From assembly GCA_014873095.1 (NCBI GenBank), contig CP050848.1, positions 310,001 to 374,000 of the forward strand: DNA of 64,000 nt, given 5' to 3'. The position numbers and the translations under genes are program-made. Origin of the DNA: Planctomycetales bacterium ZRK34. GTDB lineage: Bacteria; Planctomycetota; Phycisphaerae; Phycisphaerales; Zrk34. The notes beneath the pieces are model-generated. The model was not told the DNA's origin and did not search any database. It saw only the letters and a program-made list of their open reading frames with translations. Below are positions 1 through 64,000 of this stretch, one piece after another (the stretch's first letter is position 1; each line of letters begins with the position of its first letter).

Positions 1-2
1 AG

Positions 3-554
3 CGTGACGAGCCGTTCACCCGCCTGTTTCAAGCCGTCAACGCATGGGCCGATCAGATCCGCCGCGTGGCGACCGAAGACAAGAAAGCCATTGAAGAGTC
101 CGGCCTGCAATTCAACATCTACGGCCTCATGGGCGGACAGCTCGCTCACGACAAGGAGCCGCGCCTGTACATGATCTATCCGCAGGCCAACTGGGTCGAG
201 ATCGGCGCCGGCTCGCCGTACTCGATCATCGGCGCGTCCGGGTACGGCAAACCCGTGCTCGATCGAACCCTCAAGTACGAGGACACGATGCGCTTTGCGA
301 TGAAGGTCGGCTGCCTGGCATTCGACTCGACGCGCATCAGCGCCGCCGATGTCGACTTCCCGCTGGACGTGGTGGTGTGTCCGCGGGATACCTACCAGAT
401 TTACGAGCACCGCTTCGAGAAGTCGGACCTGGAGCCCATTTCCAACTGGTGGCAGGATCGACTGCGCATGCTGGTGCGCGAGCTGCCTTCGGAATGGACG
501 CAGACGATTCTCGACAAGCTGCCCGATCCGGCAATCGCTTCGCCGCCTGTGTGA
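3..554 (+). CDS. Anbu-type proteasome-like peptidase, C-terminal part
   Basis: The reading frame is open from the window edge, so the start and the N-terminal catalytic residue are missing; 183 residues remain of a family usually near 245. The visible part fits the predicted proteasome-type protease family (Anbu, COG3484): the MIYPQANWVEIG stretch, the YSIIGASGYGKPVLDR stretch and the late PLDVVVCPRDTY strand. Anbu proteins form self-compartmentalised cytoplasmic rings with an N-terminal nucleophile. The next gene starts five bases downstream and is a transglutaminase-like protein. That is the usual Anbu neighbourhood (transglutaminase, alpha-E, circularly permuted ATP-grasp), which supports the call. 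The other usual partners must lie upstream of the window if they are present. Confidence 0.8.
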   Translation, partial: RDEPFTRLFQAVNAWADQIRRVATEDKKAIEESGLQFNIYGLMGGQLAHDKEPRLYMIYPQANWVEIGAGSPYSIIGASGYGKPVLDRTLKYEDTMRFAMKVGCLAFDSTRISAADVDFPLDVVVCPRDTYQIYEHRFEKSDLEPISNWWQDRLRMLVRELPSEWTQTILDKLPDPAIASPPV

Positions 555-558
555 TCTC

Positions 559-1401
559 ATGGACTTTGCGATCACCCACACCATCACGTACCGCTACAGT
601 CGACCGGTTTTCCTCGAACCGAAGACGGTTCGACTGCGCCCGCGCTGCAATGCATATCAGAAACTCAAAGAATTCACGCTCGACATCGACCCCGCCCCCG
701 CAGGTCGTTGCGACCACATTGACGCCGTGGGCAATGGTGCGACCCTGCTCTGGTTCAGCGATTTGCACGGTTCGATGACGATCACCGCCCGCTCGCAAGT
801 TCGCACGCTGCTGATCAATCCTTTCGACTACCTGGTCACGCCGCCCGAGGCGCTTTCGCTGCCGATGGTGTATCCGTTGTCGTATGCCGGGGCGTTGTCG
901 CCGTACCTGTTTCGCGCAGCTCCGTGTCAGGCTGTGAACACGATGGCCCGGCGGATTCTCGACGAAAACGACGACAACACACAAGCCTTCGTCAATGCGA
1001 TGATGCTCGAACTCAACCGCGAATATGAACAGATCATCCGACACGAAGGCGACGCCTGGCCGGCGGCGAAGACGATCGAGCTGAAGCGCGGATCGTGTCG
1101 CGACCTGGCGGTGTTGTACATCGACGCCTGCCGCAGCGTGGGCCTGGCCGCCCGATTTGTCAGCGGGTACAAGCATTTCGTTGATTCCATCGACGCCGGC
1201 GAACTGCACGCCTGGGTGGAAGTGTACATTCCGGGGGCCGGCTGGCGCGGGTACGATCCGTCGGAAGGCGTCGTCGTAGCCGATCGCCACATCGCTTTGG
1301 CCGCCGACGCCGAGCCCGCCGGCGCCGCTCCGACCACGGGCACCTTCCGCGGCACCGGCGCCACCTCGCACATCGACTACCACATCCGCATCGACGCCTG
1401 A
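559..1401 (+). CDS. Transglutaminase-like family protein of the Anbu operon
   Basis: This 280-residue protein has an N-terminal bacterial transglutaminase-like beta domain (starting MDFAITHTITYRYSRPV) followed by a papain-like transglutaminase core. The catalytic cysteine is in the RGSCRDLA motif, the histidine in the ELHAWVEVYIP motif, and the aspartate in GYDPSEG. The family is associated with Anbu proteasome genes and is thought to act on peptides or isopeptide bonds, but the substrate is unknown. The ATG at 559 lies five bases after the stop of the upstream Anbu gene, so translational coupling is likely. A longer frame is open upstream, but it would overlap the Anbu gene almost completely and is rejected. 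Confidence 0.85.
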   Translation: MDFAITHTITYRYSRPVFLEPKTVRLRPRCNAYQKLKEFTLDIDPAPAGRCDHIDAVGNGATLLWFSDLHGSMTITARSQVRTLLINPFDYLVTPPEALSLPMVYPLSYAGALSPYLFRAAPCQAVNTMARRILDENDDNTQAFVNAMMLELNREYEQIIRHEGDAWPAAKTIELKRGSCRDLAVLYIDACRSVGLAARFVSGYKHFVDSIDAGELHAWVEVYIPGAGWRGYDPSEGVVVADRHIALAADAEPAGAAPTTGTFRGTGATSHIDYHIRIDA

Positions 1402-1447
1402 GCCCGAGCAACAACAGACAAACCCGCCCCATAAACAACACAAGCCC

Positions 1448-1590
1448 GCGAAGACACACATAGAAACAAGACAAATCTGACGCCGACAAAGAACATATTT
1501 AGCTTAAATATGTTCTTTGAGTCAGTCTGTTTCATTGTCGCGTGTTGTCCTTTTGTGCCTTCGTGTCTTCGTGTCTTCGTGTGCAGAATA
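1448..1590. repeat. Intergenic dyad element with perfect palindromic core
   Basis: The gap 1402-1721 has no gene. It holds a perfect 13-bp inverted repeat (AAAGAACATATTT at 1488-1500 and its complement at 1506-1518, loop AGCTT). Around the core are degenerate purine-rich arms of the CGAAGACAC type on the left, with their complement (three CTTCGTGT-like units) at 1556-1582 on the right. The same architecture, with different core sequences, recurs at 59251-59392. No ORF or RNA gene is recognisable. It could act as a bidirectional terminator for the Anbu operon and hsp20, or be a repeat remnant. Confidence 0.6.
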
Positions 1591-1657
1591 TGAAACTGGC
1601 CCACTCGCTGACGCTCGGGGCTCAGAGGCTTTGCGTATCCTCCGCAATTTTGGGGTG

Positions 1658-1692
1658 CAAAAAAAAACACCGCGACTTTTGCCGCGGTGTTT
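1658..1692 (-). terminator. Rho-independent terminator of hsp20
   Basis: An 8-bp GC-rich stem (ACACCGCG at 1667-1674 paired with CGCGGTGT at 1683-1690, 8-nt loop) is followed on the minus strand by a long run of T (1659-1667 read as A on plus). It lies about 30 bases past the hsp20 stop codon. Confidence 0.85.
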
Positions 1693-1721
1693 TCGGTTGC
1701 TTCATGAGGTTGTGGTGTTGA

Positions 1722-2168
1722 TCACTTGACGGTGATCTTGCGGGGTTTGACCTCCTCGCGCTTGTTGAGCGTGACGTGGAGCACGCCGTCGGCAAGCGAA
1801 GCTTCGACCTTGGCTTCGTCGACGCTGCTGGGCAGCGAGAAGCTGCGCTGCACGCGGGTGAAGCGGCGCTCGGTCAGGTGTTTTTCGCCCTTGGTTTCTT
1901 CGAGCTTGCGCTGGCCGATGATCGTGAGCACACCCGCTTCGAGCGTGACGTCGACTTCGTCTTTCTTGAAGCCGGGCATCTCGGCCTCGACGTAGATGTG
2001 GTCTTCGTCCTCGCGGATGTCGACGGGGTAGGCGCCGATGAGCTCATCGGATTCACCGCCGTTGCTCCACAGGCGGTTGAGCATCGTGTCGAATTCACGG
2101 TGCATGGTTTCGTACGGATCGGACCAGATATTTCGCAGGCCAGAGCGTCGTCTGATGGTGGGTAGCAT
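1722..2168 (-). CDS. Small heat shock protein, Hsp20/alpha-crystallin family
   Basis: This 148-residue ATP-independent holdase chaperone of the cytoplasm has the alpha-crystallin domain at about residues 47-140. Landmarks are VDIREDEDHIYVEAEMPG near its start, the RSFSLPSSVD loop, the conserved GVLHVTL motif and a C-terminal I-x-V-type anchor (KITVK). The start chosen is the ATG at 2168, which has a good ribosome binding site (AAGGAG seven bases upstream). The frame is open further upstream but shows no homology to the family there. The gene appears monocistronic, with its own terminator; no clear CIRCE element or heat-shock promoter is visible in the roughly 210-base gap to xseA. Confidence 0.93.
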   Translation of the reverse strand: MLPTIRRRSGLRNIWSDPYETMHREFDTMLNRLWSNGGESDELIGAYPVDIREDEDHIYVEAEMPGFKKDEVDVTLEAGVLTIIGQRKLEETKGEKHLTERRFTRVQRSFSLPSSVDEAKVEASLADGVLHVTLNKREEVKPRKITVK

Positions 2169-2380
2169 GACAAGGCTCCTTGTAACCGGCTGGACCAGCC
2201 CGGCTGCGAGAGCCGGTTTCTCGCAACCGCAGTGATCATGTGACAAACCCCGTGCCAGCGGGGCCACGGGGCTATCCAGCCGATTTTCAGACACTTAGAA
2301 ACACCTTGTTTTCAAGTCGATTCTGCCATTTTGGCAATACGTCACCTGCAGTTGCAAAAACGACAGCATAGCGATCGCAG

Positions 2381-3904
2381 TCACTCCGCGAACAACCCCG
2401 GCTGCTGGTCATCTGTTTTCCGAGGTGTCTTTCGGTGCGATGATTTCTTCTTTGTCGGAGACGGCGACGGCGCTGGCGGCACCTGCTCGCCGGTGACCTG
2501 TGAGGTGATCGTACCGTCGGCGAGGCGGCTGGCGATCTGGTCACCGGGTCGGACCTGCTTCGTATCGCGCAGCACCTGGCCTGCGGCGTTGGTCGTGATG
2601 CTGTAGCCGCGCTGGAGCACGTTGTCGGGACCAATCGCGCGGAGTTGGCGTTCGAGGGCGTCGAGGCGCTGGCGGTGTTCGGTCAGACGATGTCGCAGGG
2701 CCTGGGCGAGTTGGCGCTGGTGGGTGTGAATCTGCTGATGGGCAACGCGAAGTTGCGACACGGGCTCGATGCGGGCCAGGGCGTGCTGGTGATCGGCCAG
2801 GTCGTGACGCCATGTATTCAGTCGCTGACGCATGGCGGCGATCAGGTGCTTGCGATCATCGGTGAGGCGCGATCGCCAGCGGTCGATGGTTTCAGTCGGA
2901 CGTCGAAAGATCGGGTGGCGTGCCGCGGCGTCGAGGCGCGTGCGGGCATGCTCGGCGCGACGGCGCAGGGCGGTCGACAGACGATGCGCGAGTTGATCGA
3001 GGTGTTGCGACTCGGCGGCTGCATCGGGCACGATGCGTGCGGCGGCCTGGGTGGGCGTCGAGCAGCGCAGGTCGGCGACGAGTTCGGCGATGGTGGTGTC
3101 GGTTTCGTGACCAATCGCCGCGGCGATGGGGATCGGGCTGTTGTACACCGCGTCGGCGACGATGCGTTCGTTGAAGGCCCAAAGGTCTTCGAGGCTGCCG
3201 CCGCCGCGTGTGAGAATGATGGCATCGAGGCTGAGGGTTTCATGCTGACGGCCGAGCGCCTCGATCGCCCGGGCGATGTCCGGCGCCGCCGAGGCTCCCT
3301 GCACAAGCACATCGACGAGGCTGAGTCGGATGCCGCCCCATCGGCCGCGCGCGGTGTTGATGACATCCTGCAGAGCCGCCCCGGAGGCGCTGGTCACCAC
3401 GGCGATGTGCTGCGGAAACGTCGGCATCGGCCGCTTGCGGTCATCGGCGAAATATCCGAGACCTCGCAGCTGCTCGCAAAGCTGACGAAACTTGATTTCG
3501 AGAGCCCCCTCGCCGACGGGCTCGAGGCGGTCGATGTACATCTGCAGTCGGCCCTGCGGTCCGTAATAATCCAGCCGCCCGCGGGCGACGACCTGCTGGC
3601 CCTGCCGCGGGGTAAAGCCCACCTTCGCCGCCGCCGAGGCCCACATCACGCAACTGATCACCGACTGCTCGTCTTTCAGCGAGAGGTACCAGTGCTTGCG
3701 GTCGGAAAAGTTGGACACCTCGCCGACGACCAACAGCGGGCTGGGCGTGCGATCGGACAGCACCCGCTTGATCAGGTCCGACACCTGCGTGACCGTCAGC
3801 GGCCGGGTCGCGTCGAACTGCCCATATCGGGCGGCCTCGCGGCGTGCCGGCCCCCCGGCGTCCGGCGGATTCACCTTTTTCGGGTCAAATGGCAGTCGTC
3901 CCAT
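2381..3904 (-). CDS. xseA: Exodeoxyribonuclease VII large subunit
   Basis: This 507-residue catalytic subunit of exonuclease VII degrades single-stranded DNA bidirectionally into oligonucleotides. The N-terminal OB-fold nucleic-acid-binding domain covers about residues 33-130 (VTQVSDLIKRVL, GEVSNF, HWYLSLKD). The catalytic core carries the family signatures RGGGSLEDLWAFNE and AIGHETDTT, and a long coiled-coil region follows before a Lys-rich, low-complexity tail after about residue 480. Length is slightly above the usual 400-460 because of the N- and C-terminal extensions. The small subunit gene xseB is not adjacent. The product is cytoplasmic. Confidence 0.95.
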   Translation of the reverse strand: MGRLPFDPKKVNPPDAGGPARREAARYGQFDATRPLTVTQVSDLIKRVLSDRTPSPLLVVGEVSNFSDRKHWYLSLKDEQSVISCVMWASAAAKVGFTPRQGQQVVARGRLDYYGPQGRLQMYIDRLEPVGEGALEIKFRQLCEQLRGLGYFADDRKRPMPTFPQHIAVVTSASGAALQDVINTARGRWGGIRLSLVDVLVQGASAAPDIARAIEALGRQHETLSLDAIILTRGGGSLEDLWAFNERIVADAVYNSPIPIAAAIGHETDTTIAELVADLRCSTPTQAAARIVPDAAAESQHLDQLAHRLSTALRRRAEHARTRLDAAARHPIFRRPTETIDRWRSRLTDDRKHLIAAMRQRLNTWRHDLADHQHALARIEPVSQLRVAHQQIHTHQRQLAQALRHRLTEHRQRLDALERQLRAIGPDNVLQRGYSITTNAAGQVLRDTKQVRPGDQIASRLADGTITSQVTGEQVPPAPSPSPTKKKSSHRKTPRKTDDQQPGLFAE

Positions 3905-3913
3905 ATTTCTTCG

Positions 3914-4280
3914 TCAACCCTCATCACGAATGCGCACCGATGTCTCATCGACAATCCACAATCGACTTTCCAACGGTTCGGTTTCTAACAGCAAAAGCAA
4001 CCTCGCCAACACAGTCTTGATGGTGTTGACATCCTGCCGGGCCAATCGAAGCACGATCAGTCCTGGGCAAGACTCCGGTGGATAGGCACGAATATCCGCA
4101 AAATCCAAATCCAAAGTCACCAGCACCCGGCCCTCCTGCTGACAGACCTGCATGATCTGCTGATCCGGACGGCCGACCGTTTAGCCGCTGCTGATGCACC
4201 GTCATCACATCATGACCAGCGTCCCGCAGCACCGAGGCGGCGGCATCTGACATGTTTTCGTCAAACTTGAAGTTGGCCAT
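3914..4280 (-). pseudogene. PIN-like DUF5615 toxin gene with a single-base frameshift
   Basis: The 5' part reads as the start of a DUF5615 PIN-like protein (FKFDENMSDAAASVLRDAGH, then VMTVHQQRLNG) in one frame. After about position 4175 the family signature continues one frame over (DQQIMQVCQQEGRVLVT, then LDLDFADIR) to a stop at 3914. Joined across one base they give a complete family-length protein of about 120 residues with the acidic D-x-D-F motif. The antitoxin-like DUF433 gene is immediately upstream, 3 bases away. As it stands, the gene is broken; a sequencing error or recoding event is the alternative. Confidence 0.75.
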
Positions 4281-4283
4281 AGG

Positions 4284-4619
<336 letters not shown>

Positions 4620-4662
4620 CTAATGGGCTCGATTTTCCCGCGACACCAAAGGCAGGCCAACC

Positions 4663-4881
4663 ATGCCCAAATGCAAGAGCCATAAAGGCACCCTCAAGCG
4701 CATCAAAGTCACCGGCGGCAAGAAGCTCAAGCACAAGCGCATGGGCACAAGCCACCTGATGAGCAGCATGAACGGCAAAAAGGTCCGTCATCTGCGCCGT
4801 CCGCTGGTGGTCGCCAAGCCCATCGCCAAGATGATGGAGCGTGTGCTTCACACGCGCCTGGTCGGTCGCGACCCCGACTGA
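4663..4881 (+). CDS. rpmI: 50S ribosomal protein L35
   Basis: This 72-residue basic protein of the large ribosomal subunit matches L35 throughout: the N-terminal PKCKSHKGTLKRIKVTGGKK segment, then GTSHLMSSMNGKKVRHLRRP. The second residue pair CK replaces the usual MK. It lies 88 bases upstream of rplT, the conserved gene order. infC, which normally precedes rpmI, is absent here: the upstream DNA holds the oppositely oriented DUF433/DUF5615 pair. Confidence 0.96.
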   Translation: MPKCKSHKGTLKRIKVTGGKKLKHKRMGTSHLMSSMNGKKVRHLRRPLVVAKPIAKMMERVLHTRLVGRDPD

Positions 4882-4969
4882 TCGTCGACCGATCGCCGGT
4901 TGCAAGCCGGGCCTGTAAATCCCCGAAGGGTCGGGGTCCCGTACTTGTGCCTACTTCAGGAGTTTTCTC

Positions 4970-5338
4970 ATGCCTCGTGCACGCAAAGGCGCCGCCCGGC
5001 GTCAATCCAAAGTTCGAGTATTCAAGGCCGCCAAGGGTTTCCGCGGCGCACGTTCGAAGACCTGGCGTCGCGTTCAGGAATCGGTGCTACGCGCCGGCGC
5101 CTCGTCGTATCGCGATCGCCGTCTCCGCAAGCGCGACATGCGTCGTCTGTGGATCACCCGCGTGACCGCTGCCGCTCGTCTGCGCGACATGCGCTACAGC
5201 CAGTTGATCGCCGGTCTCAAGGCGGCCGATATCCAGCTCAATCGCAAGATGCTCAGCGAAATCGCCATCGCCGACCCGGCGGCGTTCGACGCCATCGCCG
5301 AGCAGGCCAAGGCGGCCCTGTCCAGCAAAGCGGCGTAA
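4970..5338 (+). CDS. rplT: 50S ribosomal protein L20
   Basis: This 122-residue protein binds 23S rRNA early in large-subunit assembly. The N terminus MPRARKGAARRQSKVRVFKA, the SYRDRRLRKRDMRRLWITR block and the globular end with LNRKMLSEIAI are diagnostic. The ribosome binding site CAGGAG precedes the ATG. In the rpmI-rplT spacer there is a short GC hairpin (CCCCGAAGGGTCGGGG near 4921-4936). In other bacteria L20 autoregulates through mRNA structure, but nothing here proves that. Confidence 0.96.
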   Translation: MPRARKGAARRQSKVRVFKAAKGFRGARSKTWRRVQESVLRAGASSYRDRRLRKRDMRRLWITRVTAAARLRDMRYSQLIAGLKAADIQLNRKMLSEIAIADPAAFDAIAEQAKAALSSKAA

Positions 5339-5405
5339 ATCGCCCCGCAGCCGGACCACGGACCTCGCCTGATCCAACCCGTCATTCTGTCACCCCATCC
5401 GGGGC

Positions 5406-6290
5406 GTGAGCTTGGTTGTGTCTGAAAAAGTCGTCTGGTTCAACGGTGAAATGACGCCGGCCGATAAGGCCAGTGTGTCGGTGTTCGATCACGGGCTGCT
5501 GTATGGCGACGGGGTCTTCGAAGGCATTCGCGCTTACAACGGCCGCATCCTCAAGCTGCGCTCCCACCTGAAGCGACTATTCAACGGCGCGTCGCGCATC
5601 GAGCTGAAGATCGCCTTCACGATCGAGCAGCTCGAGCAGGCCGTCCGCGCCACCTGCAATGCCAACCAGATTCGCAACGGGTATATCCGCCTCTGCGTGA
5701 CGCGCGGCACCGGCTACCTGGGCCTGAACCCCAAGCTCTGCGAAAAGTCCAACACCTTCATCATCGCCGATTCGATCACGCTGTACCCGGCCGAGATGTA
5801 CGAGACGGGCATGCCCATCATCACCGCCAAAACCATGCGGAACCACCCCGCCGCCATGGACCCCGCGGTCAAGAGCATGAACTACCTCAACAACATTCTC
5901 GCCAAGCTCGAAGCGGTCAAGGCCAATGTGCCTGAAGCGCTGATGCTCAACTGGAAGAACAACGTCTCCGAGTGCACCGGCGACAACATCTTCATGATCA
6001 GCGGCGGCAAGCTGACCACGCCTCCGCTGTCGGCCTGCCCCCTGCCCGGCATCACCCGCGCCCTGGTGATCGAACTCGCCCGCAAGGCCGATCTGCCCGT
6101 CGCCGAGGAAGACTTTACCCTCGATACGCTCTACGGCGCCGACGAGATATTCCTCACCGGCACCGCCGCCGAGGTCATCCCTGTGACCAAGATCGACGAC
6201 AAAACCATCGCCGACGGCAAGCCCGGCCCCATCACCGGCCAGCTCATCGCCGCCTTCAAACAGCTCGTCGCCGACGCGCCGGAAGACTGA
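5406..6290 (+). CDS. ilvE: Branched-chain amino acid aminotransferase
   Basis: This 294-residue class IV PLP-dependent aminotransferase transfers the amino group between glutamate and the branched-chain 2-oxo acids in valine, leucine and isoleucine synthesis or breakdown. Visible landmarks are DHGLLYGDGVFEGIRAYNG near residues 28-45, the PLP-binding lysine in DPAVKSMNYLNN (K156), NVSECTGDNIF, and the cofactor/substrate loop EIFLTGTAAEVIPV. A GTG at 5406 is the annotated start, but no clear Shine-Dalgarno is seen; a GTG at 5418 is possible. It is 67 bases downstream of rplT and probably a separate unit. Confidence 0.95.
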   Translation: MSLVVSEKVVWFNGEMTPADKASVSVFDHGLLYGDGVFEGIRAYNGRILKLRSHLKRLFNGASRIELKIAFTIEQLEQAVRATCNANQIRNGYIRLCVTRGTGYLGLNPKLCEKSNTFIIADSITLYPAEMYETGMPIITAKTMRNHPAAMDPAVKSMNYLNNILAKLEAVKANVPEALMLNWKNNVSECTGDNIFMISGGKLTTPPLSACPLPGITRALVIELARKADLPVAEEDFTLDTLYGADEIFLTGTAAEVIPVTKIDDKTIADGKPGPITGQLIAAFKQLVADAPED

Positions 6291-6321
6291 TTCAACAAAT
6301 TGTTGTGATCCCCCCCCAAGC

Positions 6322-6351
6322 CCGATGCTGAGCACCGCGAAGCGTCGGGGT
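6322..6351. repeat. GC hairpin of the CGATGCT...AGCGTCG type
   Basis: The stem CCCGATGC pairs with GCGTCGGG across a loop containing TGAGCACC. It lies between the convergent genes ilvE and the SpoIIE-type phosphatase and may terminate both. Related hairpins occur at 45937-45962 and 58487-58517. Confidence 0.5.
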
Positions 6352-6363
6352 TAATTGATGAAA

Positions 6364-7623
6364 TCAACTGTTCACCGACTCGGCCACAACCACTTGCCCG
6401 GCCCCCGCGCTCTGACCGCCGATTTCCACCATCAGCGCGGTCAGATCATCGCGCTGGTGCAGCGAGCCGGACTGATGGTCAAGGCGTGCGTGAAGCTGCT
6501 GCAGCGCTTCGACGAGCGTGCCGTGACGCAGGCGGTGGAGCTCTTCGAGATAGCTGTCGTCGACGACTTTCTCGTTGGTGCCGAAGGCCAGCTCAAAACC
6601 ATCGGAGTAGATCAGCAGCCGATCACCCGGCTCTAGCGTCATCTCCAGCAATTCAAATGGCTCGTCTTCGAAGATGCCCAGCAGCGGTCCTTCGGGCTCC
6701 AATGGCAGCACCTCACACTCACCCCGCAACAGCAACGGCGCCGGATGGCCCGCCCGGGCGAGCATCAGCTTGCGGTCACGGGTGTCGAGCACGCCGTAGC
6801 ATGCTGTGGCAAACTGTACAGTCGACCCCGGTCGCTGCATCAGTTCGTGATTCAGACTCGCCAGCGCCTCGTCGGGACGCTGCACACCCTGCCCGCGGCG
6901 ATTGATGTCGCGCCGGTTCAGCGAGTTTTTGATGAACATCGTCAGCAGCGCCGCCGGCACGCCGTGGCCCACCGCGTCGGCCACGTAAAACCCGACATGG
7001 TGCTGGTCGATCTGATGCACATCGTAGATGTCGCCGCTGACGTATCCCGCGGGACGGAAGAGCACTTCGAAATTCGCATCTCCGACGGTCGGCAGCTTGT
7101 GCGGTAGAAACTGTCGCTGAAGTCTCGCGGCCATGCGCAGCTCTTCATCGAGCTGATCGATCTGGCTGCGCAACCCCTGGTGGTGGCGCTGCGTGATGGT
7201 CAACTCGTGCTTGAGCGGCCCGATGAGCTGCCCGCAGCACAGCAGCGACTGCAACACGTTGACCAGCACCTGCGGCTCCGCGGTCGGCGGGCCGATCATC
7301 ACGCCTTCGCGAATCGATTCAAATGCCGTCAGCGTTTCACCGTTGCGTGTGAGCATCGCCGGCATGTGCCAGTGTGTGAACACATCCAGCATTTCATACA
7401 TCGTCGAGCGCGCGATGCCATCGCCGGTGTATATCCACGCGGCATCGACATTGGCGTAACGCTCATCCAGTTCGCCCAGATCATTGGGCTGAAGCCACCG
7501 CAGACTCGGCGGCGCTCCGTCGGGCCAGCGCGACACCACCGCATCGGCCAGCAGATTGGCTGCCTCAAAGTCCGCCTCGTTACAGATCATCAACAACTGG
7601 CCGGCATTCATTACTGGATCCAT
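6364..7623 (-). CDS. SpoIIE/RsbU-type PP2C serine phosphatase
   Basis: This protein of about 419 residues has an N-terminal region of unknown sensory function (about residues 1-150), a coiled-coil linker (LRSQIDQLDEELRMAARLQR) and a C-terminal PPM/SpoIIE phosphatase domain. Metal-binding motifs are visible: FRPAGYVSGDIYDV, YVADAVGHGVPAALLT, and IYSDGFELA followed by the late RDDLTALMVEIG. Such enzymes usually dephosphorylate anti-sigma antagonist proteins or act as output of signalling systems. The LQRQFLPHKLP segment before the core is typical. The start is uncertain: ATG at 7623, ATG at 7611 or TTG at 7668. The last would overlap the upstream DUF192 stop by four bases. Confidence 0.85.
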   Translation of the reverse strand: MDPVMNAGQLLMICNEADFEAANLLADAVVSRWPDGAPPSLRWLQPNDLGELDERYANVDAAWIYTGDGIARSTMYEMLDVFTHWHMPAMLTRNGETLTAFESIREGVMIGPPTAEPQVLVNVLQSLLCCGQLIGPLKHELTITQRHHQGLRSQIDQLDEELRMAARLQRQFLPHKLPTVGDANFEVLFRPAGYVSGDIYDVHQIDQHHVGFYVADAVGHGVPAALLTMFIKNSLNRRDINRRGQGVQRPDEALASLNHELMQRPGSTVQFATACYGVLDTRDRKLMLARAGHPAPLLLRGECEVLPLEPEGPLLGIFEDEPFELLEMTLEPGDRLLIYSDGFELAFGTNEKVVDDSYLEELHRLRHGTLVEALQQLHARLDHQSGSLHQRDDLTALMVEIGGQSAGAGQVVVAESVNS

Positions 7624-7664
7624 CCGGGCGCATGAAATGGTCGCGACACCCGAGTAAGATCGGC

Positions 7665-8132
7665 TCAATCCACCAGTTTCTTAAGCTGTTTCAAGGGCAA
7701 TTCCAGCTGATCGCCGGCCTTGATATCAAGCTGTTCCGCCCGCCCGGCGCTGAGTTCGATAGCGAACTGTGCCGGCCATCGGCTCGAATAACTCGGCGGA
7801 TTGTCGTTGTCCTTCGGCACTTCCATCCGCCGCACGGAAACCACCCGCCCCTGCCCATCCGCAAAAATCACATCCAGTGGGATCAGGCAGTTTTTCATCC
7901 AGAAATAACGTCCCGCCACGTCCGGAAACACGAAAATCATCCCCTCGTGATCGTCCAGCGACTCGCGCTGCATCAGGCCGTGTTGAATCTGCTCCGGCGT
8001 CAGCGCCAGTTCCAGCGTGAACGCCTCGCCGCCGAGCGTGACGTCGATGCTCTTGGGCGGCGCTTTGTCCTTGCAGCCGCCGAGTGTCAGCAGGGCTGAC
8101 AGAAATATCGGTCGTATCAGTTTTGCAGCCAT
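7665..8132 (-). CDS. DUF192 lipoprotein
   Basis: This 155-residue protein has a lipoprotein signal (lipobox TLGGC, Cys20), so it is membrane-anchored and faces the periplasm. The DUF192 domain fills the rest, with GLMQRESLDDHEGMIFVF, YFWMKNCLIPLDVIF and the PSYSSRWPAQFAIEL segment. The molecular function of the family is not established. It overlaps the gluQRS end by 16 bases and lies directly upstream of the phosphatase gene, so the three minus-strand genes may be co-transcribed. Confidence 0.9.
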   Translation of the reverse strand: MAAKLIRPIFLSALLTLGGCKDKAPPKSIDVTLGGEAFTLELALTPEQIQHGLMQRESLDDHEGMIFVFPDVAGRYFWMKNCLIPLDVIFADGQGRVVSVRRMEVPKDNDNPPSYSSRWPAQFAIELSAGRAEQLDIKAGDQLELPLKQLKKLVD

Positions 8133-9076
8133 GCGTCGTCGTCGTCCGTGAAGGTAACCGGCCCATGCGGCAGTTTATTCAGATCGAATTCATCGGCAAA
8201 TTCAACCGCTGACATCGGGCGGCGATGGCCCAACCCACACCACTCAGCCAGCAGGCCCACAATTTTTTCCGGCGGTACGCTGCGGCCACGATAATACCCG
8301 ATTCGCGTGTCGCCGTGTCGTTTGGCCAGCCGTCGCCCGTCCGGGCCGAGCACCAGCGGCAGGTGGCAATACCGCGGCTCCGGCCCCAGCCCGAGCTTGC
8401 GATACAACATGATCTGGCGGGCTGTTGAGGTCAGCAGGTCGTCGCCGCGCACGATGTGTGTCACGCCCTGGGCAGCGTCATCGACGACGACCGCCAGTTG
8501 ATACGCCGGAAGCCCCGCCTTGGAGGCCACGACGAAATCGCCGACGGTCTGCTGGACGTTATGTGACTGATCGCCGGCGAAATCATCCTGAAAGCGGATG
8601 GTCGCATCGTCGGCATGAACGCGCCATGCGATGTCGTTGTCATCGGCTTCGTATTTCGTGGTCGTGCCGCGCGGCGTGCGACATGTGCCGGGATAACGCA
8701 GTTCGTGGGCATCGGCGTGCGGCGCGGACTGGGCCGACTCGATCTGCGAGCGTGTGCAGGTGCAGCGGTAGATTTCACCGGCAGCGGCGAGTTGATCCAG
8801 CGCCGCGTGGTAGCGCGTCAGATCAGCCCGCTGGTAATACGGGCCATCATCCCAGTCGAGCCCGAGCCAGGCGAGCGTGTCCAGCGCCGCGCGATCGGCG
8901 TCGTGTTTGATCCGCGGGCCGTCCAGGTCTTCGAGGCGCATCACGATCCGCCACCCGGCGCGGCGGGCCATCGCCCAGTTGATCAGAAACGTCCGGGCGT
9001 TGCCCAGATGCAGCGCGCCGGTCGGTGAGGGAGCCAGTCGTGTACAGAATGCGTTCACGCCGTATGATATGTCCAT
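8117..9076 (-). CDS. gluQ: Glutamyl-Q tRNA(Asp) synthetase
   Basis: This 319-residue truncated glutamyl-tRNA synthetase paralogue attaches glutamate to queuosine in the anticodon of tRNA(Asp). Class I signatures are present: the HIGH-equivalent APSPTGALHLGNAR, DLDGPR, and the KMSKS-equivalent RRLAKRHGDTR. It has a cysteine cluster (YRCTCTRS and later YPGTC) that in the family holds zinc. It lacks the C-terminal anticodon-binding domain of GltX, as expected. The ATG at 9076 is one base from the divergent purN start; GTG at 9058 is an alternative that still keeps the APSPTG motif. Confidence 0.92.
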   Translation of the reverse strand: MDISYGVNAFCTRLAPSPTGALHLGNARTFLINWAMARRAGWRIVMRLEDLDGPRIKHDADRAALDTLAWLGLDWDDGPYYQRADLTRYHAALDQLAAAGEIYRCTCTRSQIESAQSAPHADAHELRYPGTCRTPRGTTTKYEADDNDIAWRVHADDATIRFQDDFAGDQSHNVQQTVGDFVVASKAGLPAYQLAVVVDDAAQGVTHIVRGDDLLTSTARQIMLYRKLGLGPEPRYCHLPLVLGPDGRRLAKRHGDTRIGYYRGRSVPPEKIVGLLAEWCGLGHRRPMSAVEFADEFDLNKLPHGPVTFTDDDDAWLQN

Positions 9077-9077
9077 C

Positions 9078-9707
9078 ATGAGCGCATCGATCAAACCATT
9101 TCGTCTTGCCGTGCTGATTTCCGGTGGCGGCCGCACCCTGTTGAACCTCGCCGACTGCATCGATCGCGGCGAAGTCGACGCCGAGATCGCCCTGGTCATC
9201 AGTTCACGCCCCGATGTCGCCGGCGTCGAGCGGGCCCAGCAGCGCGGCCTGCCGGTGAAAATCGTCAACCGCAAGGAATTTCAGACCGCTGAAATTTTCT
9301 CCGATGTCGTCTGGTCCTACATCCGCGAAGCCGAGGCGGACCTGGTCTGCATGGCCGGCTTCCTCAGCCTGCTGATCATCCCCGACGATTTCGAAGGGCG
9401 CGTGATCAACATCCACCCCGCCCTGCTGCCGAAGTTCGGCGGGCAGGGCATGTACGGCCATCATGTCCACGAAGCCGTGCTCGCCGCCGATGAATCCGAG
9501 TCCGGCTGCACCGTGCACATCGCGACCAACGAGTACGACCGCGGCCCGATCATCCTGCAGCGCACCTGCCCCGTGCTGGCGGGTGACGACCCCGACGCGC
9601 TGGCCGATCGCGTGTTCGAACAGGAATGCGTCGCTTACCCCGAAGCCGTCCGCCAGATGATCAAACGCCTGCGCGATCAGGCGGATTCCGGGGCCACGGG
9701 GATTTGA
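9078..9707 (+). CDS. purN: Phosphoribosylglycinamide formyltransferase
   Basis: This 209-residue enzyme of purine synthesis transfers a formyl group from 10-formyltetrahydrofolate to GAR. Motifs: LAVLISGGGRTLLNL at the phosphate-binding N terminus, the catalytic block NIHPALLPKFGGQGMYG with the essential His, and the later aspartate region GCTVHIATNEYDRGPII. Its ATG is only one base from the divergent gluQ ATG, so no promoter fits between the two. Either the promoter lies inside gluQ, or one of the starts is further in. Confidence 0.94.
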   Translation: MSASIKPFRLAVLISGGGRTLLNLADCIDRGEVDAEIALVISSRPDVAGVERAQQRGLPVKIVNRKEFQTAEIFSDVVWSYIREAEADLVCMAGFLSLLIIPDDFEGRVINIHPALLPKFGGQGMYGHHVHEAVLAADESESGCTVHIATNEYDRGPIILQRTCPVLAGDDPDALADRVFEQECVAYPEAVRQMIKRLRDQADSGATGI

Positions 9708-9738
9708 CGCAGCCGGTCATTTGGCCGATACCATCTGT

Positions 9739-11043
9739 ATGCGCCCCATCGACGAAGTCTATCGTGAACTCGGGCAGACCTATCGGCCGGATAATATCTA
9801 CGACCAGGTCATCTGCGAGATTCTTCACACCGCGCGCACCATCGACGTGCCGCACAAGCTGCAGTTGATCATGGCCCAGCCGAAGAACGAGCTGATGGTT
9901 CACTTCCCCGTGAAGATGGACGACGGCACGTTCAAGTTGTTCAAGGGCTACCGCGTGCAGCACAACAATGTGCTGGGCCCGTACAAGGGCGGCATCCGCT
10001 TCCACCCCGGCGTACACCTGGATCACATCAAGGCGCTGTCGGCGGTGATGACCCTCAAGTGCGCGCTGGTGCACTTGCCGTTGGGCGGGGGCAAGGGCGG
10101 CGTGCAGGTCGACCCGCATGCCTTGTCGCCCAAAGAGCTCGAACATCTCACGCGCCGTTTCACCAGCGCGCTGGGCACCAACATCGGGCCGGACTACGAC
10201 ATCCCCGCCCCCGATGTCGGCACCACCGCGCAGATCATGGCGTGGATGGCCGACACGTACATGAACATGACCGAGCCGCACCACCGCCGCTCGGGCCTGG
10301 CTGTTGTGACCGGCAAGCCGTATGAATTCGGTGGATCAGCCGGGCGCGAGAAAGCGACCGGCCAGGGGCTTGTGTATGTGCTCGATGAAATGCTGCCGGA
10401 GATGGGCTACACCGAACTCGATAAGCTGACGTTCAGCGTGATCGGATACGGCAATGTCGGATCATGGGCGGCCCGCCTGCTGGCGCTGCGCGGGTGCAAA
10501 CTCAAGTGCGTGCTCGATCACACCGGCGCCGTGCGTCACGACACCGAACTGGACACCAAGGCCCTGGCCCAGCACGTGTGCGAACACGGCGGTGTGGCCG
10601 GGTTCAAAGGCGGCGAGGCGATCGGTCCCGATGACTTTTACACCACGCCGGTCGACCTGTTCATCCCCGCCGCGCTGGAGCAGATGGTTACCGAAGACAT
10701 CGCCCGCAAGTTGCAATGCAAGGTCGTCGTCGAAGCGGCGAACATTCCGACCACGCCCGAAGGCGACCGCGTGCTGACCGACCGCGGCATCCAGGTGCTG
10801 CCGGCGATTCTGTGTAACGCCGGCGGCGTGACCGTCAGCTATTTCGAGTGGCTTCAGAATCGGCAGGCCGAGTCGTGGGACGGCGAAACCGTCGACCGCG
10901 AGTTGCGCAAGCACATGACGCTGGCCGGCCGACGGGTGAAACTGATGCGTCAGAAATACGAGTGCGATGTCCGAACCGCCGCCTACGCCGCCGCCCTCGA
11001 GTACATCTCCAAGGTCTACAACCTGCGGGGCATCTTCCCGTAA
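9739..11043 (+). CDS. Glu/Leu/Phe/Val-type glutamate dehydrogenase
   Basis: This 434-residue enzyme catalyses the reversible oxidative deamination of glutamate to 2-oxoglutarate and ammonia with NAD(P). It shows the family substrate-domain motifs YKGGIRFHPGVHLDHIKAL, LPLGGGKGGV (catalytic lysine) and DIPAPDVGT, and a Rossmann domain with VIGYGNVGSWAAR. GGSAGREKATGQG matches the hexameric GDH group. The ATG at 9739 is chosen; a TTG six codons upstream is also in frame. Neither has a clear Shine-Dalgarno. The gene follows purN by 31 bases. Confidence 0.94.
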   Translation: MRPIDEVYRELGQTYRPDNIYDQVICEILHTARTIDVPHKLQLIMAQPKNELMVHFPVKMDDGTFKLFKGYRVQHNNVLGPYKGGIRFHPGVHLDHIKALSAVMTLKCALVHLPLGGGKGGVQVDPHALSPKELEHLTRRFTSALGTNIGPDYDIPAPDVGTTAQIMAWMADTYMNMTEPHHRRSGLAVVTGKPYEFGGSAGREKATGQGLVYVLDEMLPEMGYTELDKLTFSVIGYGNVGSWAARLLALRGCKLKCVLDHTGAVRHDTELDTKALAQHVCEHGGVAGFKGGEAIGPDDFYTTPVDLFIPAALEQMVTEDIARKLQCKVVVEAANIPTTPEGDRVLTDRGIQVLPAILCNAGGVTVSYFEWLQNRQAESWDGETVDRELRKHMTLAGRRVKLMRQKYECDVRTAAYAAALEYISKVYNLRGIFP

Positions 11044-11064
11044 GCCATGATTGCTGAAAATCGC

Positions 11065-11093
11065 TTGACGGGGGTGTAACTTTTCGATATTTT
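11065..11093 (+). promoter_or_regulatory. Candidate sigma-70-type promoter
   Basis: TTGACG at 11065-11070 and TATTTT at 11088-11093 are spaced by 17 bases, about 50 bases upstream of the oxidoreductase start. The match is good at -35 and fair at -10. Confidence 0.5.
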
Positions 11094-11098
11094 GATTG

Positions 11099-11112
11099 AT
11101 GTCACGTGACAT
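11099..11112. promoter_or_regulatory. Perfect 14-bp palindrome, possible operator
   Basis: ATGTCACGTGACAT is a perfect palindrome located where the predicted promoter would start transcription. The position suggests binding of a dimeric repressor; which one is unknown. Confidence 0.45.
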
Positions 11113-11144
11113 TTATTCAATTCAGGCCACTTCAGGAGCTTGCG

Positions 11145-12593
11145 ATGAAGCCGATCACCCGTCGAACATTCGTGTCTTGCGCCGGTCAATGCTCCGCAGC
11201 GCTGGCGACTGCAACGATGCTGGGGCCATCGCGGCTTGCCCGCGGGCAAAGCGCCAACGACCAGGTGCGCGTCGCCATTCTCGGCACCGGCGGCAAGGGC
11301 ACACAGCATGTCGGCAACTTCTCCGCGGTGCCGGGTGTGAAAGTTGTGACGGTGTGTGATGCAGACCGTGATCGAGCCGCGGCCGCGGCGAAAAAACACG
11401 AGGCGCTGAAACTGGAAACCGAAACCGATCTGCGTCGCGTGCTCGATCGCAAAGACATCGATGCGGTGTGCATCGCCACGCCGAACCACTGGCACGCGCT
11501 GGCGACGGTATGGGCATGCGAGGCGGGCAAGGATGTGTATGTTGAAAAGCCTGTCGCGCATGACATCTGGCAGGGTCAGCAGATGATCGCCGCGGCGCGT
11601 CGGCATGATCGCATCGTGCAGGCGGGCACACAGCGTCGCAGCGACCCGGGTTGGAAGCAGGCGATTCAAACGATTCACAGCGGCGAGTTCGGCCGCATCC
11701 TGCGCGTGCGGCTGCCGTTTTACAGTCTGCGCCAAAGCATCGGGCATGTTGATGCGCCGCAGGCGCCGCCGAGTTCGGTGGATTACAACCTGTGGGCCGG
11801 GCCGGCGCCGATGTCGCCGATCATGCGCAAGCGGTTTCACTACGACTGGCACTGGTTCTGGGAAACCGGCAACGGCGAGCTCGGCAACAACGGCCCGCAC
11901 ATCCTCGATCTAGCGCGGTGGGCGATCGGGGCCGACGCCCTGCCGCGAAGCATCGTCAGCGCCGGCGGGCGTTACGTGTGGAACGACAACGGGCAGACGC
12001 CGAACACGCACGTGGTTTACTACGATTACGAGCCCGCCCCGATCATCATCGAAATCCGCAACCTGCCGAAGCAGACCGGCGTCCGCGCCAGCGATGTGAT
12101 GCAGCAACTGCGAGCCGGCGTGATCATCGAATGCGAAGGCGCGACCTTCCGCGGCCTCAATGGCGGCGCGTTCTACGATGACAAAGGCGAGCGCATCCGC
12201 AAGGTCGACGGCGACAACGGCCGCGGCCACCCCGCCAACTTCATCGCCGCGGTCCGTTCACGCAAGCGCAGTGATCTGAACTGCGAAATCGCCGAGGGTT
12301 ATCTTTCCACCGCGCTGTGCCTGGTCGGCAATATCAGCCACCGTGTCGGCGCTGCGGCTTCCACCGAAAAGCTGAACTCACCCGACAAACTTTTCAGCGA
12401 TGCGGTCGACCGCATGGTCCAACACCTGCAGGCCAACGATGTCGACGTGACAAAACATCCGCTGACGCTCGGTGCGACATTGCAGATCGATCCCAAAGCC
12501 CAACGCTTCATCAACACGCCACAGGCTGAATCCGCCAACGCGCTGTTGCGCAAGTCCTGTCGTGCGCCGTTCGTTTTTCCCGAAACTGCGTGA
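11145..12593 (+). CDS. Tat-exported Gfo/Idh/MocA family oxidoreductase
   Basis: This 482-residue NAD(P)-dependent oxidoreductase is predicted to act on a sugar or polyol. It has a twin-arginine signal (ITRRTFVSCAG, cleavage near residue 36), a Rossmann fold (VRVAILGTGGKGTQHVGNF), the conserved EKPVAHD strand with the catalytic-region lysine, and the C-terminal alpha/beta domain typical of planctomycete members. The ATG at 11145 has an AGGAG nine bases upstream. It is preceded by a candidate promoter and palindrome and followed by a REP-like repeat and a strong hairpin, so it appears to be transcribed alone. The substrate cannot be told from sequence. Confidence 0.88.
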   Translation: MKPITRRTFVSCAGQCSAALATATMLGPSRLARGQSANDQVRVAILGTGGKGTQHVGNFSAVPGVKVVTVCDADRDRAAAAAKKHEALKLETETDLRRVLDRKDIDAVCIATPNHWHALATVWACEAGKDVYVEKPVAHDIWQGQQMIAAARRHDRIVQAGTQRRSDPGWKQAIQTIHSGEFGRILRVRLPFYSLRQSIGHVDAPQAPPSSVDYNLWAGPAPMSPIMRKRFHYDWHWFWETGNGELGNNGPHILDLARWAIGADALPRSIVSAGGRYVWNDNGQTPNTHVVYYDYEPAPIIIEIRNLPKQTGVRASDVMQQLRAGVIIECEGATFRGLNGGAFYDDKGERIRKVDGDNGRGHPANFIAAVRSRKRSDLNCEIAEGYLSTALCLVGNISHRVGAAASTEKLNSPDKLFSDAVDRMVQHLQANDVDVTKHPLTLGATLQIDPKAQRFINTPQAESANALLRKSCRAPFVFPETA

Positions 12594-12600
12594 TGAAGAC

Positions 12601-12626
12601 CTGGGCCGCGTAGCGGCCCGGCTGTT
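12601..12626 (+). repeat. Single REP-like element
   Basis: The 26-bp unit has a short inner hairpin (GGGCCGC / GCGGCCC) followed by GGCTGTT. Two further copies in inverted orientation form a REPIN at 20299-20363. It lies just after the stop of the oxidoreductase gene. Confidence 0.75.
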
Positions 12627-12664
12627 GAGTGAGCAAGCAAGCGATTAGTCCTTTCAAAAACAAA

Positions 12665-12694
12665 GCGGGAGGCTTCTTAAAGCCTCCCGCCTGT
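12665..12694. terminator. Bidirectional terminator between convergent genes
   Basis: The perfect 11-bp stem GCGGGAGGCTT / AAGCCTCCCGC (12665-12690, loop CTTA) has a short T tract on the plus side and an A/T tract on the other side. It lies between the convergent oxidoreductase and NHL-repeat genes. Confidence 0.8.
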
Positions 12695-12722
12695 TTCGGG
12701 ACACGTGCGATGTCTGGTTGAA

Positions 12723-13937
12723 TTACTTGGTGGGTAGACGGTCAAAGACCGGGGCTTTTTCGCCGTTGGCCTTTTCCTCTTCCGCCTTTTTACGCAGTTC
12801 AGCCTTGCGCTGTTCGACCGCTTTGGTGTCTATCTCGTAAGCGCTGGCCGGCAGGCTGGCGTCCTTGCCGAAGGCGAAGACACCGATCTTGTGCTTGCCG
12901 AACTGGTTGACCACGAACACCAGGTATTCCGGCTTGAAGTTCTTGGCCAGGTACGGCTGGAACACGTCGAGGGTGGTTTTGTCGATGATGATGCCGGCGG
13001 GCAGGCCCAGCGAATAGGGGAACTTGCCGGGAGCGCCGAAGGTGGCCAGCAACTGTCCGCCGGGGTTGAAGATCTGCACAACGTCCCACTGGGCGTCGGT
13101 GACGTAGACGTCGCCCTTGGGATCGATGGCGATGCCCTTGGGCCGTGCGAACGACCCGATGTTCGAACCCGGCCCGCCGATGGTGCCGACGAAAGCGCCG
13201 CTGACCGGATCGAAGATTTTCACCGTCTGCAGGAAGGTGTCGACCACGTAGAGGCGACCGTCGGGGCCGACTTCGAGATTGGTCGGATTGGTCAACTGAT
13301 CCACGCCGAGGCCCTTCTGCCCGATGGTGCGCAGATGCTGGCCCTGCTTGTTGTAGACCTCGACCTTGCCGCCGGAGGTGTCGGTGATGTACAACTCATT
13401 GCCGCGGATCGCACAGTCGATCGGAATCCAGCTTGTCGACTCACCGATTTCGCTGATCAGGCGATCGTTGGCATCGAACACGAGAATCTTGCGGACGGAG
13501 GTATCGCAGAGATACTTGGTTCCATCAGCGTCGATGGTCATGTTCACGGGATTGCGGATGCGGTCGGCCGGGCCGAGCACGCTGTAGGCCCGCGTGGCGA
13601 GGTCGACGAGGTGCACCTTGTTGAGCGAGACGTCGCAGATGTAGAGCTTTTTGTTGTAGATGGCGATGCCATAGGGACTGTCGAACGCAGTCGACGACTT
13701 GGCCTTGGCGTCTTCACCGACGACCCAGTCGGCGAATGAACTCTTGGCCTGGCTGACCCAGTGTTGACCATCGGAGAAACTGGTCAGAAACTGGATGCGC
13801 GGCGGGGCCGGCGGCTCGGGGTAGTAGATGTGCGAATCGGTTTCGGTGGTTTTGGGTTGCGACGAGCAGCCGACCACCAGCACAATCGATGCGGCGGCGA
13901 GTGCGGCCCGACGGGTGAGTGCGCCAAACGGAATCAT
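12723..13937 (-). CDS. NHL-repeat lipoprotein of the cytochrome island
   Basis: This 404-residue lipoprotein (lipobox VVGC, Cys24) is followed by about six NHL beta-propeller blades: repeats of the form NPTNLEVGPDGRLYVVDTF and ARPKGIAIDPKGDVYVTDAQ. A charged Lys/Glu-rich tail ends it. It is related to the NHL protein encoded at 17435. The ATG at 13937 has GGAGG upstream, and a strong -24/-12 promoter precedes it (13979-13994). The site of action is presumably periplasmic or outer-membrane attached. NHL propellers usually bind proteins or carbohydrates; here a structural role next to multiheme cytochromes is likely but not shown. Confidence 0.85.
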   Translation of the reverse strand: MIPFGALTRRAALAAASIVLVVGCSSQPKTTETDSHIYYPEPPAPPRIQFLTSFSDGQHWVSQAKSSFADWVVGEDAKAKSSTAFDSPYGIAIYNKKLYICDVSLNKVHLVDLATRAYSVLGPADRIRNPVNMTIDADGTKYLCDTSVRKILVFDANDRLISEIGESTSWIPIDCAIRGNELYITDTSGGKVEVYNKQGQHLRTIGQKGLGVDQLTNPTNLEVGPDGRLYVVDTFLQTVKIFDPVSGAFVGTIGGPGSNIGSFARPKGIAIDPKGDVYVTDAQWDVVQIFNPGGQLLATFGAPGKFPYSLGLPAGIIIDKTTLDVFQPYLAKNFKPEYLVFVVNQFGKHKIGVFAFGKDASLPASAYEIDTKAVEQRKAELRKKAEEEKANGEKAPVFDRLPTK

Positions 13938-13978
13938 GTTCGACCTCCATGCAACAGGCAGTGTAATAGATAACAGAA

Positions 13979-13994
13979 TGCAAAGCCTGTTCCA
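13979..13994 (-). promoter_or_regulatory. Sigma-54 promoter for the NHL lipoprotein gene
   Basis: On the minus strand the element reads TGGAACAGGCTTTGCA: the -24 GG and -12 GC are separated by exactly 10 bases, and the -12 TTTGCA matches consensus. The predicted transcription start is about 30 bases upstream of the ATG. Confidence 0.7.
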
Positions 13995-14208
13995 GATATG
14001 CAAGCAGCTCAAAAGGACCGGATCCATGCGAATGATGGCGTTTAGCATAGCACATGGGAGCAACCCTGAGGGCTCTTCGTGGCGAAGGTTGGAAAGCTTG
14101 GCTGGTGAAATTCTCAGTAGTGGGAAACAACCTGCCGATGATTGGAGTGTCGGGTGGTCTAACTTGACCGTTTTACGGGATATAGCGATGCTCGGCCGTG
14201 TTTGAGCG

Positions 14209-14225
14209 CGGCATGGGGATTGCCA
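14209..14225 (+). promoter_or_regulatory. Sigma-54 promoter for the cytochrome-porin operon
   Basis: CGGCATGGGGATTGCCA carries GGCA at -24 and TTGC at -12, with the obligatory 10-base spacing between GG and GC. It is 28 bases upstream of the cytochrome ATG, so the transcript leader would be short. Confidence 0.75.
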
Positions 14226-14252
14226 TAGTTTTCCACCCTGCTGGGAGTGGGT

Positions 14253-15395
14253 ATGCGCATTGAGTCCCAACAGCCTGAACCCTCCGCAGCCGACCGTCGC
14301 CCGAGACGCCCTCGGGCCCGGCGTTGGGTGCTGCGCTGCGTGCTGATCGGGTTGGCGCTGGCGACGATGACGCTGATACCGCCCGGCTGCGGCGATCCGC
14401 TGCAGAAGTACCGGGTGATGTCGACGTTCTTCGACGGGGTGCCGCCGCCGGAGGGCTATCGCCTGGCGAACATCCCCGACGAGTTCCGCGGCGAGGGGGC
14501 TGTGCGCCGGCCTGAAGACGGCCTCGTCCAGGCGCAGGACAAGATCAATTACCGGTATCACGCCCCGTATGTGAAGCGGCAGTGTTTTGAATGCCATGAT
14601 GAACGGTCAGGCTATCAGGCGCAGGTGGCGGGCGTCGAGAGCTGCCAGAAGTGTCATGAACCATATTTTCAGATTGCCAAGAGCGACTGGGTGCACGGGC
14701 CGGCGGCGATGTTGGAATGTCGCCTTTGCCACCAAGCCCACCGCTCACCGTACGACGGCCTGCTGACCGAGCCTCAGCCGGACATCTGCTACAAGTGCCA
14801 CGACTCGGCCTGGTTCAGTGACGACCCCTTCCACCGAACCATCAACGACCTGACCTGCTCGAACTGTCACGACCCCCACGCCGCCGGCAATCGTCTGCTG
14901 CTGGTTGATGCGCGCAGCTTCGAACGCCGCTCCAAGATCCGTCACCAGGCCGGGTCCGAACACCCGACCTGGAATCTGACCGAGTGCTCGCAGTGCCACA
15001 TGACCGACGAGTCCAACCGCCTGATCGACAACATCGACAAAGCCTGCGCCACCTGTCACGAAGACCATCTCGTTGAAACCGACCAGCCGCTGCACAAGGC
15101 CGTCACCGAACTGCAGTGCACCGTCTGTCACACCGCCCACAAGTCGCCGCGTCCGAACCTGATCCGCCCCACCGCCGAGCGTGTCTGCTTCAAGTGCCAC
15201 AAGCGCGAAGAGATTCAAACCCTGGCGCACCCCAACGTCACGCATGTCGACTGCCTGGCGTGCCACACCGGCCACCGCGAAGAGCGCCCGCACATGCTGC
15301 GCGAGGGCATCGGCGTGCCGGGCGAGCCGAGCGTTCGCCTGCCGTCGGCAGTCGATGAACTGGCCTCGAAGGTCATCCCGGAGGCGGCGCCATGA
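14253..15395 (+). CDS. Ten-haem c-type cytochrome, membrane-anchored
   Basis: This 380-residue protein has an Arg-rich N terminus, a hydrophobic segment (about residues 26-43) ending in a cysteine (IPPGC), and ten CXXCH haem sites (CFECH, CQKCH, CRLCH, CYKCH, CSNCH, CSQCH, CATCH, CTVCH, CFKCH, CLACH). The paired-CXXCH layout resembles decahaem cytochromes that dock to outer-membrane barrels. The next gene, overlapping by four bases (ATGA), encodes a beta-barrel. I therefore infer that this is the periplasm-facing cytochrome of a porin-cytochrome conduit. ATG 14253 is preferred over GTG 14247 because GGGAGTGG lies just upstream. Whether the IPPGC cysteine is lipidated is unclear, because proline at -3 is atypical. 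Confidence 0.85.
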   Translation: MRIESQQPEPSAADRRPRRPRARRWVLRCVLIGLALATMTLIPPGCGDPLQKYRVMSTFFDGVPPPEGYRLANIPDEFRGEGAVRRPEDGLVQAQDKINYRYHAPYVKRQCFECHDERSGYQAQVAGVESCQKCHEPYFQIAKSDWVHGPAAMLECRLCHQAHRSPYDGLLTEPQPDICYKCHDSAWFSDDPFHRTINDLTCSNCHDPHAAGNRLLLVDARSFERRSKIRHQAGSEHPTWNLTECSQCHMTDESNRLIDNIDKACATCHEDHLVETDQPLHKAVTELQCTVCHTAHKSPRPNLIRPTAERVCFKCHKREEIQTLAHPNVTHVDCLACHTGHREERPHMLREGIGVPGEPSVRLPSAVDELASKVIPEAAP

Positions 15396-17410
15396 TCCGA
15401 TCCGCCGGCCGCGTGGTGATCGTGATGGGCGTCGTGTCGCTGCTGCTGGCAATGGCGCAGCCTGTTGCAGCGCAGAATATCTTCCCCGAATCCGTCGAAA
15501 ACTTCCAGCTCACCGACTGGGGCGGCGAGTTCTTCGTCGACAGCTTCTACTACGCCGACAGCGAGCAACGCTCCGGCGTCAGCACCGAGCAGACTGAATT
15601 CTTCAGCCAGCAGGGCGTCGACCTCTGGTCCAAGGGCTTCATCTACCACCCCAATCTCGTGGACTGGACCGCCGGCGTCCGCGTCGGGGTCAGCTACGAC
15701 GACATCGCCATCAACAACGACACCGGCACCAACGTCGGCGAACTGCTCGGCTACAACTTAAACGCCCTGATCCTCAAGGAAAAACCCGTCACCGGACGTG
15801 TCTTCGCTTCGCTGAATCACCAGTTTCTCGGGCGTTCATTCACGCGGCCGGTGCAGCTTGATACGCGCAGCGAAGGGTTCGAGATCGTCTACAAATCGCC
15901 GATTCTCGTGTCACTGCTGTTCGAACACCGCATCAGCCAAGAGGACTCGGAATTCCGCATCGACGATGAAGACACGCTGCTGACGACGCTGCACGTAACC
16001 GATCAGCGCGATCGCGACTGGCTGACCGAGCTGACCTACGAGCACGAAGAAGTCGACGAAACGCTGCAGTTTTCCGATCCGAACACCGGCCCGCTGTTCA
16101 CGCAGGATCTCAGCGAGACGCGCGACGAAGCGGTGGTCAACAACCGCTGGCGCTTCGGCGAAGGACCGCTGAAGCATTCGATCACCGGCAGCAGCCGCCT
16201 GCTGCGCCGCGAAGGTTTTTTCAACAACGATCTGATCCTCACCAACCAGCGGCTGGACCTGGCCCACAGCGAAACGCTCACCAGCTACTACTCCGGGTCA
16301 TTCGACCTGGACCAGACCGACCAGCAGACCGAGCGCACCATCCGCGGCGAGGCCGGCGTCATCAAACGCATCTACCAGAGCCTGGTTCTCGGCGCCAGTG
16401 TGGATGTGATGGACCGCGACTTCGAAACCGGCTCCGAGCAGGCCTTTGGTGTGAACTTCGACGCCGACTACACCAAGAAGACCCCCATCGGCCAGTACAC
16501 CTCGAACCTCAGCGTCGGCCGCCGCTACGAGAAGGAGCGATCCGACACCGGCCAGCGCACCATTCTCGATGAAGCCGTCACGCTCAACGGCGTCACCCCC
16601 GTCGCCCTGAACTTCGCCCGTGTTGTGACCGGCACCGTCACCGTCACCGACACCACCAACACCATCACCTACTTCCAGGGCATCGACTACGAACTGCAGC
16701 AGATCGGCTCGTTCACCGAAATCCGCCGCCTCGTCGGCGGTACGATCGTCGACGGGCAGACCGTTTTCGTCGACTACCAGATCGACCTGTCGCGCAACGC
16801 AGACTACCACACGGACATGTTCAACTGGTCGCACCGCATCCGCTTCGACGACATCCCGCTGGCGATGTATGTCGAGTACCACCTGCGCGATGAAGTCTTC
16901 GATTCGGGCATCGATCCGATGAACCTCGAACATGATGAACGCTGGCTGGTCGGCAGTGAGGTGTACATCGACGACTTCACCATCGGCGCCGAGTACGAAC
17001 AGCGTAAGCTGCGCCTGTCGCCGCCGTGGGACGCCTACCGCGGGCGCATCAACTACATGCACATGCTCTCACCGGAATCGTCATTGAACGCCAGCGCCCA
17101 TTACGAAATGCTTCAATATGACCAGGCGCAGGAGTTCGGCCTCGAGCCCGGGCGTGATTTCCGTGAAAGCTACGGGCTCAACGCCAACTTCACCTCAAAG
17201 GTCCAGCGAAACCTGCTCGTCCGCCTCGAAGCCAGCTATACCAAGACCAGCGGGCGCAACAACGACGAGCTGATCCGCATCGGCCCCTCGGTCACGTGGT
17301 TCAAGGGGGCGATGGAGCTGACAGTAAGCGGTTATCAGGCCTTTTACCAACAGGAAGAAACCGAAGGCGATACCACGTATTTTTCGGTTAACTTCAAGCG
17401 GAAGTTCTAA
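15392..17410 (+). CDS. Outer-membrane beta-barrel protein (putative conduit porin)
   Basis: This 672-residue protein has a Sec signal (cleavage near VAAQ, residue 28) and then a sequence dominated by alternating amphipathic strands rich in Tyr/Asp/Thr. It ends in FSVNFKRKF, with the C-terminal aromatic residue typical of outer-membrane barrels. No haem site is present. Length and gene context (four-base overlap with a ten-haem cytochrome, in an operon with more cytochromes) resemble porin-cytochrome conduits such as MtrB or OmbB analogues, though no specific sequence homology can be claimed by eye. A role as the barrel sheath around a cytochrome is inference. Confidence 0.7.
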   Translation: MIRSAGRVVIVMGVVSLLLAMAQPVAAQNIFPESVENFQLTDWGGEFFVDSFYYADSEQRSGVSTEQTEFFSQQGVDLWSKGFIYHPNLVDWTAGVRVGVSYDDIAINNDTGTNVGELLGYNLNALILKEKPVTGRVFASLNHQFLGRSFTRPVQLDTRSEGFEIVYKSPILVSLLFEHRISQEDSEFRIDDEDTLLTTLHVTDQRDRDWLTELTYEHEEVDETLQFSDPNTGPLFTQDLSETRDEAVVNNRWRFGEGPLKHSITGSSRLLRREGFFNNDLILTNQRLDLAHSETLTSYYSGSFDLDQTDQQTERTIRGEAGVIKRIYQSLVLGASVDVMDRDFETGSEQAFGVNFDADYTKKTPIGQYTSNLSVGRRYEKERSDTGQRTILDEAVTLNGVTPVALNFARVVTGTVTVTDTTNTITYFQGIDYELQQIGSFTEIRRLVGGTIVDGQTVFVDYQIDLSRNADYHTDMFNWSHRIRFDDIPLAMYVEYHLRDEVFDSGIDPMNLEHDERWLVGSEVYIDDFTIGAEYEQRKLRLSPPWDAYRGRINYMHMLSPESSLNASAHYEMLQYDQAQEFGLEPGRDFRESYGLNANFTSKVQRNLLVRLEASYTKTSGRNNDELIRIGPSVTWFKGAMELTVSGYQAFYQQEETEGDTTYFSVNFKRKF

Positions 17411-17434
17411 GATAAATAAAGTACAGGTGAACTG

Positions 17435-18478
17435 ATGCGAATGCGACGGGCGGCAGGCTGGATCATCATCGGCGTCGGAATGACGCTCGGGGGCTGTGCC
17501 TCGCAACAGGCTGCCGATGAAGGTCCGCACCCGGTCTGGCCCCCGCCGCCCGCCCAGGCGCGGATCCAGCACGAGCGAAGCTTCCGCGGCGGCGAGCACC
17601 TGGTCAAACCCTCGTTCTTCGATTCGCTGGGCACCATGTTGACCGGCACGCGCCAGCAGCCGCTGGGCGAGCCGAACTCGATCGCCGTCGAGGCGGGCCG
17701 ACTGCTGGTCGTCAGCGATCAGATGTTGCAGGGCGTACACGTGTTCGACCTGGCCACGGGGCGCGCGAATTTCCTGGACCACATCGACCACACGTATTTC
17801 GTCTCACCGGTCGGCGTGGCGATCTGCGGGAAACTTCTGGCGGTCAGCGACAGCGCATTAAAGCGCGTCGACCTGATCACTCTCAAAGGCGAGCCGATCC
17901 GCCGCATCGAAAAGCCCGACGGGTTTGTCCGCCCCACCGGCCTGGCGTTTGATCCTCGCACGCAGCACCTGTACGTCGTCGACACCGGCGCCGCGGAAGT
18001 CTGCGTGTTTGACCTCGACGGCAATCTCATCCGCAAGATCGGCCAGCCCGGCGGCGACATCGGTCAGTTCAACTTCCCCACGCATGTCTTCGTCGACGAT
18101 ACGGGCCGGCTGTATGTGACCGATTCGATGAACTTCCGCGTGCAGGTTTTCGGCGCCAACGATCAATACCTCTTCGAACTCGGCCGCCACGGTGACGCCT
18201 CCGGTCACTTCGGCGTGCCCAAGGGCATTGCCGTCGATTCGCAGGGGCACATCTACGTCGTCGACTCGTATTTCTCCAACGTGCAGATTTTCGATGACCG
18301 CGGCCGCTTCCTGCTTCACTTCGGCCAGGCGGGCAAAATCAACGGGCAGTTCGACGTGCCCACCGGCCTGGCGATCGACGACGCCGACCGCATCTACGTC
18401 GGCGACAGCCAGAACCATCGCATCCAGATCTTCCAGTACCTGGGAGCCGAATCCAATGAACCGCAGACAAAACCATAG
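17435..18478 (+). CDS. Second NHL-repeat lipoprotein
   Basis: This 347-residue lipoprotein (lipobox TLGGC, Cys21) has about six NHL blades: units such as RPTGLAFDPRTQHLYVVDTG, FPTHVFVDDTGRLYVTDS and VPKGIAVDSQGHIYVVDSY. It is a paralogue of the protein encoded at 12723-13937, with the same Pro-rich segment after the lipid anchor followed by an F-rich stretch. It sits 24 bases after the barrel gene, and its end overlaps the start of the next cytochrome gene by 23 bases. Placement between barrel and cytochrome genes suggests a scaffold or contact protein of the conduit. Confidence 0.85.
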   Translation: MRMRRAAGWIIIGVGMTLGGCASQQAADEGPHPVWPPPPAQARIQHERSFRGGEHLVKPSFFDSLGTMLTGTRQQPLGEPNSIAVEAGRLLVVSDQMLQGVHVFDLATGRANFLDHIDHTYFVSPVGVAICGKLLAVSDSALKRVDLITLKGEPIRRIEKPDGFVRPTGLAFDPRTQHLYVVDTGAAEVCVFDLDGNLIRKIGQPGGDIGQFNFPTHVFVDDTGRLYVTDSMNFRVQVFGANDQYLFELGRHGDASGHFGVPKGIAVDSQGHIYVVDSYFSNVQIFDDRGRFLLHFGQAGKINGQFDVPTGLAIDDADRIYVGDSQNHRIQIFQYLGAESNEPQTKP

Positions 18479-20273
18479 TGCCTCCTCTCCCTTAAGGGAG
18501 AGGCTGGGTGAGGGTGAATCGATGACCACAGGTTCACACCGAACAACTACACACCCCTTCGGCCGCCGAACCCTCACCCCACCCCTCTCCCTGAAAGGGA
18601 GAGGGAGTCTGCTCGCCGCCGCGATCGTGCTGTCGGCCGCAACCGCCCCGCTGCTCGCCCAACAGGGCCAGGGCTCCGAGGTCGAAATGACACGCCACAA
18701 CCTGACCGCCAGCGGGCCCGGCCCCATCAAAACCACCTTCGCCGGCGAGTCGTGCATCTTCTGTCACACCCCCCATGCCGCCAACCCCGTCGCGCCCCTG
18801 TGGAACCGCGAAGACCCCGGCACCTTCTACCTCACCTACGAATCATCCACCCTCGTCGCCGACGTCGGCCAGCCCACCGGCTCCTCCCGCCTGTGCCTGA
18901 GTTGCCACGACGGCACCATCGCCCTCGGCCAGGTCTACAACTCCAAAAACATCTCAGGCGGATCGATCTACATCTCCTCGGCCGATCGTGGCTACATCGG
19001 CACCGACCTCCGCGACGACCACCCGATCTCGTTCACCTATGACTCGTCGCTGGCCGTCCGCAAAGGCGAGATGCGCGACCCGGCGACGCTGCCGTCCACG
19101 CTGCCTCTGGACCACAACCAGCAGATGCAGTGCACCACCTGTCACGATCCGCATGATGATTCGCTCGGTGATTTCCTCCGCATGAGCAATCTCGAATCGA
19201 ATCTCTGCCGCACGTGTCATCAGCTCAGCGACTACCCCCTCTCGGCCCACGCCACCTCGACCGCCCCGCTGAGCAGCGCCACCAGCGAGCAGTGGGACAA
19301 CCTGCTGGCGACCAGCGTTCGCTCCGCCGGCTGTGAAAGCTGCCACCGCCCCCATGCCGCCGGCGGCATGCAGCGACTGTTGCGACACGAAGCCGAAGAA
19401 GACAACTGCCTGAATTGTCACGACGGCGGCGTGGCGGATAAAAACCTGCTCGCCGCGTTCAACAAGATCTCCACCCACCCGGTCAACCTGTCGACCGGCC
19501 TGCACGATCCGACCGAAGACCCGCAGACCATGGCCAAACACGTCGAATGCGCCGATTGTCATGATCCGCACCGCACCGGGTCCGGTCCCGCCGCCAGCGC
19601 GCCGCTGGTTCGGCCTGCCATGTACGGCGTGTCCGGCCTCAGCTCGACGGGTGTGAAGATGGACCAGGCGGTCAACGAATTCCAGGTCTGCTACAAGTGT
19701 CACTCGGTCCGCAATTTCGCCCAGCCGGTGGTCAACCGCGTGCTCGGCGACAACAACATCTCCAACGAGTTCTCCCCGTCCAACGCGAGCTACCACCCCG
19801 TCGAAACCCAAGGCCGCAGCACCGATGTGCCGAGCCTGCTGCAGGATTACAACACCACCAGCGTGATCTACTGCACCGACTGCCACGGCTCCGATGACGC
19901 CACCGGCCCACAAGGCCCGCACGGTTCGCAGTACGACCCGCTGCTCGTGGCCAATTACGATACCCGTGACAACATCGGCGAAAGCCCGCAGGCGTTCGCC
20001 CTCTGCTACCAGTGCCACAGCCGCGCCAGCATCCTCGCCGACGAAAGCTTCAAGGGCCATCGCAAGCACATCGTCGAGTACAAGACCGCCTGCGCCACGT
20101 GTCACGACCCGCACGGCGTGCAGAGCAACTCCAACCTGATCAACTTCGATTCGCAGGTGGTCACCCCGCTGGCCGGCGTCGGCGGACCGACCTTCACCGA
20201 CACCGGCTTCCGCAGCGGCTCATGCACCCTGAGCTGTCACGGCAAGCCACACAACAACCTCGCGTATCCGTAA
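18456..20273 (+). CDS. Twelve-haem c-type cytochrome, signal peptide carrying a repeat insertion
   Basis: This 605-residue exported multiheme cytochrome has eleven CXXCH sites (CIFCH, CLSCH, CTTCH, CRTCH, CESCH, CLNCH, CADCH, CYKCH, CTDCH, CYQCH, CATCH) plus one CX3CH near the C terminus (CTLSCH). The hydrophobic signal core (SLLAAAIVLS) does not begin until about residue 50. The preceding 40 residues are encoded by a palindromic interspersed repeat (18482-18607), so the n-region is abnormally long. ATG 18456 has GGGAG upstream; ATG 18522, inside the repeat, has its own GAGGGTGAA and may be used instead. It is the last gene of the barrel operon and is followed by a REPIN. Confidence 0.85.
   Translation: MNRRQNHSASSPLRERLGEGESMTTGSHRTTTHPFGRRTLTPPLSLKGRGSLLAAAIVLSAATAPLLAQQGQGSEVEMTRHNLTASGPGPIKTTFAGESCIFCHTPHAANPVAPLWNREDPGTFYLTYESSTLVADVGQPTGSSRLCLSCHDGTIALGQVYNSKNISGGSIYISSADRGYIGTDLRDDHPISFTYDSSLAVRKGEMRDPATLPSTLPLDHNQQMQCTTCHDPHDDSLGDFLRMSNLESNLCRTCHQLSDYPLSAHATSTAPLSSATSEQWDNLLATSVRSAGCESCHRPHAAGGMQRLLRHEAEEDNCLNCHDGGVADKNLLAAFNKISTHPVNLSTGLHDPTEDPQTMAKHVECADCHDPHRTGSGPAASAPLVRPAMYGVSGLSSTGVKMDQAVNEFQVCYKCHSVRNFAQPVVNRVLGDNNISNEFSPSNASYHPVETQGRSTDVPSLLQDYNTTSVIYCTDCHGSDDATGPQGPHGSQYDPLLVANYDTRDNIGESPQAFALCYQCHSRASILADESFKGHRKHIVEYKTACATCHDPHGVQSNSNLINFDSQVVTPLAGVGGPTFTDTGFRSGSCTLSCHGKPHNNLAYP
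18482..18607 (+). repeat. Palindromic interspersed element inside a cytochrome gene
   Basis: Two hairpins (CCTCTCCC with GGGAGAGG near 18485-18503, and CCCTCTCC with a matching arm near 18583-18606) flank a spacer of about 50 bases. Their inner arms GGGTGAGGGT and ACCCTCACCC are complementary. A second copy in the same orientation and frame lies at 21450-21573 within another cytochrome gene. Its translation includes SSPLRERLGEGES and LTPPLSLKGRG. Confidence 0.85.
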
Positions 20274-20298
20274 AACCAATCTGAAAGAATCAACTGCA

Positions 20299-20363
20299 AC
20301 AGCCGGGCCGCTACGCGGCCCTGGTTTCATGCAAAGACCAGGGCCGCGTAGCGGTCCGGCTGT
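20299..20363. repeat. REPIN: two inverted REP-like units
   Basis: Two copies of the roughly 26-bp unit seen at 12601 face each other (20299-20324 and 20337-20363), separated by 12 bases, with only one mismatch between the arms. A very stable long hairpin would form between the convergent genes ending at 20273 and 20391, and it may also act as a terminator. Confidence 0.85.
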
Positions 20364-20390
20364 TAGCGCGTGTTCAACAGAATGATGTCA

Positions 20391-21407
20391 TCAAGGCTGC
20401 GGGGGTGTGGCGGTCGGAGCTTCGGTGGCGCGGCGGGATTCATACGCTGCACGGAAAGCTTCAGTCGCCTTCTCGAATTTCCCGTCATGCTGATACGCCC
20501 GGCCCAGGTCGTAGTAACACTCGGCCGGGGCGGGGTTCTGCTTGACGGATTCGACCAGCTCGGTGCGAGCCTTGTCCCATTCACCCATCGCAGCCAGGGC
20601 CCGGCCGCGCACGGCATGTATCTGCCACGCGGCGATATTGTCAGCCTTGATCTGGTCGAGCGTCTGCAGCGCGTCGGCGGGTTTGCCGGTCATCACCATG
20701 ATCCGGCCGATGGCGAGCTTGACCCGCGGATCATCCGGCTGAATCTCCTGGGCGCGCTTCAGTTCATCCAGCGCCTGGGTGTACAACCCCTGCGCGATCA
20801 GCCGCTGGGCGACCGCGAGATGACGATCGGTGATGTGCTGCGGCGTGGCGGCGACGACGTCGTGTGAAGCCAGCCGCTTTTTCAACGTCGGCTCGTCGAT
20901 GGCGCCCGAGGCGAAGTCGAGGTAGGCGTTGACATCCTTGATGTAGGTCGTGGTCAAACCGCCGATGTGGGCGACCCACTTGCCGTCGGACCCGACGATG
21001 AGCGTGGTCGGCCAGGCGCGGGCCTTGCCGGCGTCAGAGATCTTGTAGTCCGGATCGGCGAGGACGGGCCGATTCCATGCGGCCAGTTCACCGAGGCGGC
21101 GGGCGTCGATGGTGGCGTTGGTTCCGCTGACCACGGCCATGGCCTGCACCTTCGGCCGCTCGGCGAGAATCCGCTGCACGTTGGCCAGCGCTTCATGACT
21201 GCGCTGCTGACCAACCATGACGTACACGATCACCGTCACCGCATCGGACTTGGGCACGGTGATGGGCGTGTCCTTGATGTCCTGCGTTTTGAGCATGAAT
21301 GTTTTGACATCGCCGGGCGCCGGGGCGGCGGGCTTATCGTCGGCGGCGATCACCGGCACAGCCAGCATGGCGGTCAAGGCGAGTGTGTGAATGATCTGGC
21401 GCATCAT
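20391..21407 (-). CDS. Exported thioredoxin-fold protein with TPR repeats
   Basis: This 338-residue protein has a Sec signal (cleavage near VIAA, residue 22), a thioredoxin-like domain (about residues 35-165) and three to four tetratricopeptide repeats after residue 190 (LIAQGLYTQALDELKRAQEI; CYYDLGRAYQHDGKFEKATE). The thioredoxin-like domain has no CXXC motif, so a redox-active disulfide is unlikely; a binding or assembly role is more plausible. AGGAG precedes the ATG. The start overlaps the stop of the upstream 15-site cytochrome by four bases (ATGA). It is the last gene of the operon that begins at 28392. Confidence 0.85.
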   Translation of the reverse strand: MMRQIIHTLALTAMLAVPVIAADDKPAAPAPGDVKTFMLKTQDIKDTPITVPKSDAVTVIVYVMVGQQRSHEALANVQRILAERPKVQAMAVVSGTNATIDARRLGELAAWNRPVLADPDYKISDAGKARAWPTTLIVGSDGKWVAHIGGLTTTYIKDVNAYLDFASGAIDEPTLKKRLASHDVVAATPQHITDRHLAVAQRLIAQGLYTQALDELKRAQEIQPDDPRVKLAIGRIMVMTGKPADALQTLDQIKADNIAAWQIHAVRGRALAAMGEWDKARTELVESVKQNPAPAECYYDLGRAYQHDGKFEKATEAFRAAYESRRATEAPTATPPQP

Positions 21408-23143
21408 GGTAGAGCTCCTGGAATCTTCGCTGGCGCGGCGGGCGTCTGGCCCCCTCTCCCTTCCAGGGAGAGGGCCGGGGTGAGGGTCGGACGTTCGACG
21501 AGCGCCGACGTTGATGGCAACAAACGACCTGTGGACGATTCACCCTCACCCGACCTCTGCCTCAAGGGAGAGGAGGTTGCATCGACCTGCTGCTTGCCGG
21601 GTTCGGCTTCGGGCTTGGGCTCGGCGGCATCGTCGGCCTTGGGTTTGTCCGGCGATGAGTCGATGGGCTCGGGCTGAGGCAGATGATCGTTGACGGGATT
21701 GTCACGATCGTAGCGGAGGGTCTGATGGCAACCGGTCGAGCAGCTTCCGCCGGTCGGCGTGGGCTTGTAGTTGATCGGCAGTTCCCAGTCGCTGGAGCCG
21801 TAGGGCACGGCATCGCGGATGATGTGGGCGTGGTCGGAGGTGTGCGTGTCATGGCAGGCGCGACACGTGCGGCCGCGCTTGGTGCGATTCACATGCACAT
21901 AGTGAAGATTGCGGTCGCCATCGCGGAAGTTGGTCAGGCGGTCGACCTTGGGTTCGAGCACCATGTTGCGGTCGTGACAATCGAAGCAGAGGTTGTAAGC
22001 CTCGACATTGAACGGCTGATAGAACTTGGTCGGGTAGTCGGCCGCGAGCAGGCGGGAGTGGTCAGAGCCGTGGACATTGTGACAACCGCCGCAGCTACCA
22101 TCGCGCACCGGGCCGTGTTTGACGTTGCCCGGCTTGGTCAGATTCAACACGGCGGGAACGATGACCTTGCCTTCCTGCTCGATGGGCTTGTCGTGGCACT
22201 TGAGGCAGACGTTGACGGGCCGATCCTTCATGAGGCTGGCGAGTTCACCGCCGTGAGGCGTGTGACAGTTGGCGCAGCCGCCCTCTTCGGTCACGGCGGC
22301 ATGTTTGTACTTGGCGTCGACGACCGACTGGCGGACATCTTCATGACATGTGCCGGCGCAGAGCTTCAGCGGCTCGGCCTTGGTGACCATGTGAAATTGC
22401 GAGGCATGGGGGTCGTGACAATCCAGGCAGCTTTTCTCGACGGGCTCGTGTTTGATCGGCATCAGGTCAAGCTGCTTGCTCATTTCCTTGTGACACCCGA
22501 GGCACAAGTCACGGCCGGTGCGGACGAGCAGCTTTTCGTTGCTGGAAGTATGAGCCTGGTGGCACCCGCCGCAATCGCCGGAAGCGACCGGGCCATGCAC
22601 GGACTGATAGCCCTTGTTGTAGTTGCTCTTGTCGTGACACTTCACGCACATGGGCCCGAAGGTTTCGGACTGCAGGAAGCGAAGGTCGTTGCCGCCGTGC
22701 GGATTGTGGCAGCCCATGCAGTCGCCTTCGAGCAGGGGCTTGTGCACGACAGGGGCGTTGTTAGTTTCAACGATGTGGCAGAAGGTGCAAAGCTGCTTGG
22801 GCTCGCGTTTCAGTTCGAATTTGTGCTGCTTGACGTCGGAATACTTGTGGCAGGCATCGCAGGAGTCGACGTTGACGGGGCCGTGCAGAACGCGGTGCTG
22901 CTTGACGCCGGGGTGGCAGTCGGCGGTGACGCAGGTGTTCATGGGCACGGCCGTCATCGGGGCGTCGACCTTCGACGGGGCGACCAGCGGCGGATCGACG
23001 ACCCGCGGGGCCGGCGGCGGCGTGGTCGGGGCCGTCGGGGCCGGGGTCGGCTTCGGGTCGGGCGGTGTTTGCGGTGGCGCGACAACCTGTGCCATCAGCG
23101 GCACGGTAAGCACCAGCAACATCCATGGTGCGCGACGAATCAT
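21404..23143 (-). CDS. Multiheme c-type cytochrome with 15 haem sites
   Basis: This 579-residue exported protein (signal to about residue 19, then a Pro/Thr-rich linker) has fifteen putative haem attachments: twelve CXXCH, one CX4CH (CVTADCH) and two CX3CH (CAGTCH, CSTGCH). Many are in the doubled-CXXCH arrangement (for example CMGCH then CVKCH, each followed by NPHGG- or DPHAS-like distal histidines). It is a tandem paralogue of the next gene, with haem sites in the same order. The C terminus, after a Pro/Glu/Lys linker, contains about 45 residues encoded by a palindromic repeat (21450-21573). It overlaps its neighbours by ATGA on both sides. The likely role is periplasmic electron carriage. 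Confidence 0.87.
   Translation of the reverse strand: MIRRAPWMLLVLTVPLMAQVVAPPQTPPDPKPTPAPTAPTTPPPAPRVVDPPLVAPSKVDAPMTAVPMNTCVTADCHPGVKQHRVLHGPVNVDSCDACHKYSDVKQHKFELKREPKQLCTFCHIVETNNAPVVHKPLLEGDCMGCHNPHGGNDLRFLQSETFGPMCVKCHDKSNYNKGYQSVHGPVASGDCGGCHQAHTSSNEKLLVRTGRDLCLGCHKEMSKQLDLMPIKHEPVEKSCLDCHDPHASQFHMVTKAEPLKLCAGTCHEDVRQSVVDAKYKHAAVTEEGGCANCHTPHGGELASLMKDRPVNVCLKCHDKPIEQEGKVIVPAVLNLTKPGNVKHGPVRDGSCGGCHNVHGSDHSRLLAADYPTKFYQPFNVEAYNLCFDCHDRNMVLEPKVDRLTNFRDGDRNLHYVHVNRTKRGRTCRACHDTHTSDHAHIIRDAVPYGSSDWELPINYKPTPTGGSCSTGCHQTLRYDRDNPVNDHLPQPEPIDSSPDKPKADDAAEPKPEAEPGKQQVDATSSPLRQRSGEGESSTGRLLPSTSALVERPTLTPALSLEGRGGQTPAAPAKIPGALP
21450..21573 (-). repeat. Second copy of the palindromic element, in the cytochrome 3' end
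   Basis: It has the same hairpin-spacer-hairpin layout as 18482-18607 and is read in the same frame by the host gene: SSPLRQRSGEGES, then LTPALSLEGRG. The spacer begins GGTGAATCG in both copies, which shows common origin. Confidence 0.85.
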
Positions 23144-24654
23144 GGGTCGCTCCTGAACACTGTAGCCGGCTCGTGATTGACCGGCTCGTTTCGGTTGTAT
23201 TGCATCGGTTCATGACAGCCCGGCGAGCAGCTTCCGCCGCTGAGGCTGCGTACAAATCGGATCGGCAACGGCCAGTCGCTGCCTTCAAACGGCACAGCGT
23301 CGGCGATGTGCAGCGGGTGATCGGACCCGTGAATCGCATGGCACGCCTTGCAGGTGCGACCTTTTTCGTCGCGGTGTACATGCAGGTAGTGCAGATTCAG
23401 ATCGCCGTCGCGGAAGTTGGTCAGACTGTCGGTGCGCTCGTAGCGGACGAGGTCGGCGGTGTGGCAGTCGAAGCACAGGCCGTAGTTTTCGATGTTGAAC
23501 GTGGCGTAGAACCGATCGGGGAACGGCTCGCGGAGCAGATTGAGGTTGGTCGAGCCGTGCGTGTTGTGACAGCCGGAGCAGTCGCCGGATTCGACCGGGC
23601 CGTGCAGGTAGGGTTTGTTCAACACGGCGGTCATGTCGGGCACAACGCGACCGGACTTGGCTTCAATGCGCTGGTTGTGACAGTTCAGGCAGAGGTCGTT
23701 TTCTCGCCCGGCCAGCAGCTTGCGAACGCTTGAGCCGTGCGGGTCGTGACAGTTCACGCAACTGCGTTCATCGTCGAGCGCTTCGTGTTTGACCGACGCG
23801 ACCTGAATCTGCTCGGTGGTTTTTTCATGACAGCTCAGGCAGTTTTCACGGACCGGCTGTTCGAGCATGCGGGGGTTGTCGGAGGTGTGAGCGTTGTGGC
23901 AGGTGGTGCACTGCTTGGTGGCCGGCTCATGTTTGAGCGTGACAAGCTGCAGGCGCTCGTCGATGCCGGTGTGACACGACAAGCAGTGCTGCGGCCCTTC
24001 GCCGCCGCGCAGGAGCGCTTTGGTGTTTGACTGATGCGGGAAGTGGCAGACCGTGCACTGCTGCTCGGCGAAGGGACTGTGTGCGAATTTTTTAACGGGG
24101 ATGTCGTGACAGGAGCGGCATAGCTGGCCGACGGTGTCGTGGGTCAGCAGGAATTTATTGTCGGCAACGTGGGGCTTGTGGCATGACATGCAACCGTTTT
24201 CGGTCACGGCGACGTGTTGATGCTGCTGGGTGCCGGCGACGGTGTGACAGAAGGTGCACAGGTTGTTGGCCTGCCGTTTGAGCGGGAAGGTGTGATTGCC
24301 GGTGTCGGGCTCGTGGCAGGCTTCACAGGTGCCGGAGACCAGCGGGCCGTGCAGTCGCGGCGCGGCGGCGTAGTCGGCGTGACACCCGGAAGTGATGCAC
24401 GTGGCGCCGGCCGGCATCGGGGCGGTCGGCTTGGGCTCGGGCACGGCGTCGGGTTTGATCGTCAACGCCAACGGGTTGAACAATGCCTGCTGCTCGTACT
24501 GCACGGAGGAGACGCCGGGGGTTGAGCCGCGCGGTTTTTTCGGCGCCGCCTGTTCTTCGTCATGACCGCACCCGCCCAGCGTCATCAACAACAGAATCAA
24601 CATCACACCGATGTAGATGCTGCTTCGAATCGGGCTTTGCGAGGGCTGCTTCAT
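23140..24654 (-). CDS. Multiheme lipoprotein cytochrome with 15 haem sites
   Basis: This 504-residue lipoprotein (lipobox TLGGC, Cys29) has thirteen CXXCH sites, one CX4CH (CITSGCH) and one CX3CH (CSPGCH). The order of sites and flanking motifs (RDGDLNLHYLHVHRDEKGR, GSDWPLPIRF) matches the gene at 21404-23143, so the two arose by tandem duplication. The latter lacks the lipid anchor, which suggests one anchored and one soluble form. ATGA overlap with the downstream gene and a 5-base gap to the upstream NapC-like gene indicate a tight operon. Confidence 0.88.
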   Translation of the reverse strand: MKQPSQSPIRSSIYIGVMLILLLMTLGGCGHDEEQAAPKKPRGSTPGVSSVQYEQQALFNPLALTIKPDAVPEPKPTAPMPAGATCITSGCHADYAAAPRLHGPLVSGTCEACHEPDTGNHTFPLKRQANNLCTFCHTVAGTQQHQHVAVTENGCMSCHKPHVADNKFLLTHDTVGQLCRSCHDIPVKKFAHSPFAEQQCTVCHFPHQSNTKALLRGGEGPQHCLSCHTGIDERLQLVTLKHEPATKQCTTCHNAHTSDNPRMLEQPVRENCLSCHEKTTEQIQVASVKHEALDDERSCVNCHDPHGSSVRKLLAGRENDLCLNCHNQRIEAKSGRVVPDMTAVLNKPYLHGPVESGDCSGCHNTHGSTNLNLLREPFPDRFYATFNIENYGLCFDCHTADLVRYERTDSLTNFRDGDLNLHYLHVHRDEKGRTCKACHAIHGSDHPLHIADAVPFEGSDWPLPIRFVRSLSGGSCSPGCHEPMQYNRNEPVNHEPATVFRSDP

Positions 24655-24659
24655 ACGGT

Positions 24660-26219
24660 TTAGCGGGTGCTGACCGCGGCGGGCGCGGTCGTGTTAGGTG
24701 TCTGTGAATCCGTGGTTTTGGTCGTGCTGTCAATCACACGCTGAGCGTTTTCGATCACGACATTGAGCAGGGCTGTGGAATAGGTCACGTTGTGAACCCC
24801 GCGGCCGGATTCAACAAGCTGCAGGTTGGTGTGAGCATCGTCCATCAGGCGCTGCAATTCAAGCTTCTTCGAGGCGGACAACGAAGACGCAGCAGCCAGC
24901 GCGGCGTCCGCCTGGCTGGAGGCCTTGCTGGCGCGGGCCAGGTGGTCATCCATGGTCGACTTCCACTCGGCGAGGCGGCCTTCGTAATCCTTCTCGTGAC
25001 AATAGTCGCACGACTGCTGCGTGGTCAGGTAAGTCTTGCCGGAAAACTCGGCGACCAGCCCGGTGGTATCAACGCTGCGGTGGCAGGCGATACAGTCGAC
25101 CTGGGCGCGGAACATGGGGCTGGGCATATTTTCAACGCCGCGCCCGCCGGTGCCGGAATACAGCAGTCGCGCCCCGCCGTGCAACCCGCCGTGGCACTGG
25201 GCGCAACCGCCGGCGTTCGCCAGCGCCGCGGCGCCGTTGATCGCGCCGTGATCCGTGTCAGGCACGGACGCTTGAAGGTTGTGCATGATGCGCGTGTGAC
25301 AGTTGGTGCATTCGACCTTGTGTTCGGTCACGTGCTGCTGATGCAGGAAGTCGGTCTCACCATAGCGGGCGAGCTGCTCGGGCTGGTTGTGACACGACCA
25401 GCAATACTGGCGCGGCACCGATCCATCGCCGGCGATCGCATCCGAGTGGCAGTTTTCACACGACACCCCGCGATCGACGTATTTTTCATGAACGAAGTCG
25501 CCCGTCGACAGGCGCACGGTCAACTTCGGCGAATCGTGACACGCCCGGCACCCGCCGAGTGTTTCATCATGGCGGCCGTGCTCGAATCCCTTGAAGTGGC
25601 AAAGGAAGCAACTGTCGGTGGTGACGACGATGTGCTTGCCCTGCACCATCTGCGAGTGACACGACACGCAACGAAGCTGCTTGCCGCGCCGCAGTTCGGT
25701 CAGGTGCGGCGTGTGATCGAACTTGATCGTCACGTCGTGCCCGCTGGTCGATTTCACGGTCCAGTCGACCTTGCCTTCGAGCACGCGCGTTTCGTGACAC
25801 CCGCTGCGCAGACATGATGAGTCATGCACCTCGGCGTGGGGCTTCGAGCCGTACGTGCCGGTGATGTATTTGGCGAGCTGACTGGACGCTTCGAACTTGC
25901 CCTTGACGGTATTGGCGAGCCCGGGCTCGAAGTGACATTCGGGACAGGCGACGTTTTTATGTGTCGACTCGTGCCAGGCGCGATAGTACGGCTCCATCAG
26001 GTGACACGACCGGCAGAAATCCGGCTGCATGGAGTATTCCATGAACGCCGCATTGCCCGCCAGAAACAACACGCCCAGCGCCACCCAGTGCCAGAACGTC
26101 GGCACCAGCTTGATGAAGCGCCCCTGCCGTCGGCGAAGGCCCATCCAACGCATCCACTTGGGCCGATCCTTCAGCGGGTCGAATCCGGATGACGGTTGCG
26201 ATTGTTTTTCGTCGACCAT
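24660..26219 (-). CDS. NapC/NirT-like twelve-haem membrane cytochrome
   Basis: This 519-residue protein has one N-terminal transmembrane helix (about residues 42-62) followed by a NapC/NirT-type tetrahaem-like start (MEYSMQPDFCRSCHLMEPYY, CPECHFEPG). Further haem sites run to about residue 420: eleven CXXCH and one CX4CH (CLRSGCH). The C terminus is a helical, Ala/Ser-rich region without haem. NapC/NirT proteins take electrons from quinol to periplasmic partners; here the extended haem chain could pass them to the adjacent 15-site proteins. AAGGAG lies upstream of the ATG. The gene follows the cytochrome b fusion by 10 bases. Confidence 0.88.
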   Translation of the reverse strand: MVDEKQSQPSSGFDPLKDRPKWMRWMGLRRRQGRFIKLVPTFWHWVALGVLFLAGNAAFMEYSMQPDFCRSCHLMEPYYRAWHESTHKNVACPECHFEPGLANTVKGKFEASSQLAKYITGTYGSKPHAEVHDSSCLRSGCHETRVLEGKVDWTVKSTSGHDVTIKFDHTPHLTELRRGKQLRCVSCHSQMVQGKHIVVTTDSCFLCHFKGFEHGRHDETLGGCRACHDSPKLTVRLSTGDFVHEKYVDRGVSCENCHSDAIAGDGSVPRQYCWSCHNQPEQLARYGETDFLHQQHVTEHKVECTNCHTRIMHNLQASVPDTDHGAINGAAALANAGGCAQCHGGLHGGARLLYSGTGGRGVENMPSPMFRAQVDCIACHRSVDTTGLVAEFSGKTYLTTQQSCDYCHEKDYEGRLAEWKSTMDDHLARASKASSQADAALAAASSLSASKKLELQRLMDDAHTNLQLVESGRGVHNVTYSTALLNVVIENAQRVIDSTTKTTDSQTPNTTAPAAVSTR

Positions 26220-26229
26220 GATCGACTCC

Positions 26230-28392
26230 TTAGAGCACCTTGAGTCCGGCGAGCACGATCAGCGCCACCATCGTGATGCCGATCGCCATGGCGATCACGC
26301 CCGCCACAATGGCGATGCGTCGTTTCCACGCAGGCGTCGGCGGCACGCGCAGGCTGTCAAGCTGACCCGCCTTGACGACCTCGGCGTATTCGTCGCCGCG
26401 CTCGTGGATGAACTCCTCTTCCGGCATGTGGCCGGTGAAAATGACCGTATCGACAGGGAACTTCTCCGGGCGGAGGTTCGCGTTGAAAAAGTGGATGGTG
26501 AAGATGAAACCGACCGCCAGCAGGGCTTCGTACCCGTGGACGACCGTGGCGATGTTGAACATCCACCCCGGCATGATCTGAGCGCAGAAGTTCGGGAACC
26601 AGAGCATGATGCCCGAGCCGCCGATCACGAACGTGCCGAAGATTTCCGCCCAGTAGTCGAACTTCTCCCAGTAGGTCCACCGGCTGAAGGTCGGCTGCTT
26701 GCCGCCGACGAAGAACCACTTGAGCATCGCGAGCATGTCGGTCAGATCACGCGGGCGCGGCAGCAGCGTGCTCGAACTGAACAGCGTCGACTTGATGCCG
26801 TACTTGCGGATGCGGGAGATGACGTTGTAGATATGGATCACAAAGTTGGCGATGAGCATGATGGCGAACACGCGGTGCAACACGCCCGCCGAATGCGCCC
26901 CGCCGAAAAGGTTCGCCATCGTCTGCGCCCACGGCTGGTCGGAGAAGAACAGCGGCATGCCCGTGAGGGTGAGCCCGAAGAAGCTGACGACCATCAGGGC
27001 GTGGTTGACGCGGTCGAGGGTCTGGAAGCGGCGGATGCCGGGCTTGGTGTCGTGGTCGTGTTTGTGCTTGCCGTGCTTGATGCGGATGATCGTCGAGCGG
27101 ATCGCCCAGAACACCGAGTGCATCCCGAAGAAGGCGAATGTCGACGAGATCACGACCATGAAGTACAGCCAGACGTAGTGCAACAGGGGAAAACCGTCGG
27201 GCACGGTGTAATCGGCGTGCGGCATGAACTGTGCGAAGCTGGCGCTGGCGCCGGGGTGACAGGACCCGCAGGTTTCAGCACGCCGCTGCGGGCTGACGCG
27301 CGATGCGGGATTGGACTCCGGCAGAATGTCGTGGGCGCCGTGGCAGTCGCTGCACTTGGCCCCGCGGGTCGAGCCCAGGGCGGTGACCTGTCCGTGGTAG
27401 CTGTTGCGGTAGGTTTCGTAGAGGGAGAGGCCGCCTTCGTGAATGGGCTTGTCGTGGCAATCGCCGCACTCGTTGATGATGTCGAGCTTGAAGGCGGGCT
27501 CGGAGGCGCGGGTGATGCCGTGGGCGGTGTGGCAGCTTGTGCAGACGGGCGCTTTCTCGTCGCCGGCAGCGAGTTTCTGGCCGTGCACCGAGTCTTTGTA
27601 GATGTCTTCAATACCGACGTGACAACGCCCGCAGGTCAGCGGGACATTCATGCGGCTGACCGAGGATTCGGGATTCGCCGCCGGCAGCACATCGTGGGCG
27701 TGGTGACAGTCGACGCAGGTCGCCGCCACGATGAGTCCCGCCTCGGCGACCGCCTTGCCGTGTACGGATTCGAGATACGTGGCGATGAACTCGCCGGACT
27801 CGTGCCCGCTGGGGGTCGGGGCTTTGTGCTGCTGGTGACAATCGGCGCAGAGGTTGATGACGTTCAGCGGGTAGGTGCGTGCGGTGCGATCGGACTTGGG
27901 CTTGATGCTGTGGCCGCCGTGACAGGTCACGCACAAGGGAGCGCCGGCGTCGGGCTTCTCGGCGGCGACCTCGGCATGCGTGCTGAGGTTGTACTTGACG
28001 GCGACATCATCGTGACAACTGGCGGCACAACTCGGCGGCGCAAGCTTCGGGGCGTGCGGCAACTTCTCGGCCTCGGTGTGGCACTCCACGCAGGTCACGC
28101 CTTTGTGCACGCTCTCGCCGAGATGCTTGGCCGTGACGTAGAGCCCCTCGCGGGGGCCGACCTCGAGTTGATAATCCGGCGGCGCATCGAGCATCGTCCG
28201 CCGCTCTTCGATCGGCAGATCGATGATCTTGCGTTGGCCGTGACAATCGATGCACCGCTTGTTGGCGATGACCGCATCGGAGACAGGCGCGGCACGGAGG
28301 CTGCCGGCCCCCACCGCCAGCAGCGCCATCGCCGCCAACGGTAAAAGTCTCGGCGCCCTGCCTAACCCACTGAAACTCACTGATCCAAACAT
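26230..28392 (-). CDS. Eleven-haem cytochrome fused to a cytochrome b membrane domain
   Basis: This 720-residue protein has a Sec signal, then eleven haem sites up to about residue 370 (ten CXXCH and CAASCH). A cytochrome b561/FdnI-like domain follows, with several transmembrane helices and the haem-b histidine candidates in RVNHALMVVSFFGLTLTG, LHRVFAIMLIANFVIHIYN and EALLAVGFIFTIHFFN. The C-terminal transmembrane helix follows EEEFIHERGDEY. The layout is like Geobacter CbcL (multihaem head plus quinol-oxidising b domain), which moves electrons from menaquinol to the periplasm. I infer the same role: inner-membrane entry point for this conduit. It is the first gene of its operon, with a near-perfect -24 element upstream (28467-28482). 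Confidence 0.88.
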   Translation of the reverse strand: MFGSVSFSGLGRAPRLLPLAAMALLAVGAGSLRAAPVSDAVIANKRCIDCHGQRKIIDLPIEERRTMLDAPPDYQLEVGPREGLYVTAKHLGESVHKGVTCVECHTEAEKLPHAPKLAPPSCAASCHDDVAVKYNLSTHAEVAAEKPDAGAPLCVTCHGGHSIKPKSDRTARTYPLNVINLCADCHQQHKAPTPSGHESGEFIATYLESVHGKAVAEAGLIVAATCVDCHHAHDVLPAANPESSVSRMNVPLTCGRCHVGIEDIYKDSVHGQKLAAGDEKAPVCTSCHTAHGITRASEPAFKLDIINECGDCHDKPIHEGGLSLYETYRNSYHGQVTALGSTRGAKCSDCHGAHDILPESNPASRVSPQRRAETCGSCHPGASASFAQFMPHADYTVPDGFPLLHYVWLYFMVVISSTFAFFGMHSVFWAIRSTIIRIKHGKHKHDHDTKPGIRRFQTLDRVNHALMVVSFFGLTLTGMPLFFSDQPWAQTMANLFGGAHSAGVLHRVFAIMLIANFVIHIYNVISRIRKYGIKSTLFSSSTLLPRPRDLTDMLAMLKWFFVGGKQPTFSRWTYWEKFDYWAEIFGTFVIGGSGIMLWFPNFCAQIMPGWMFNIATVVHGYEALLAVGFIFTIHFFNANLRPEKFPVDTVIFTGHMPEEEFIHERGDEYAEVVKAGQLDSLRVPPTPAWKRRIAIVAGVIAMAIGITMVALIVLAGLKVL

Positions 28393-28705
28393 CGGTTAAC
28401 CTGCCCATCGCAACAGGGTGCAAGCGACGGCCCACCTGACAGGGGCGGACTATCCCGTCGGAATACCGCATACGGCGTGCCAGTAAGAAGGCCCCTAAAC
28501 GACCTGATAAACAGGGTTTGATGATACCGCTTCTCAGGGTTGAGAATAAAGCAAAAAATTGGATTCTCACACGTGATATCGCCGGTCGCCCACCCCGATC
28601 CACCATATTGCCCTTCGGGGCACATCCAATCTTCGCATCAATAGTTGCCCCACGACCCATCCCGGACGGACCGCCGCATGGCCCCAAGCTCCGGGCTCCG
28701 GCGGC
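28393..28705. other. Intergenic region with the cytochrome operon promoter
   Basis: 313 bases without a gene separate the histidine kinase end from the cytochrome b fusion. It contains a -24/-12 promoter at 28467-28482 on the minus strand. The remaining sequence shows no other feature that I can name. Confidence 0.6.
28467..28482 (-). promoter_or_regulatory. Sigma-54 promoter of the inner-membrane cytochrome operon
   Basis: The minus strand reads TGGCACGCCGTATGCG: a perfect TGGCACG at -24, ATGC at -12 and exactly 10 bases between GG and GC. It is the best -24 match in the window. The predicted start is about 60 bases before the ATG at 28392. Confidence 0.8.
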
Positions 28706-30040
28706 CTACGGTGTGACGATCTGCGTCGCCTCGTCATCGTAAAGCGGCAGGTCGACCTGCACGGTGGCGCCCCGATCCGGGCCTTCAGAATGTGAAAGGA
28801 TGCGGATCCGCCCGCCGAGCCCGCGGATGAGGTTGTAGCTGATCGCCAGCCCCAGGCCCGTGCCCTTGCCCACAGGCTTGGTCGTGTAGAACGGCTCGAA
28901 CACATGCTCAAGCTTGTCGGCGCTGATGCCGGGGCCGTTGTCGATGATTTCGATCCGGCCGTAGTCGTCATGAAAGGTCGTCCGCACGATGATGCAGGGC
29001 TTTTCGATATCGGCCAGGGCGTCCATGGCGTTGATCAGCAGATTGATCAGCACCTGCTGAATCGCCTGCGGTTGAATATTCACCACGCAACCGTCGGCAC
29101 GAAAATCACGCTGAATGTCGATCCGCCGGTGGCGATGGTCAAAGCGGATCATTTCCAGCCCCATCGCCGCCAGGTCATTCAGCGCCATCGCGCGCCACTG
29201 CACCGGGCTGGGGTGGGCGAACTCGGTCATCTGCTGGATCGTGCGGCGAATCCGTTCGGACTGTGCGGAGAGCTTTTCGAGATTGGCTTCGGTCAGCCGC
29301 TTGGTGTTGCGCTTCATCAGTTGCAGCAGGCTGTCGATGCTGGCCAGGGGATTGGCGATCTCGTGGGCGATGCCGGCAGCCATTTGCCCCATCGCCGCCA
29401 GCTTTTCGTGTTGCACCATCGCCTGCTGTTGATCGCGAAGTTGATTGGCCATCTCGCTGATGCGCTGATTCTGCAGCATCAGGTGGTAGCGGTGTCGACG
29501 CAGTCGCCGGGCCATCCCGCTGACCAGGTACACCGTGGCGACCTGCACAATCGCCCACGCCAACAGATCGACCTGACCATCGAGATCGCGCGGCCAGTGA
29601 CCGGCAATGGCCAGCCCCCCGCTGAGCATGATCAGCGCGACCCCCGCCGTGGCGTAGGCCATCCAGCGCGGCAGCATCAGCGAGGCGAAAATCATGTGAA
29701 AGACGTAGAACCCGATCAGCGGACTATGCGCATCGCCGGTCCATAGCGTCAACAGCGTCAGGCAGAACATATCCAGCAGAATCTGCGCCGGCGCCAGCCA
29801 GATCAGCAGCCCCCGTCGATTGCGGGCGACCATCAGCAGCCACCACAGCACGTGGTTGTACACGAGGATCGAAGCCCCGACGCCGACCATCGCCATCGCA
29901 TGCACATGCCAGTGCCACCACATCGCATCGATCAGCGACAGCGTCATCACCGCCGCGCCGGCCAGCCAGCGCAGACCGATGAACCACCGCATGCGGTTGT
30001 ACAGGACTTCGTCGGATGCCATCCGCTCTTGGATTTTCAT
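28706..30040 (-). CDS. Membrane sensor histidine kinase
   Basis: This 444-residue kinase has about six transmembrane helices in residues 20-175, then a short coiled coil, a HisKA domain with the phosphoacceptor in AAGIAHEIANPLA (H226) and a HATPase_c domain. N box (LINLLINAMDA), G1 (EIIDNGPGIS), F (FEPFYTTKP) and G2 (GTGLGLAIS) are all intact. No large periplasmic domain is present. Its gene is the third of an operon in which a PhnD-like binding protein and a HAMP/HisKA protein precede it with ATGA overlaps. These could supply the sensing part. The likely partner is the NtrC-type regulator at 35360-36742. Confidence 0.9.
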   Translation of the reverse strand: MKIQERMASDEVLYNRMRWFIGLRWLAGAAVMTLSLIDAMWWHWHVHAMAMVGVGASILVYNHVLWWLLMVARNRRGLLIWLAPAQILLDMFCLTLLTLWTGDAHSPLIGFYVFHMIFASLMLPRWMAYATAGVALIMLSGGLAIAGHWPRDLDGQVDLLAWAIVQVATVYLVSGMARRLRRHRYHLMLQNQRISEMANQLRDQQQAMVQHEKLAAMGQMAAGIAHEIANPLASIDSLLQLMKRNTKRLTEANLEKLSAQSERIRRTIQQMTEFAHPSPVQWRAMALNDLAAMGLEMIRFDHRHRRIDIQRDFRADGCVVNIQPQAIQQVLINLLINAMDALADIEKPCIIVRTTFHDDYGRIEIIDNGPGISADKLEHVFEPFYTTKPVGKGTGLGLAISYNLIRGLGGRIRILSHSEGPDRGATVQVDLPLYDDEATQIVTP

Positions 30041-31119
30041 GAACGCTCGGCACGATGACTTTGCGGTTGCTGCGATACGATCGCGATCGTCGGCACCTCG
30101 GGCTCGACCGATCGCTCCAGGTCCAACATCTTAGTGACTTTGTCGTAATCTCGCAGCACAATCCGCCGCACGTGCTTCAGCGACTCGACCACCCCCGCCA
30201 TCCGCTTGAGGTTCTGATGAATCTCCAGCAGGCACTTTTCGGAGGCTTCGGGGTCCAAACGCCGTCTGCGGAGCAGGGTCAATTCCAACTCGATGACGGT
30301 CATGGCGTTGTTGAGTTCGTGGTTCAGCGTCAGGGCCGCCTGCTGCAGCACCTCGACGCGCCGCTGCTCGTTGCCCTGAAGCTGCTCGGCCAGCTTGTTG
30401 TACGCCGACGCCAGCACGGCAAACTCATCGTCGTTGTCGACCTCGACGCGGTGCTGGAAATTCTCCTTCGCCAGCTCGCGCGAAGCGGCCACCAGTTTGT
30501 CGACCGGTTCCAGCACCATCTCCGCCGACCGCAACAGCATCAACACCGACACGTCGATCACCAGCAGAAACCCGATCGCCATGCCGATGATCAGCCAGCG
30601 GAAATAACCCGTCAGATCGATCTGTTCCTGCCGGACGTGGCGATGGGCATAGTCGACGATTTTATTGGCGTCATCGCGCACCGCCGCGGCGGTGGCCAGG
30701 GCTTCGAGGTTGTGCCGCGATGCCAGTTGCGGATCCTGCGCCGTGGCCAGCGCGCCCACGTGCCGGGTAAAGGTTTTCAGCCGATCGTGAAACTGGTGAT
30801 AGGTGGCCTCGATCTCGGGCTCATGCATTACCGGGTCGAGTCCGACGTCCGCCGCCAGCGACTGCACGACCTGCATATGGTGAATCAACTCGTCCAGGTA
30901 ATACTCGCGCCCAGTCTGAATCCGATACAGCTCGACCTCGATCGCACTGATGTGCTGATTCAACTCACCGGACTGCACGATCATCGCCGTCGACTGCGTG
31001 CACAGGTGGTCCAGTCCGCGGAAGACGCCCTGCAGCGACCACAGCGCAGCCACCGCCACGAGGATCAACATCAGGCTCAACGCCCCGAGTATCAACATCA
31101 ATTTTCGTCGCAGCATCAT
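30037..31119 (-). CDS. HAMP-domain sensor with HisKA but no ATPase domain
   Basis: This 360-residue protein has an N-terminal transmembrane helix (about 8-27), a periplasmic four-helix-type region to about 172, a second helix (about 174-196), a HAMP domain and a HisKA-like segment LNHELNNAM (H267). The sequence ends about 90 residues later with no HATPase_c motifs. It therefore cannot phosphorylate itself; it may be phosphorylated or allosterically read by the adjacent complete kinase. ATGA overlaps on both sides imply equal expression of the three proteins. Confidence 0.82.
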   Translation of the reverse strand: MMLRRKLMLILGALSLMLILVAVAALWSLQGVFRGLDHLCTQSTAMIVQSGELNQHISAIEVELYRIQTGREYYLDELIHHMQVVQSLAADVGLDPVMHEPEIEATYHQFHDRLKTFTRHVGALATAQDPQLASRHNLEALATAAAVRDDANKIVDYAHRHVRQEQIDLTGYFRWLIIGMAIGFLLVIDVSVLMLLRSAEMVLEPVDKLVAASRELAKENFQHRVEVDNDDEFAVLASAYNKLAEQLQGNEQRRVEVLQQAALTLNHELNNAMTVIELELTLLRRRRLDPEASEKCLLEIHQNLKRMAGVVESLKHVRRIVLRDYDKVTKMLDLERSVEPEVPTIAIVSQQPQSHRAERS

Positions 31120-32105
31120 GGCTCATCCCCTGTCGTCGGCGTTGTCACATCCACCGGTTTCGGCGGCGCTCCGTCAATGCCCAGTTGCTTCCATGCCGGC
31201 CCGATGGCCTGTGTCATCCGATAGATCGGCTGGTACTGCTCGATCCCGCAGGGCTCAAACTGCTTGGCGCCGAACTTCGCCAGCGCGATGCGCCCCGGTT
31301 CGGTTTCATGCATCTCGATCAACGCTGACCGCAACGCCTGAACTCTGGCCGCAGGCAGATCGCCGCGCACGATCAGCGCGTTGTTCGGCACCGGGTCGCC
31401 GGTGGCCAGTCGACGAATCTTGTCTTTTCCGTGCTCGGCTTCCCATGCGTTCAATCGCAAATTCTTGCAGGCGCCCGCATCGACGTTGCCTTCGATGACT
31501 TCATAAATCACATCGTCGTGCGTGCCGACCCATCGCATCTTCGGGGCGTCGGCCACCTGCAACAGGCCCTTCTCGTGCATCAGGTAGATCGGGTACAGAT
31601 CGCCCGCCGTGGTGGCCGGCACCCCCGCGATCTGCAGGCCGCGCAACTGCTGCACGGACTGAATCGGCGAGTCCGCCTTCACGAAGACCACCCCCCGATA
31701 GGTCGTCACGTCATTCGGCAGCCGGGGATTGACCAGCACCTGAACCCGCAGACGATCGTGTGCCAACACCGCCACCATCGAGCCGACGAATGCCGCGTCG
31801 ATGTGCCCCTGCGCCATCTCGCTGAGCACCCGGTCATAGGTGTTCAGCGTCATCAGTCGTATCGGCTGATCGATCGCCGACGACAGGTACTCCGCCAGCA
31901 CCTGGTACCGCTGCCGTTGCTCGAAGATGTCTCGCTCGGGCACCAGCGCCAGCTTCAGCGCCGCGGGGTCGACCTCGCCGGCCCCACTGTTCTGACCGTT
32001 GAGCAGGCGCGTGCGATCGCCCTGGGGCTGACCGGCAATCCAGAAGATCAGACCGATCGCCGTCCCCAGCGCTGCAATCACAAAGACCAGCCGGACAGAT
32101 TTCAT
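31116..32105 (-). CDS. PhnD-like periplasmic substrate-binding protein (sensor component)
   Basis: This 329-residue protein has an N-terminal signal or anchor helix (about residues 5-22) and a PhnD/SsuA/transferrin-type binding fold: LKLALVPERDIFEQ, ALVGSM-like AAFVGSMVAVL, YRGVVFVKADSPI and NNALIVRGDLP. No ABC permease or ATPase genes are nearby, and the gene is translationally coupled to two kinase-like genes. A sensory role is therefore more likely than transport; the tetrathionate sensor TtrS uses a similar fold. The start ATG at 32105 follows AGGAG; an ATG four codons earlier lies within that ribosome binding site. Confidence 0.82.
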   Translation of the reverse strand: MKSVRLVFVIAALGTAIGLIFWIAGQPQGDRTRLLNGQNSGAGEVDPAALKLALVPERDIFEQRQRYQVLAEYLSSAIDQPIRLMTLNTYDRVLSEMAQGHIDAAFVGSMVAVLAHDRLRVQVLVNPRLPNDVTTYRGVVFVKADSPIQSVQQLRGLQIAGVPATTAGDLYPIYLMHEKGLLQVADAPKMRWVGTHDDVIYEVIEGNVDAGACKNLRLNAWEAEHGKDKIRRLATGDPVPNNALIVRGDLPAARVQALRSALIEMHETEPGRIALAKFGAKQFEPCGIEQYQPIYRMTQAIGPAWKQLGIDGAPPKPVDVTTPTTGDEP

Positions 32106-32192
32106 AACACTCCTCATAGTCCAAACCGCGCCCCCGACGAGCGGAGCGCTGCGATTCACCAAACAAAATACGGGCCAGAACAATTGTGGACC

Positions 32193-32209
32193 TTGGCATC
32201 GCTTTTGCC
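32193..32209 (+). promoter_or_regulatory. Sigma-54 promoter of the YgbA-like/ahbD operon
   Basis: TTGGCATCGCTTTTGCC has GGCA at -24 and TTGC at -12, with 10 bases between GG and GC. The predicted start is near 32220, 35 bases before the ATG of the YgbA-like gene. Confidence 0.78.
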
Positions 32210-32254
32210 ATGTGTCATACTGAACATCGGACTCCTAAAATCCAAAGGTGACGC

Positions 32255-32650
32255 ATGACCAGCTTATCCCTCAAAGTGGACCCTGCCCAAGATCGCCCCT
32301 GGGACAACAAGCTCAACCGCGATCTCAAGACGCTGGGGATGTTTATCGAGGTGTACTGCAAGGGCCAGCACCCCGACGCCGAGAAGCGTGAAATATCAGC
32401 GCAAATGGCTACAGGACAGAAGGCTACGCCACGCCCGCTGACCCTCTGCCCCGACTGCGAAAAGCTGCTGATGCACGCTTTTGTCAAGCGGACCCACTGC
32501 CCGATGAACCCCAAGCCCCAGTGCAAGCACTGCCCCAACCACTGCTATGCCCCCAAATACCGGGCGCAGATTCGCGAAGTCATGAAGTATTCGGGCATGA
32601 AATTGCTGACCCGGGGCCGCCTGGACTACCTCGTCCATTTGCTGTTTTAA
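32255..32650 (+). CDS. YgbA-like 'nitrous oxide-stimulated promoter' family protein
   Basis: This 131-residue cysteine-rich protein carries the family pattern: LCPDCEKLLMHAFVKRTHCP, then KPQCKHCPNHCYAPKYR, and the ending REVMKYSG. The six or more conserved cysteines suggest metal or iron-sulfur binding. E. coli and Salmonella YgbA are linked to nitrosative stress and anaerobic gene control. Here the gene is 62 bases upstream of ahbD and behind a sigma-54 promoter. The biochemical role is unknown; a link to NO or to haem/iron status is plausible. Confidence 0.85.
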   Translation: MTSLSLKVDPAQDRPWDNKLNRDLKTLGMFIEVYCKGQHPDAEKREISAQMATGQKATPRPLTLCPDCEKLLMHAFVKRTHCPMNPKPQCKHCPNHCYAPKYRAQIREVMKYSGMKLLTRGRLDYLVHLLF

Positions 32651-32712
32651 GGAAATCCCCGGCCCCGTGTTTCCCGAGTGTGAGAACAGACCCAGACGTC
32701 AAGGAACCGAAC

Positions 32713-33936
32713 ATGATCAGCCCCGCCGAAAACCATAGCGACGCCCAGACCTCCCGCCCCGCCGCCGATCCGCTGCGGCTGCTGTTCTGGGAAACCACCA
32801 CCGCCTGCAATCTCGCCTGCGTGCACTGCCGCCGGCTGGATGTCGCCTGCGAAATGGCCAAGCTCGACCTGGCCACCGAACAGGCCAAGTCCATGATCGC
32901 CTCGCTGCCCGAAATCGGGCGGCCGATCCTGGTCTTCTCCGGTGGCGAGCCGCTGATGCGGCCGGACCTCTTCGAGTTGGCCGAATACGCCACCTCGCTG
33001 GACCTGCCGATCGCCCTGGCGACCAACGGCACCATCATGAACGATGATGTCGCCAAGCGCATCGTCAACGTGGGCTTCCGCCGCGTGTCGATGAGCTTCG
33101 ACGGGCCGGACGCCGCGACCCACGACAAGTTCCGCGGCATCGACGGCGCCTTCCAGTCTTCGCTGGACGGCTTCAAGACGCTCCGCCGCCATGGCATGTC
33201 CATGCAGATCAACACGTCCGTGGCCCAGCACAACGTCAAGAAGCTCGACCAGATGTATCAGATGGCGCTGGACCTCGGCGCCGACGCGCTGCACATCTTC
33301 ATGCTCGTTCCGGTCGGCTGCGGTATGGGCCTCGAAGAGTCGACCATGCTTCACGGCGAAGAATATGAAGCGGCGCTGAACTGGATCTACGATCGCGCCC
33401 AGGAAGGCCGCATCCACCTCAAGGCCACCTGCGCTCCACACTACTTCCGCGTGATGCGCCAGCGGGCCAAGGCTGAAGGCAAGAAGATTCCCAACCGCAT
33501 GGACCTGTCCAAACCGCAGATGGCCGAAGGCCACCCCGGTCACCCGGGCGGACATCCCGGCGGTCATCCCGGTGGACATCCGGGCGGTCATCCCGGTGGA
33601 CATCCCGGCGGTCATGCCGACATGAGCGCGATGACCAAAGGCTGCCTCGCCGGCCAGTCGGTCTGCTTCGTGTCGCACACCGGCGAAGTGTTCCCCTGCG
33701 GGTATCTGCCGCTGAGCTCGGGCAACGTGAAGACCACCCCGCTGCCGACGATCTGGCGCGAAAGTGAGATCTTCGCCAACCTCCGTAACGTCGACAAACT
33801 CGAAGGCAAGTGCGGCGTGTGTGAATACTCACGCGTCTGCATGGGTTGCCGCGCCCGTTCATACGGATACACGCAAAACTACCTGGCTGAAGAGCCCAAC
33901 TGCACGTACACCCCCCTGCGACTGCAGACAAGCTGA
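32713..33936 (+). CDS. ahbD: Haem synthase AhbD (Fe-coproporphyrin III decarboxylase, radical SAM)
   Basis: This 407-residue radical SAM/SPASM protein has the 4Fe-4S motif ACNLACVHC (C32, C36, C39), the SAM-binding GGEP, and the AhbD-typical segments LKATCAPHYFRVMRQRA and KGCLAGQSVCFVSHTGEVFPC. C-terminal cysteines (CGVCEYSRVCMGC) can bind auxiliary clusters. The enzyme oxidatively decarboxylates two propionates of Fe-coproporphyrin III to give haem b in the siroheme-dependent pathway. An unusual Gly-His-Pro-Gly repeat of about 28 residues interrupts the protein near residues 273-302. AAGGA lies 8 bases upstream of the ATG. With the AhbAB and AhbC genes nearby, haem supply for the cytochromes is encoded in the same island. 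Confidence 0.9.
   Translation: MISPAENHSDAQTSRPAADPLRLLFWETTTACNLACVHCRRLDVACEMAKLDLATEQAKSMIASLPEIGRPILVFSGGEPLMRPDLFELAEYATSLDLPIALATNGTIMNDDVAKRIVNVGFRRVSMSFDGPDAATHDKFRGIDGAFQSSLDGFKTLRRHGMSMQINTSVAQHNVKKLDQMYQMALDLGADALHIFMLVPVGCGMGLEESTMLHGEEYEAALNWIYDRAQEGRIHLKATCAPHYFRVMRQRAKAEGKKIPNRMDLSKPQMAEGHPGHPGGHPGGHPGGHPGGHPGGHPGGHADMSAMTKGCLAGQSVCFVSHTGEVFPCGYLPLSSGNVKTTPLPTIWRESEIFANLRNVDKLEGKCGVCEYSRVCMGCRARSYGYTQNYLAEEPNCTYTPLRLQTS
33529..33618 (+). repeat. Tandem 12-bp repeat encoding GHPG units in ahbD
   Basis: About seven imperfect copies of a 12-base unit (GGCGGTCATCCC and variants) encode HPGG repeats in frame. The synonymous codon variation between copies suggests that the peptide is under selection or that the array is old. 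Confidence 0.85.
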
Positions 33937-33957
33937 GTTGAGGGACTCAATAAGCGC

Positions 33958-34320
33958 ATGGTGGTCGTCGCAATCATTCTGACGTGGCTGACGATGCTGC
34001 TGACCGCAGCCCACGTGATGCGTGGCGGCAACCTGGTGCTGGTGGGACTCTGTGTCGCGGTGATGGGGTTGTCGCTGATCCGCCGGGCGTGGGCGTGGTG
34101 GATTGTGCAGTTCGTGTTGTGCCTGGCCGCCGTCGAGTGGCTGCTGACGACCAGCGCGCTGATCCAGCAGCGGCTCGCCGACGGCCGGCCTTACACGCGC
34201 ATGGCGATCATTCTGTTGAGTGTCACGGCCGTGGCGATCGCCGCCGCCGTGTTGCGGGCCTTGAGTCGAAACCGCCAACTCAAGCGTGTTGCGATTCCCA
34301 CTGCGGAATCTCATCGGTGA
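33958..34320 (+). CDS. Small integral membrane protein of unknown function
   Basis: This 120-residue protein has about four predicted transmembrane helices (near residues 2-19, 26-41, 46-67 and 80-100) and a basic C terminus. I do not recognise a family. It begins 21 bases after ahbD, so it is probably co-transcribed. Its end overlaps the convergent AhbAB gene by about 40 bases. The context suggests a minor component of the haem or electron-transfer system, but nothing in the sequence proves it. Confidence 0.65.
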   Translation: MVVVAIILTWLTMLLTAAHVMRGGNLVLVGLCVAVMGLSLIRRAWAWWIVQFVLCLAAVEWLLTTSALIQQRLADGRPYTRMAIILLSVTAVAIAAAVLRALSRNRQLKRVAIPTAESHR

Positions 34321-35341
34321 AGTAACGCAGTCGCACCTTCTTGAACTCGCGCACGGTCCACAGGCCGCGGTAGTCTTCGATGCCGGTGGCTTCCTGCATT
34401 TTCTCCAGCGTGATCAACGCCTGATCGCGATCGCGGGCGTGAATCATCGTGTACAGGTTGTACGGCCAGTCGTCATAGCGCGGCCGCAGGTAGCAGTGAC
34501 TGACCGCGTCGAACTGCGCCAGCCGCTGACCGTATTCCTCGGCCACTTCGGGAGCGACCGACCACACGCCCATCACGTTGGCGCGCATGCCGGCTGTGCG
34601 ATGATGCAGCACCGCGGCGAAGCGGCGCATCTGCCGATGCTCGATGTAGCGCTCGGCCGCGGCGAGCAGTTCGTCGACCGTGCAGCCGGCTTCCTCGGCC
34701 CACCACGCAAACGGCTCGGGCTCGATCGGCAGATCCTGCTGCAGCACTTTGACCATGCGGCGGTCGGCGTCGCTGAGCGTGTACTGCCTGGCGATGGCGC
34801 GATCTTCTTCGTTAAAACCCGACTTTTTCGGGGTATTTTCAGCGGATTGACCGCGGGCGTCATCGCCCATGTCCAGCCGCACGCCGATCTTGAAAAGACG
34901 CAGCGTCGGCAGGGCGCGCGTCGAGATCGCGCCGCTGATTTCATGCAGCTTGTCGAGTGTGCCCTGCAGACCGAATCGTGAACCCGGCGGCACGGCCACG
35001 GTGTACCACAGGTTGAACGCGTGTTCGCGCTGGTAGTTGTGTGACACCCCCGGATGGCCGCTGATGATTTGGGCGGCTTCTTCCAGATGATCCGGCGCGA
35101 TCTTGGCGGCGACCAGCGACGATTCATACCCCAGCGCCGAGGTATCGAAGATCGCCGACATCTGGCGGATGACCTTCTTCGGACCGCGAAGCGCACGCAC
35201 CCGCGCCAGGCAGTCATGCGGGTCGATACCGACCTGCTGAGCCAGCGCGTCAAACGGCCGCGGCGTCAGCGGCACCGCCTGCTGCAACTGATCGAGTATG
35301 CGGCGATCCAGCGCGTCCAATACGTCGGTGGTGTGCGTCAT
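34280..35341 (-). CDS. ahbAB: Siroheme decarboxylase, AhbA-AhbB fusion
   Basis: This 353-residue protein is made of two homologous AsnC/Lrp-like halves, each with a winged-helix start (LDRRILDQLQQAVPL; DADRRMVKVLQQDLPI) and a regulatory-type alpha/beta domain (QREHAFNLWYTVAVP; RPRYDDWPYNLYTMIHA). AhbA and AhbB (or NirD/L/G/H) are usually separate subunits that decarboxylate siroheme to 12,18-didecarboxysiroheme, the first step of the alternative haem pathway. Here they are one chain joined by a linker near residue 165-190. It follows the NtrC-type gene by 18 bases in the AhbC-led operon. Confidence 0.9.
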   Translation of the reverse strand: MTHTTDVLDALDRRILDQLQQAVPLTPRPFDALAQQVGIDPHDCLARVRALRGPKKVIRQMSAIFDTSALGYESSLVAAKIAPDHLEEAAQIISGHPGVSHNYQREHAFNLWYTVAVPPGSRFGLQGTLDKLHEISGAISTRALPTLRLFKIGVRLDMGDDARGQSAENTPKKSGFNEEDRAIARQYTLSDADRRMVKVLQQDLPIEPEPFAWWAEEAGCTVDELLAAAERYIEHRQMRRFAAVLHHRTAGMRANVMGVWSVAPEVAEEYGQRLAQFDAVSHCYLRPRYDDWPYNLYTMIHARDRDQALITLEKMQEATGIEDYRGLWTVREFKKVRLRYFTDEIPQWESQHA

Positions 35342-35359
35342 CCGGTTACTCCGTCACCA

Positions 35360-36742
35360 TCACGAAGAGGTTTGTTCAGCCCCGTCGTCGGAACCGATGC
35401 GCTTGGGGATGTCGAGTTCTTCGAGCTTGCGGTACAGACTCGACACGCCGATGCCGAGACACGTGGCGGTGGCGGCCTTGTCGTAGTTGTGACGCTTGAG
35501 GCTCAGCAGAATGTGCTGGCGCTCAAACTGCCGCATCGCTTCCTTGAGGTCTTCGCCGACGTCGTCGCTGATCCCGCCGGTGGCGAAGGGCAGATCCTCG
35601 ACGCTGACCTGCCGGCCCTCGGCGAAAATCACCGCCCGCTCGATCACGTTCTCAAGCTCGCGGACATTACCCGGCCAGCGGTGATTCAGCAGCGCCCGCA
35701 TGGCGCCGTTGGTCACGCCGTCGACCTGTTTGTTCATCTCCCGCGTGTATTTTTCGAGGAAGTGATGCACCAGCAGCGGGATGTCTTCCTTGCGCTCGCG
35801 CAGGGAAGGCAACTCGAGCTTGACGACGTTCAGTCGATACAGCAGGTCTTCGCGGAATTCACCGTCACGGACCATGCGTTCGAGGTCTTTGTTCGAAGCG
35901 GCGATGACGCGCAGCTCGACCGGCCGCGGCTTGGTGTCGCCGACGGGCACCACGACGCGCTCTTCCAGCGCCCGCAGCAGCGAGCTCTGCACGCTCAGCG
36001 GCAGCGTCGAAATTTCATCGAGAAAAAGCGTACCGCTGTGGGCCGCTTCGAAGTAGCCGACCTTGTCACGCAGGGCGCCGGTGAAGGCGCCGCGGCGGTG
36101 GCCGAACAACTCCGACTCGATCAGCGAATCGGGTATCGCCCCGCAGTTGACCGCCACGAACGGCTGATTGCGCGTCGAACCGTTGTAGTGAATCGCCTTG
36201 GCGAACAGTTCCTTGCCGGTGCCGGACTCGCCGACGATGAGCACGCTGGACTTGACCGTCGCCAGCTTCTTGACGATGTCGAAGAGCTTGAGCATCGGCT
36301 GCGAATCGCCGACCAGGTTGTGGAAGGTCGAATCCGCGGCAAGCTGCTCGGTCATCAGCTTCTGATTCTGCGACATCTCACCGACGGTCAACGCGCGCTG
36401 CACCTTGACCAGCACATCGTCGAAGTTCACCGGCTTCAGCAGGTAGTCGAACGCGCCAAGCTGCATGGCCTCGACGGCGCTCTGGACGGTGCCGTAGGCG
36501 GTGAGCACGATGGCGGGCGTTTCGGGGGCGAGCTTCTGAAGATGGCCCAGCAGACTGAGCCCGTCGACGTTCGGCATGCGCACATCGGTCAGCACGAGAT
36601 CGACCGGCTGCTCGAGCAGGCGATCGTAGGCCGCCTGCCCGTCTTCAGCCTGAAGCACGTCGTAGCCTTCATCTTCGAGCAGCTCGGCCAGCGATTCGCG
36701 AAGCACCTGCTCATCGTCGACAACCAGAATGGATTTGCTCAT
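35360..36742 (-). CDS. NtrC-family sigma-54-dependent response regulator
   Basis: This 460-residue regulator has a receiver domain with the phosphorylatable Asp53 (VDLVLTDVRMP), an AAA+ sigma-54 interaction domain with Walker A GESGTGKE, the loop ESELFGHRRGAFTGA needed to contact sigma-54, and an R-finger region. It ends in a Fis-type helix-turn-helix (NYDKAATATCLGIGVSSLYR). All catalytic motifs are intact. Four good -24/-12 promoters lie in front of the cytochrome and haem operons around it, which makes those operons its likely targets. The gene is cotranscribed with ahbC (30-base gap) and the AhbAB gene (18-base gap). Confidence 0.93.
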   Translation of the reverse strand: MSKSILVVDDEQVLRESLAELLEDEGYDVLQAEDGQAAYDRLLEQPVDLVLTDVRMPNVDGLSLLGHLQKLAPETPAIVLTAYGTVQSAVEAMQLGAFDYLLKPVNFDDVLVKVQRALTVGEMSQNQKLMTEQLAADSTFHNLVGDSQPMLKLFDIVKKLATVKSSVLIVGESGTGKELFAKAIHYNGSTRNQPFVAVNCGAIPDSLIESELFGHRRGAFTGALRDKVGYFEAAHSGTLFLDEISTLPLSVQSSLLRALEERVVVPVGDTKPRPVELRVIAASNKDLERMVRDGEFREDLLYRLNVVKLELPSLRERKEDIPLLVHHFLEKYTREMNKQVDGVTNGAMRALLNHRWPGNVRELENVIERAVIFAEGRQVSVEDLPFATGGISDDVGEDLKEAMRQFERQHILLSLKRHNYDKAATATCLGIGVSSLYRKLEELDIPKRIGSDDGAEQTSS

Positions 36743-36772
36743 GGTCGGCTCGCTTGCACGAAGGACGTCATC

Positions 36773-38020
36773 TCACACGGTCTGTTCACTTTCGACCGTT
36801 TCGGCCAGCGCGGGCAGTTCACCCGAAATCTCTTCTTCGGTCAGGTAGCACAGCGGGTCGGCTTCCCACGGATCGCCGGTGACGACTTCGGCGCGGGCGC
36901 GGAGGCTGCCGCCGCAGATCGTCTTGAACCGGCAGCGGGCGCACTTGCCCTTGAGCAGCGGCAGGCGGTCCTTGAGCCCGGCCATGATCGGATCGCTGGT
37001 GTCCTGCCAGATCTCGGAGAATTTGCGTTCCTTGACATTCCCGAAGCTGCGATACATCGAGAACTGATCCGCGTGGACATTGCCGTAGAAGTCGATGTCG
37101 GCGATGCCGACGCCGGACGAATTGACCGCCCCGCCGTTCCAGCGAAGCATGTCCAGCACCTGTTGAGCCCGCGGGTGACCTTCCTTGAGCATCTTCATGT
37201 AGAGGTACGGGCCGTCGGCGTGGTTGTCGACCATCAGAATTTCGGTGCGCTGGCCTTTGTCGTTGATCTGCTTGGTGCGACGGATGATGGTGTCGACGGC
37301 CTTGCGGGTGCGTTCGGGGTCGAGCTGGGTCAGCTCGGCGCCGCGGCCGGCCGGGCACAGGTGGTAGAAACACGCGCGATTGATTTTCTCGGCTTCGATG
37401 AAGTCGAAAATCTCGTCGAGATCGTCGCAGGTCTGCGGGGTCAGCGTCAGGCGCAGGCCGACTTTCTGCCCGACGGCGACGCAGTTGCGGAAGCCCTGCA
37501 TGGTGCGGGCGAAGGCGCCTTGCACGCCGCGGAACTTGTCGTGAATTTCCGGGCGGGCGCTGTCGAGGCTGATGCCGACGTAGGCGAACTCGTGGTCTTT
37601 GAGCTTCTGCGCATTTTCGGGCGTGATCAGCGTGCCGTTGGTCGAGAGCACCACGTGCAACCCGCGGTCGCGGGCATAACGGGCCAGTTCGAACAGGTCC
37701 GGCCTGACCAGCGGCTCGCCACCGGAGAACAGCACCGCCGGCACCTGGAAGTCCGCCAGGTCGTCGAGCACGGCCTTGGCCTGCTCGGTGGTCAACTCGC
37801 CGGAATACTTCTTGGCTTCCGAGGCGGTGTAGCAATGGGCGCAGCGGAGATTGCACGTGCGGGTGAAGTTCCACACGACGATCGGACGGCGCTCGGCGGC
37901 CGACTTGGCGACAGCCATCTTCTGATGGGGCGGCGGATCGATCTGGGTGATCTTGCGGCCGTAACGGTGCGGCGTGCTGGGCGTCTCCAGCCCGCAGTAC
38001 AGTACGCTGATGTCAATCAT
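36773..38020 (-). CDS. ahbC: 12,18-didecarboxysiroheme deacetylase AhbC (radical SAM)
   Basis: This 415-residue radical SAM/SPASM enzyme starts with the AhbC-typical MIDISVLYCGLETP and HRYGRK segments, then CNLRCAHC (C56, C60, C63) for the 4Fe-4S cluster and FSGGEPLVRPDLF for SAM. The C-terminal CARCRFKTICGGS plus a final cysteine (DPLC) serve auxiliary clusters. It removes acetate side chains from 12,18-didecarboxysiroheme to give Fe-coproporphyrin III. GGAGG lies nine bases before the ATG at 38020. An earlier start seven codons upstream would overlap that site. Confidence 0.9.
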   Translation of the reverse strand: MIDISVLYCGLETPSTPHRYGRKITQIDPPPHQKMAVAKSAAERRPIVVWNFTRTCNLRCAHCYTASEAKKYSGELTTEQAKAVLDDLADFQVPAVLFSGGEPLVRPDLFELARYARDRGLHVVLSTNGTLITPENAQKLKDHEFAYVGISLDSARPEIHDKFRGVQGAFARTMQGFRNCVAVGQKVGLRLTLTPQTCDDLDEIFDFIEAEKINRACFYHLCPAGRGAELTQLDPERTRKAVDTIIRRTKQINDKGQRTEILMVDNHADGPYLYMKMLKEGHPRAQQVLDMLRWNGGAVNSSGVGIADIDFYGNVHADQFSMYRSFGNVKERKFSEIWQDTSDPIMAGLKDRLPLLKGKCARCRFKTICGGSLRARAEVVTGDPWEADPLCYLTEEEISGELPALAETVESEQTV

Positions 38021-38061
38021 GGCAAATTGCCTCCGTGTCACTGGGGGTCAGTGATTCCCTT

Positions 38062-38078
38062 AACAAACCCCATGCCAC
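38062..38078 (-). promoter_or_regulatory. Possible sigma-54 promoter of the ahbC operon
   Basis: The minus strand reads GTGGCATGGGGTTTGTT: a good -24 (TGGCATG) but GT in place of the usually essential GC at -12, at the right spacing. This is weaker than the other four. Confidence 0.4.
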
Positions 38079-38108
38079 ATGGGTGGCGGCCTCAGGGGTT
38101 GCGACATG

Positions 38109-38131
38109 CCCGTAGAGGGCCATTCTACGGG
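38109..38131. repeat. Perfect 8-bp stem hairpin upstream of ahbC
   Basis: CCCGTAGA and TCTACGGG are separated by seven bases. It lies between the possible ahbC promoter and the clpX terminator and may be a protein-binding dyad. Confidence 0.45.
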
Positions 38132-38160
38132 AATAAATGGCGGTTGTTGGGTCAGGCCAT

Positions 38161-38192
38161 AAAAAAAGCCGCGAAGCGGAGAGCTTCGCGGC
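38161..38192 (-). terminator. Rho-independent terminator of clpX
   Basis: The 10-bp stem GCCGCGAAGC / GCTTCGCGGC is followed on the minus strand by seven T. It begins about 30 bases after the clpX stop. Confidence 0.9.
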
Positions 38193-38222
38193 CATCATTT
38201 TCTCAGAGTTGGGAATGCGGCG

Positions 38223-39560
38223 TCAGGCCGATTCCTTCTTCTTGATCTGTTCGACCTCGGCGAGGGTCTTGTGACCGTGGATCACATCCTCGTCGATGAT
38301 GAACTTGATGCCTTCGGACTCGGTGTCTGGCAGGTCGTAGTAGATGTCGAGCATGACTTCTTCGAGGATCGCGCGGAGAGCGCGGGCGCCGGTGTCGCGG
38401 TCCATCGCCTTGCGGGCGATCGCCATCAGCGCATCTTCGGTGAATTCAAGCTCGGCGCCTTCCATCGAGAAGAAGTACTGGTACTGCTTGACCAGCGCGT
38501 TCTTGGGCTCGGTGAGGATGCGGACGAGGTCGCTTTCATTCAGCGGGCTCAGCGGCACCACCAGCGGCAGGCGGCCGACGAGTTCGGGGATCAACCCGAA
38601 TTCGAGCACGTCGTCGGCATTCACATGCTGCAGCACGCGCGAGTGGGCGTCGACGGTGTCGGTGTCAGACGACTCGGAGGCGAAGCCGATGCGGCTTGAC
38701 CCGAGTCGACGGCGGATGATGTCTTCGATGCCGACGAACGCCCCGCCGCAGATGAACAGGATGTTGGACGTGTCCATCTGAATGTACTGCTGCTCGGGGT
38801 GCTTGCGGCCGCCCTGCGGAGGCACATTGGCGACGGTGCCTTCGAGCATCTTCAGCAGGGCCTGCTGGACGCCTTCGCCGGACACATCGCGGGTGATCGA
38901 GACGTTCTGCGTCGTCTTGCCGATCTTGTCGAGCTCATCGATGAAGATGATGCCGCGCTGGGCGGCTTCGAGGTCGTAGTCGGCAGCCTGCAGGAGCTTG
39001 AGCAGCAGGTTCTCAACGTCTTCGCCGACGTAGCCGGCTTCGGTGAGCGTGGTGGCGTCGCCGATGGCGAAGGGAACATTGAGCATGCGGGCAAGCGTGC
39101 GTGCCAGCAGGGTCTTGCCGCTGCCGGTCGGGCCGATCAGCAGGACGTTGGACTTCTCGAGCTCGATGTCTTTCTCGGCGTTGTCCTCAACGCTCAGTCG
39201 CTTGTAGTGGTTGTGGACCGCCACGGCCAGGGCCTTCTTGGCCAGGTCCTGCCCGATGATGTACTGATCCATGAACTGCCGCACCTGGCGCGGCGTCGGA
39301 ATCGAATTGAACATCGGCCGGGCGCTGTGCACGCGGCGGCGTTCCTGCTTGAAGATGTTCTGGCAGAGGTCGGTGCAGTTGGCACAGATGTACACATCGT
39401 TGGGGCCTTCCACCATCGGGCCCACTTCACGGGAGTTTTTGCCGCAGAAGCTGCAGGTGGTGATTTTGCGACCGCGGAATCCGCTGCCGCCGTTGCCTCC
39501 GTCACCGGTCCCGCCGCCGTCGCCGGGGCCCTTCCCGCCGCCTCGTGTTTGATTAGCCAT
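38223..39560 (-). CDS. clpX: ATP-dependent Clp protease ATP-binding subunit ClpX
   Basis: This 445-residue AAA+ unfoldase has a Gly-rich N terminus of about 30 residues, a C4 zinc finger (CSFCG and ICANC), Walker A GPTGSGKT, Walker [12 protein letters not shown], the pore loop [11 protein letters not shown] and sensor motifs. It unfolds tagged substrates for ClpP. The ATG at 39560 follows AGGAA; the longer frame upstream is not conserved. Unlike the usual tig-clpP-clpX order, no clpP lies between tig and clpX here; a small membrane protein gene takes that place. Confidence 0.96.
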
Positions 39561-39719
39561 GAAAGTTCCTGAATCTGCAGATGATGTTATGAATGATTCC
39601 GCATTGACCGCGAAGCCCGACGGATCGAGTCGCGACGCCTCCACCGGCAGCCTATCCGGATAAATCGACCGGTGAGCATCGTTTCTTAACGCTTATTGTA
39701 TCCGAAAGTATCGGCCCGA

Positions 39720-40151
39720 TCACGTTTTACCCGTTGAATCGTCGTTATCGGCCGGGCCGTCGAGCAGATTCGGACCCAACTCGACGTCGTCGTCATTTTC
39801 ATCCACCGTATCGGACGATACTTGCAAGCTTGTGGGGGCTGCGGCGGTATTCGGATCGGGGGCCTTGCCGGTGGCGCGCTGGAGCATCTTGGCCTTGGCG
39901 TGTTCGAACTCGGCGTCGGTGAGCTGGCCGTCGGCGTGCATGCGCCGCAGGGAGTCGAGTGTGAAGGGCATGCCCAGGGCGTCGTCGACATCCGCCTCGG
40001 CGGCGCGCTTGCGGGCCCATGCCGCCACCACCCAGGCGCCGATGATCAGCGCCACCAGCAGGGCGCACGGGATCACGATCCGCGAAAACAGATCAGGCCC
40101 CGAGCTGCCGGCTCCGGCCGCCAGGGATGTGGCCACGGGCCATCGCATCAT
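39720..40151 (-). CDS. Small membrane protein with SHOCT-like motif
   Basis: This 143-residue protein has one transmembrane helix (about residues 25-45) and a short C-terminal SHOCT-like motif (LRRMHADGQLTDAEFEHAKAK). An acidic, disordered tail follows (DENDDDVELG). SHOCT motifs often mark oligomerisation or targeting; the specific function is unknown. It is 24 bases downstream of tig and likely co-transcribed with it. Confidence 0.75.
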   Translation of the reverse strand: MMRWPVATSLAAGAGSSGPDLFSRIVIPCALLVALIIGAWVVAAWARKRAAEADVDDALGMPFTLDSLRRMHADGQLTDAEFEHAKAKMLQRATGKAPDPNTAAAPTSLQVSSDTVDENDDDVELGPNLLDGPADNDDSTGKT

Positions 40152-40175
40152 CGGCGCGCCCTCATGAGAATCGAC

Positions 40176-41660
40176 TTAGTCGTCGGAGTCGGTGTCCGAC
40201 TTCTTCTTGGTCGTCTTCTTCTTCGTGGTCTTCTTCTTGGTCGTTTTCTTCTTGGTGGTCTTGGCCTCGGCCTCAGGCTTGTCGCCGCCCTGCTTCTTTT
40301 CCCACTCGTCGGCGCTGATCTCGGTCACCTTGGCCTGCTCGAGAATCTTCTCGATGGCCTTCTCTTCGCGGATCTGCACGTAGAGCTGCTGAAGCTGCCC
40401 GTTGCGAGCCATCTCGTCGCGGACCTTCTGCGGACGCTGGCCCTGCTGCATGGCGATCTGCACCACGCGGCCGTTGACTTCCTGATCATTGACCTCGACG
40501 TCGAGCTTGTTGGCGACCGCATCGAGGATGAACAGCGTCTTGAGCTCTTCCTGGGCCGTCTCCTTGGACACGGCACGAAGCTCGGCAAGCTGCTCTTCGA
40601 TCTCTTCCTGCTTGGCCCCGCGCATGATCATGTCCGAAGCGCGACGCTGCAGAATCCGACCCGCCTGACGATCGCTCAGACCCTCGGGCAGTTCGATGTC
40701 GACCTTGTCCATCAGCACCTTGACGACCTGCTGGGCCATCGCCTGGCTCTGACGGCTGGCGGCCTGGGCTTCGAGGCGCTCACGCACCTGCTGCCGCAGT
40801 TCGTCTTCGGTTTCGAACCCGGCGGTCTCGACCAGTTCGCTCAGCGCCATCGGTTCCAGACGCTCGATCTTCTCGATCTTGATCTCGATCGACAGCTTTT
40901 TATCGCGGAGTTTTTCGTTTTCGTGACCCGCCGGGCCGGTCGCTTCGACGGTGACCGAATCGCCCTTGGTGGTGCCGGCCAGCTTCTTGCCGAGGTCGGC
41001 CACGAGGATGCCGCTGACAACACCCTTAAACTCGCGCCGCTCGCCGGTCACGAGGATCGCCGCGTCAAGCTGCTCGTGCAGCACTTCCTTGGACTCGGCA
41101 TCGGTGATGATCACCGTGGCGCCGATGTAATCCTCGGGCTCGGCCTTGTCGGCAGCCTTGGGCTGACCGTACATCTCGCAGTAGCGGGCAAGCTCGGCGT
41201 CGATGTCTTCATCGCTGACTTCGAAGGTCGGCTTCTCGACGGGGATGTCCTTGAGGTCCGGCAGCTCGACTTCCGGCGCCACTTCAACCTCGACCTCGAA
41301 GCTCAGCGGCCCGGATTCGGGCAGCTCCAGCGAGTCGTAATCCTTGATGTCCGGCTCGCCGAGCACGCGCAGCTCGTTGGACTCGATCGCGTGGGTGTAG
41401 CCTTCACCGACAAGCTGCGAGCAGACTTCCTTGCGGACATCGGAGCCGAACCGCTTCTGCAGCAGCTTCATCGGGGCATGCCCGCGACGGAAGCCCGGCA
41501 ACTGGGCTTCGTTCTTCAGCGAATCGAAGTTTTCAGCCAGCTTGGCGGAGATCGCCTCGGCGGACACCTCGATGGCCAGCTTCTTCTTGGCGGGCCCGAT
41601 GTCGCTGATGGTGACGCTGGGTTGCAGTTCGTTGGTTTCGGTCTGAGCCGTATCGGCCAT
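40176..41660 (-). CDS. tig: Trigger factor, ribosome-associated chaperone and peptidyl-prolyl isomerase
   Basis: This protein of about 494 residues has an N-terminal ribosome-binding domain with the signature PGFRRGHAPMKLLQKRFG, a central FKBP-like domain (residues about 150-250, EDYIGATVIITD) and a helical C-terminal chaperone domain. The end is unusual: about 25 residues of Lys/Thr repeats (TKKKTTKKKTTKKK) before an Asp/Ser tail. The ATG at 41660 is chosen because AGGAG lies at the right distance; an upstream TTG is in frame. The product is cytoplasmic and acts on nascent chains at the ribosome exit. Confidence 0.95.
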   Translation of the reverse strand: MADTAQTETNELQPSVTISDIGPAKKKLAIEVSAEAISAKLAENFDSLKNEAQLPGFRRGHAPMKLLQKRFGSDVRKEVCSQLVGEGYTHAIESNELRVLGEPDIKDYDSLELPESGPLSFEVEVEVAPEVELPDLKDIPVEKPTFEVSDEDIDAELARYCEMYGQPKAADKAEPEDYIGATVIITDAESKEVLHEQLDAAILVTGERREFKGVVSGILVADLGKKLAGTTKGDSVTVEATGPAGHENEKLRDKKLSIEIKIEKIERLEPMALSELVETAGFETEDELRQQVRERLEAQAASRQSQAMAQQVVKVLMDKVDIELPEGLSDRQAGRILQRRASDMIMRGAKQEEIEEQLAELRAVSKETAQEELKTLFILDAVANKLDVEVNDQEVNGRVVQIAMQQGQRPQKVRDEMARNGQLQQLYVQIREEKAIEKILEQAKVTEISADEWEKKQGGDKPEAEAKTTKKKTTKKKTTKKKTTKKKSDTDSDD

Positions 41661-41911
41661 GTTCAATGCTCCTGGGCCCCCGGGAGTAGGACAGTCCGGG
41701 CGACGCGGTGGGCGAGCCCTTCCCGGGGCCGGGGGGGTGGTTTTGTCAGATCGTCAAGTGTACCATGAGGCGAATTCGCCGCAAGCGCCCCGGCGGCTCG
41801 GCAGTGTAACGCGCCGGCGGGTCGGGATGCACATTGTTGCCGGTCCAATGCGTGAGGCAAGTGGGGACCGCAACACCGAAGTCCTTTCGTTGTGTCGACC
41901 GGAGTCCGTCG

Positions 41912-42937
41912 ATGATTCAGATCGTATTGCGCGGGTTGTTTGTGCTGATGACCGCCATGGTTGCGGGTATGTACGCGCTGCGGTCGTTTTCCGATTCCGC
42001 CCAGAAGCTGCTGCTGTCGATCGGCTCGGCGATGCTCATCGCGGGCCTGATCGTGCTGGCGGATATCTTCACGCCCCGCAAGCGGTTGTCATCGCTGTCC
42101 GGGGCGTTCTTCGGGCTGCTGGTCGGCATGCTCGCGGCCTACTCGCTCTCGTTCATCATCGATTACATCTCCACGCTCTTTCCCGTGCGCTCCGAACTCA
42201 TGGAAGGCGCCAAGGTCTTCACCGGCGTCGTCTGCGTCTTCGCGGCGATCTCCATGATCCTGCAGACCAAGGACGACTTCCGCTTCGTGATCCCCTACGT
42301 CGAATTCGCCAAGCAGATTCGCGGCAACCGCCCCATGCTCCTGGACACCAGCGCCATCATCGACGGCCGCATCCTCGACATCGGCCAGACCCAGATCATT
42401 CAGGGCTTGCTGATCGTGCCCCGCTTCGTGCTCAACGAGATGCAGACCATCGCCGACTCCGCCGACAAGCTCAAGCGCGCCCGCGGCCGCCGGGGGCTGG
42501 ACATCGTCGCCAAGCTCCAGGCCAATCCCACCCTCGACATCAGCATCGAAGACGCCGAAGCCGAGGGCGCCACCGTCGATCAGAAGCTCGTCAGCCTCGC
42601 CCAGGACCTGCACGCCCGCATCATCACCACCGACTTCAACCTCACCAAGGTCGCCGAGCTGCGCGGCGTCGACGTGATCAACATCAACACCCTCGCCGAG
42701 GCGATGCGCCCCGTCGTGCTGCCGGGTGAGTTGCTGAGTGTGCGCGTGGTCAAACCCGGCGAAAGCCCCGGCCAGGGCGTCGGCTATCTCGAAGACGGCA
42801 CCATGGTCGTCGTCGAAAACGCCCGCCCCCACATCGGCCACGACATCGCCCTGACCGTCACCAGCAGCCTCCAAACCGCCGCCGGCCGCATGATCTTCGG
42901 CAAACTCGCCAGCGACAACGATCCCAAACAGGGTTGA
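41912..42937 (+). CDS. PIN/TRAM domain membrane protein, YacL type
   Basis: This 341-residue protein has four predicted N-terminal transmembrane helices, then a PIN nuclease-like domain starting at PMLLDTSAIIDGRILDI with conserved acidic residues (LLDTSAIIDGR; KLVSLAQDL; IITTDFNLTKVA). A C-terminal TRAM domain follows (GELLSVRVVKPGESPGQGVG, LEDGTMVVVENA). YacL-like proteins are widespread and presumed to be RNA-binding or RNA-cleaving at the membrane. GGAG precedes the ATG at 41912. Its last two codons lie inside the 7-bp tandem repeat that follows. Confidence 0.9.
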   Translation: MIQIVLRGLFVLMTAMVAGMYALRSFSDSAQKLLLSIGSAMLIAGLIVLADIFTPRKRLSSLSGAFFGLLVGMLAAYSLSFIIDYISTLFPVRSELMEGAKVFTGVVCVFAAISMILQTKDDFRFVIPYVEFAKQIRGNRPMLLDTSAIIDGRILDIGQTQIIQGLLIVPRFVLNEMQTIADSADKLKRARGRRGLDIVAKLQANPTLDISIEDAEAEGATVDQKLVSLAQDLHARIITTDFNLTKVAELRGVDVININTLAEAMRPVVLPGELLSVRVVKPGESPGQGVGYLEDGTMVVVENARPHIGHDIALTVTSSLQTAAGRMIFGKLASDNDPKQG

Positions 42938-43000
42938 GGGTTGGGGGTTGGGGGTTGGGGGTTGGGGGTTGGGGGTTGGGGGTTGGGGGTTGGGGGTTGG
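42931..43000 (+). repeat. Ten tandem copies of a G-rich 7-bp unit
   Basis: The unit GGGGTTG is repeated about ten times, beginning at the final Gly and stop codons of the PIN/TRAM gene. Runs of five G every seven bases could form G-quadruplexes on the plus strand. Confidence 0.95.
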
Positions 43001-43049
43001 ATCAAAGTTTAGCGGCGGGGCATCGCCCCGCGTTTCATGTTCGCACTCA

Positions 43050-43103
<54 letters not shown>

Positions 43104-43108
43104 CCGAA

Positions 43109-44080
43109 TTATGCATCCGCTTCGCCGAAGCGAGACCAGAGCTTCGGAAACCGCTCGGGCAAATTATCGTCCTCCCACCACTCGCCGACCGGTTCACGCG
43201 GATGGCTGGCCCCCGACGGCTCCGCGGGCTCCGGCACGTTCTTCTGTTCCAACACGCGCCTGGCGATCCGGCCGAATTCCTCGAACGCGCACACTTCGAT
43301 ACCCGGCCCGCCCGCCACGTCCGCCAGCGATTCCGCGTCGGCCATCGCCGCTTCATAAATCGCTCGCCCCATCGAGATGAGCCAGTAGCGGAAGTCCATG
43401 AACCCGTCATCGGAGCAGCCGCCCTCAATGATGTACGCCGCCGCCCACAGGTCGTACGTGTAGGCATCGAAGTAGAACTGCGTGAAGATGCGATCAAACG
43501 CTTGGACGTCGTCCACCGACATCACCGACAGTAGTTCTTCCAGACGCTCCGCCTGGCGGTCCATGTTTCCGTCGCGCCGGTTCCGGTCGACGACGCCTCG
43601 CGAGGCGGCGATGGTTTGCCAGAACTGATCGTACGTCATAGGGACCCGGTCAATCGCAGCCGGTGGTCCGGCGGCGGTCGTCGCGGCAGCGCGTTCGCGG
43701 AGTTGCTTCAGCGTGTGCAGGTACCGCTGCAGATGCGACAATACGAAAATGCTCACAATGGTGCCGATGGGGAATATGACAAGGTAAACCACCGCGGTCA
43801 TGAAGATGAAGTTGGAAGCACCGCAACGCCCGCGATATAGATGAAGGCCACCCCGAATGCCGGCCACGCCCATGGCGATCATGGCGCCGGTCACAACAAT
43901 AAGAAAGATCGGAGACGCCGGGGGGGCGGCGCTGAACGGGGCGGAGAGGCCGCTGATCAATCCGGGGAGGAAGACACTCGCGAGCACCACGCCCAGCATC
44001 ATGTACGCGATGCCAGCCGCGCGCATCGTGCGGTATTCCAAGTAGTCGGCTTCCGATGGGAACTCGTCTCGTTCCGGCAT
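43109..44080 (-). CDS. DUF4240 domain membrane protein in a cassette position
   Basis: This 323-residue protein has three to four transmembrane helices in residues 20-125, then a DUF4240 domain (MTYDQFWQTIAAS, LWAAAYIIEGGCSDDGFMDFRYWLIS, GRAIYEA). DUF4240 is of unknown function but common near toxin or mobile regions. The ATG at 44080 lies 16 bases after an attC-like core site, the position expected for an integron cassette gene in minus orientation. No attC is seen after its stop, where the tandem repeats begin. Confidence 0.78.
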   Translation of the reverse strand: MPERDEFPSEADYLEYRTMRAAGIAYMMLGVVLASVFLPGLISGLSAPFSAAPPASPIFLIVVTGAMIAMGVAGIRGGLHLYRGRCGASNFIFMTAVVYLVIFPIGTIVSIFVLSHLQRYLHTLKQLRERAAATTAAGPPAAIDRVPMTYDQFWQTIAASRGVVDRNRRDGNMDRQAERLEELLSVMSVDDVQAFDRIFTQFYFDAYTYDLWAAAYIIEGGCSDDGFMDFRYWLISMGRAIYEAAMADAESLADVAGGPGIEVCAFEEFGRIARRVLEQKNVPEPAEPSGASHPREPVGEWWEDDNLPERFPKLWSRFGEADA

Positions 44081-44095
44081 TGAGCCACCTCCGCC

Positions 44096-44210
44096 ACCCA
44101 ACGAAAAAGGCGCACTCGCCCGCCGCCCACGGAGGAACGTCCTCACCGGCCCCGGCTGAGCCATTGTCAACTCGCCGGCGTCGCCGGTCAACCGCAGCCG
44201 CTGGTTAGGC
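44096..44210 (-). repeat. attC-like recombination site a
   Basis: This 115-bp element is bounded by the core sites GTTAGGC (44204-44210) and ACCCAAC (44096-44102), with internal complementary arms (GCCGGCG / CGCCGGT region). It shares about 80 bases with the two sites downstream, including CATTGTCAACTCGCCGG and CTCACCGGCCCCGGC. Confidence 0.75.
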
Positions 44211-44507
44211 CGTCTCGAACTTGCCTACGCGTTTTAATCTGTTTCCACCATCGAAGCTGAGTTCATCCTTGCCTTTGAAGTCAAGAATGCGCAAGGGCGT
44301 TTCGTCAGCCACATGTTGGATGTAGTAGATCACATCTGCTTGTGCAAACCACGTTCGAGCAACAAGTTTCGGAGGCGTAGACAGTTGAATGATCGCATAT
44401 CGGCTGGCAGAACCACGCTTAAACCCAATCGGAATGCTGATCCCGTTGGTTTCGCAATAACGGCGAATTATGGATTTAAATCTCTCTGCCACGGTGGCAT
44501 AACCCAA
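44205..44507 (-). CDS. Hypothetical cassette protein
   Basis: This 100-residue protein belongs to no family that I recognise; it is basic in the first third (AERFKSIIRRYCE) and has no membrane segment or signal peptide. Its TAA stop lies inside the attC core GTTAGGC, and its start region lies inside the next attC, so it fills exactly one cassette. The start may be TTG 44507 or GTG 44492; neither has a clear ribosome binding site. That fits cassette genes, which are often poorly expressed. Confidence 0.6.
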   Translation of the reverse strand: MGYATVAERFKSIIRRYCETNGISIPIGFKRGSASRYAIIQLSTPPKLVARTWFAQADVIYYIQHVADETPLRILDFKGKDELSFDGGNRLKRVGKFETA

Positions 44508-44613
44508 ATCGGCTTAGTTGCCGGTAACCCACGGAGTAACACCCTCCCCGGCCCCGGCGGAATTCATTGTCAACTCGCCGACGCCGCCGGTCAACTGCAG
44601 CGAATGGTTAGGC
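44497..44613 (-). repeat. attC-like recombination site b
   Basis: This 117-bp site has cores GTTAGGC (44607-44613) and GCATAAC (44497-44503, one deviation from consensus). Its interior is closely similar to sites a and c. Confidence 0.75.
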
Positions 44614-44859
44614 GATCAGCGTGAACTCGCCACCACTGCCGTGATATGTTTCGCAGAACAAATGGAATCGCTGACGACACGAGACGCATTGTAATGTGCA
44701 GTCGACGTTGTCGCTCCATTGAAGTGAGCCGTCGATGATTTCGAGCACTCCGGGCTTTACACCGTCAAAGAAAAGATGTTCGTGCAGTGATTGAAGTTCG
44801 TCGGGGAGCCTGATGGTCGCCGGTACAAATTGATCACAGCGATCGCATACGGAAGCCGC
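44608..44859 (-). pseudogene. Cassette gene remnant, zinc-ribbon-like, no start codon
   Basis: Between sites b and c the minus strand has an open frame of 83 codons with CDRC near its beginning and CVSC later (CVSCRQRFHLFCETYHG), a likely zinc-binding pair. It ends with a TAA inside the attC core. No ATG, GTG or TTG lies in frame after the upstream stop, so the 5' end is probably lost, or an unusual start is used. Confidence 0.5.
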
Positions 44860-44973
44860 CTAACGAAAATACCTCAGTTGCCGGCTGCACCCGGAGGAAC
44901 ACCCTCACCGGCCCCGGCACAATTCATTGTCAACTCGCCGGCCCCGCCGGTCAACTGCGAGTGGTGGTTATCC
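44858..44973 (-). repeat. attC-like recombination site c
   Basis: This 116-bp site has cores GCCTAAC (44858-44864) and GTTATCC (44967-44973, deviates from consensus) and the same interior. It is the outermost site; no integrase gene or attI is seen beyond it. Confidence 0.7.
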
Positions 44974-45168
44974 CCCCCACCGCGATCGTTGAGGTTTCGA
45001 CTCGGAGATGCGGCAAACGGCGAGACACACCTTCTCCGTGCGTCGGGCGACCGGTCTGCGGCCGCAGCATCCTGCCGGCGGTTCGGGAAACCCGTGATCA
45101 TGTTGCTGTGGGGATCGATCCGATTTACCCTATAGATGGTACACACTCACCGCTCGGAGCCCACCACC

Positions 45169-45753
45169 ATGGCCCATCGACACGGACGTCTGGCGATTCT
45201 GCTGGCCCTGACTTTCTCGATCGCTTCTTGGGTGATCGCCCAGGACAAGCCCGCCGAATCCGCCCCCGCTGCGGACAAAACCGCTAAACCCGCTGCCCAG
45301 CCCTCGCCGGAGAGCGTGCTCAAGGACATGCTCGACAAGCCTGTCGAGAATCCGATCATCGAGCCGTCGCGTCCTGCCGAGGCGGTGACCGCCCCCGCCG
45401 AGGCCGTCGCCCCGGATCAGAACATCGTCGGCACCGCCCCCGGCGCCGCGGCCAACACCCAACTGCGGCGTGAAGGCACCTTCGTGATCACCCGGCGCGG
45501 CCGCATGGTCCGGGCCGCCGGCGGCGCTTCGCCGTGGATGGTCACCTTCGACGCCGACGCCTCGGGCATGGCCGATCCGCCGATGTACCTGATGCCCTGC
45601 CAGATGCTCGAAGACATGGAGCAGATCGTCCAGCAACAGGGCGACGGCGTCGTCTTCGTGATCAGCGGGCAGGTCTTCGTCTACCACGGGGCCAACTACG
45701 TGCTGCCGACGCTGATGAAGCTGGCGCCCAGCCACGGAAATCTTCAACCGTAA
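45169..45753 (+). CDS. Exported protein of unknown function
   Basis: This 194-residue protein has a Sec signal (about 24 residues, ending WVIAQ), an Ala/Pro-rich linker and a C-terminal domain of about 95 residues (RREGTFVITRRGRMVRA; QVFVYHGANYVLPTLMK). I do not recognise the family. The ATG at 45169 follows CGGAG at a good distance; an earlier in-frame ATG (45136) would place the signal sequence too far in. It lies between the cassette region and tRNA-Ser. Confidence 0.7.
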   Translation: MAHRHGRLAILLALTFSIASWVIAQDKPAESAPAADKTAKPAAQPSPESVLKDMLDKPVENPIIEPSRPAEAVTAPAEAVAPDQNIVGTAPGAAANTQLRREGTFVITRRGRMVRAAGGASPWMVTFDADASGMADPPMYLMPCQMLEDMEQIVQQQGDGVVFVISGQVFVYHGANYVLPTLMKLAPSHGNLQP

Positions 45754-45773
45754 GACGATTGACCCCGGCCCAT

Positions 45774-47423
45774 TTAGCCGATACTGTTCTGACCTGCCCG
45801 ACACACCCCGGAGAGGTGGCCGAGTGGCTGAAGGCAACGGTTTGCTAAACCGTCATAGGGGTTAAGGCCCCTATCGCGGGTTCGAATCCCGCCCTCTCCG
45901 CTTTTAGAAAATCGAATAGCGTTCTCGGATGTGCCGCCCGCCGACGCGTGAGCGTCGGCGGGTGCAGAGACTAGAAGTGTTGATTTTTCAACGTGTTGCC
46001 AGGGACCACGGGGTGCAAACACCAGTTGGCGGGCAACCAGTTGAGGGTTCGAACCGATTTTTTTGAAAAAATTGAGTTGTTTTTCTTTTGTGCCTTCCGA
46101 CGCCACATATTTGGCTTGTTTACTGGCTTTAATGAAACGAGCCATCGGTTCTAACCGATTCGAGCCATGACGCTCCAAATCGCCGATTTCCTCGTCGAGC
46201 GTATGACGTTCGGCCACCAGTTCAGATTGGATTTCCCGGTAGCGAGCTTTTGAGATCACACCATCAAGCCAGCCTTCTTCGGCTCGGGCAAGTTTCTTGA
46301 GAACCCCTCGACGCTTGGCCTCAACATCAGCTTGGCGTTTTTGGGCTGCCTCTTTGAGGCACTCCTGTTCTTCCTGAAGTCGAACAAGCATCGCTTCGGC
46401 CCAGTCGTCCGGCAGTGAGACGCCAATTAAAGCCGTGGTGATCTGCTCGGTGATTGATTCTTCTCGAACGGCTGGACGGTACTCGTGCTTGCATGGCTCC
46501 TTGCGTTTCGTGCAGTGGAGATAGGTGTGACCTTTGGCCGTCTCCGACGTGACCAATCCTCCACAAACTGAACAGCGGATGAACCCGCGATAGAGGAAAG
46601 GCTTCAAGCCCTTGCTCTTCGGCCGAGAACGATTCGACATGACTTTCTGACAGCAGTCGAAGAGCTTCTTGGTGATGAGTGGCTCATGAACGCCATCATA
46701 GAGTTCCCCTTTGAATGAGAAGGCTCCATAGTAGATGGGATTCATGAGCATCCGCTGGGCAGTTGAGGGCGAGATATTACAATCTCGCTGTCCCCTCACT
46801 CCGGCTTTCCGCAGGAATAAGGCGATCTGGCTGAGGGTATAGTTGCCGGTCGCAAACCGCTGGAACGCCCGCCGGATGTGGGTTGCACTGTTCGGATCTG
46901 CTACCAGACGCTTCCGCTTCGAATCAGTGCGATATCCGATGATTGCTGGCCCTGGCCAGATACCTTCAGCAGCCTTGCGACGTTTGCCGCGTTTGATATT
47001 CTCGGAGAGACTGTCAACGTAGTACTTCGACTGCGAGAACATCATGGCAAGCATCATCTTGCCGGATGCCGAGTTCTCGAACGAGAACGTCGGGAATTTC
47101 AGGTCGAGAAGCGTTTCGGTATCAAGCAGGTCAATGATGTAGCCACCGTCACGTGAGTTGCGAGCAAGGCGATCAGGGTGCCATGCAATGATGCCTTGGG
47201 CTTCGCCTTTCTCAATGCGGTCGGTCATTTCATTGAACACCGGTCGTCCCGGCCGCTTGGCCGATTGCTTCTCGACCAAGACATCAATGACATCGATATT
47301 GTGTTGACGAGCGAACTCCCAAAGCTCGGCTCGTTGATCGGCAATCGAACGAACCTGACGTGATTTGTCGTCCGTCGATTTCCGAAGATACATGAAGTAT
47401 TTTGTGTGTGGTGATGTGATCAT
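45774..47423 (-). CDS. Large serine recombinase ending antisense to tRNA-Ser
   Basis: This 549-residue site-specific recombinase has an N-terminal resolvase domain with the catalytic serine in YLRKSTDDKS (S16), an active-site Arg region (IIAWHPDRLARNSRDGG), a recombinase domain (IIGYRTDSKRKRLV) and a zinc ribbon (CSVCGGL, CTKRKEPC). A coiled coil ends the DNA-binding part. The last 90 or so codons read through a 140-bp inverted repeat and then across tRNA-Ser in antisense (EGGIRTRDRGLNPYDG), so this C terminus was created by integration next to the tRNA. Strong GGAGG lies before the ATG at 47423. It is probably the integrase of the element bounded by the inverted repeat. Confidence 0.87.
   Translation of the reverse strand: MITSPHTKYFMYLRKSTDDKSRQVRSIADQRAELWEFARQHNIDVIDVLVEKQSAKRPGRPVFNEMTDRIEKGEAQGIIAWHPDRLARNSRDGGYIIDLLDTETLLDLKFPTFSFENSASGKMMLAMMFSQSKYYVDSLSENIKRGKRRKAAEGIWPGPAIIGYRTDSKRKRLVADPNSATHIRRAFQRFATGNYTLSQIALFLRKAGVRGQRDCNISPSTAQRMLMNPIYYGAFSFKGELYDGVHEPLITKKLFDCCQKVMSNRSRPKSKGLKPFLYRGFIRCSVCGGLVTSETAKGHTYLHCTKRKEPCKHEYRPAVREESITEQITTALIGVSLPDDWAEAMLVRLQEEQECLKEAAQKRQADVEAKRRGVLKKLARAEEGWLDGVISKARYREIQSELVAERHTLDEEIGDLERHGSNRLEPMARFIKASKQAKYVASEGTKEKQLNFFKKIGSNPQLVARQLVFAPRGPWQHVEKSTLLVSAPADAHASAGGTSENAIRFSKSGEGGIRTRDRGLNPYDGLANRCLQPLGHLSGVCRAGQNSIG
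45810..45900 (+). tRNA. tRNA-Ser(GCT)
   Basis: The 91-base cloverleaf has acceptor stem GGAGAGG / CCTCTCC, discriminator G, anticodon GCT in GGTTTGCTAAACC, a long class II variable arm and the T-loop GGTTCGAATCC. The CCA is not encoded. The inverted repeat of the recombinase element starts at its 3' end, and the recombinase gene overlaps it in antisense. Confidence 0.96.
45898..46037. repeat. Left arm of a perfect 140-bp inverted repeat
   Basis: It is identical base for base to the reverse complement of 48526-48665. It starts with the last bases of tRNA-Ser and contains about 46 codons of the recombinase 3' region and a GC hairpin (45937-45962, stem CCCGCCGACGC). Confidence 0.95.
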
Positions 47424-47494
47424 GGCTTCCTCCGTGAAGCTAATAAATGGCCCTGTTGCGCCATCATTGTAGCACATCATCATTCAATGATGAA

Positions 47495-47929
47495 TCATTT
47501 TGTGCATAACAAGACAATCGCAACTACGAGAAGAATGGCAACATAAGGTGCCCAGATTCGGGTTTTGCGAACAAATTCGACAAAATCCCAGCGGGATTCA
47601 CCTTTACCCAGCCACCTGGAGAGAATGGGGCCATCGTATGCTGTTTCACCTCGAAGATGGGCTTCAATCTTCTTTGCACGCTGTATGGCACGGTGATGTG
47701 GCACACGCTGAACAACTTCGGTCACAAAGAACACAACGATGATTGCAATTGTGAGGAAACCGAACTGCGGTTTTGTGAGATATGGATTCTCTTTGAGCCG
47801 TGCCACAATGAGTGCAGTAATAAGTGCAAAGAACCATCCCTGCCTACGGTAGATAGCATTTTCAAGCTGTCCGATGACAGTTTGACAAAGCTTCCATTCT
47901 TCAACAGGAAGATTGTTGTCATCCGCCAT
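47495..47929 (-). CDS. Small membrane protein of unknown function
   Basis: This 144-residue protein has two hydrophobic segments in the first half (WFFALITALIVARL and FLTIAIIVVFFVTEVV), a hydrophilic middle and a third helix at the C terminus (VAILLVVAIVLLC). No family is recognised. ATG 47929 has GGTGA upstream; GTG 47938 is an alternative. It lies 71 bases upstream of the recombinase start, in the same direction, inside the inverted-repeat element. Confidence 0.6.
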   Translation of the reverse strand: MADDNNLPVEEWKLCQTVIGQLENAIYRRQGWFFALITALIVARLKENPYLTKPQFGFLTIAIIVVFFVTEVVQRVPHHRAIQRAKKIEAHLRGETAYDGPILSRWLGKGESRWDFVEFVRKTRIWAPYVAILLVVAIVLLCTK

Positions 47930-47960
47930 ATGGATCACCCATAATATTCAATATTCGTGG

Positions 47961-48047
47961 CGGTGGGAGTGGGATTTGAACCCACGGCACCTGTTAAGGT
48001 GCTCCGGTTTTCAAGACCGGCGCGTTCAGCCGCTCCGCCATCCCACC
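47961..48047 (-). tRNA. tRNA-Ser(TGA)
   Basis: The 87-base minus-strand cloverleaf has acceptor stem GGTGGGA / TCCCACC, discriminator G, anticodon TGA in GGTCTTGAAAACC, a long variable arm and the T-loop GGTTCAAATCC. It lies inside the segment bounded by the 140-bp inverted repeat. Confidence 0.95.
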
Positions 48048-48120
48048 GACTTTTGCTGTTCATGTTCACTGAACAACGACTGGATTGTAACACACGTTGC
48101 AAGGCATATACCAGAACGAA

Positions 48121-48459
48121 TTAGACATCAACAAGCGGCGCCAACGCTCGTCGAATACGACGCCCCATCACATCACGCACGTTCATCCATTCAGTGTCGT
48201 TGCCATGCGACTCATTGCTTGATGCATCCATATCATTGAGTGAAGCCAAAACGATATCGCGCACATCCGGATGTTCGTCAAGTGATTCAACAAGCGATCG
48301 AAATTCTGTTTTCATTTGCTCTGCTTCATGCCACCCAACCGACTCGGATTGTTCCAACACGTCATCACTGATGACTTCATCCGGATCAGGTACGACATAG
48401 AACAGAAGTTCGCGCAAACGATTTCGCGTGGCGTTGTCCATGACAACAACGTACACCAT
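48121..48459 (-). CDS. Small acidic hypothetical protein
   Basis: This 112-residue acidic, soluble protein has no signal or known domain (NATRNRLRELLFYVVPDPDE; LVESLDEHPDVRDIVLASLN). The start may be ATG 48459 or ATG 48441. It is encoded just upstream of tRNA-Ser(TGA) and downstream of a minus-strand terminator, so it must have its own promoter. No function can be proposed. Confidence 0.5.
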   Translation of the reverse strand: MVYVVVMDNATRNRLRELLFYVVPDPDEVISDDVLEQSESVGWHEAEQMKTEFRSLVESLDEHPDVRDIVLASLNDMDASSNESHGNDTEWMNVRDVMGRRIRRALAPLVDV

Positions 48460-48469
48460 TCGTTGGATC

Positions 48470-48496
48470 TTAAAAAGTCATGCCAGCAGGCATGAC
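48470..48496 (-). terminator. Rho-independent terminator inside the recombinase element
   Basis: The perfect 8-bp stem GTCATGCC / GGCATGAC (48477-48496, loop of four) is followed on the minus strand by TTTTT. It would stop minus-strand transcription coming from the right inverted-repeat arm. Confidence 0.75.
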
Positions 48497-48525
48497 AACT
48501 CTTCGTTTCGATTTTTGAAATACAC

Positions 48526-48665
48526 GTTGCCCGCCAACTGGTGTTTGCACCCCGTGGTCCCTGGCAACACGTTGAAAAATCAACACTTCTAGTCTCTGCA
48601 CCCGCCGACGCTCACGCGTCGGCGGGCGGCACATCCGAGAACGCTATTCGATTTTCTAAAAGCGG
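48526..48665. repeat. Right arm of the perfect 140-bp inverted repeat
   Basis: It is the reverse complement of 45898-46037 without any mismatch. Translated on the plus strand it gives the same peptide as the recombinase 3' region (APRGPWQHVEKSTLL) and then runs into unrelated sequence. Confidence 0.95.
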
Positions 48666-49484
48666 CGTTCATCGGACTAAATTCCAACTCATATGGGAAT
48701 CATTGTATCACGAGATTCGGTCGTTCTTCGAGTCGAATCCGACCTGGCAATGGGACGCAGACGACCTCATCTAACGGACAAATGTCCTTGAGGAGGGTAT
48801 CCCCACACCCTTCCCCTCTGTGGGGAAGGGCTGGCTGTGCCAGAATACGTTGCTACACAACAAGTAATTGAGAATTGGAGGGTCGGTTCATACCCCCGAC
48901 ACCGGCCGGTTGTCCACAGGACTCAAGCTCACGCTTTCGGTCTACGGTTCACACCTTCGACCAACCGTCCGGCTCTGTCGGCTCGTTCACGCTCGCCTCC
49001 AGAGGAACGCTCCTTGCGGAGCGTCCTAAACGGGTTCTTTCCCAATCCGGCTCTCCGACCATCCCCTCACGGGGCTGGTCTTCAAGGATGCCGTGCTCAC
49101 GCACGACATCAAAACGGGTTCTCTGACTACACACAACCGTCCGGCCTTCGGCTCCACCTCAGGATTAACACGTTGCAGCTCGCTGCCACGAGCTCTGGGC
49201 TCACGCCAGGGTAACGGGTTCATGGACCACCAATCTGGATCTCCGAGTTCGCCTCTGGCTTATGCCCGGTGTGGGAGCGGGGGCGGTACAGGGGCTACAA
49301 AGGTTGGGGTTCATAATATTATGGAACACATTCATCGAGCCTAATTGTACCACACGACATATTTGCAATACAACGGATTTATTCACGGATAGCCGCTCTG
49401 GTACGATTGCAATGCTTCGACCTCTGATGCTTTGCTCAGGCGATTAGGAAGCTCTGCAAGAAGCATAAAATTAAGACGGCCTAC
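48666..49484. other. Non-coding region with unexplained repeated motifs
   Basis: No credible gene lies in these roughly 820 bases. There is a hairpin CCCTTCCCC / GGGGAAGGG at 48808-48830. Three copies of ACGGGTTC occur at 49030, 49114 and 49214, and two copies of AACCGTCCGG each followed by a GGCTC-containing hairpin (near 48963 and 49135). The lengths between copies (about 80-100 bases) suggest a degenerate array or a structured RNA, but I cannot assign it. Confidence 0.5.
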
Positions 49485-50847
49485 CTACCGCTTCAATTCA
49501 CGTTCGACCTCGCTAAATGCCTTCATGGCATCTTGGAGATCATTCAGAATTGCCGACGCCAACCTTTCGGGTTTGGCCAAGTTGTCGATATCAGGCAAGG
49601 AATCGTCTTTTAGCCAGAAAATGTCGAGATTGGCCTTGCCACGCTCCATTAGTTCCGAATAGCTGAACCTCTTGAACCGCTCCGATTCCCGACGTTTCCG
49701 CTGGCGATCTTCGGGGTAATAAACGTCAATAAAACTCTTCAAATCGTCATCGGTAAGTGGATTCTGACGAAGAGTGAAGTTCTTGTTCGTTCTAAGGTCG
49801 TAAACCCACAGTTCCTTGGTGGCCACCTTTCTGGAACGGCGCTTCTTGTCGAAGAAAAGCACATTTGCTTTCACGCCAGCAGAATACCAAATCCCAGTGG
49901 GTAGGCGAAGTAGAGTATGCACATCACAATGTTTGAGTAACGCACGGCGAATCTCCTCACCAACCCCCCCTTCAAACAGCACATTGTCCGGAACTACCAT
50001 TGCCGCTCGCCCGCCATCAACGAGCATCGTATAAACATTTTGCACAAAGTTAAGTTGTTTGTTGCTGGTCGTCGCCCAGAAGTCGCTGCGCTCATAGTAA
50101 AGCTTTTCAGTGTCCCTTTTACCATCATCGTGAATTACTGTGAAGCTGCTCTTCTTGCCAAAAGGGGGATTGGTTAGAACCATGTCCACAAGCGATGGTT
50201 TCTTGGCGAGGCTGTCGGAAATAGTTACAAGTGGCTTTTTGCCGCCTCCAATTCCATGTAGAAAGAAATTCATGCCGCAAAGACGGGCAACACTCGCGAC
50301 AATGTCATTCCCATGCATGGCATCTTCATCGACAAATTTTCGTGTCTTGCGGTCCATCCCGGGGTAGTGCTCCAACAAATACTCATGGGCCGCGAGAAGA
50401 AACCCGCCCGTGCCGCAAGCGGGATCACTGATGCGCATCGTTGGCTCAGGACTCATCACCTCAACAATCGCTCGAATCACAGGCCTGGGCGTGAAATACT
50501 GTCCAGCACCCCCGCGGACATCTTCAGCGTTTCGTGCAAGCAAGCCTTCGTAGACATCACCCTTCACGTCCAGATCAAGTGTTGACCATTGTTGCTCATC
50601 CACCATCCTGACCAGTCTCTGAAGCTTGGCAGCGTCCTCAATTTTGCTTTGCGGCTTGGTAAAGATGAGTCCAAGAAGCCCGCTGCTGGTGCTTAATTTA
50701 CGCAGGACTGTCTGGTAAGTACGAGCCAGCTTTGTGTCATCGGAGGCAGAGATTAGCCTGCCCCAGCAGAACTGGGGTTCTTTGCTCTTTCGTTCGGTGT
50801 CGCTTGCCCGTTCCCACGCGATTTTGAGGAAGAGCAAATAAGAGCCT

Positions 50848-51323
50848 CTAACTTAACCCGCGTTTGAGCGTGGACCAACAGATCAAGGCGCAACGCAGTT
50901 TCAGGAACGCTTCGTGCATGTCGTCACGCACCTCCCAACGCACACGCAACCGCTTGGCCTGGTGCAGCCAACTGATCGTCCGCTCGACCACCCAACGATG
51001 CACGCCCAACCCGCTGCCGTGCACATCGTGACGGCGCGACAGCAGCGGCTTGATTCCCATCGCACGCAACTCCGCCCGATATCGATCACTGCTATACGCC
51101 CGATCCGCCTGCACGATCGTCGGCCGACGACGCGGCGCGCCCGCCTTGCCGCCCACCGCCGGGATCGCACACACCAGCGGCATCAACTGCGTGATGTCAT
51201 GACGATTCGCACCCGTCAGCGACACCGCCAGCGGCGTGCCACGCGCGTCGGTCAACACATGATGTTTACTGCCGTTTCGCCCACGATCTACCGCGTTTGG
51301 GCCGATTTGCGAGCCCCCTTTAA
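50848..51323 (-). CDS. IS5-family transposase, C-terminal part (frame B)
   Basis: This frame has the second part of the DDE transposase: GPNAVDRGRNGSKHHVLTDARG, the middle aspartate in VQADRAYSSDRYRAEL and the final glutamate region HRWVVERTISWLHQAKRLR. It has no start of its own and must be produced by -1 frameshifting from frame A, near the AAAGGGGG run at about 51316-51321. Confidence 0.85.
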
Positions 51324-51650
51324 AGCCCGCACCGACGAACTGTCGACCACCGCACGCGACCAGTCCAGAAGATCCGCACCACGCAACTCGTCCAACAGCA
51401 CCTGATGCAACTTCTGCCACACGCCCGCCGCGTTCCAGTCACGTAGTCGTCGCCAACACGTCATCCCGCAACAACCAAACTGGGCCGGCAGATGTTCCCA
51501 TCCGATGCCGGTTTTGAGCACGAACAAAATCCCCTCCAGCGCCCGCCGATCATCAGCCCACGGCCGGCCGCCACGCGCCGAAACCTTGTGCGGAGGCAAC
51601 AGCGGCGCAATCCGTTGCCACAATCCATCATCCAGTAGCGGGCGTGCCAT
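51288..51650 (-). CDS. IS5-family transposase, N-terminal part (frame A)
   Basis: The 120-residue frame begins MARPLLDDGLWQRIAPLLPP, includes GILFVLKTGIGWEHLP and WNAAGVWQKLHQVLLDELR, and carries the first catalytic aspartate (WSRAVVDSSSVRALKG). Just after this the frames overlap. It ends at a stop a few codons later unless the ribosome shifts to frame B. Confidence 0.85.
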   Translation of the reverse strand: MARPLLDDGLWQRIAPLLPPHKVSARGGRPWADDRRALEGILFVLKTGIGWEHLPAQFGCCGMTCWRRLRDWNAAGVWQKLHQVLLDELRGADLLDWSRAVVDSSSVRALKGARKSAQTR

Positions 51651-51868
51651 GATACGGTCCTCCATGACCACGGTGACAGGGCGTGCCACAGCATACATCG
51701 ACACGACCAACCGGAAAGGATGAAGTTATGTTAGAGGCTCTAAGTTATCTGCTCAGTGTAATCGAGAAACGATAGCCCGTCATCGCGCATGACGTGGGCG
51801 TAGCTCCAGACCTTTTGGACGAGATTGGAAGCTGTATGACTCATTAGTGCCGTTTCGATTATTTGACT

Positions 51869-52055
51869 TTAATTCAGGAGAAATTCTTCGATCCATGGAT
51901 ACTCTGCGATAGCGATCCGCACCGCACACCTCTTTGCGCCAGCAAACACAGCTCGGTCCGAGATCTTAATTTGGATTTCAGCAATTTTCTGGTCGAAACT
52001 ATATTTTGCTTGAAGGCTTGGATTATTCGAATCGCGATCCCAAAGCAGATAATAG
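51869..52055 (-). pseudogene. C-terminal gene fragment cut off by the second IS
   Basis: A 62-codon open frame (WDRDSNNPSLQAKYSFDQKI then SDRAVFAGAKRCAVRIAIAE, ending PWIEEFLLN) runs from the IS border at 52056 to a stop 24 bases upstream of the hsdM start. It has lost its 5' end; no matching N-terminal part is seen on the other side of the IS. No family is recognised. It may have been the gene preceding hsdM in its operon. Confidence 0.5.
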
Positions 52056-53078
52056 TGCCCTGTAGAAAAGCTCTGATGTTCGGCGCGTGTTCGGTTGCGC
52101 GGTTGGGTCCAAGGCGTTAGATGATGAACGATGAGCCTGACATCCAAGTCGCCACGGAGGGTGACGGCGATGGCCCTGGGGGTCGGCCGGCGGGTGCTGC
52201 CGCGCTACGGTCACCGGTTCTCGCGTCACGACTTCACGCTGCCGCAGTTGTTCGCCGTCCTCGTACTGCGGCAGTTCACACGCAACGACTATCGCGGCAT
52301 CGTCGCCATGCTCATCGACTGGCCGACGCTGTGCAGCGACATGCAGCTTGCGAAGGTGCCGCACTTCACCACGCTGCAGAAGGCCGAGCGACGGCTTCTG
52401 CGCGACGCGCTGATCCGCCGCATGCTCGCGCAGACCGTGGCGCTGTTGCATCGTCATCCGGACACATCGCTGGAGACTTCGCCGCTGATCGCCGAAGCGA
52501 TCGACACTGCCGCTGCCGACTCGACGGGCTTCGAACTCGACGGCGCCAGCCGATACTTTGTGCGAAGAAAAGCGCGATCGCCGGGTTTGTATCAAACCAC
52601 GACCTATCGCCGATTCGCCAAACTCGGCGTCGTGGCCGATTGCGACAACCACCTGATCCTCGGCACCCACGCCACGATGGGCCCGCGCCCCGATGTCGAT
52701 CAACTGCTGCCGCTGATGGGCGGCATGTGCGTCAACGCCGTGCCGCAACGGCTGATCGCCGACGCCGGCTACGACTCCGAACCCAACCACATCCTGCTGC
52801 GCGAATACCTGAACATCACCTCGCTGATCCCCGCCACCGCCGGTCGTCCGACGCTCAAACTGCCGACCGGCAAATGGCGTTACCTCATGGCCACCGCCTT
52901 CGACGACGAGACCTACGGCCAGCGCTGGCAGGTCGAGACCGTGATGTTCATGCTCAAGCGCCACTTTGGCTCCGCCCTGACATCACGAAAGTATCAAACC
53001 CGCCGCCGCGAAATGAACCTCCGCGCCGTCACCCACAACCTGATGATCCTCAGATTTGCAGAGCTTTTCTACAGGGCA
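52056..53078 (+). mobile_element. Insertion sequence with 20-bp perfect inverted repeats
   Basis: The element of about 1.02 kb is bounded by perfect inverted repeats whose core is CCTGTAGAAAAGCTCTG (52056-52075 and 53059-53078). It encodes one DDE transposase. No clear target duplication is visible. Confidence 0.88.
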
Positions 53079-53144
53079 TGTCAGGAACCTTATTCTGTCC
53101 GTACATTACTATCTGCTCCCTGGCAAGCTTCCGTCATCTTTTGA
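52131..53144 (+). CDS. DDE transposase
   Basis: This 337-residue transposase has catalytic aspartates in AAADSTGFELDG and LIADAGYDSEPN and a glutamate in QRWQVETVMFMLKRHFGS, a layout of IS4/IS5-type DDE enzymes. The N terminus is a helical DNA-binding domain (FTLPQLFAVLVLRQFTR). The frame does not stop inside the IS: the last 22 codons cross the right inverted repeat (FAELFYRA) and continue into host DNA. The native C terminus therefore depends on the insertion site. All key residues are intact, so it may be active. Confidence 0.87.
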   Translation: MSLTSKSPRRVTAMALGVGRRVLPRYGHRFSRHDFTLPQLFAVLVLRQFTRNDYRGIVAMLIDWPTLCSDMQLAKVPHFTTLQKAERRLLRDALIRRMLAQTVALLHRHPDTSLETSPLIAEAIDTAAADSTGFELDGASRYFVRRKARSPGLYQTTTYRRFAKLGVVADCDNHLILGTHATMGPRPDVDQLLPLMGGMCVNAVPQRLIADAGYDSEPNHILLREYLNITSLIPATAGRPTLKLPTGKWRYLMATAFDDETYGQRWQVETVMFMLKRHFGSALTSRKYQTRRREMNLRAVTHNLMILRFAELFYRACQEPYSVRTLLSAPWQASVIF

Positions 53145-53668
53145 AGTGTATCTCGAAGCATCGCCGACACCTTTTCGTACTGTGAGTATGTATCGGAAAC
53201 TGCACGAACGGTATCGAAATATCGCTCAGTGGCCTCCGCAACCTCTCTTGCTGCAGTGGGTCGTTTTGGATCCGAGATTGCGAGTGACTCCAACGCACGC
53301 TCTTTAGCGAGTTTCTCATTTTCCGCCAACTGCTGATTCTCATTAGCCAGTTGAAGCTTGTATTCTACTTCCTGAAGCATGCTCATATAATGCATTCTGA
53401 GCTTTTCAAGTCGTCGAATTTCCGCCATCTTGTCGCTATCTGCGATAGCGGTATTTATACTGTTGTCGCCCTTAGCAGACACGTCGTGAGATTGGTCCGC
53501 GCCAGCACTGGGCAATTCCGCGACATCGCTATGTGAAGATTCCACCATCTGATTTTCGTGAATCTGTTCAGGGCATTGCGTGCATTCGCAACCCACCACA
53601 TATACACCGATCGACAGCATCAATATATATATCATTGCTTTAGGTTGCTTAGTTGTTAGTGCATTCAT
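53090..53668 (-). CDS. Lipoprotein with coiled coil, unknown function
   Basis: This 192-residue lipoprotein (lipobox VVGC, Cys27) has an acidic Ser-rich linker to about residue 75, then a long heptad-rich coiled coil (KMAEIRRLEKLRMHYMSMLQ; LQLANENQQLAENEKLAKE) to near the end. No enzymatic motif is seen. It ends 12 bases from the IS. The ATG at 53668 is chosen; the region upstream belongs to a different frame of the esterase gene. Confidence 0.7.
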   Translation of the reverse strand: MNALTTKQPKAMIYILMLSIGVYVVGCECTQCPEQIHENQMVESSHSDVAELPSAGADQSHDVSAKGDNSINTAIADSDKMAEIRRLEKLRMHYMSMLQEVEYKLQLANENQQLAENEKLAKERALESLAISDPKRPTAAREVAEATERYFDTVRAVSDTYSQYEKVSAMLRDTLQKMTEACQGADSNVRTE

Positions 53669-53712
53669 ATTTGGGAAGATAAAGTGTCTGGAAACTTTTC
53701 GTTCCTGGCGGA

Positions 53713-55080
53713 TTACTTCTCCGCGGCTGGGGTGTTGACCACGAAGCTGCTGATGCCCAGTGGGCCGGCTTCGGGTTTCAGGGTGAGGGTGTGCGGGCCG
53801 GTGGTGCAGCCTTGCATGAGCACGGTCCGGGCGCCGGTCGGCTGCGGCTGGTAGGTGGCGGTGAACATCGGGTAGGAGCGCCATTTGACCTGGAACCCTT
53901 CGGGCAGCGTGGCCTTGCGGTAGCCGAGGGTCCACTGGACGCGCCAGTCGGCCGGTTCGATGATAGCGCGGCCCGAGGGGGACACGAAGCGCTCGGTGCT
54001 CCATCCTTCGCCGTCGGGGCCGGTCTTGCTGCCTTCGAGGCGGTAGTGGATCTTGCTGCCGTCGGGGGCTGAGTCGGGCAGGCTTGTCAACACCCAGTTC
54101 TCTTCCAGCAGCGGTTTTTCGAAGCCGATGTGGTTGATGGCCGGCATCCAGATTCGCGCCGGGCCGACGCTGGGGCGGCTGATCGTCCATAGCTCCTTGA
54201 CGCCGTCCATCGGTTGGCCGTCCAGCAGGACGGTCGCCTTGGCGCCGGCAGCGCCGGAACCATCGGAGACGGCCACGACTCGATTGCCGGTGAAGCGGAG
54301 CGTCAGGCTGCCGTCAGGTGCTTTGGTGACCTGCGGCGAGTCGGTCGTAACGGTGGTGATCGTGCCGGAGGCGGTGGGGTTGTCGCCGAGTTTCGAATCG
54401 CGGATCAGTTCTTCGTTGATGAAACCGGCGTAGAGCTTGCAGCCCTCGTCTTTGAGGTGAACGCCGTCGCGCAGGAGATCTTTGTTGGTGGGTTGGCCGT
54501 CTGTGAGGTAGGCGCGCCACTTGCGGCGGAGATCGATGAACATGCAGTGATACTTTTCGGCCACGGCGCGGATTTCCTCGCCACGCTTGTCGTCGCCGCC
54601 GTCGGTCTTCTCGGGGTGCTTCGCCGAGGCGGCGTTGAAGTGGCTGCTCCAGAGGATCACCTCGGCGGAGGTCTTCTCACGCACGCGCTGGATGATCTGC
54701 TCGTACTTGTCCATCGGCCCGTAGACGTGGAAGAACAGCAGGTCGGGATACCAGGGATACAGGTCATGGTCGGCTGTGCGGACCAGCAAGGGGGAGGTGT
54801 AACCGCCGATGGCCGCGTTGCGAAACTCGAACTGGACGGTCGGGAATCGCCTGGTCAATTCTGCCTGCACGAGTTTGGTCCACGACTGGGCGGTGATTGA
54901 CTGCCCGTAGAACATCACCCGGACGTGGGCCGGTTGGTCGGCGGTCGACTCATCGAGCGCTTTCATGGTGCGCTGGATGCAGGCGGCGGTGGGATTCTCG
55001 GCGGCCGCAGCGATCGGGGTGAAGGTCGCAGCGGCAACGATTGAGGCGGCCAGGAGGACGGCCGGCAGGAGAGTTCGCAT
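53713..55080 (-). CDS. Exported SGNH-hydrolase-like esterase
   Basis: This 455-residue protein has a Sec signal (cleavage near AAAAE, residue 28), an SGNH-like esterase domain (catalytic block FYGQSITAQ, then ELILW-type AEVILWSSHFN and the late DGVHLKDEG containing the Asp-x-x-His pair) and a C-terminal beta-rich domain. The first motif is GQSIT instead of GDSL. It likely deacetylates carbohydrates outside the cytoplasm, as in many planctomycete polysaccharide loci. ATG 55080 is followed directly by the signal peptide. Confidence 0.82.
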   Translation of the reverse strand: MRTLLPAVLLAASIVAAATFTPIAAAAENPTAACIQRTMKALDESTADQPAHVRVMFYGQSITAQSWTKLVQAELTRRFPTVQFEFRNAAIGGYTSPLLVRTADHDLYPWYPDLLFFHVYGPMDKYEQIIQRVREKTSAEVILWSSHFNAASAKHPEKTDGGDDKRGEEIRAVAEKYHCMFIDLRRKWRAYLTDGQPTNKDLLRDGVHLKDEGCKLYAGFINEELIRDSKLGDNPTASGTITTVTTDSPQVTKAPDGSLTLRFTGNRVVAVSDGSGAAGAKATVLLDGQPMDGVKELWTISRPSVGPARIWMPAINHIGFEKPLLEENWVLTSLPDSAPDGSKIHYRLEGSKTGPDGEGWSTERFVSPSGRAIIEPADWRVQWTLGYRKATLPEGFQVKWRSYPMFTATYQPQPTGARTVLMQGCTTGPHTLTLKPEAGPLGISSFVVNTPAAEK

Positions 55081-55260
55081 CGTGGGTTCCTTCTTGATCA
55101 GGGATGTCGATCGCGGGGGTACAGCCAGTCTGAAAATACTTGTCGAATTCAACGTCCGCAAGCCTTGGGCGGCGCCTGCGGCGTCGAACCCACGGACTGT
55201 TGCTGGCGCAACAGGTGGGTTCGAACCCCACCTTCGGCTAATTCGCGCGGCACGGCGCAT

Positions 55261-55294
55261 GAAAAAACCCCCGCCAATATGCGAGGGTTTTTCA
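55261..55294 (-). terminator. Terminator downstream of tRNA-Ser(GGA)
   Basis: The minus strand forms AAACCCTCGC / GCGGGGGTTT with a short loop, followed by T residues, immediately 3' of the tRNA. Confidence 0.8.
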
Positions 55295-55296
55295 AG

Positions 55297-55383
55297 CGGA
55301 GCGGGTGGGATTCGAACCCACGGTACGGTTACCCGTACACACGATTTCCAGTCGTGTTCCTTCAGCCGCTCGGACACCGCTCC
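55297..55383 (-). tRNA. tRNA-Ser(GGA)
   Basis: The 87-base cloverleaf has acceptor stem GGAGCGG / CCGCTCC, discriminator G, anticodon GGA in CGACTGGAAATCG, a long variable arm and the T-loop GGTTCGAATCC. CCA is not encoded. Confidence 0.96.
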
Positions 55384-55500
55384 GGGCTGCCCCGTTGGTT
55401 CCGGCGGTCGCAGGTGTTTTCAGGCCGCCTGCGAGTTTGCTGCCGGGGGTTGGGGGATCACTATGGTATGCCGTAGAATCGGGATGTAAAGGAGCCCGGC

Positions 55501-56226
55501 TTGAAATATCGCACCCACCATTTGCACGGCCTTCTGATCGTCGACAAGCCGCTGGGCGTCAGTTCGATGGACGTGGTTCGTCAGGTCCGCCGAGCCGGTG
55601 GCCACTGCAAGACCGGTCACGCCGGCACGCTGGACCCGCTGGCGACCGGTGTGCTGATCTGCTGCCTGGGCAAGGCCACGCGAAGCGTCGATCAACTCAT
55701 GGGCCTGACCAAGGTGTACGAGACGGACATCGATCTGTCGGCCTTCACGAACACCGACGACGCCGAGGGCGAGCGCGAGCCGATCGAGGTGCCCGAGCCG
55801 CCGTCGATCGACGCGGTGCGAGCGGCGCTGGATGCGCTGACCGGTGACATCGAGCAGACGCCGCCGGCCTACAGCGCGATCAAGGTGGGCGGCCAGCGGG
55901 CATACAAACTCGCCCGCCGGGGGGATGACGTTTCGCTGCCGTCGCGCATCGTCCGCATCGACGCGATCGACCTGCTCGAGTACGACTACCCCCACCTGCG
56001 CCTGCGCATCACCTGCGGCAAGGGCACCTACATCCGTTCGATGGCGCGACAGATCGGCGAGGCACTGGGCACCGGCGGGTATCTGACCGCCCTGCGCCGC
56101 ACCGCCATCGGGCCTTACACGATCGACCGGGCTGTCGGGCTCGACGCCCTGCCGCAGCCGATCGAGTCCGAACACCTTCTTCCGATCCCGACCCCGACTT
56201 CACCGGAGCAATCGCATGCATCATGA
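55501..56226 (+). CDS. truB: tRNA pseudouridine(55) synthase
   Basis: This 241-residue enzyme makes pseudouridine 55 in the T-loop of tRNAs. It has GLLIVDKPLGVSS near the start, the catalytic aspartate in KTGHAGTLDPLATG (D45), PPAYSAIKVGGQRAYKLAR and CGKGTYIRSMARQIGEAL. The C-terminal PUA-like extension is short. The start is TTG 55501 with AGGAG eight bases upstream. Its end overlaps the CE15 esterase gene by 11 bases. Confidence 0.95.
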   Translation: MKYRTHHLHGLLIVDKPLGVSSMDVVRQVRRAGGHCKTGHAGTLDPLATGVLICCLGKATRSVDQLMGLTKVYETDIDLSAFTNTDDAEGEREPIEVPEPPSIDAVRAALDALTGDIEQTPPAYSAIKVGGQRAYKLARRGDDVSLPSRIVRIDAIDLLEYDYPHLRLRITCGKGTYIRSMARQIGEALGTGGYLTALRRTAIGPYTIDRAVGLDALPQPIESEHLLPIPTPTSPEQSHAS

Positions 56227-57457
56227 GCTGATCGTTTTTCTGATCGTCGCGCTGATCTCGGTGTGCGCCTTTGCGGCGGAGAAGTTTGAGCCGAATTACG
56301 ATGAGTCGAAGATTCCGCCATACACGCTGCCGGATCCGCTGACGCTGGCGGACGGCAAGCAGGTCACCGACGCGGAGACATGGCAGAAGGTCCGCCGGCC
56401 GCAGATTCTTGAGCTGTTTAAAGAGCACGTTTACGGGCGCGCGCCCGGCCGGCCGGACACGATGCGGTTTGTCGTCGTCGAGGAAGACCGCCACGCGCTG
56501 GGCGACACGGCGATCCGCAAGCAGGTCACGATATATTTCACCGATGACGATGCGGGGCCGCACCTGGATGTGCTGATCTATCTGCCGAACGACGCCAAGG
56601 GGCCGGTCCCCGTTTTCAACACGCTGAACTTTCACGGCAACCAGTCGATCATCGATGATCCGGCCGTGCGCATCAGTCGTCATGCCGCCAAGTACGAGCG
56701 CGGCGAGCGTGTGCGGCGCTGGCCCGTGCCGATGATTCTCTCGAAGGGGTACGGGCTGGTCACCACGCACTACGGCGACATTTTCCCCGACCGCGCCGAC
56801 GGCCGGGCCGACAGCGTGCAGGTGCTGTTCGACAAGCCCGCGGCGGATGAGCCCGATGCCTGGGGTTCGATCGCCACATGGGCCTGGGGGCTGAGTCGTG
56901 TGCTCGACTATCTCGAAACCGACAAAGACATCGATGCGGGGCGCGTGATCGTGATGGGCCACTCGCGACTCGGCAAAACGGCGCTGTGGGCCGGGGCGAA
57001 CGATCAGCGTTTCGCCATCACGATCAGCAACGATTCGGGTTGTGGCGGGGCTGCGCTGAGCCGCCGCGCGATCGGTGAAACCGTCGCCCGCATCAACACG
57101 GTCTTCCCCCACTGGTTCTGCACGAATTTCAAAAAGTACAACAACAACGAAAACGCCCTGCCGGTCGACCAGCATGAGCTGATCGCCTTGTGCGCCCCGC
57201 GGCCGGTGTATGTCGCCAGCGCTGAGGGCGACACGTGGGCCGACCCGCGCGGTGAATTCCTTTCCGCGAAATTCGCCACGCCCGTGTACAAGCTGTTCGA
57301 CCTCGAAGGCCTGCCCGCCGAGCACATGCCCGACGTCGACAAGCCCGTGGCCGGCACCATCGGTTACCACATCCGCACCGGCAAACACGACGTGACCGAC
57401 TTCGACTGGAACGCTTACCTCGACTTCGCCGACAAACATCTCCGCGCTTCGAAGTGA
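56216..57457 (+). CDS. CE15-type glucuronoyl esterase
   Basis: This 413-residue exported protein (Sec signal ending SVCAFA, residue 20) has the carbohydrate esterase 15 motif [13 protein letters not shown] around the nucleophile serine near residue 250. [10 protein letters not shown] lies in the oxyanion region, the charged [11 protein letters not shown] follows, and a late [24 protein letters not shown] carries the catalytic histidine. CE15 enzymes cleave the ester between glucuronic acid of xylan and lignin alcohols. The fit with nearby esterases suggests plant or algal polysaccharide breakdown. Confidence 0.87.
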
Positions 57458-57575
57458 CGCAACCATCATCATGCGGCGCATCGCTGAACACATCACGTTT
57501 GTGTCGCGACTATCAAACAGCCCGCCTACAATTCCGTGATGCTTATCTCACTTCGATCAGGGAGTTGATCGCCCT

Positions 57576-58466
57576 ATGGACCGATTGCGTGTCGCTTCAT
57601 TGCAATACTGGATTCGACCCGTCGACAGTTTTCAGCAGTTCGAAAATCAGGTCGAAGGCCTGATCGCCACGGCGTCGGATTATCACTGCAAGCTCGTCGT
57701 CTTCCCCGAATACTTCACCGTGCAACTACTCACGCTCGAAGACCCCGGCGGGGAAGTTCCCCAGCAGGTGCGCAAGCTTTCGAAGCGCGTCGAGCAGTTT
57801 GTCGCGATGATGAGTCGCTTCGCCAAGCAGTACGGCATCTACATCGTCGCCGGCACGATTCCCGTGATGGACCCCGGCGATGCCGACCGCGTGTACAACG
57901 AGTCGTTTTTCTTCGCTCCGACCGGCGAATATCACAAGCAGGGCAAACTGCACATGACCCGCTGGGAGGCGGAGGACTGGCACGTGTCGCCGCGCGGCAA
58001 GCTGCGCATCTTTGAGACGGACATCGGCGTGCTGGCGATCGCCATCTGCTACGACGTGGAGTTTCCCGAGATCGCCCGCGCCGCCGCCTGGCACGGGGCT
58101 GACATCCTCGTGGTCCCCTCCTGCACCGACGACCGCCAGGGGTTTTTACGCGTGCGCTACTGCGCCCAGGCCCGGTGCATCGAGAATCAGATTTACGTGG
58201 TGCACTCGTCGACGGTCGGGTCGCTGCCGATGGTTCCGGCGGTCAGCCTCAACTACGGCCAGGCGTCGATCCTCACGCCCAGCGACTTTCCTTTCAGTCG
58301 CGATGGCATCCTCGCCGAGGGCCTGCCCAACCAGGAAACGATGGTCATCGGTGAACTGAACATGGAAATCATTCACCACAGTCGCGCGTCGGGCACGGTG
58401 CTGCCGCTGCATGATTCCAAGCACACCGCCAAGCTCGTCGCCGAGCCGGAAATCCTCACCTTCTAA
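57576..58466 (+). CDS. Carbon-nitrogen hydrolase (nitrilase family)
   Basis: This 296-residue cytoplasmic enzyme has the Glu-Lys-Cys triad: glutamate in LVVFPEYFT, lysine in YHKQGKLHMTRWE and cysteine in AIAICYDVEFPE (C158). The trailing WHGADILVVPSC segment is typical. The substrate is not predictable. It is followed after 62 bases by a GNAT acetyltransferase. In some bacteria these two domains occur fused (GNAT plus carbon-nitrogen hydrolase), so the pair probably acts together. Confidence 0.9.
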   Translation: MDRLRVASLQYWIRPVDSFQQFENQVEGLIATASDYHCKLVVFPEYFTVQLLTLEDPGGEVPQQVRKLSKRVEQFVAMMSRFAKQYGIYIVAGTIPVMDPGDADRVYNESFFFAPTGEYHKQGKLHMTRWEAEDWHVSPRGKLRIFETDIGVLAIAICYDVEFPEIARAAAWHGADILVVPSCTDDRQGFLRVRYCAQARCIENQIYVVHSSTVGSLPMVPAVSLNYGQASILTPSDFPFSRDGILAEGLPNQETMVIGELNMEIIHHSRASGTVLPLHDSKHTAKLVAEPEILTF

Positions 58467-58528
58467 AGGAGCCCCCTGACGTCACGCCGACGCTGAGCCA
58501 CCGGGCGAAGCGTCTGGTACCACCCTGT

Positions 58529-59242
58529 ATGAGTACCACCAAGAAACCCAACGTTCTTATCCGCAACACGACCCCTTCCGACTTCGACGGCATCGTCGAT
58601 CTCTGCCGTCGCGTTTACACCAATGCCCCGCCCTGGGGACTGGACCAGCTCGCTTCACATCATCGTGTGTTTCCCGAGGGGCAGTTCGTGGCCGTCGAGC
58701 CGGACACCAATCAAGTCCTCGGCATGGCCGCCAGTCTCATCGTCGCCTGGAGCGACTACGACATGTCGACCAACTGGCGTGAGTTCACCGGCCACGGCTA
58801 CTTCACCAACCACGACCCCGAAGGCAAGACCCTCTACGCCGCCGAGGTGATGGTCGATCCGAACACGCAGGGCCGCGGCATCGGCAAGCTGATCTACAAA
58901 GCGAGGCGCGACCTTTGCCGCCGGTTCGGGCTCAAGCGCATCCGCGCCGGGGCGCGACTGCGGCATTATTCGCGCTACGCCGACCAGTACTCACCCGAGG
59001 ACTACGTCAAGAAAATCATCAGTCGCGAGATCGGCGACCCCACCCTGACCTTCCAGTTGAAGCAGGGTTTCCGCGTGATCGGCGTGGTGCGCGACTACCT
59101 GCCGAATGACCCCGCCTCGCAGGGCCACGCCGCCGTCATCGAATGGATCAACCACGAAGCGACCACCCGCGCCGACTGGGCCAAACGCCCCCCCGAATAC
59201 GGCAAACCGCGCAAAAAACACGAGCACCCGCCGAATACTTAA
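58529..59242 (+). CDS. GNAT-family N-acetyltransferase
   Basis: This 237-residue protein has a GNAT fold with acetyl-CoA loop VMVDPNTQGRGIGKLIYKARR. The N-terminal NTTPSDFDGIVDLCRRVY and the C-terminal FQLKQGFRVIGVVRDYLPND match the type that is paired or fused with carbon-nitrogen hydrolases. The acceptor is unknown. The tail after about residue 215 is basic and probably disordered. It likely forms an operon with the nitrilase gene. Confidence 0.88.
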   Translation: MSTTKKPNVLIRNTTPSDFDGIVDLCRRVYTNAPPWGLDQLASHHRVFPEGQFVAVEPDTNQVLGMAASLIVAWSDYDMSTNWREFTGHGYFTNHDPEGKTLYAAEVMVDPNTQGRGIGKLIYKARRDLCRRFGLKRIRAGARLRHYSRYADQYSPEDYVKKIISREIGDPTLTFQLKQGFRVIGVVRDYLPNDPASQGHAAVIEWINHEATTRADWAKRPPEYGKPRKKHEHPPNT

Positions 59243-59250
59243 AAAGTATT

Positions 59251-59392
59251 AACCACCAAAACACAAAGAGCACCAAGAAAAAGACAAGTTGACAGGATCA
59301 ACAGGATGGACAGGAAGTCCATATTCAATCCTGTTTCATCCTGTTGATCCTGTCAAAACTCTTCGCTTGGCGCTCTTGGCGTCCTTGGCGGT
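59251..59392. repeat. Nested inverted-repeat element after the GNAT gene
   Basis: Inner perfect arms TTGACAGGATCAACAGGATG (59289-59308) and its complement (59337-59356) lie inside outer imperfect arms of CACCAAAACACAAAGAGC type (59251-59276) with complement CTTGGCGCTCTTGGCG at 59367-59382. It fills the gap between convergent genes. It shares its design with the element at 1448-1590. Confidence 0.8.
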
Positions 59393-60085
59393 TCAATTCT
59401 TCTTCCCCATCACCTTCACCAGCGCGTCGAACCAGTGTTGGGCCATCTTCTGCGCGCCTTGCTCATTCGGGTGGACATGGTCGCTGATCGTGTCGGTGCG
59501 CCAGTCCCAGCCGGCTGTCTGATCGACGATGATCACCGGGCTGCGCGGGGTGCTGAGCTTTTTGCCGAGTTGTGCGATCTGCTCGTTGAGCGCCGGGATG
59601 TATGAATACTTCGGCAGCTTGCCGCTGGTGACCACCTGGGCCAGCAGCACGACCACATCCGAATTCGCCGCGCGAATGTCGGTGATCATTTTCTCCGTCG
59701 CCGCGAGGATGCCGGCGATCGGCTTCTCGTGTTCGAAATGGTTGTGACCGGCGTGGATGAGCACGATGTCGGCCGGGTGTTCACTGAAATGCTTACCGAC
59801 CACGGAGGCGATGTACTCGGCGTTCTTCCCGCTGTAGCCTTCGTGTTTCAACACGCCCGCCGGCGAGTTGCTGCGGCGCGTGCCGACATACTCGACGCGG
59901 CAGCCCGCCTCGGTCAACATCTTCAGCAACGGATAACGATACACCGCAAAGTGCCCCGCCCCTTCGGTGATCGAATCGCCGATGGGCATGATCCGCCAAG
60001 TTTTCTTTTCCGCGGCATGCGCCCCGCTGAACCCGCATCCGGCCGCGAGAGTTGCCATCACGATCAATATCCATGAATCACTCAT
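59393..60085 (-). CDS. Exported GDSL/SGNH hydrolase
   Basis: This 230-residue protein has an N-terminal signal (LAAGC at residues 13-17 could be a lipobox; otherwise cleavage near AHAAE). Block I is MPIGDSITEGAG, block III is HAGHNHFEH and block V is SDHVHPNEQG, with the catalytic Ser and Asp-x-x-His visible. It is probably an esterase on acetylated carbohydrates. It is unrelated in sequence to the longer SGNH protein at 53713. Confidence 0.85.
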   Translation of the reverse strand: MSDSWILIVMATLAAGCGFSGAHAAEKKTWRIMPIGDSITEGAGHFAVYRYPLLKMLTEAGCRVEYVGTRRSNSPAGVLKHEGYSGKNAEYIASVVGKHFSEHPADIVLIHAGHNHFEHEKPIAGILAATEKMITDIRAANSDVVVLLAQVVTSGKLPKYSYIPALNEQIAQLGKKLSTPRSPVIIVDQTAGWDWRTDTISDHVHPNEQGAQKMAQHWFDALVKVMGKKN

Positions 60086-60248
60086 GCGGGCATTGTACGG
60101 CCGCTCACCGCATGATCACAGCCTGCTGGATGAGACCCGATGACCGGTTTTCCGTCCATTACGCATAGACACGGCATTAATTCTTCGACTCGGGCGATAT
60201 GCTGTCGTCACCCATTCTCGGGTCATGTGTTACAAATGAGGCTGCATC

Positions 60249-60962
60249 ATGCTCACTTCCCAGACGTGCCGAATTATTCCTGCCACCCTGCTGATAGCAT
60301 TGCTGACCGGCGTCGCGGGCGCGGGCAATGATGGATTTGTCGATCTGTTCAACGGGCGCGACCTGACGGGGTTTGACGGCGATCGGCGGTTCTGGTCTGT
60401 CGAGGACGGGGCGATCGTCGGACAGACGAGTCCGACGAACAAGACCACCGGCACTTACCTGTTTGTCGACAGCGTCCGCGCTGTGAACTTCGAACTGCAC
60501 GTCGACTTCCAACTGCCCTCGGGCAACTCGGGTGTACAGTACCGCAGCATCAAGAAGCCCGACTACCAGGTGGCCGGCTACCAGGCGGACATGGACGTTG
60601 CGGGTCAATACACGGGCATGCTGTACGAGTGCGAAGGTCGCAAGATCATGACGCACCCCGGCGACAATGTCGTCATCGACGAAGCCGGCCAAGTCACCCC
60701 CGCCGGCGACCCGACGCCGGAAGCCAAACGCAAAGCGGCGATCCACATCGGCCCCGGCCAGTGGAACCACTACGTCATCATCGCCCGCGGCGACCACGTG
60801 ATCCATCAGATCAACGGCGTGACCTTCGTGCAGGTCACGGACCACGACGCCCGGCGCATCCGCGGCGACCGTATCGCATTTCAACTTCACCCCGGGCCGC
60901 CGATGAAGGTGATGTACAAGAACATCCGCATCAAAATCTACGACTCGCCCGAAAAGGAGTAA
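60249..60962 (+). CDS. Exported DUF1080 (3-keto-disaccharide hydrolase-type) protein
   Basis: This 237-residue protein has a Sec signal (cleavage near VAGAG, residue 25) and one DUF1080 concanavalin-like jelly-roll domain: FVDLFNGRDLTGFDGD, FWSVEDGAIVG, the GNSGVQYRS strand and GQWNHYVIIARGDHVIHQING. Some members of this family hydrolyse 3-keto-glucosides. The gene is followed after 3 bases by a Gfo/Idh/MocA oxidoreductase, a pairing typical of planctomycetes and consistent with oxidation-assisted glycoside cleavage. Confidence 0.87.
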   Translation: MLTSQTCRIIPATLLIALLTGVAGAGNDGFVDLFNGRDLTGFDGDRRFWSVEDGAIVGQTSPTNKTTGTYLFVDSVRAVNFELHVDFQLPSGNSGVQYRSIKKPDYQVAGYQADMDVAGQYTGMLYECEGRKIMTHPGDNVVIDEAGQVTPAGDPTPEAKRKAAIHIGPGQWNHYVIIARGDHVIHQINGVTFVQVTDHDARRIRGDRIAFQLHPGPPMKVMYKNIRIKIYDSPEKE

Positions 60963-60965
60963 GCC

Positions 60966-62276
60966 ATGCACCAGCGTTCATTCACGCGTCGGAACATGCT
61001 CAAAGCCAGCGCGGCGGCGGTGGCGGCGCCGATGTTCGTGCCGGCGGCGGCGCTGGGCAAGGACGGTGCGGTGGCGCCGAGCGAGCGCATTGTCATGGGC
61101 GCGATCGGCACCGGCGGGCGCGGCAAATTCGATATGCAGTGGCTGCTTCAATCGCCGCAGGTGCAACTGGTGGCCATCTGTGATGTGCAGCAGGTCAACC
61201 GCGATAACGCCAGACAACTCGTCGACAAGACACACGGCAACGGGGACTGCGCCGTGTTCACCGACATGCGCGAGCTGCTCGGGCGCCAGGACATCGACGC
61301 GGTGCTCATCGCCACGGGCGATCGCTGGCACGGGCCGGCGTCGATCGCGGCGATGGAAGCCGGCAAGGATGTTTACTGCGAAAAGCCGAGCACGATGTCG
61401 ATCGCCGAGGGGCAGGCGGTGGTGAAGGTCGCTGAAAAGACCGGGCGTGTGTACCAGACGGGCACGCAGCGTGTCAGTGATTTCCGTTTCGTATTCGCCA
61501 CGGAGCTGGCCAAACGCGGCCTGCTCGGCAAGTTGCACACGGTGCGGGCGCACTTGTGGCCGGCGGTCAAGGACGTGACGTACAACGAGATTCTGCCCGC
61601 TGAACCGCTGCCGGGGCGCGAGGTGATCGACTGGGGACAGTGGATCGGTCAGTCGCCGGACCGGCCGTACAACAGCGCCTACCATCGCGGCGGATATGCC
61701 TGCGGCGCGTGGGGGCGGTTCTGGGATTTCGGCACGGGCGTGGCGGGCTGGCTCGCCCATACGGGGTTGCAATGTCAGTTCGCCGTGGGGCGCGAGTTAT
61801 CGTCGCCGGTGCATTATGCGAACCCCGGCAATAAGTCCGGCGACGGCATGGTCTGCACCTTCGACCACGACGTGAAGATGGTGCTGCAATTCGAAGGTGG
61901 CTGGCGCGGCACGTGCGGGGTGCGCTTCGAAGGCACGGACGGCTGGGTTTCGATCGCTGATGATTACACACGCCCTGATGTCTCTGACAACGCGATGCTG
62001 CGTCGCATGCAACCAATCCTCGACGACTACAAGCAGCAGACCGGTCGGTCGCTGAGCCACATGCAGGACTTTCTCGACTGCGTCAAGAGCCGCCGCCAGC
62101 CGATCGCCAATGCCAACGTGATGCACCGCACGATGACGACCAATCACGTGGTCAATCTCTGCCTGCACCTGGGGCGCGATCTGCGCTGGGACCCGACCGC
62201 CGAGCAGTTTATCGATGATGCCGAGGCCAATGCTCAGCGCGCCCGCGACGAAATGCGCAATCCGTGGTCCCGCTGA
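60966..62276 (+). CDS. Tat-exported Gfo/Idh/MocA oxidoreductase
   Basis: This 436-residue protein has a twin-arginine signal (FTRRNMLKASAAAVAAP), a Rossmann fold (IVMGAIGTGGRGKFDMQWL), DVYCEKPSTMSIAEG with the conserved Glu-Lys-Pro and the C-terminal substrate domain. It begins three bases after DUF1080 and is surely co-transcribed. The likely role is NAD-linked oxidation or reduction of a sugar outside or across the membrane; the substrate is unknown. Confidence 0.9.
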   Translation: MHQRSFTRRNMLKASAAAVAAPMFVPAAALGKDGAVAPSERIVMGAIGTGGRGKFDMQWLLQSPQVQLVAICDVQQVNRDNARQLVDKTHGNGDCAVFTDMRELLGRQDIDAVLIATGDRWHGPASIAAMEAGKDVYCEKPSTMSIAEGQAVVKVAEKTGRVYQTGTQRVSDFRFVFATELAKRGLLGKLHTVRAHLWPAVKDVTYNEILPAEPLPGREVIDWGQWIGQSPDRPYNSAYHRGGYACGAWGRFWDFGTGVAGWLAHTGLQCQFAVGRELSSPVHYANPGNKSGDGMVCTFDHDVKMVLQFEGGWRGTCGVRFEGTDGWVSIADDYTRPDVSDNAMLRRMQPILDDYKQQTGRSLSHMQDFLDCVKSRRQPIANANVMHRTMTTNHVVNLCLHLGRDLRWDPTAEQFIDDAEANAQRARDEMRNPWSR

Positions 62277-62421
62277 GCCGCCGACGTGAAACAACGCCAT
62301 GATCGCTTTTGCGGGTTGCCCCGAGACGATTAACAAAATCTCAATTTTTTGCGTGACAATCTCATAGACGCGCCGGCGCTGCCGGGGTATCGGTAAGCGT
62401 ATCTGAACCAGGAGACGCCCC

Positions 62422-63867
62422 ATGATCACGCCCAGTCGACCGGATGACTCACGCAGCGACCAGCCGACCCCACCGACCACGCGGCGCCTGTTTTTACAGG
62501 GCGCCGCCGCAGCGACGGCCGGCATGTTCACGGTCGTGCCGCGCCACGTGCTCGGCGGACCGGGGCGCACCGCGCCCAGCGAAAAGATCACCGTCGCCAT
62601 GATCGGAACCGGCGGGCAGGGCCACATCAATCTGTACAATTTTCTCGGTTTCGAGCAGGTGCAGGTCGTGGCCGTCTGCGATGTGAACCGCGAAAGCGGC
62701 GGCTACATTTCATGGAACTGGGGCAACGGCAAAAAGCAGAGCACCTGCGGACGTGAGCCGGCCCGTCGCATGGTCGATGAGCATTACGCCAAGCAGAGCC
62801 CCGGCGGCAGTTACACCGGCTGCCGCGCCTATGCCGACTATCGCGAGCTGCTCGACAAAGAAGACGTCGATGCCGTGGCCGTGTCGACACCCGACCACAC
62901 GCATGCCGTGATCACGATGGCCGCCCTGAAAAAGCGCAAGCATGTCTACTGCGAAAAACCGCTGACGTGGTCTGTCCGCGAGGCAAGACTCATCGCTGAA
63001 GAAGCCCGGCGCGCCGGCGTGGCGACACAACTCGGCAACCACGGGCAGGCGTCGGAGGAAGATCGCGTGGTGCGCGAGATGATCGCCGACGGCGCCATCG
63101 GGGATGTACACGAAGTGCAGGTGGCCATCGGCGCGCGTTTCTGGGAATACCCCGAACTGCAGGGCCGGCCGACCGACACGCCCCCCGTGCCCGACGGGCT
63201 CGACTGGGACCTCTGGCTCGGCCCCGCGCCCCAGCGCCCCTACCACCCGCTGTATCACCCCTGGACCTGGCGCAACTGGTGGGACTTCGGCACCGGCCAA
63301 CTCGGCGACCTCGGTTGCCACAAGCTCTCGACCGTCTTCCGCGCGCTGAATCTCAAACACCCCGTCAGCGTCGAAGCCAGCTCCACCAAGATGTTCGGCG
63401 ATGTCTACCCGCTCGGCGTGATCGCCCGCTACGAGTTTGCCGCCCGAGGCAGCATGCCGCCGGTCAAGTTGAACTGGTACGACGGCGGTCTGCTGCCCCC
63501 GCTGCCCGAAGGCGTCACCCCTCGCCGCCGCGGCTACGAAACGATCTACCACGGCGATAAGGGCACCATCTACGGCCACCGCATCGTGCCCGAATCCAAA
63601 ATGAAAGCCTACGGCCGACCGCCGCGCACCCTCCAGCGTTCCCCCGGTCATTACCACGAATTCGTCAGCGCCTGCCGCGGTGGCCCCGCCCCCGGGGCCA
63701 ACTTCGTCGATCACGCCGGCGTGGTCACCGAAACCTGCCTGCTGGGCAATGTCGCCCTGCGCAGCGGACTCAAACTCACATGGGACGGCCCCGCCTGCAA
63801 AGTCACCAGCGACGAGTCAGCCAATAAACTGCTGCATCGTGATTACCGCGCAGGCTGGTCGCTGTAG
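62422..63867 (+). CDS. Tat-exported Gfo/Idh/MocA oxidoreductase
   Basis: This 481-residue relative of the preceding protein has a Tat-type start (TTRRLFLQGAAAATAGMF), a Rossmann fold (ITVAMIGTGGQGHINLYNF), HVYCEKPLTWSVREARL, and GNHGQASEEDRVVREMIADG, which marks a common planctomycete subgroup. The ATG at 62422 has AGGAG upstream. It is 145 bases after the previous gene, with a possible promoter in the AT-rich stretch near 62330-62365. Confidence 0.9.
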   Translation: MITPSRPDDSRSDQPTPPTTRRLFLQGAAAATAGMFTVVPRHVLGGPGRTAPSEKITVAMIGTGGQGHINLYNFLGFEQVQVVAVCDVNRESGGYISWNWGNGKKQSTCGREPARRMVDEHYAKQSPGGSYTGCRAYADYRELLDKEDVDAVAVSTPDHTHAVITMAALKKRKHVYCEKPLTWSVREARLIAEEARRAGVATQLGNHGQASEEDRVVREMIADGAIGDVHEVQVAIGARFWEYPELQGRPTDTPPVPDGLDWDLWLGPAPQRPYHPLYHPWTWRNWWDFGTGQLGDLGCHKLSTVFRALNLKHPVSVEASSTKMFGDVYPLGVIARYEFAARGSMPPVKLNWYDGGLLPPLPEGVTPRRRGYETIYHGDKGTIYGHRIVPESKMKAYGRPPRTLQRSPGHYHEFVSACRGGPAPGANFVDHAGVVTETCLLGNVALRSGLKLTWDGPACKVTSDESANKLLHRDYRAGWSL

Positions 63868-63943
63868 CGTCCTCGATCTTCCGTTTAGCCGCGACCCGCA
63901 GGGGAGCGCGCCACACCGGGTTCAATCACGAAAGGGTTCTTCC

Positions 63944-64000
63944 ATGTCCAACCCGCTATTCACCCGTCGCGATCTGCTCGGCGCCGGCGCGGCGATCACC
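63944..64000 (+). CDS. Start of a further Tat-exported protein (cut by the window edge)
   Basis: The first 19 codons (MSNPLFTRRDLLGAGAAIT) show a twin-arginine signal (TRRDLLG). It starts 76 bases after the previous oxidoreductase and is probably another member of the same group, but the product cannot be known from this part. Confidence 0.6.
   Translation, partial: MSNPLFTRRDLLGAGAAIT

Follow-up and report, generated by a model that had tools for sequence, protein, structure and literature searches.

The closest described system to the locus reported here is the undecahaem electron transfer (Uet) complex which, in the portion of the source available, is reported from Tenderiales (cathode-oxidising) and Gallionella (iron-oxidising) (PMC10734462). 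Within the PVC superphylum, the accessible part of another report describes verrucomicrobial gene clusters with a porin beside multihaem cytochromes (PMC5615132). How cytochrome nanowires join the cell envelope appears unsettled in the literature searched, as far as its available portions go. Here we describe a planctomycete island of ~25 kb within a window of 64,000 nucleotides (the whole stretch of DNA analysed). We read it, with a probability of about 0.7, as an electron conduit across the cell envelope, of Uet/OmcE type and under its own NtrC-sigma-54 switch. The electron-conduit reading is well supported, yet it is not new in kind.

The island encodes six multihaem cytochromes with, in island order, 10, 12, 15, 15, 12, and 11 haem sites, 75 in total (CxxCH, CxxxCH, and CxxxxCH motifs). 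This motif count recovers the set named in an earlier note made from the letters alone, and among window ORFs of at least 90 aa CxxCH is confined to these six. The named genes are backed by ORFs, codon bias, and domains (Table 1); the large barrel (with an AlphaFold2 model), two NHL lipoproteins, YgbA, the three-part sensor, and the NtrC activator are all present, as the note had stated. Its thioredoxin-fold/TPR protein stands as a TPR protein by Pfam, the thioredoxin-like part being the note's own reading without a Pfam match; this gene adjoins a 15-haem-type gene in several relatives. Several gene calls were corrected: the 12-haem gene starts near 18522, the AhbC gene extends to 38041, a cytochrome b domain is fused to the 11-haem protein, and a NapC/NirT domain forms the N-terminal part of the 12-haem protein at 24660-26219. 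The start of NHL_A is probably near 13937 and that of the PhnD-like gene probably downstream of 32183; both starts were moved by hand, a caveat for the promoter-like sites at these genes.

Table 1. Features of the island, in order of position in the window.
Feature	Position	Strand	Evidence
NHL_A, NHL-repeat lipoprotein, own unit	12723..13937	-	Pfam NHL; lipobox Cys24
sigma-54-type site, NHL_A	13979..13994	-	PWM 12.4; reached by 0.43% of random windows
sigma-54-type site, decahaem-barrel-NHL_B-12-haem unit	14209..14224	+	PWM 10.0; reached by 1.7% of random windows
Decahaem cytochrome	14247..15395	+	10 CxxCH
Outer-membrane barrel	15392..17410	+	AlphaFold2 model
NHL_B lipoprotein	17435..18478	+	Pfam NHL E 4e-30; lipobox Cys21
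12-haem cytochrome, N-terminal OmcE nanowire domain	18522..20273	+	Match to 7tfs
Thioredoxin-fold/TPR protein	20391..21407	-	TPR Pfam
15-haem cytochrome a	21404..23143	-	12 CxxCH + 3 longer motifs
15-haem cytochrome b, lipoprotein, paralogue of a	23140..24654	-	13 + 2 motifs; lipobox Cys29
NapC/NirT-type domain then further haems, 12 in total	24660..26219	-	PF03264 E 5e-13, residues 43-191
11-haem cytochrome with a fused cytochrome b561-type membrane domain	26230..28392	-	PF01292 E 6e-8
sigma-54-type site, five-gene cytochrome unit	28467..28482	-	PWM 12.6
Histidine kinase	28706..30040	-	HisKA + HATPase_c
HAMP/HisKA protein, no ATPase domain match	30037..31119	-	Domain profiles
PhnD-like periplasmic binding protein, probable sensor input	31116..32183	-	PF12974 E 6e-48
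sigma-54-type site, sensor unit	32162..32177	-	PWM 12.0, gene start set at 32126; inside longest ORF
sigma-54-type site, YgbA-AhbD	32194..32209	+	PWM 13.0, window's best
YgbA-like protein	32255..32650	+	PF11756 E 4e-18
AhbD-like haem synthase	32713..33936	+	TIGR04545 439.6 bits, cut-off 500
Fused AhbA-AhbB sirohaem decarboxylase	34280..35341	-	NF040708, NF040707 over cut-off
NtrC-type sigma-54 activator	35360..36742	-	Response_reg + Sigma54_activat + HTH_8
AhbC-like radical SAM enzyme	36773..38041	-	TIGR04546 491.8 bits, cut-off 650
sigma-54-type site, AhbC-NtrC-AhbAB	38062..38077	-	PWM 11.6

A search with the 12-haem alignment as query revealed a widespread core module, consisting of an NHL protein, a multihaem protein, the barrel, a second NHL protein, and the 12-haem cytochrome; a tetrahaem gene is often present as well. 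The core is whole or partial in 80 loci from 12 phylum-level groups; these are the best of at least 553, so that close relatives of the query are over-represented. The counts include loci truncated at a contig end, and weak matches were set aside by score (NHL_B below 150, thioredoxin/TPR below 45, NtrC below 200, kinase below 100, Ahb below 200). Among these best 80 of at least 553, NHL_B is present at 77, the barrel at 67, NHL_A at 57, and the tetrahaem gene at 56, and at many of them a multihaem gene lies immediately 5' of the barrel. NHL_A, the multihaem protein, the barrel, NHL_B, and the 12-haem protein occur together in nine of the nine relatives whose fetched locus has the 12-haem gene. 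Thus, in the synteny comparison that the earlier note had proposed, the gene groups do co-occur, both in these relatives and in the further loci.

The barrel was modelled and proved large: the AlphaFold2 model (mean pLDDT 91.8, pTM 0.77) has ~28 long strands, counted by hand from the elements listed, and a conserved small insert near residues 388-465. All 50 Foldseek matches listed are large outer-membrane barrels, with TM of at most 0.41 and thus no close fold relative among them; MtrB (6r2q_B) ranks eighth at TM 0.36-0.37. The sequence matches no family in Pfam or NCBIfam, and searched singly against genome contigs it gave no match. Because close fold matches and families are lacking, the size of the pore and its partner are put forward here as probable features only. 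The presumed partner, the decahaem cytochrome, is a tandem copy of the relatives' pentahaem unit (two pentahaem-profile matches, E 2e-30 and 7e-17). It has no strict lipobox but is perhaps a lipoprotein, judging by the loose lipobox in 31/38 and 6/8 of its relatives. The loose motif, found in 45/51 NHL_A and 46/74 NHL_B proteins, is weak evidence, since 16/64 barrels and 11/81 12-haem proteins also have it. A tight N-terminal motif of the periplasmic multihaem protein is kept in only 6/48 proteins and was not used.

The 12-haem cytochrome (11 CxxCH and one CxxxCH) begins with an OmcE-type domain, as judged by sequence and fold over the whole chain. Its residues 39-234 cover residues 10-231 of the 232 of the OmcE chain 7tfs, with all four haem sites included (sequence E 6.4e-23; Foldseek E 2e-6, TMt 0.62). 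In 41 homologues the 12 haem histidines and 13 further histidines are invariant, and four free histidines align with free histidines of the tetrahaem relatives. The 13 invariant free histidines exceed the 12 haems by one; therefore the protein may donate the spare histidine to the first subunit of an OmcE-type wire and so connect that wire with the conduit. This reading is weakened because His577 (40/41), His340 (39/41), and His328 (36/41) are also mostly kept, and because a fifth histidine, missing from the 12-haem protein, is present in 76% of the tetrahaem relatives. No tetrahaem wire gene was found in the 64-kb window. A pair of OmcE-like genes lies at 4.43 Mb on the island's own contig, one member of which was compared (9yuq, E 1.3e-10; 7tfs, E 4.2e-7), and the pair has its own sigma-54-type site (PWM 14.2). 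Hence the description of the island as self-contained does not hold. We suggest tentatively, and as a still doubtful extension, that the 12-haem cytochrome is a socket between the outer-membrane conduit and an OmcE-type nanowire, and that the NHL-barrel-12-haem module serves a dozen phyla as a common base for such wires, with one sigma-54 regulator switching it here along with haem synthesis.

The regulatory part of the main reading depends on promoter-like sites. The activator combines a receiver, an AAA+ sigma-54 domain, and an HTH, and contains GAFTGA, which we take as the sign of a sigma-54 activator. With a PWM built on a general sigma-54 consensus and weights of our own making, sigma-54-type sites were found upstream of all six units; none of 26 hand-picked upstream control windows, one of which (53144, minus strand) is not a gene start, reached 10. 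The main reading is held slightly lower because of these caveats on the controls. Over the whole window the plain pattern is not in excess (24 found, 34.9 expected), and only the placement of the sites is special. Among the best 80 of at least 553 loci, sites scoring at least 11 are enriched at OmcE-like tetrahaem genes (17/64; 1.2 expected), weakly at 12-haem (5/81; 1.9 expected) and 15-haem genes (2/28; 0.2 expected), and not at NHL_A, NHL_B, the barrel, or the periplasmic gene. Such a site is missing at PhnD and YgbA of relative G024, and in G017 the site at AhbC scores only 8.4. Since all six units of the island carry a site, a single NtrC-sigma-54 regulon that would cover both conduit and haem synthesis is plausible; the earlier note had already spoken of one regulon.

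The haem synthesis genes are partly as first named. The fused AhbAB is above both cut-offs (NF040708, 244.9 bits against 140; NF040707, 225.6 against 125), whereas AhbC and AhbD are called AhbC-like and AhbD-like because both score below the equivalog cut-offs. The AhbC-like protein scores nearly the same with the NirJ1 model (TIGR04054, 497 bits, cut-off also 650), so that the score fits AhbC and a NirJ-like protein alike; the AhbD-like protein has a His-Pro-Gly repeat insert at 33529-33618. The proposal that the island has its own haem supply is doubtful, because no ferrochelatase (PF00762) was found in the window's genome, by a search that may miss forms, and Ahb may be the general haem route. 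The same search gave no match in 55/61 genomes, and 50/61 had neither ferrochelatase nor AhbB above the cut-off. These include five of the ten module genomes (G016, G019, G020, G028, G032), which must make haem; some forms thus clearly escape the search.

In G017 and G051, the two relatives whose barrels are most like that of the island, AhbAB lies on a different contig from the module, which likewise speaks against a private supply. It also fits the possibility that the Ahb genes and the conduit are chance neighbours without shared regulation, as does the presence of any Ahb gene in the fetched stretch at only two of the best 80 of at least 553 loci. In the Ahb clusters of G033 and G042, two genomes lacking the module, none of the best sites listed falls between AhbC and AhbD, which are divergent. 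We consider chance proximity somewhat unlikely, given the sites before AhbC-NtrC-AhbAB (11.6) and YgbA-AhbD (13.0), the adjacency of AhbC and NtrC to the module in G017 as well, and the joint occurrence of AhbB above the cut-off and the module in 3 of 61 genomes (10 with the module, 5 with AhbB; Fisher p 0.028, ignoring kinship).

The proposed path from quinol to the outside through a porin-cytochrome complex is plausible, in view of the conserved synteny and the large modelled barrel. Quinol would give up its electrons to two fusion proteins, those with the cytochrome b and NapC-type domains, which are the island's two quinol-type membrane modules by Pfam. Electrons would then cross the periplasm along the two 15-haem cytochromes, of which b matches chain 6r2q_A of the Mtr complex entry (E 8e-15, under an unexpected chain name), to the decahaem protein in the barrel, and pass to the 12-haem cytochrome outside. 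The OmcE-like end of the latter may take OmcE-type tetrahaem subunits as an extracellular wire, and the NHL lipoproteins probably keep the outer components in place or help to assemble them. The PhnD-type protein and the split kinase would sense a signal and activate the conduit and oxygen-independent haem synthesis together. Gene content, conservation, the OmcE domain, the promoter-like sites, and the barrel model are direct observations; the localisation of the proteins, the electron path, its outward direction, the wire, and the working of the regulon in the cell are inferred from them.

The same conduit could run inward and feed the quinone pool, with iron(II), minerals, or another cell as the electron source. 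Uet, as the available text presents it, comes from cathode- and iron-oxidisers, and in the 12-haem tree a Pseudomonadota clade with Uet-like gene order (L070, L081) is sister to the window's clade, with SH-aLRT 89, below the mark of 95. Three COX1 matches in the genome are also in line with inward flow; they suggest oxygen respiration too, so that the conduit is not necessarily the principal route. RuBisCO, the one fixation route searched for, was not found in the genome, which mildly supports export, and two quinol-dehydrogenase-type modules together with oxygen-independent haem synthesis would better fit anoxic export. Inward flow is thus unlikely. A role of the cytochromes in electron storage or in supplying a periplasmic reductase of nitrogen oxides or metals, with the barrel secreting the 12-haem and OmcE-like proteins and carrying no electrons, is quite improbable: YgbA belongs to the 'nitrous oxide-stimulated promoter' family and pilus ushers rank above MtrB among the barrel fold matches listed, but a multihaem gene directly precedes the barrel at many of the best 80 of at least 553 loci, and for none of the island proteins scanned by domain profiles is the top family a catalytic reductase.

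A conduit of this kind extends Uet-like systems far past Proteobacteria and, in one planctomycete, would link conduit expression to oxygen-independent haem synthesis. The conserved 12-haem protein with an OmcE unit beside the barrel is a concrete candidate for the joint between wire and envelope, and the idea is testable because some module bearers, such as Desulforhopalus sp. IMCC35007 (L044), seem to be isolates.

Compared with known systems, the island resembles MtrCAB, MtoAB, and PioAB in having a decahaem protein followed by a large barrel, with a remote fold match to 6r2q_B and a weak sequence match to 6r2q_A (E 1e-6). However, the decahaem protein is a duplicated pentahaem unit and scores below the cut-off of the MtrA/DmsE model TIGR03508 (79.1 against 192.2 bits); with a barrel outside all Pfam and NCBIfam families, membership in MtrAB was rejected. 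The verrucomicrobial porin clusters differ by an eight-haem periplasmic protein, and the term NHL is absent from that paper (PMC5615132). The OmcE chain of the Geobacter sulfurreducens filament (7tfs) has four haem sites, to which the island's protein adds eight. The fused AhbAB and the AhbC-like and AhbD-like radical SAM proteins are shared with the AhbABCD sirohaem route, but here their genes are intermingled with those of the conduit and of a sigma-54 activator. Uet, in the portion of its description available, shares a beta-barrel (UetC) and two NHL proteins (UetH, UetI), barrel and NHL proteins alike matched by type only. The island's 12-haem cytochrome, with its 11 CxxCH and one CxxxCH, may correspond to the undecahaem UetJ; it is sister to the Uet-like Pseudomonadota loci in the tree described above. 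Its tetrahaem extracellular cytochrome lies in the cluster, whereas the island's pair lies elsewhere, and the decahaem protein stands in place of three trihaem periplasmic cytochromes; neither these nor the PPIase of Uet were found among the 20 proteins scanned at 12723-39644. The b and NapC fusions, the 15-haem pair, the sensor, NtrC, and the Ahb genes go beyond Uet as there described. Thus, of the gene set that the earlier note had called unfamiliar, only the full set is so, because the NHL-barrel-undecahaem-tetrahaem core resembles published Uet and is very widespread. What is new here is the decahaem clade, the putative sigma-54 regulon that takes in the Ahb genes, and the hypothesis of an adaptor.

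The island (12723-38041) is most likely a conserved predicted electron conduit. Its gene content agrees with the earlier note, which had read it as a self-contained porin-cytochrome conduit with its own haem supply in one regulon, and the six cytochromes carry 75 haem sites. The window is positions 310001-374000 of a single 5.71-Mb contig (genome completeness 93.4%). Downstream of the island, a region of low GC (0.51-0.58) encodes a serine recombinase, an N6 DNA methylase, a DDE transposase and two tRNA-Ser genes, and is likely a mobile element.

Transcription units of the island and positions of individual features (window coordinates unless a locus is named)
Feature	Position	Strand
NHL_A		-
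Decahaem, barrel, NHL_B, 12-haem		+
12-haem cytochrome gene	18522-20273	+
b-fusion, NapC-fusion, 15-haem, 15-haem, thioredoxin/TPR		-
PhnD, HAMP, kinase		-
PhnD start as set	32126	-
YgbA, AhbD		+
GHPG repeats of the AhbD-like protein	33529-33618	+
AhbC, NtrC, AhbAB		-
Low-GC region	45774-53144	
25-haem ORF, own genome (~4.494-4.498 Mb)	L108:6093-9752	
AhbAB and preceding genes, G017	L112:2548-5220	
20-haem ORF, L034	between barrel (end 5029) and NHL_B (start 8826)	

The conserved synteny that the note had proposed to look for was observed at the core of the island: all nine relatives with the 12-haem gene in the fetched locus carry NHL_A, a multihaem gene, the barrel and NHL_B alongside it. 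Two genomes (G004 and G418) have only parts of this module, at contig ends. Counting the window's own genome, the barrel is matched in 11 of 61 related genomes and the 12-haem gene in 10 (E 1e-40); in the phylum set of 392 genomes the barrel was found in 5 (E 1e-30) and the 12-haem gene in 21, own genome included (E 1e-60). A scan with the 12-haem alignment yielded at least 553 relatives, and the loci of the best 80 were fetched, all having the 12-haem gene by selection. Among these best 80, NHL_B occurs in 77, the barrel in 67, NHL_A in 57, a tetrahaem OmcE-like gene in 56, and a gene with a pentahaem or decahaem profile as its best match in 47. Genes best matched by the 15-haem profiles, whatever their haem number, occur in 38 loci, NtrC in 19, thioredoxin/TPR in 18, the kinase in 15, the b fusion in nine, the NapC type in eight, and an Ahb gene in two (L065 and L089). 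The 12-haem gene is immediately preceded by an NHL gene in 72 of these 80 loci, and the barrel directly precedes that NHL gene in 49; many of the loci lacking the direct order are cut by contig ends or have the barrel elsewhere, as in Bacteroidota. The 12-haem tree spans twelve phylum-level groups, assigned from record titles, with the caveat that bins may contain stray contigs, and the nearest named sequences to that of the window are from Planctomycetota. In five Verrucomicrobiota loci (L035, L066, L067, L091 and L100) proteins with 11 to 19 haem sites, best matched by the 15-haem profile, precede the barrel in place of the pentahaem protein, and L034 has a 1256-aa, 20-haem ORF between barrel and NHL_B.

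AlphaFold2 models the barrel confidently, with some 28 long strands plus an insert that is conserved. The folds that align best with it are large outer-membrane barrels, including ushers, TonB-dependent receptors, LptD and MtrB; none is close, MtrB ranking eighth with TM 0.36-0.37. The barrel could plausibly have a pore as large as that of MtrB. The decahaem protein consists of two tandem pentahaem units. Ten-haem forms occur in the window, G017, G051, L025 and L026, all within one clade of six (support 100), whose remaining member, L027, has a contig that stops before this gene position. Other planctomycete loci with a recognised gene mostly have five haems, and L087 has eight.

The most interesting part, and one beyond the reading of the note, is the 12-haem protein, whose OmcE domain makes it a candidate joint between conduit and nanowire. 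The single sequence matches the OmcE filament structure 7tfs ('Cryo-EM of the OmcE nanowires from Geobacter sulfurreducens') with E 6.4e-23 over residues 10-231 of 232, and 9yuq with E 6.9e-22; the alignment profile reaches E 8.7e-39. When the AlphaFold2 model (pLDDT 79, pTM 0.76) is searched with Foldseek, only 7tfs scores below E 0.001 (E 2e-6, TMt 0.62). Across 41 homologues the 12 haem-motif histidines and 13 others are invariant, and three more are conserved in 36 to 40 of the rows. All 59 tetrahaem relatives share the four haem histidines. Histidines 59, 85, 167 and 211 of the 12-haem protein have counterparts in 83, 93, 100 and 100% of these relatives; a fifth histidine, present in 76% of them, is lacking in the 12-haem protein. 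In OmcE filaments, according to PMC12954529 and PMC12307469, a histidine of the next subunit binds one interfacial haem. Set against its 12 haems, the 13 invariant free histidines could leave the 12-haem protein one to give away to a wire subunit. This adaptor idea is a matter of histidine bookkeeping and not of structure, the three further conserved histidines complicate the count, and the spare histidine may have another role.

Candidate wire subunits for such an adaptor are encoded elsewhere in the genome, by a tandem pair of OmcE-like tetrahaem genes at ~4.43 Mb; one of them, compared with PDB entries, matches 9yuq (E 1.3e-10) and 7tfs (E 4.2e-7). Some 100 bases upstream of the pair is a sigma-54-type site (score 14.2). 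G051 has, adjoining the module, a gene whose domain is similar, as judged by its match to the 12-haem protein; its site scores 15.1. In related loci, 17 of 64 OmcE-like genes have a site of at least 11, where shuffling predicts 1.2; among control ORFs the figure is 19 of 527. The window's own genome also has a 1219-aa ORF with 25 haem sites, parts of which resemble one of the island's 15-haem cytochromes and whose C-terminal sequence looks thioredoxin/TPR-like by eye.

Such promoter-like sites, predicted with a matrix derived from the sigma-54 consensus, also occur at the island units. Of all sites on the two strands of the 64 kb, the five that score highest and the one ranked 14 each stand upstream of one of the six units, correctly oriented, with the PhnD start set downstream of that of the longest ORF. 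Their scores are 10.0 to 13.0, values that 0.15 to 1.7% of random windows also attain; none of 26 hand-picked control windows, one of them not a gene start, reaches 10 (highest 8.7). Loose pattern matches are not raised in the window (24 observed versus 34.9 expected). Sites score 13.3, 10.3 and 13.5 in G017, with only 8.4 at AhbC, and 12.8 and 13.5 in G051; G024 has none at PhnD or YgbA.

The island's own haem supply, proposed in the note, is doubtful. The Ahb genes probably serve the whole cell, their place in the putative regulon being a local arrangement. They cluster together in G051, G033, G042 and G007. In G017 AhbC and NtrC adjoin the module, and AhbAB lies on a separate contig, where two apparent cytochrome c biogenesis membrane protein genes (read by eye) precede it. 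AhbB exceeds the cut-off in five of 61 genomes, of which three carry the module (Fisher p 0.028, kinship ignored). No ferrochelatase was found in the window's genome, which is weak evidence because the same search was blank in five module-bearing genomes without AhbB over the cut-off. In all, neither was found in 50 of the 61 genomes, these five among them; either they make haem by unexplained means or the search misses forms. The AhbD-like protein has in-frame GHPG repeats, possibly metal-binding, between two profile-matching stretches.

In the papers listed, a scope outside which the OmcE structure paper and a 2023 nanowire survey fall, no title or abstract opening describes this planctomycete gene set, though the module may already be in print; by word counts the term NHL is absent from four papers on OmcE (PMC12307469, PMC12133095, PMC10954620 and PMC11976967). 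The term 'siroheme-dependent' occurs in PMC11266412, on Phycisphaerae, where such a route may already have been noted. The closest known arrangement is the undecahaem conduit Uet (composition in PMC10734462; related terms in PMC13264449 and PMC13386937). In a quick, midpoint-rooted tree, Pseudomonadota loci including L070 and L081 form the sister group of the ten-haem clade (SH-aLRT 89); they have the Uet-like order of two trihaem genes, barrel, NHL and 12-haem. Published work also describes two NHL proteins together with an OmcE-like cytochrome at a Geoalkalibacter locus (PMC12016550), and NHL genes adjoining cytochromes in Desulfovibrio ferrophilus (PMC9769857).
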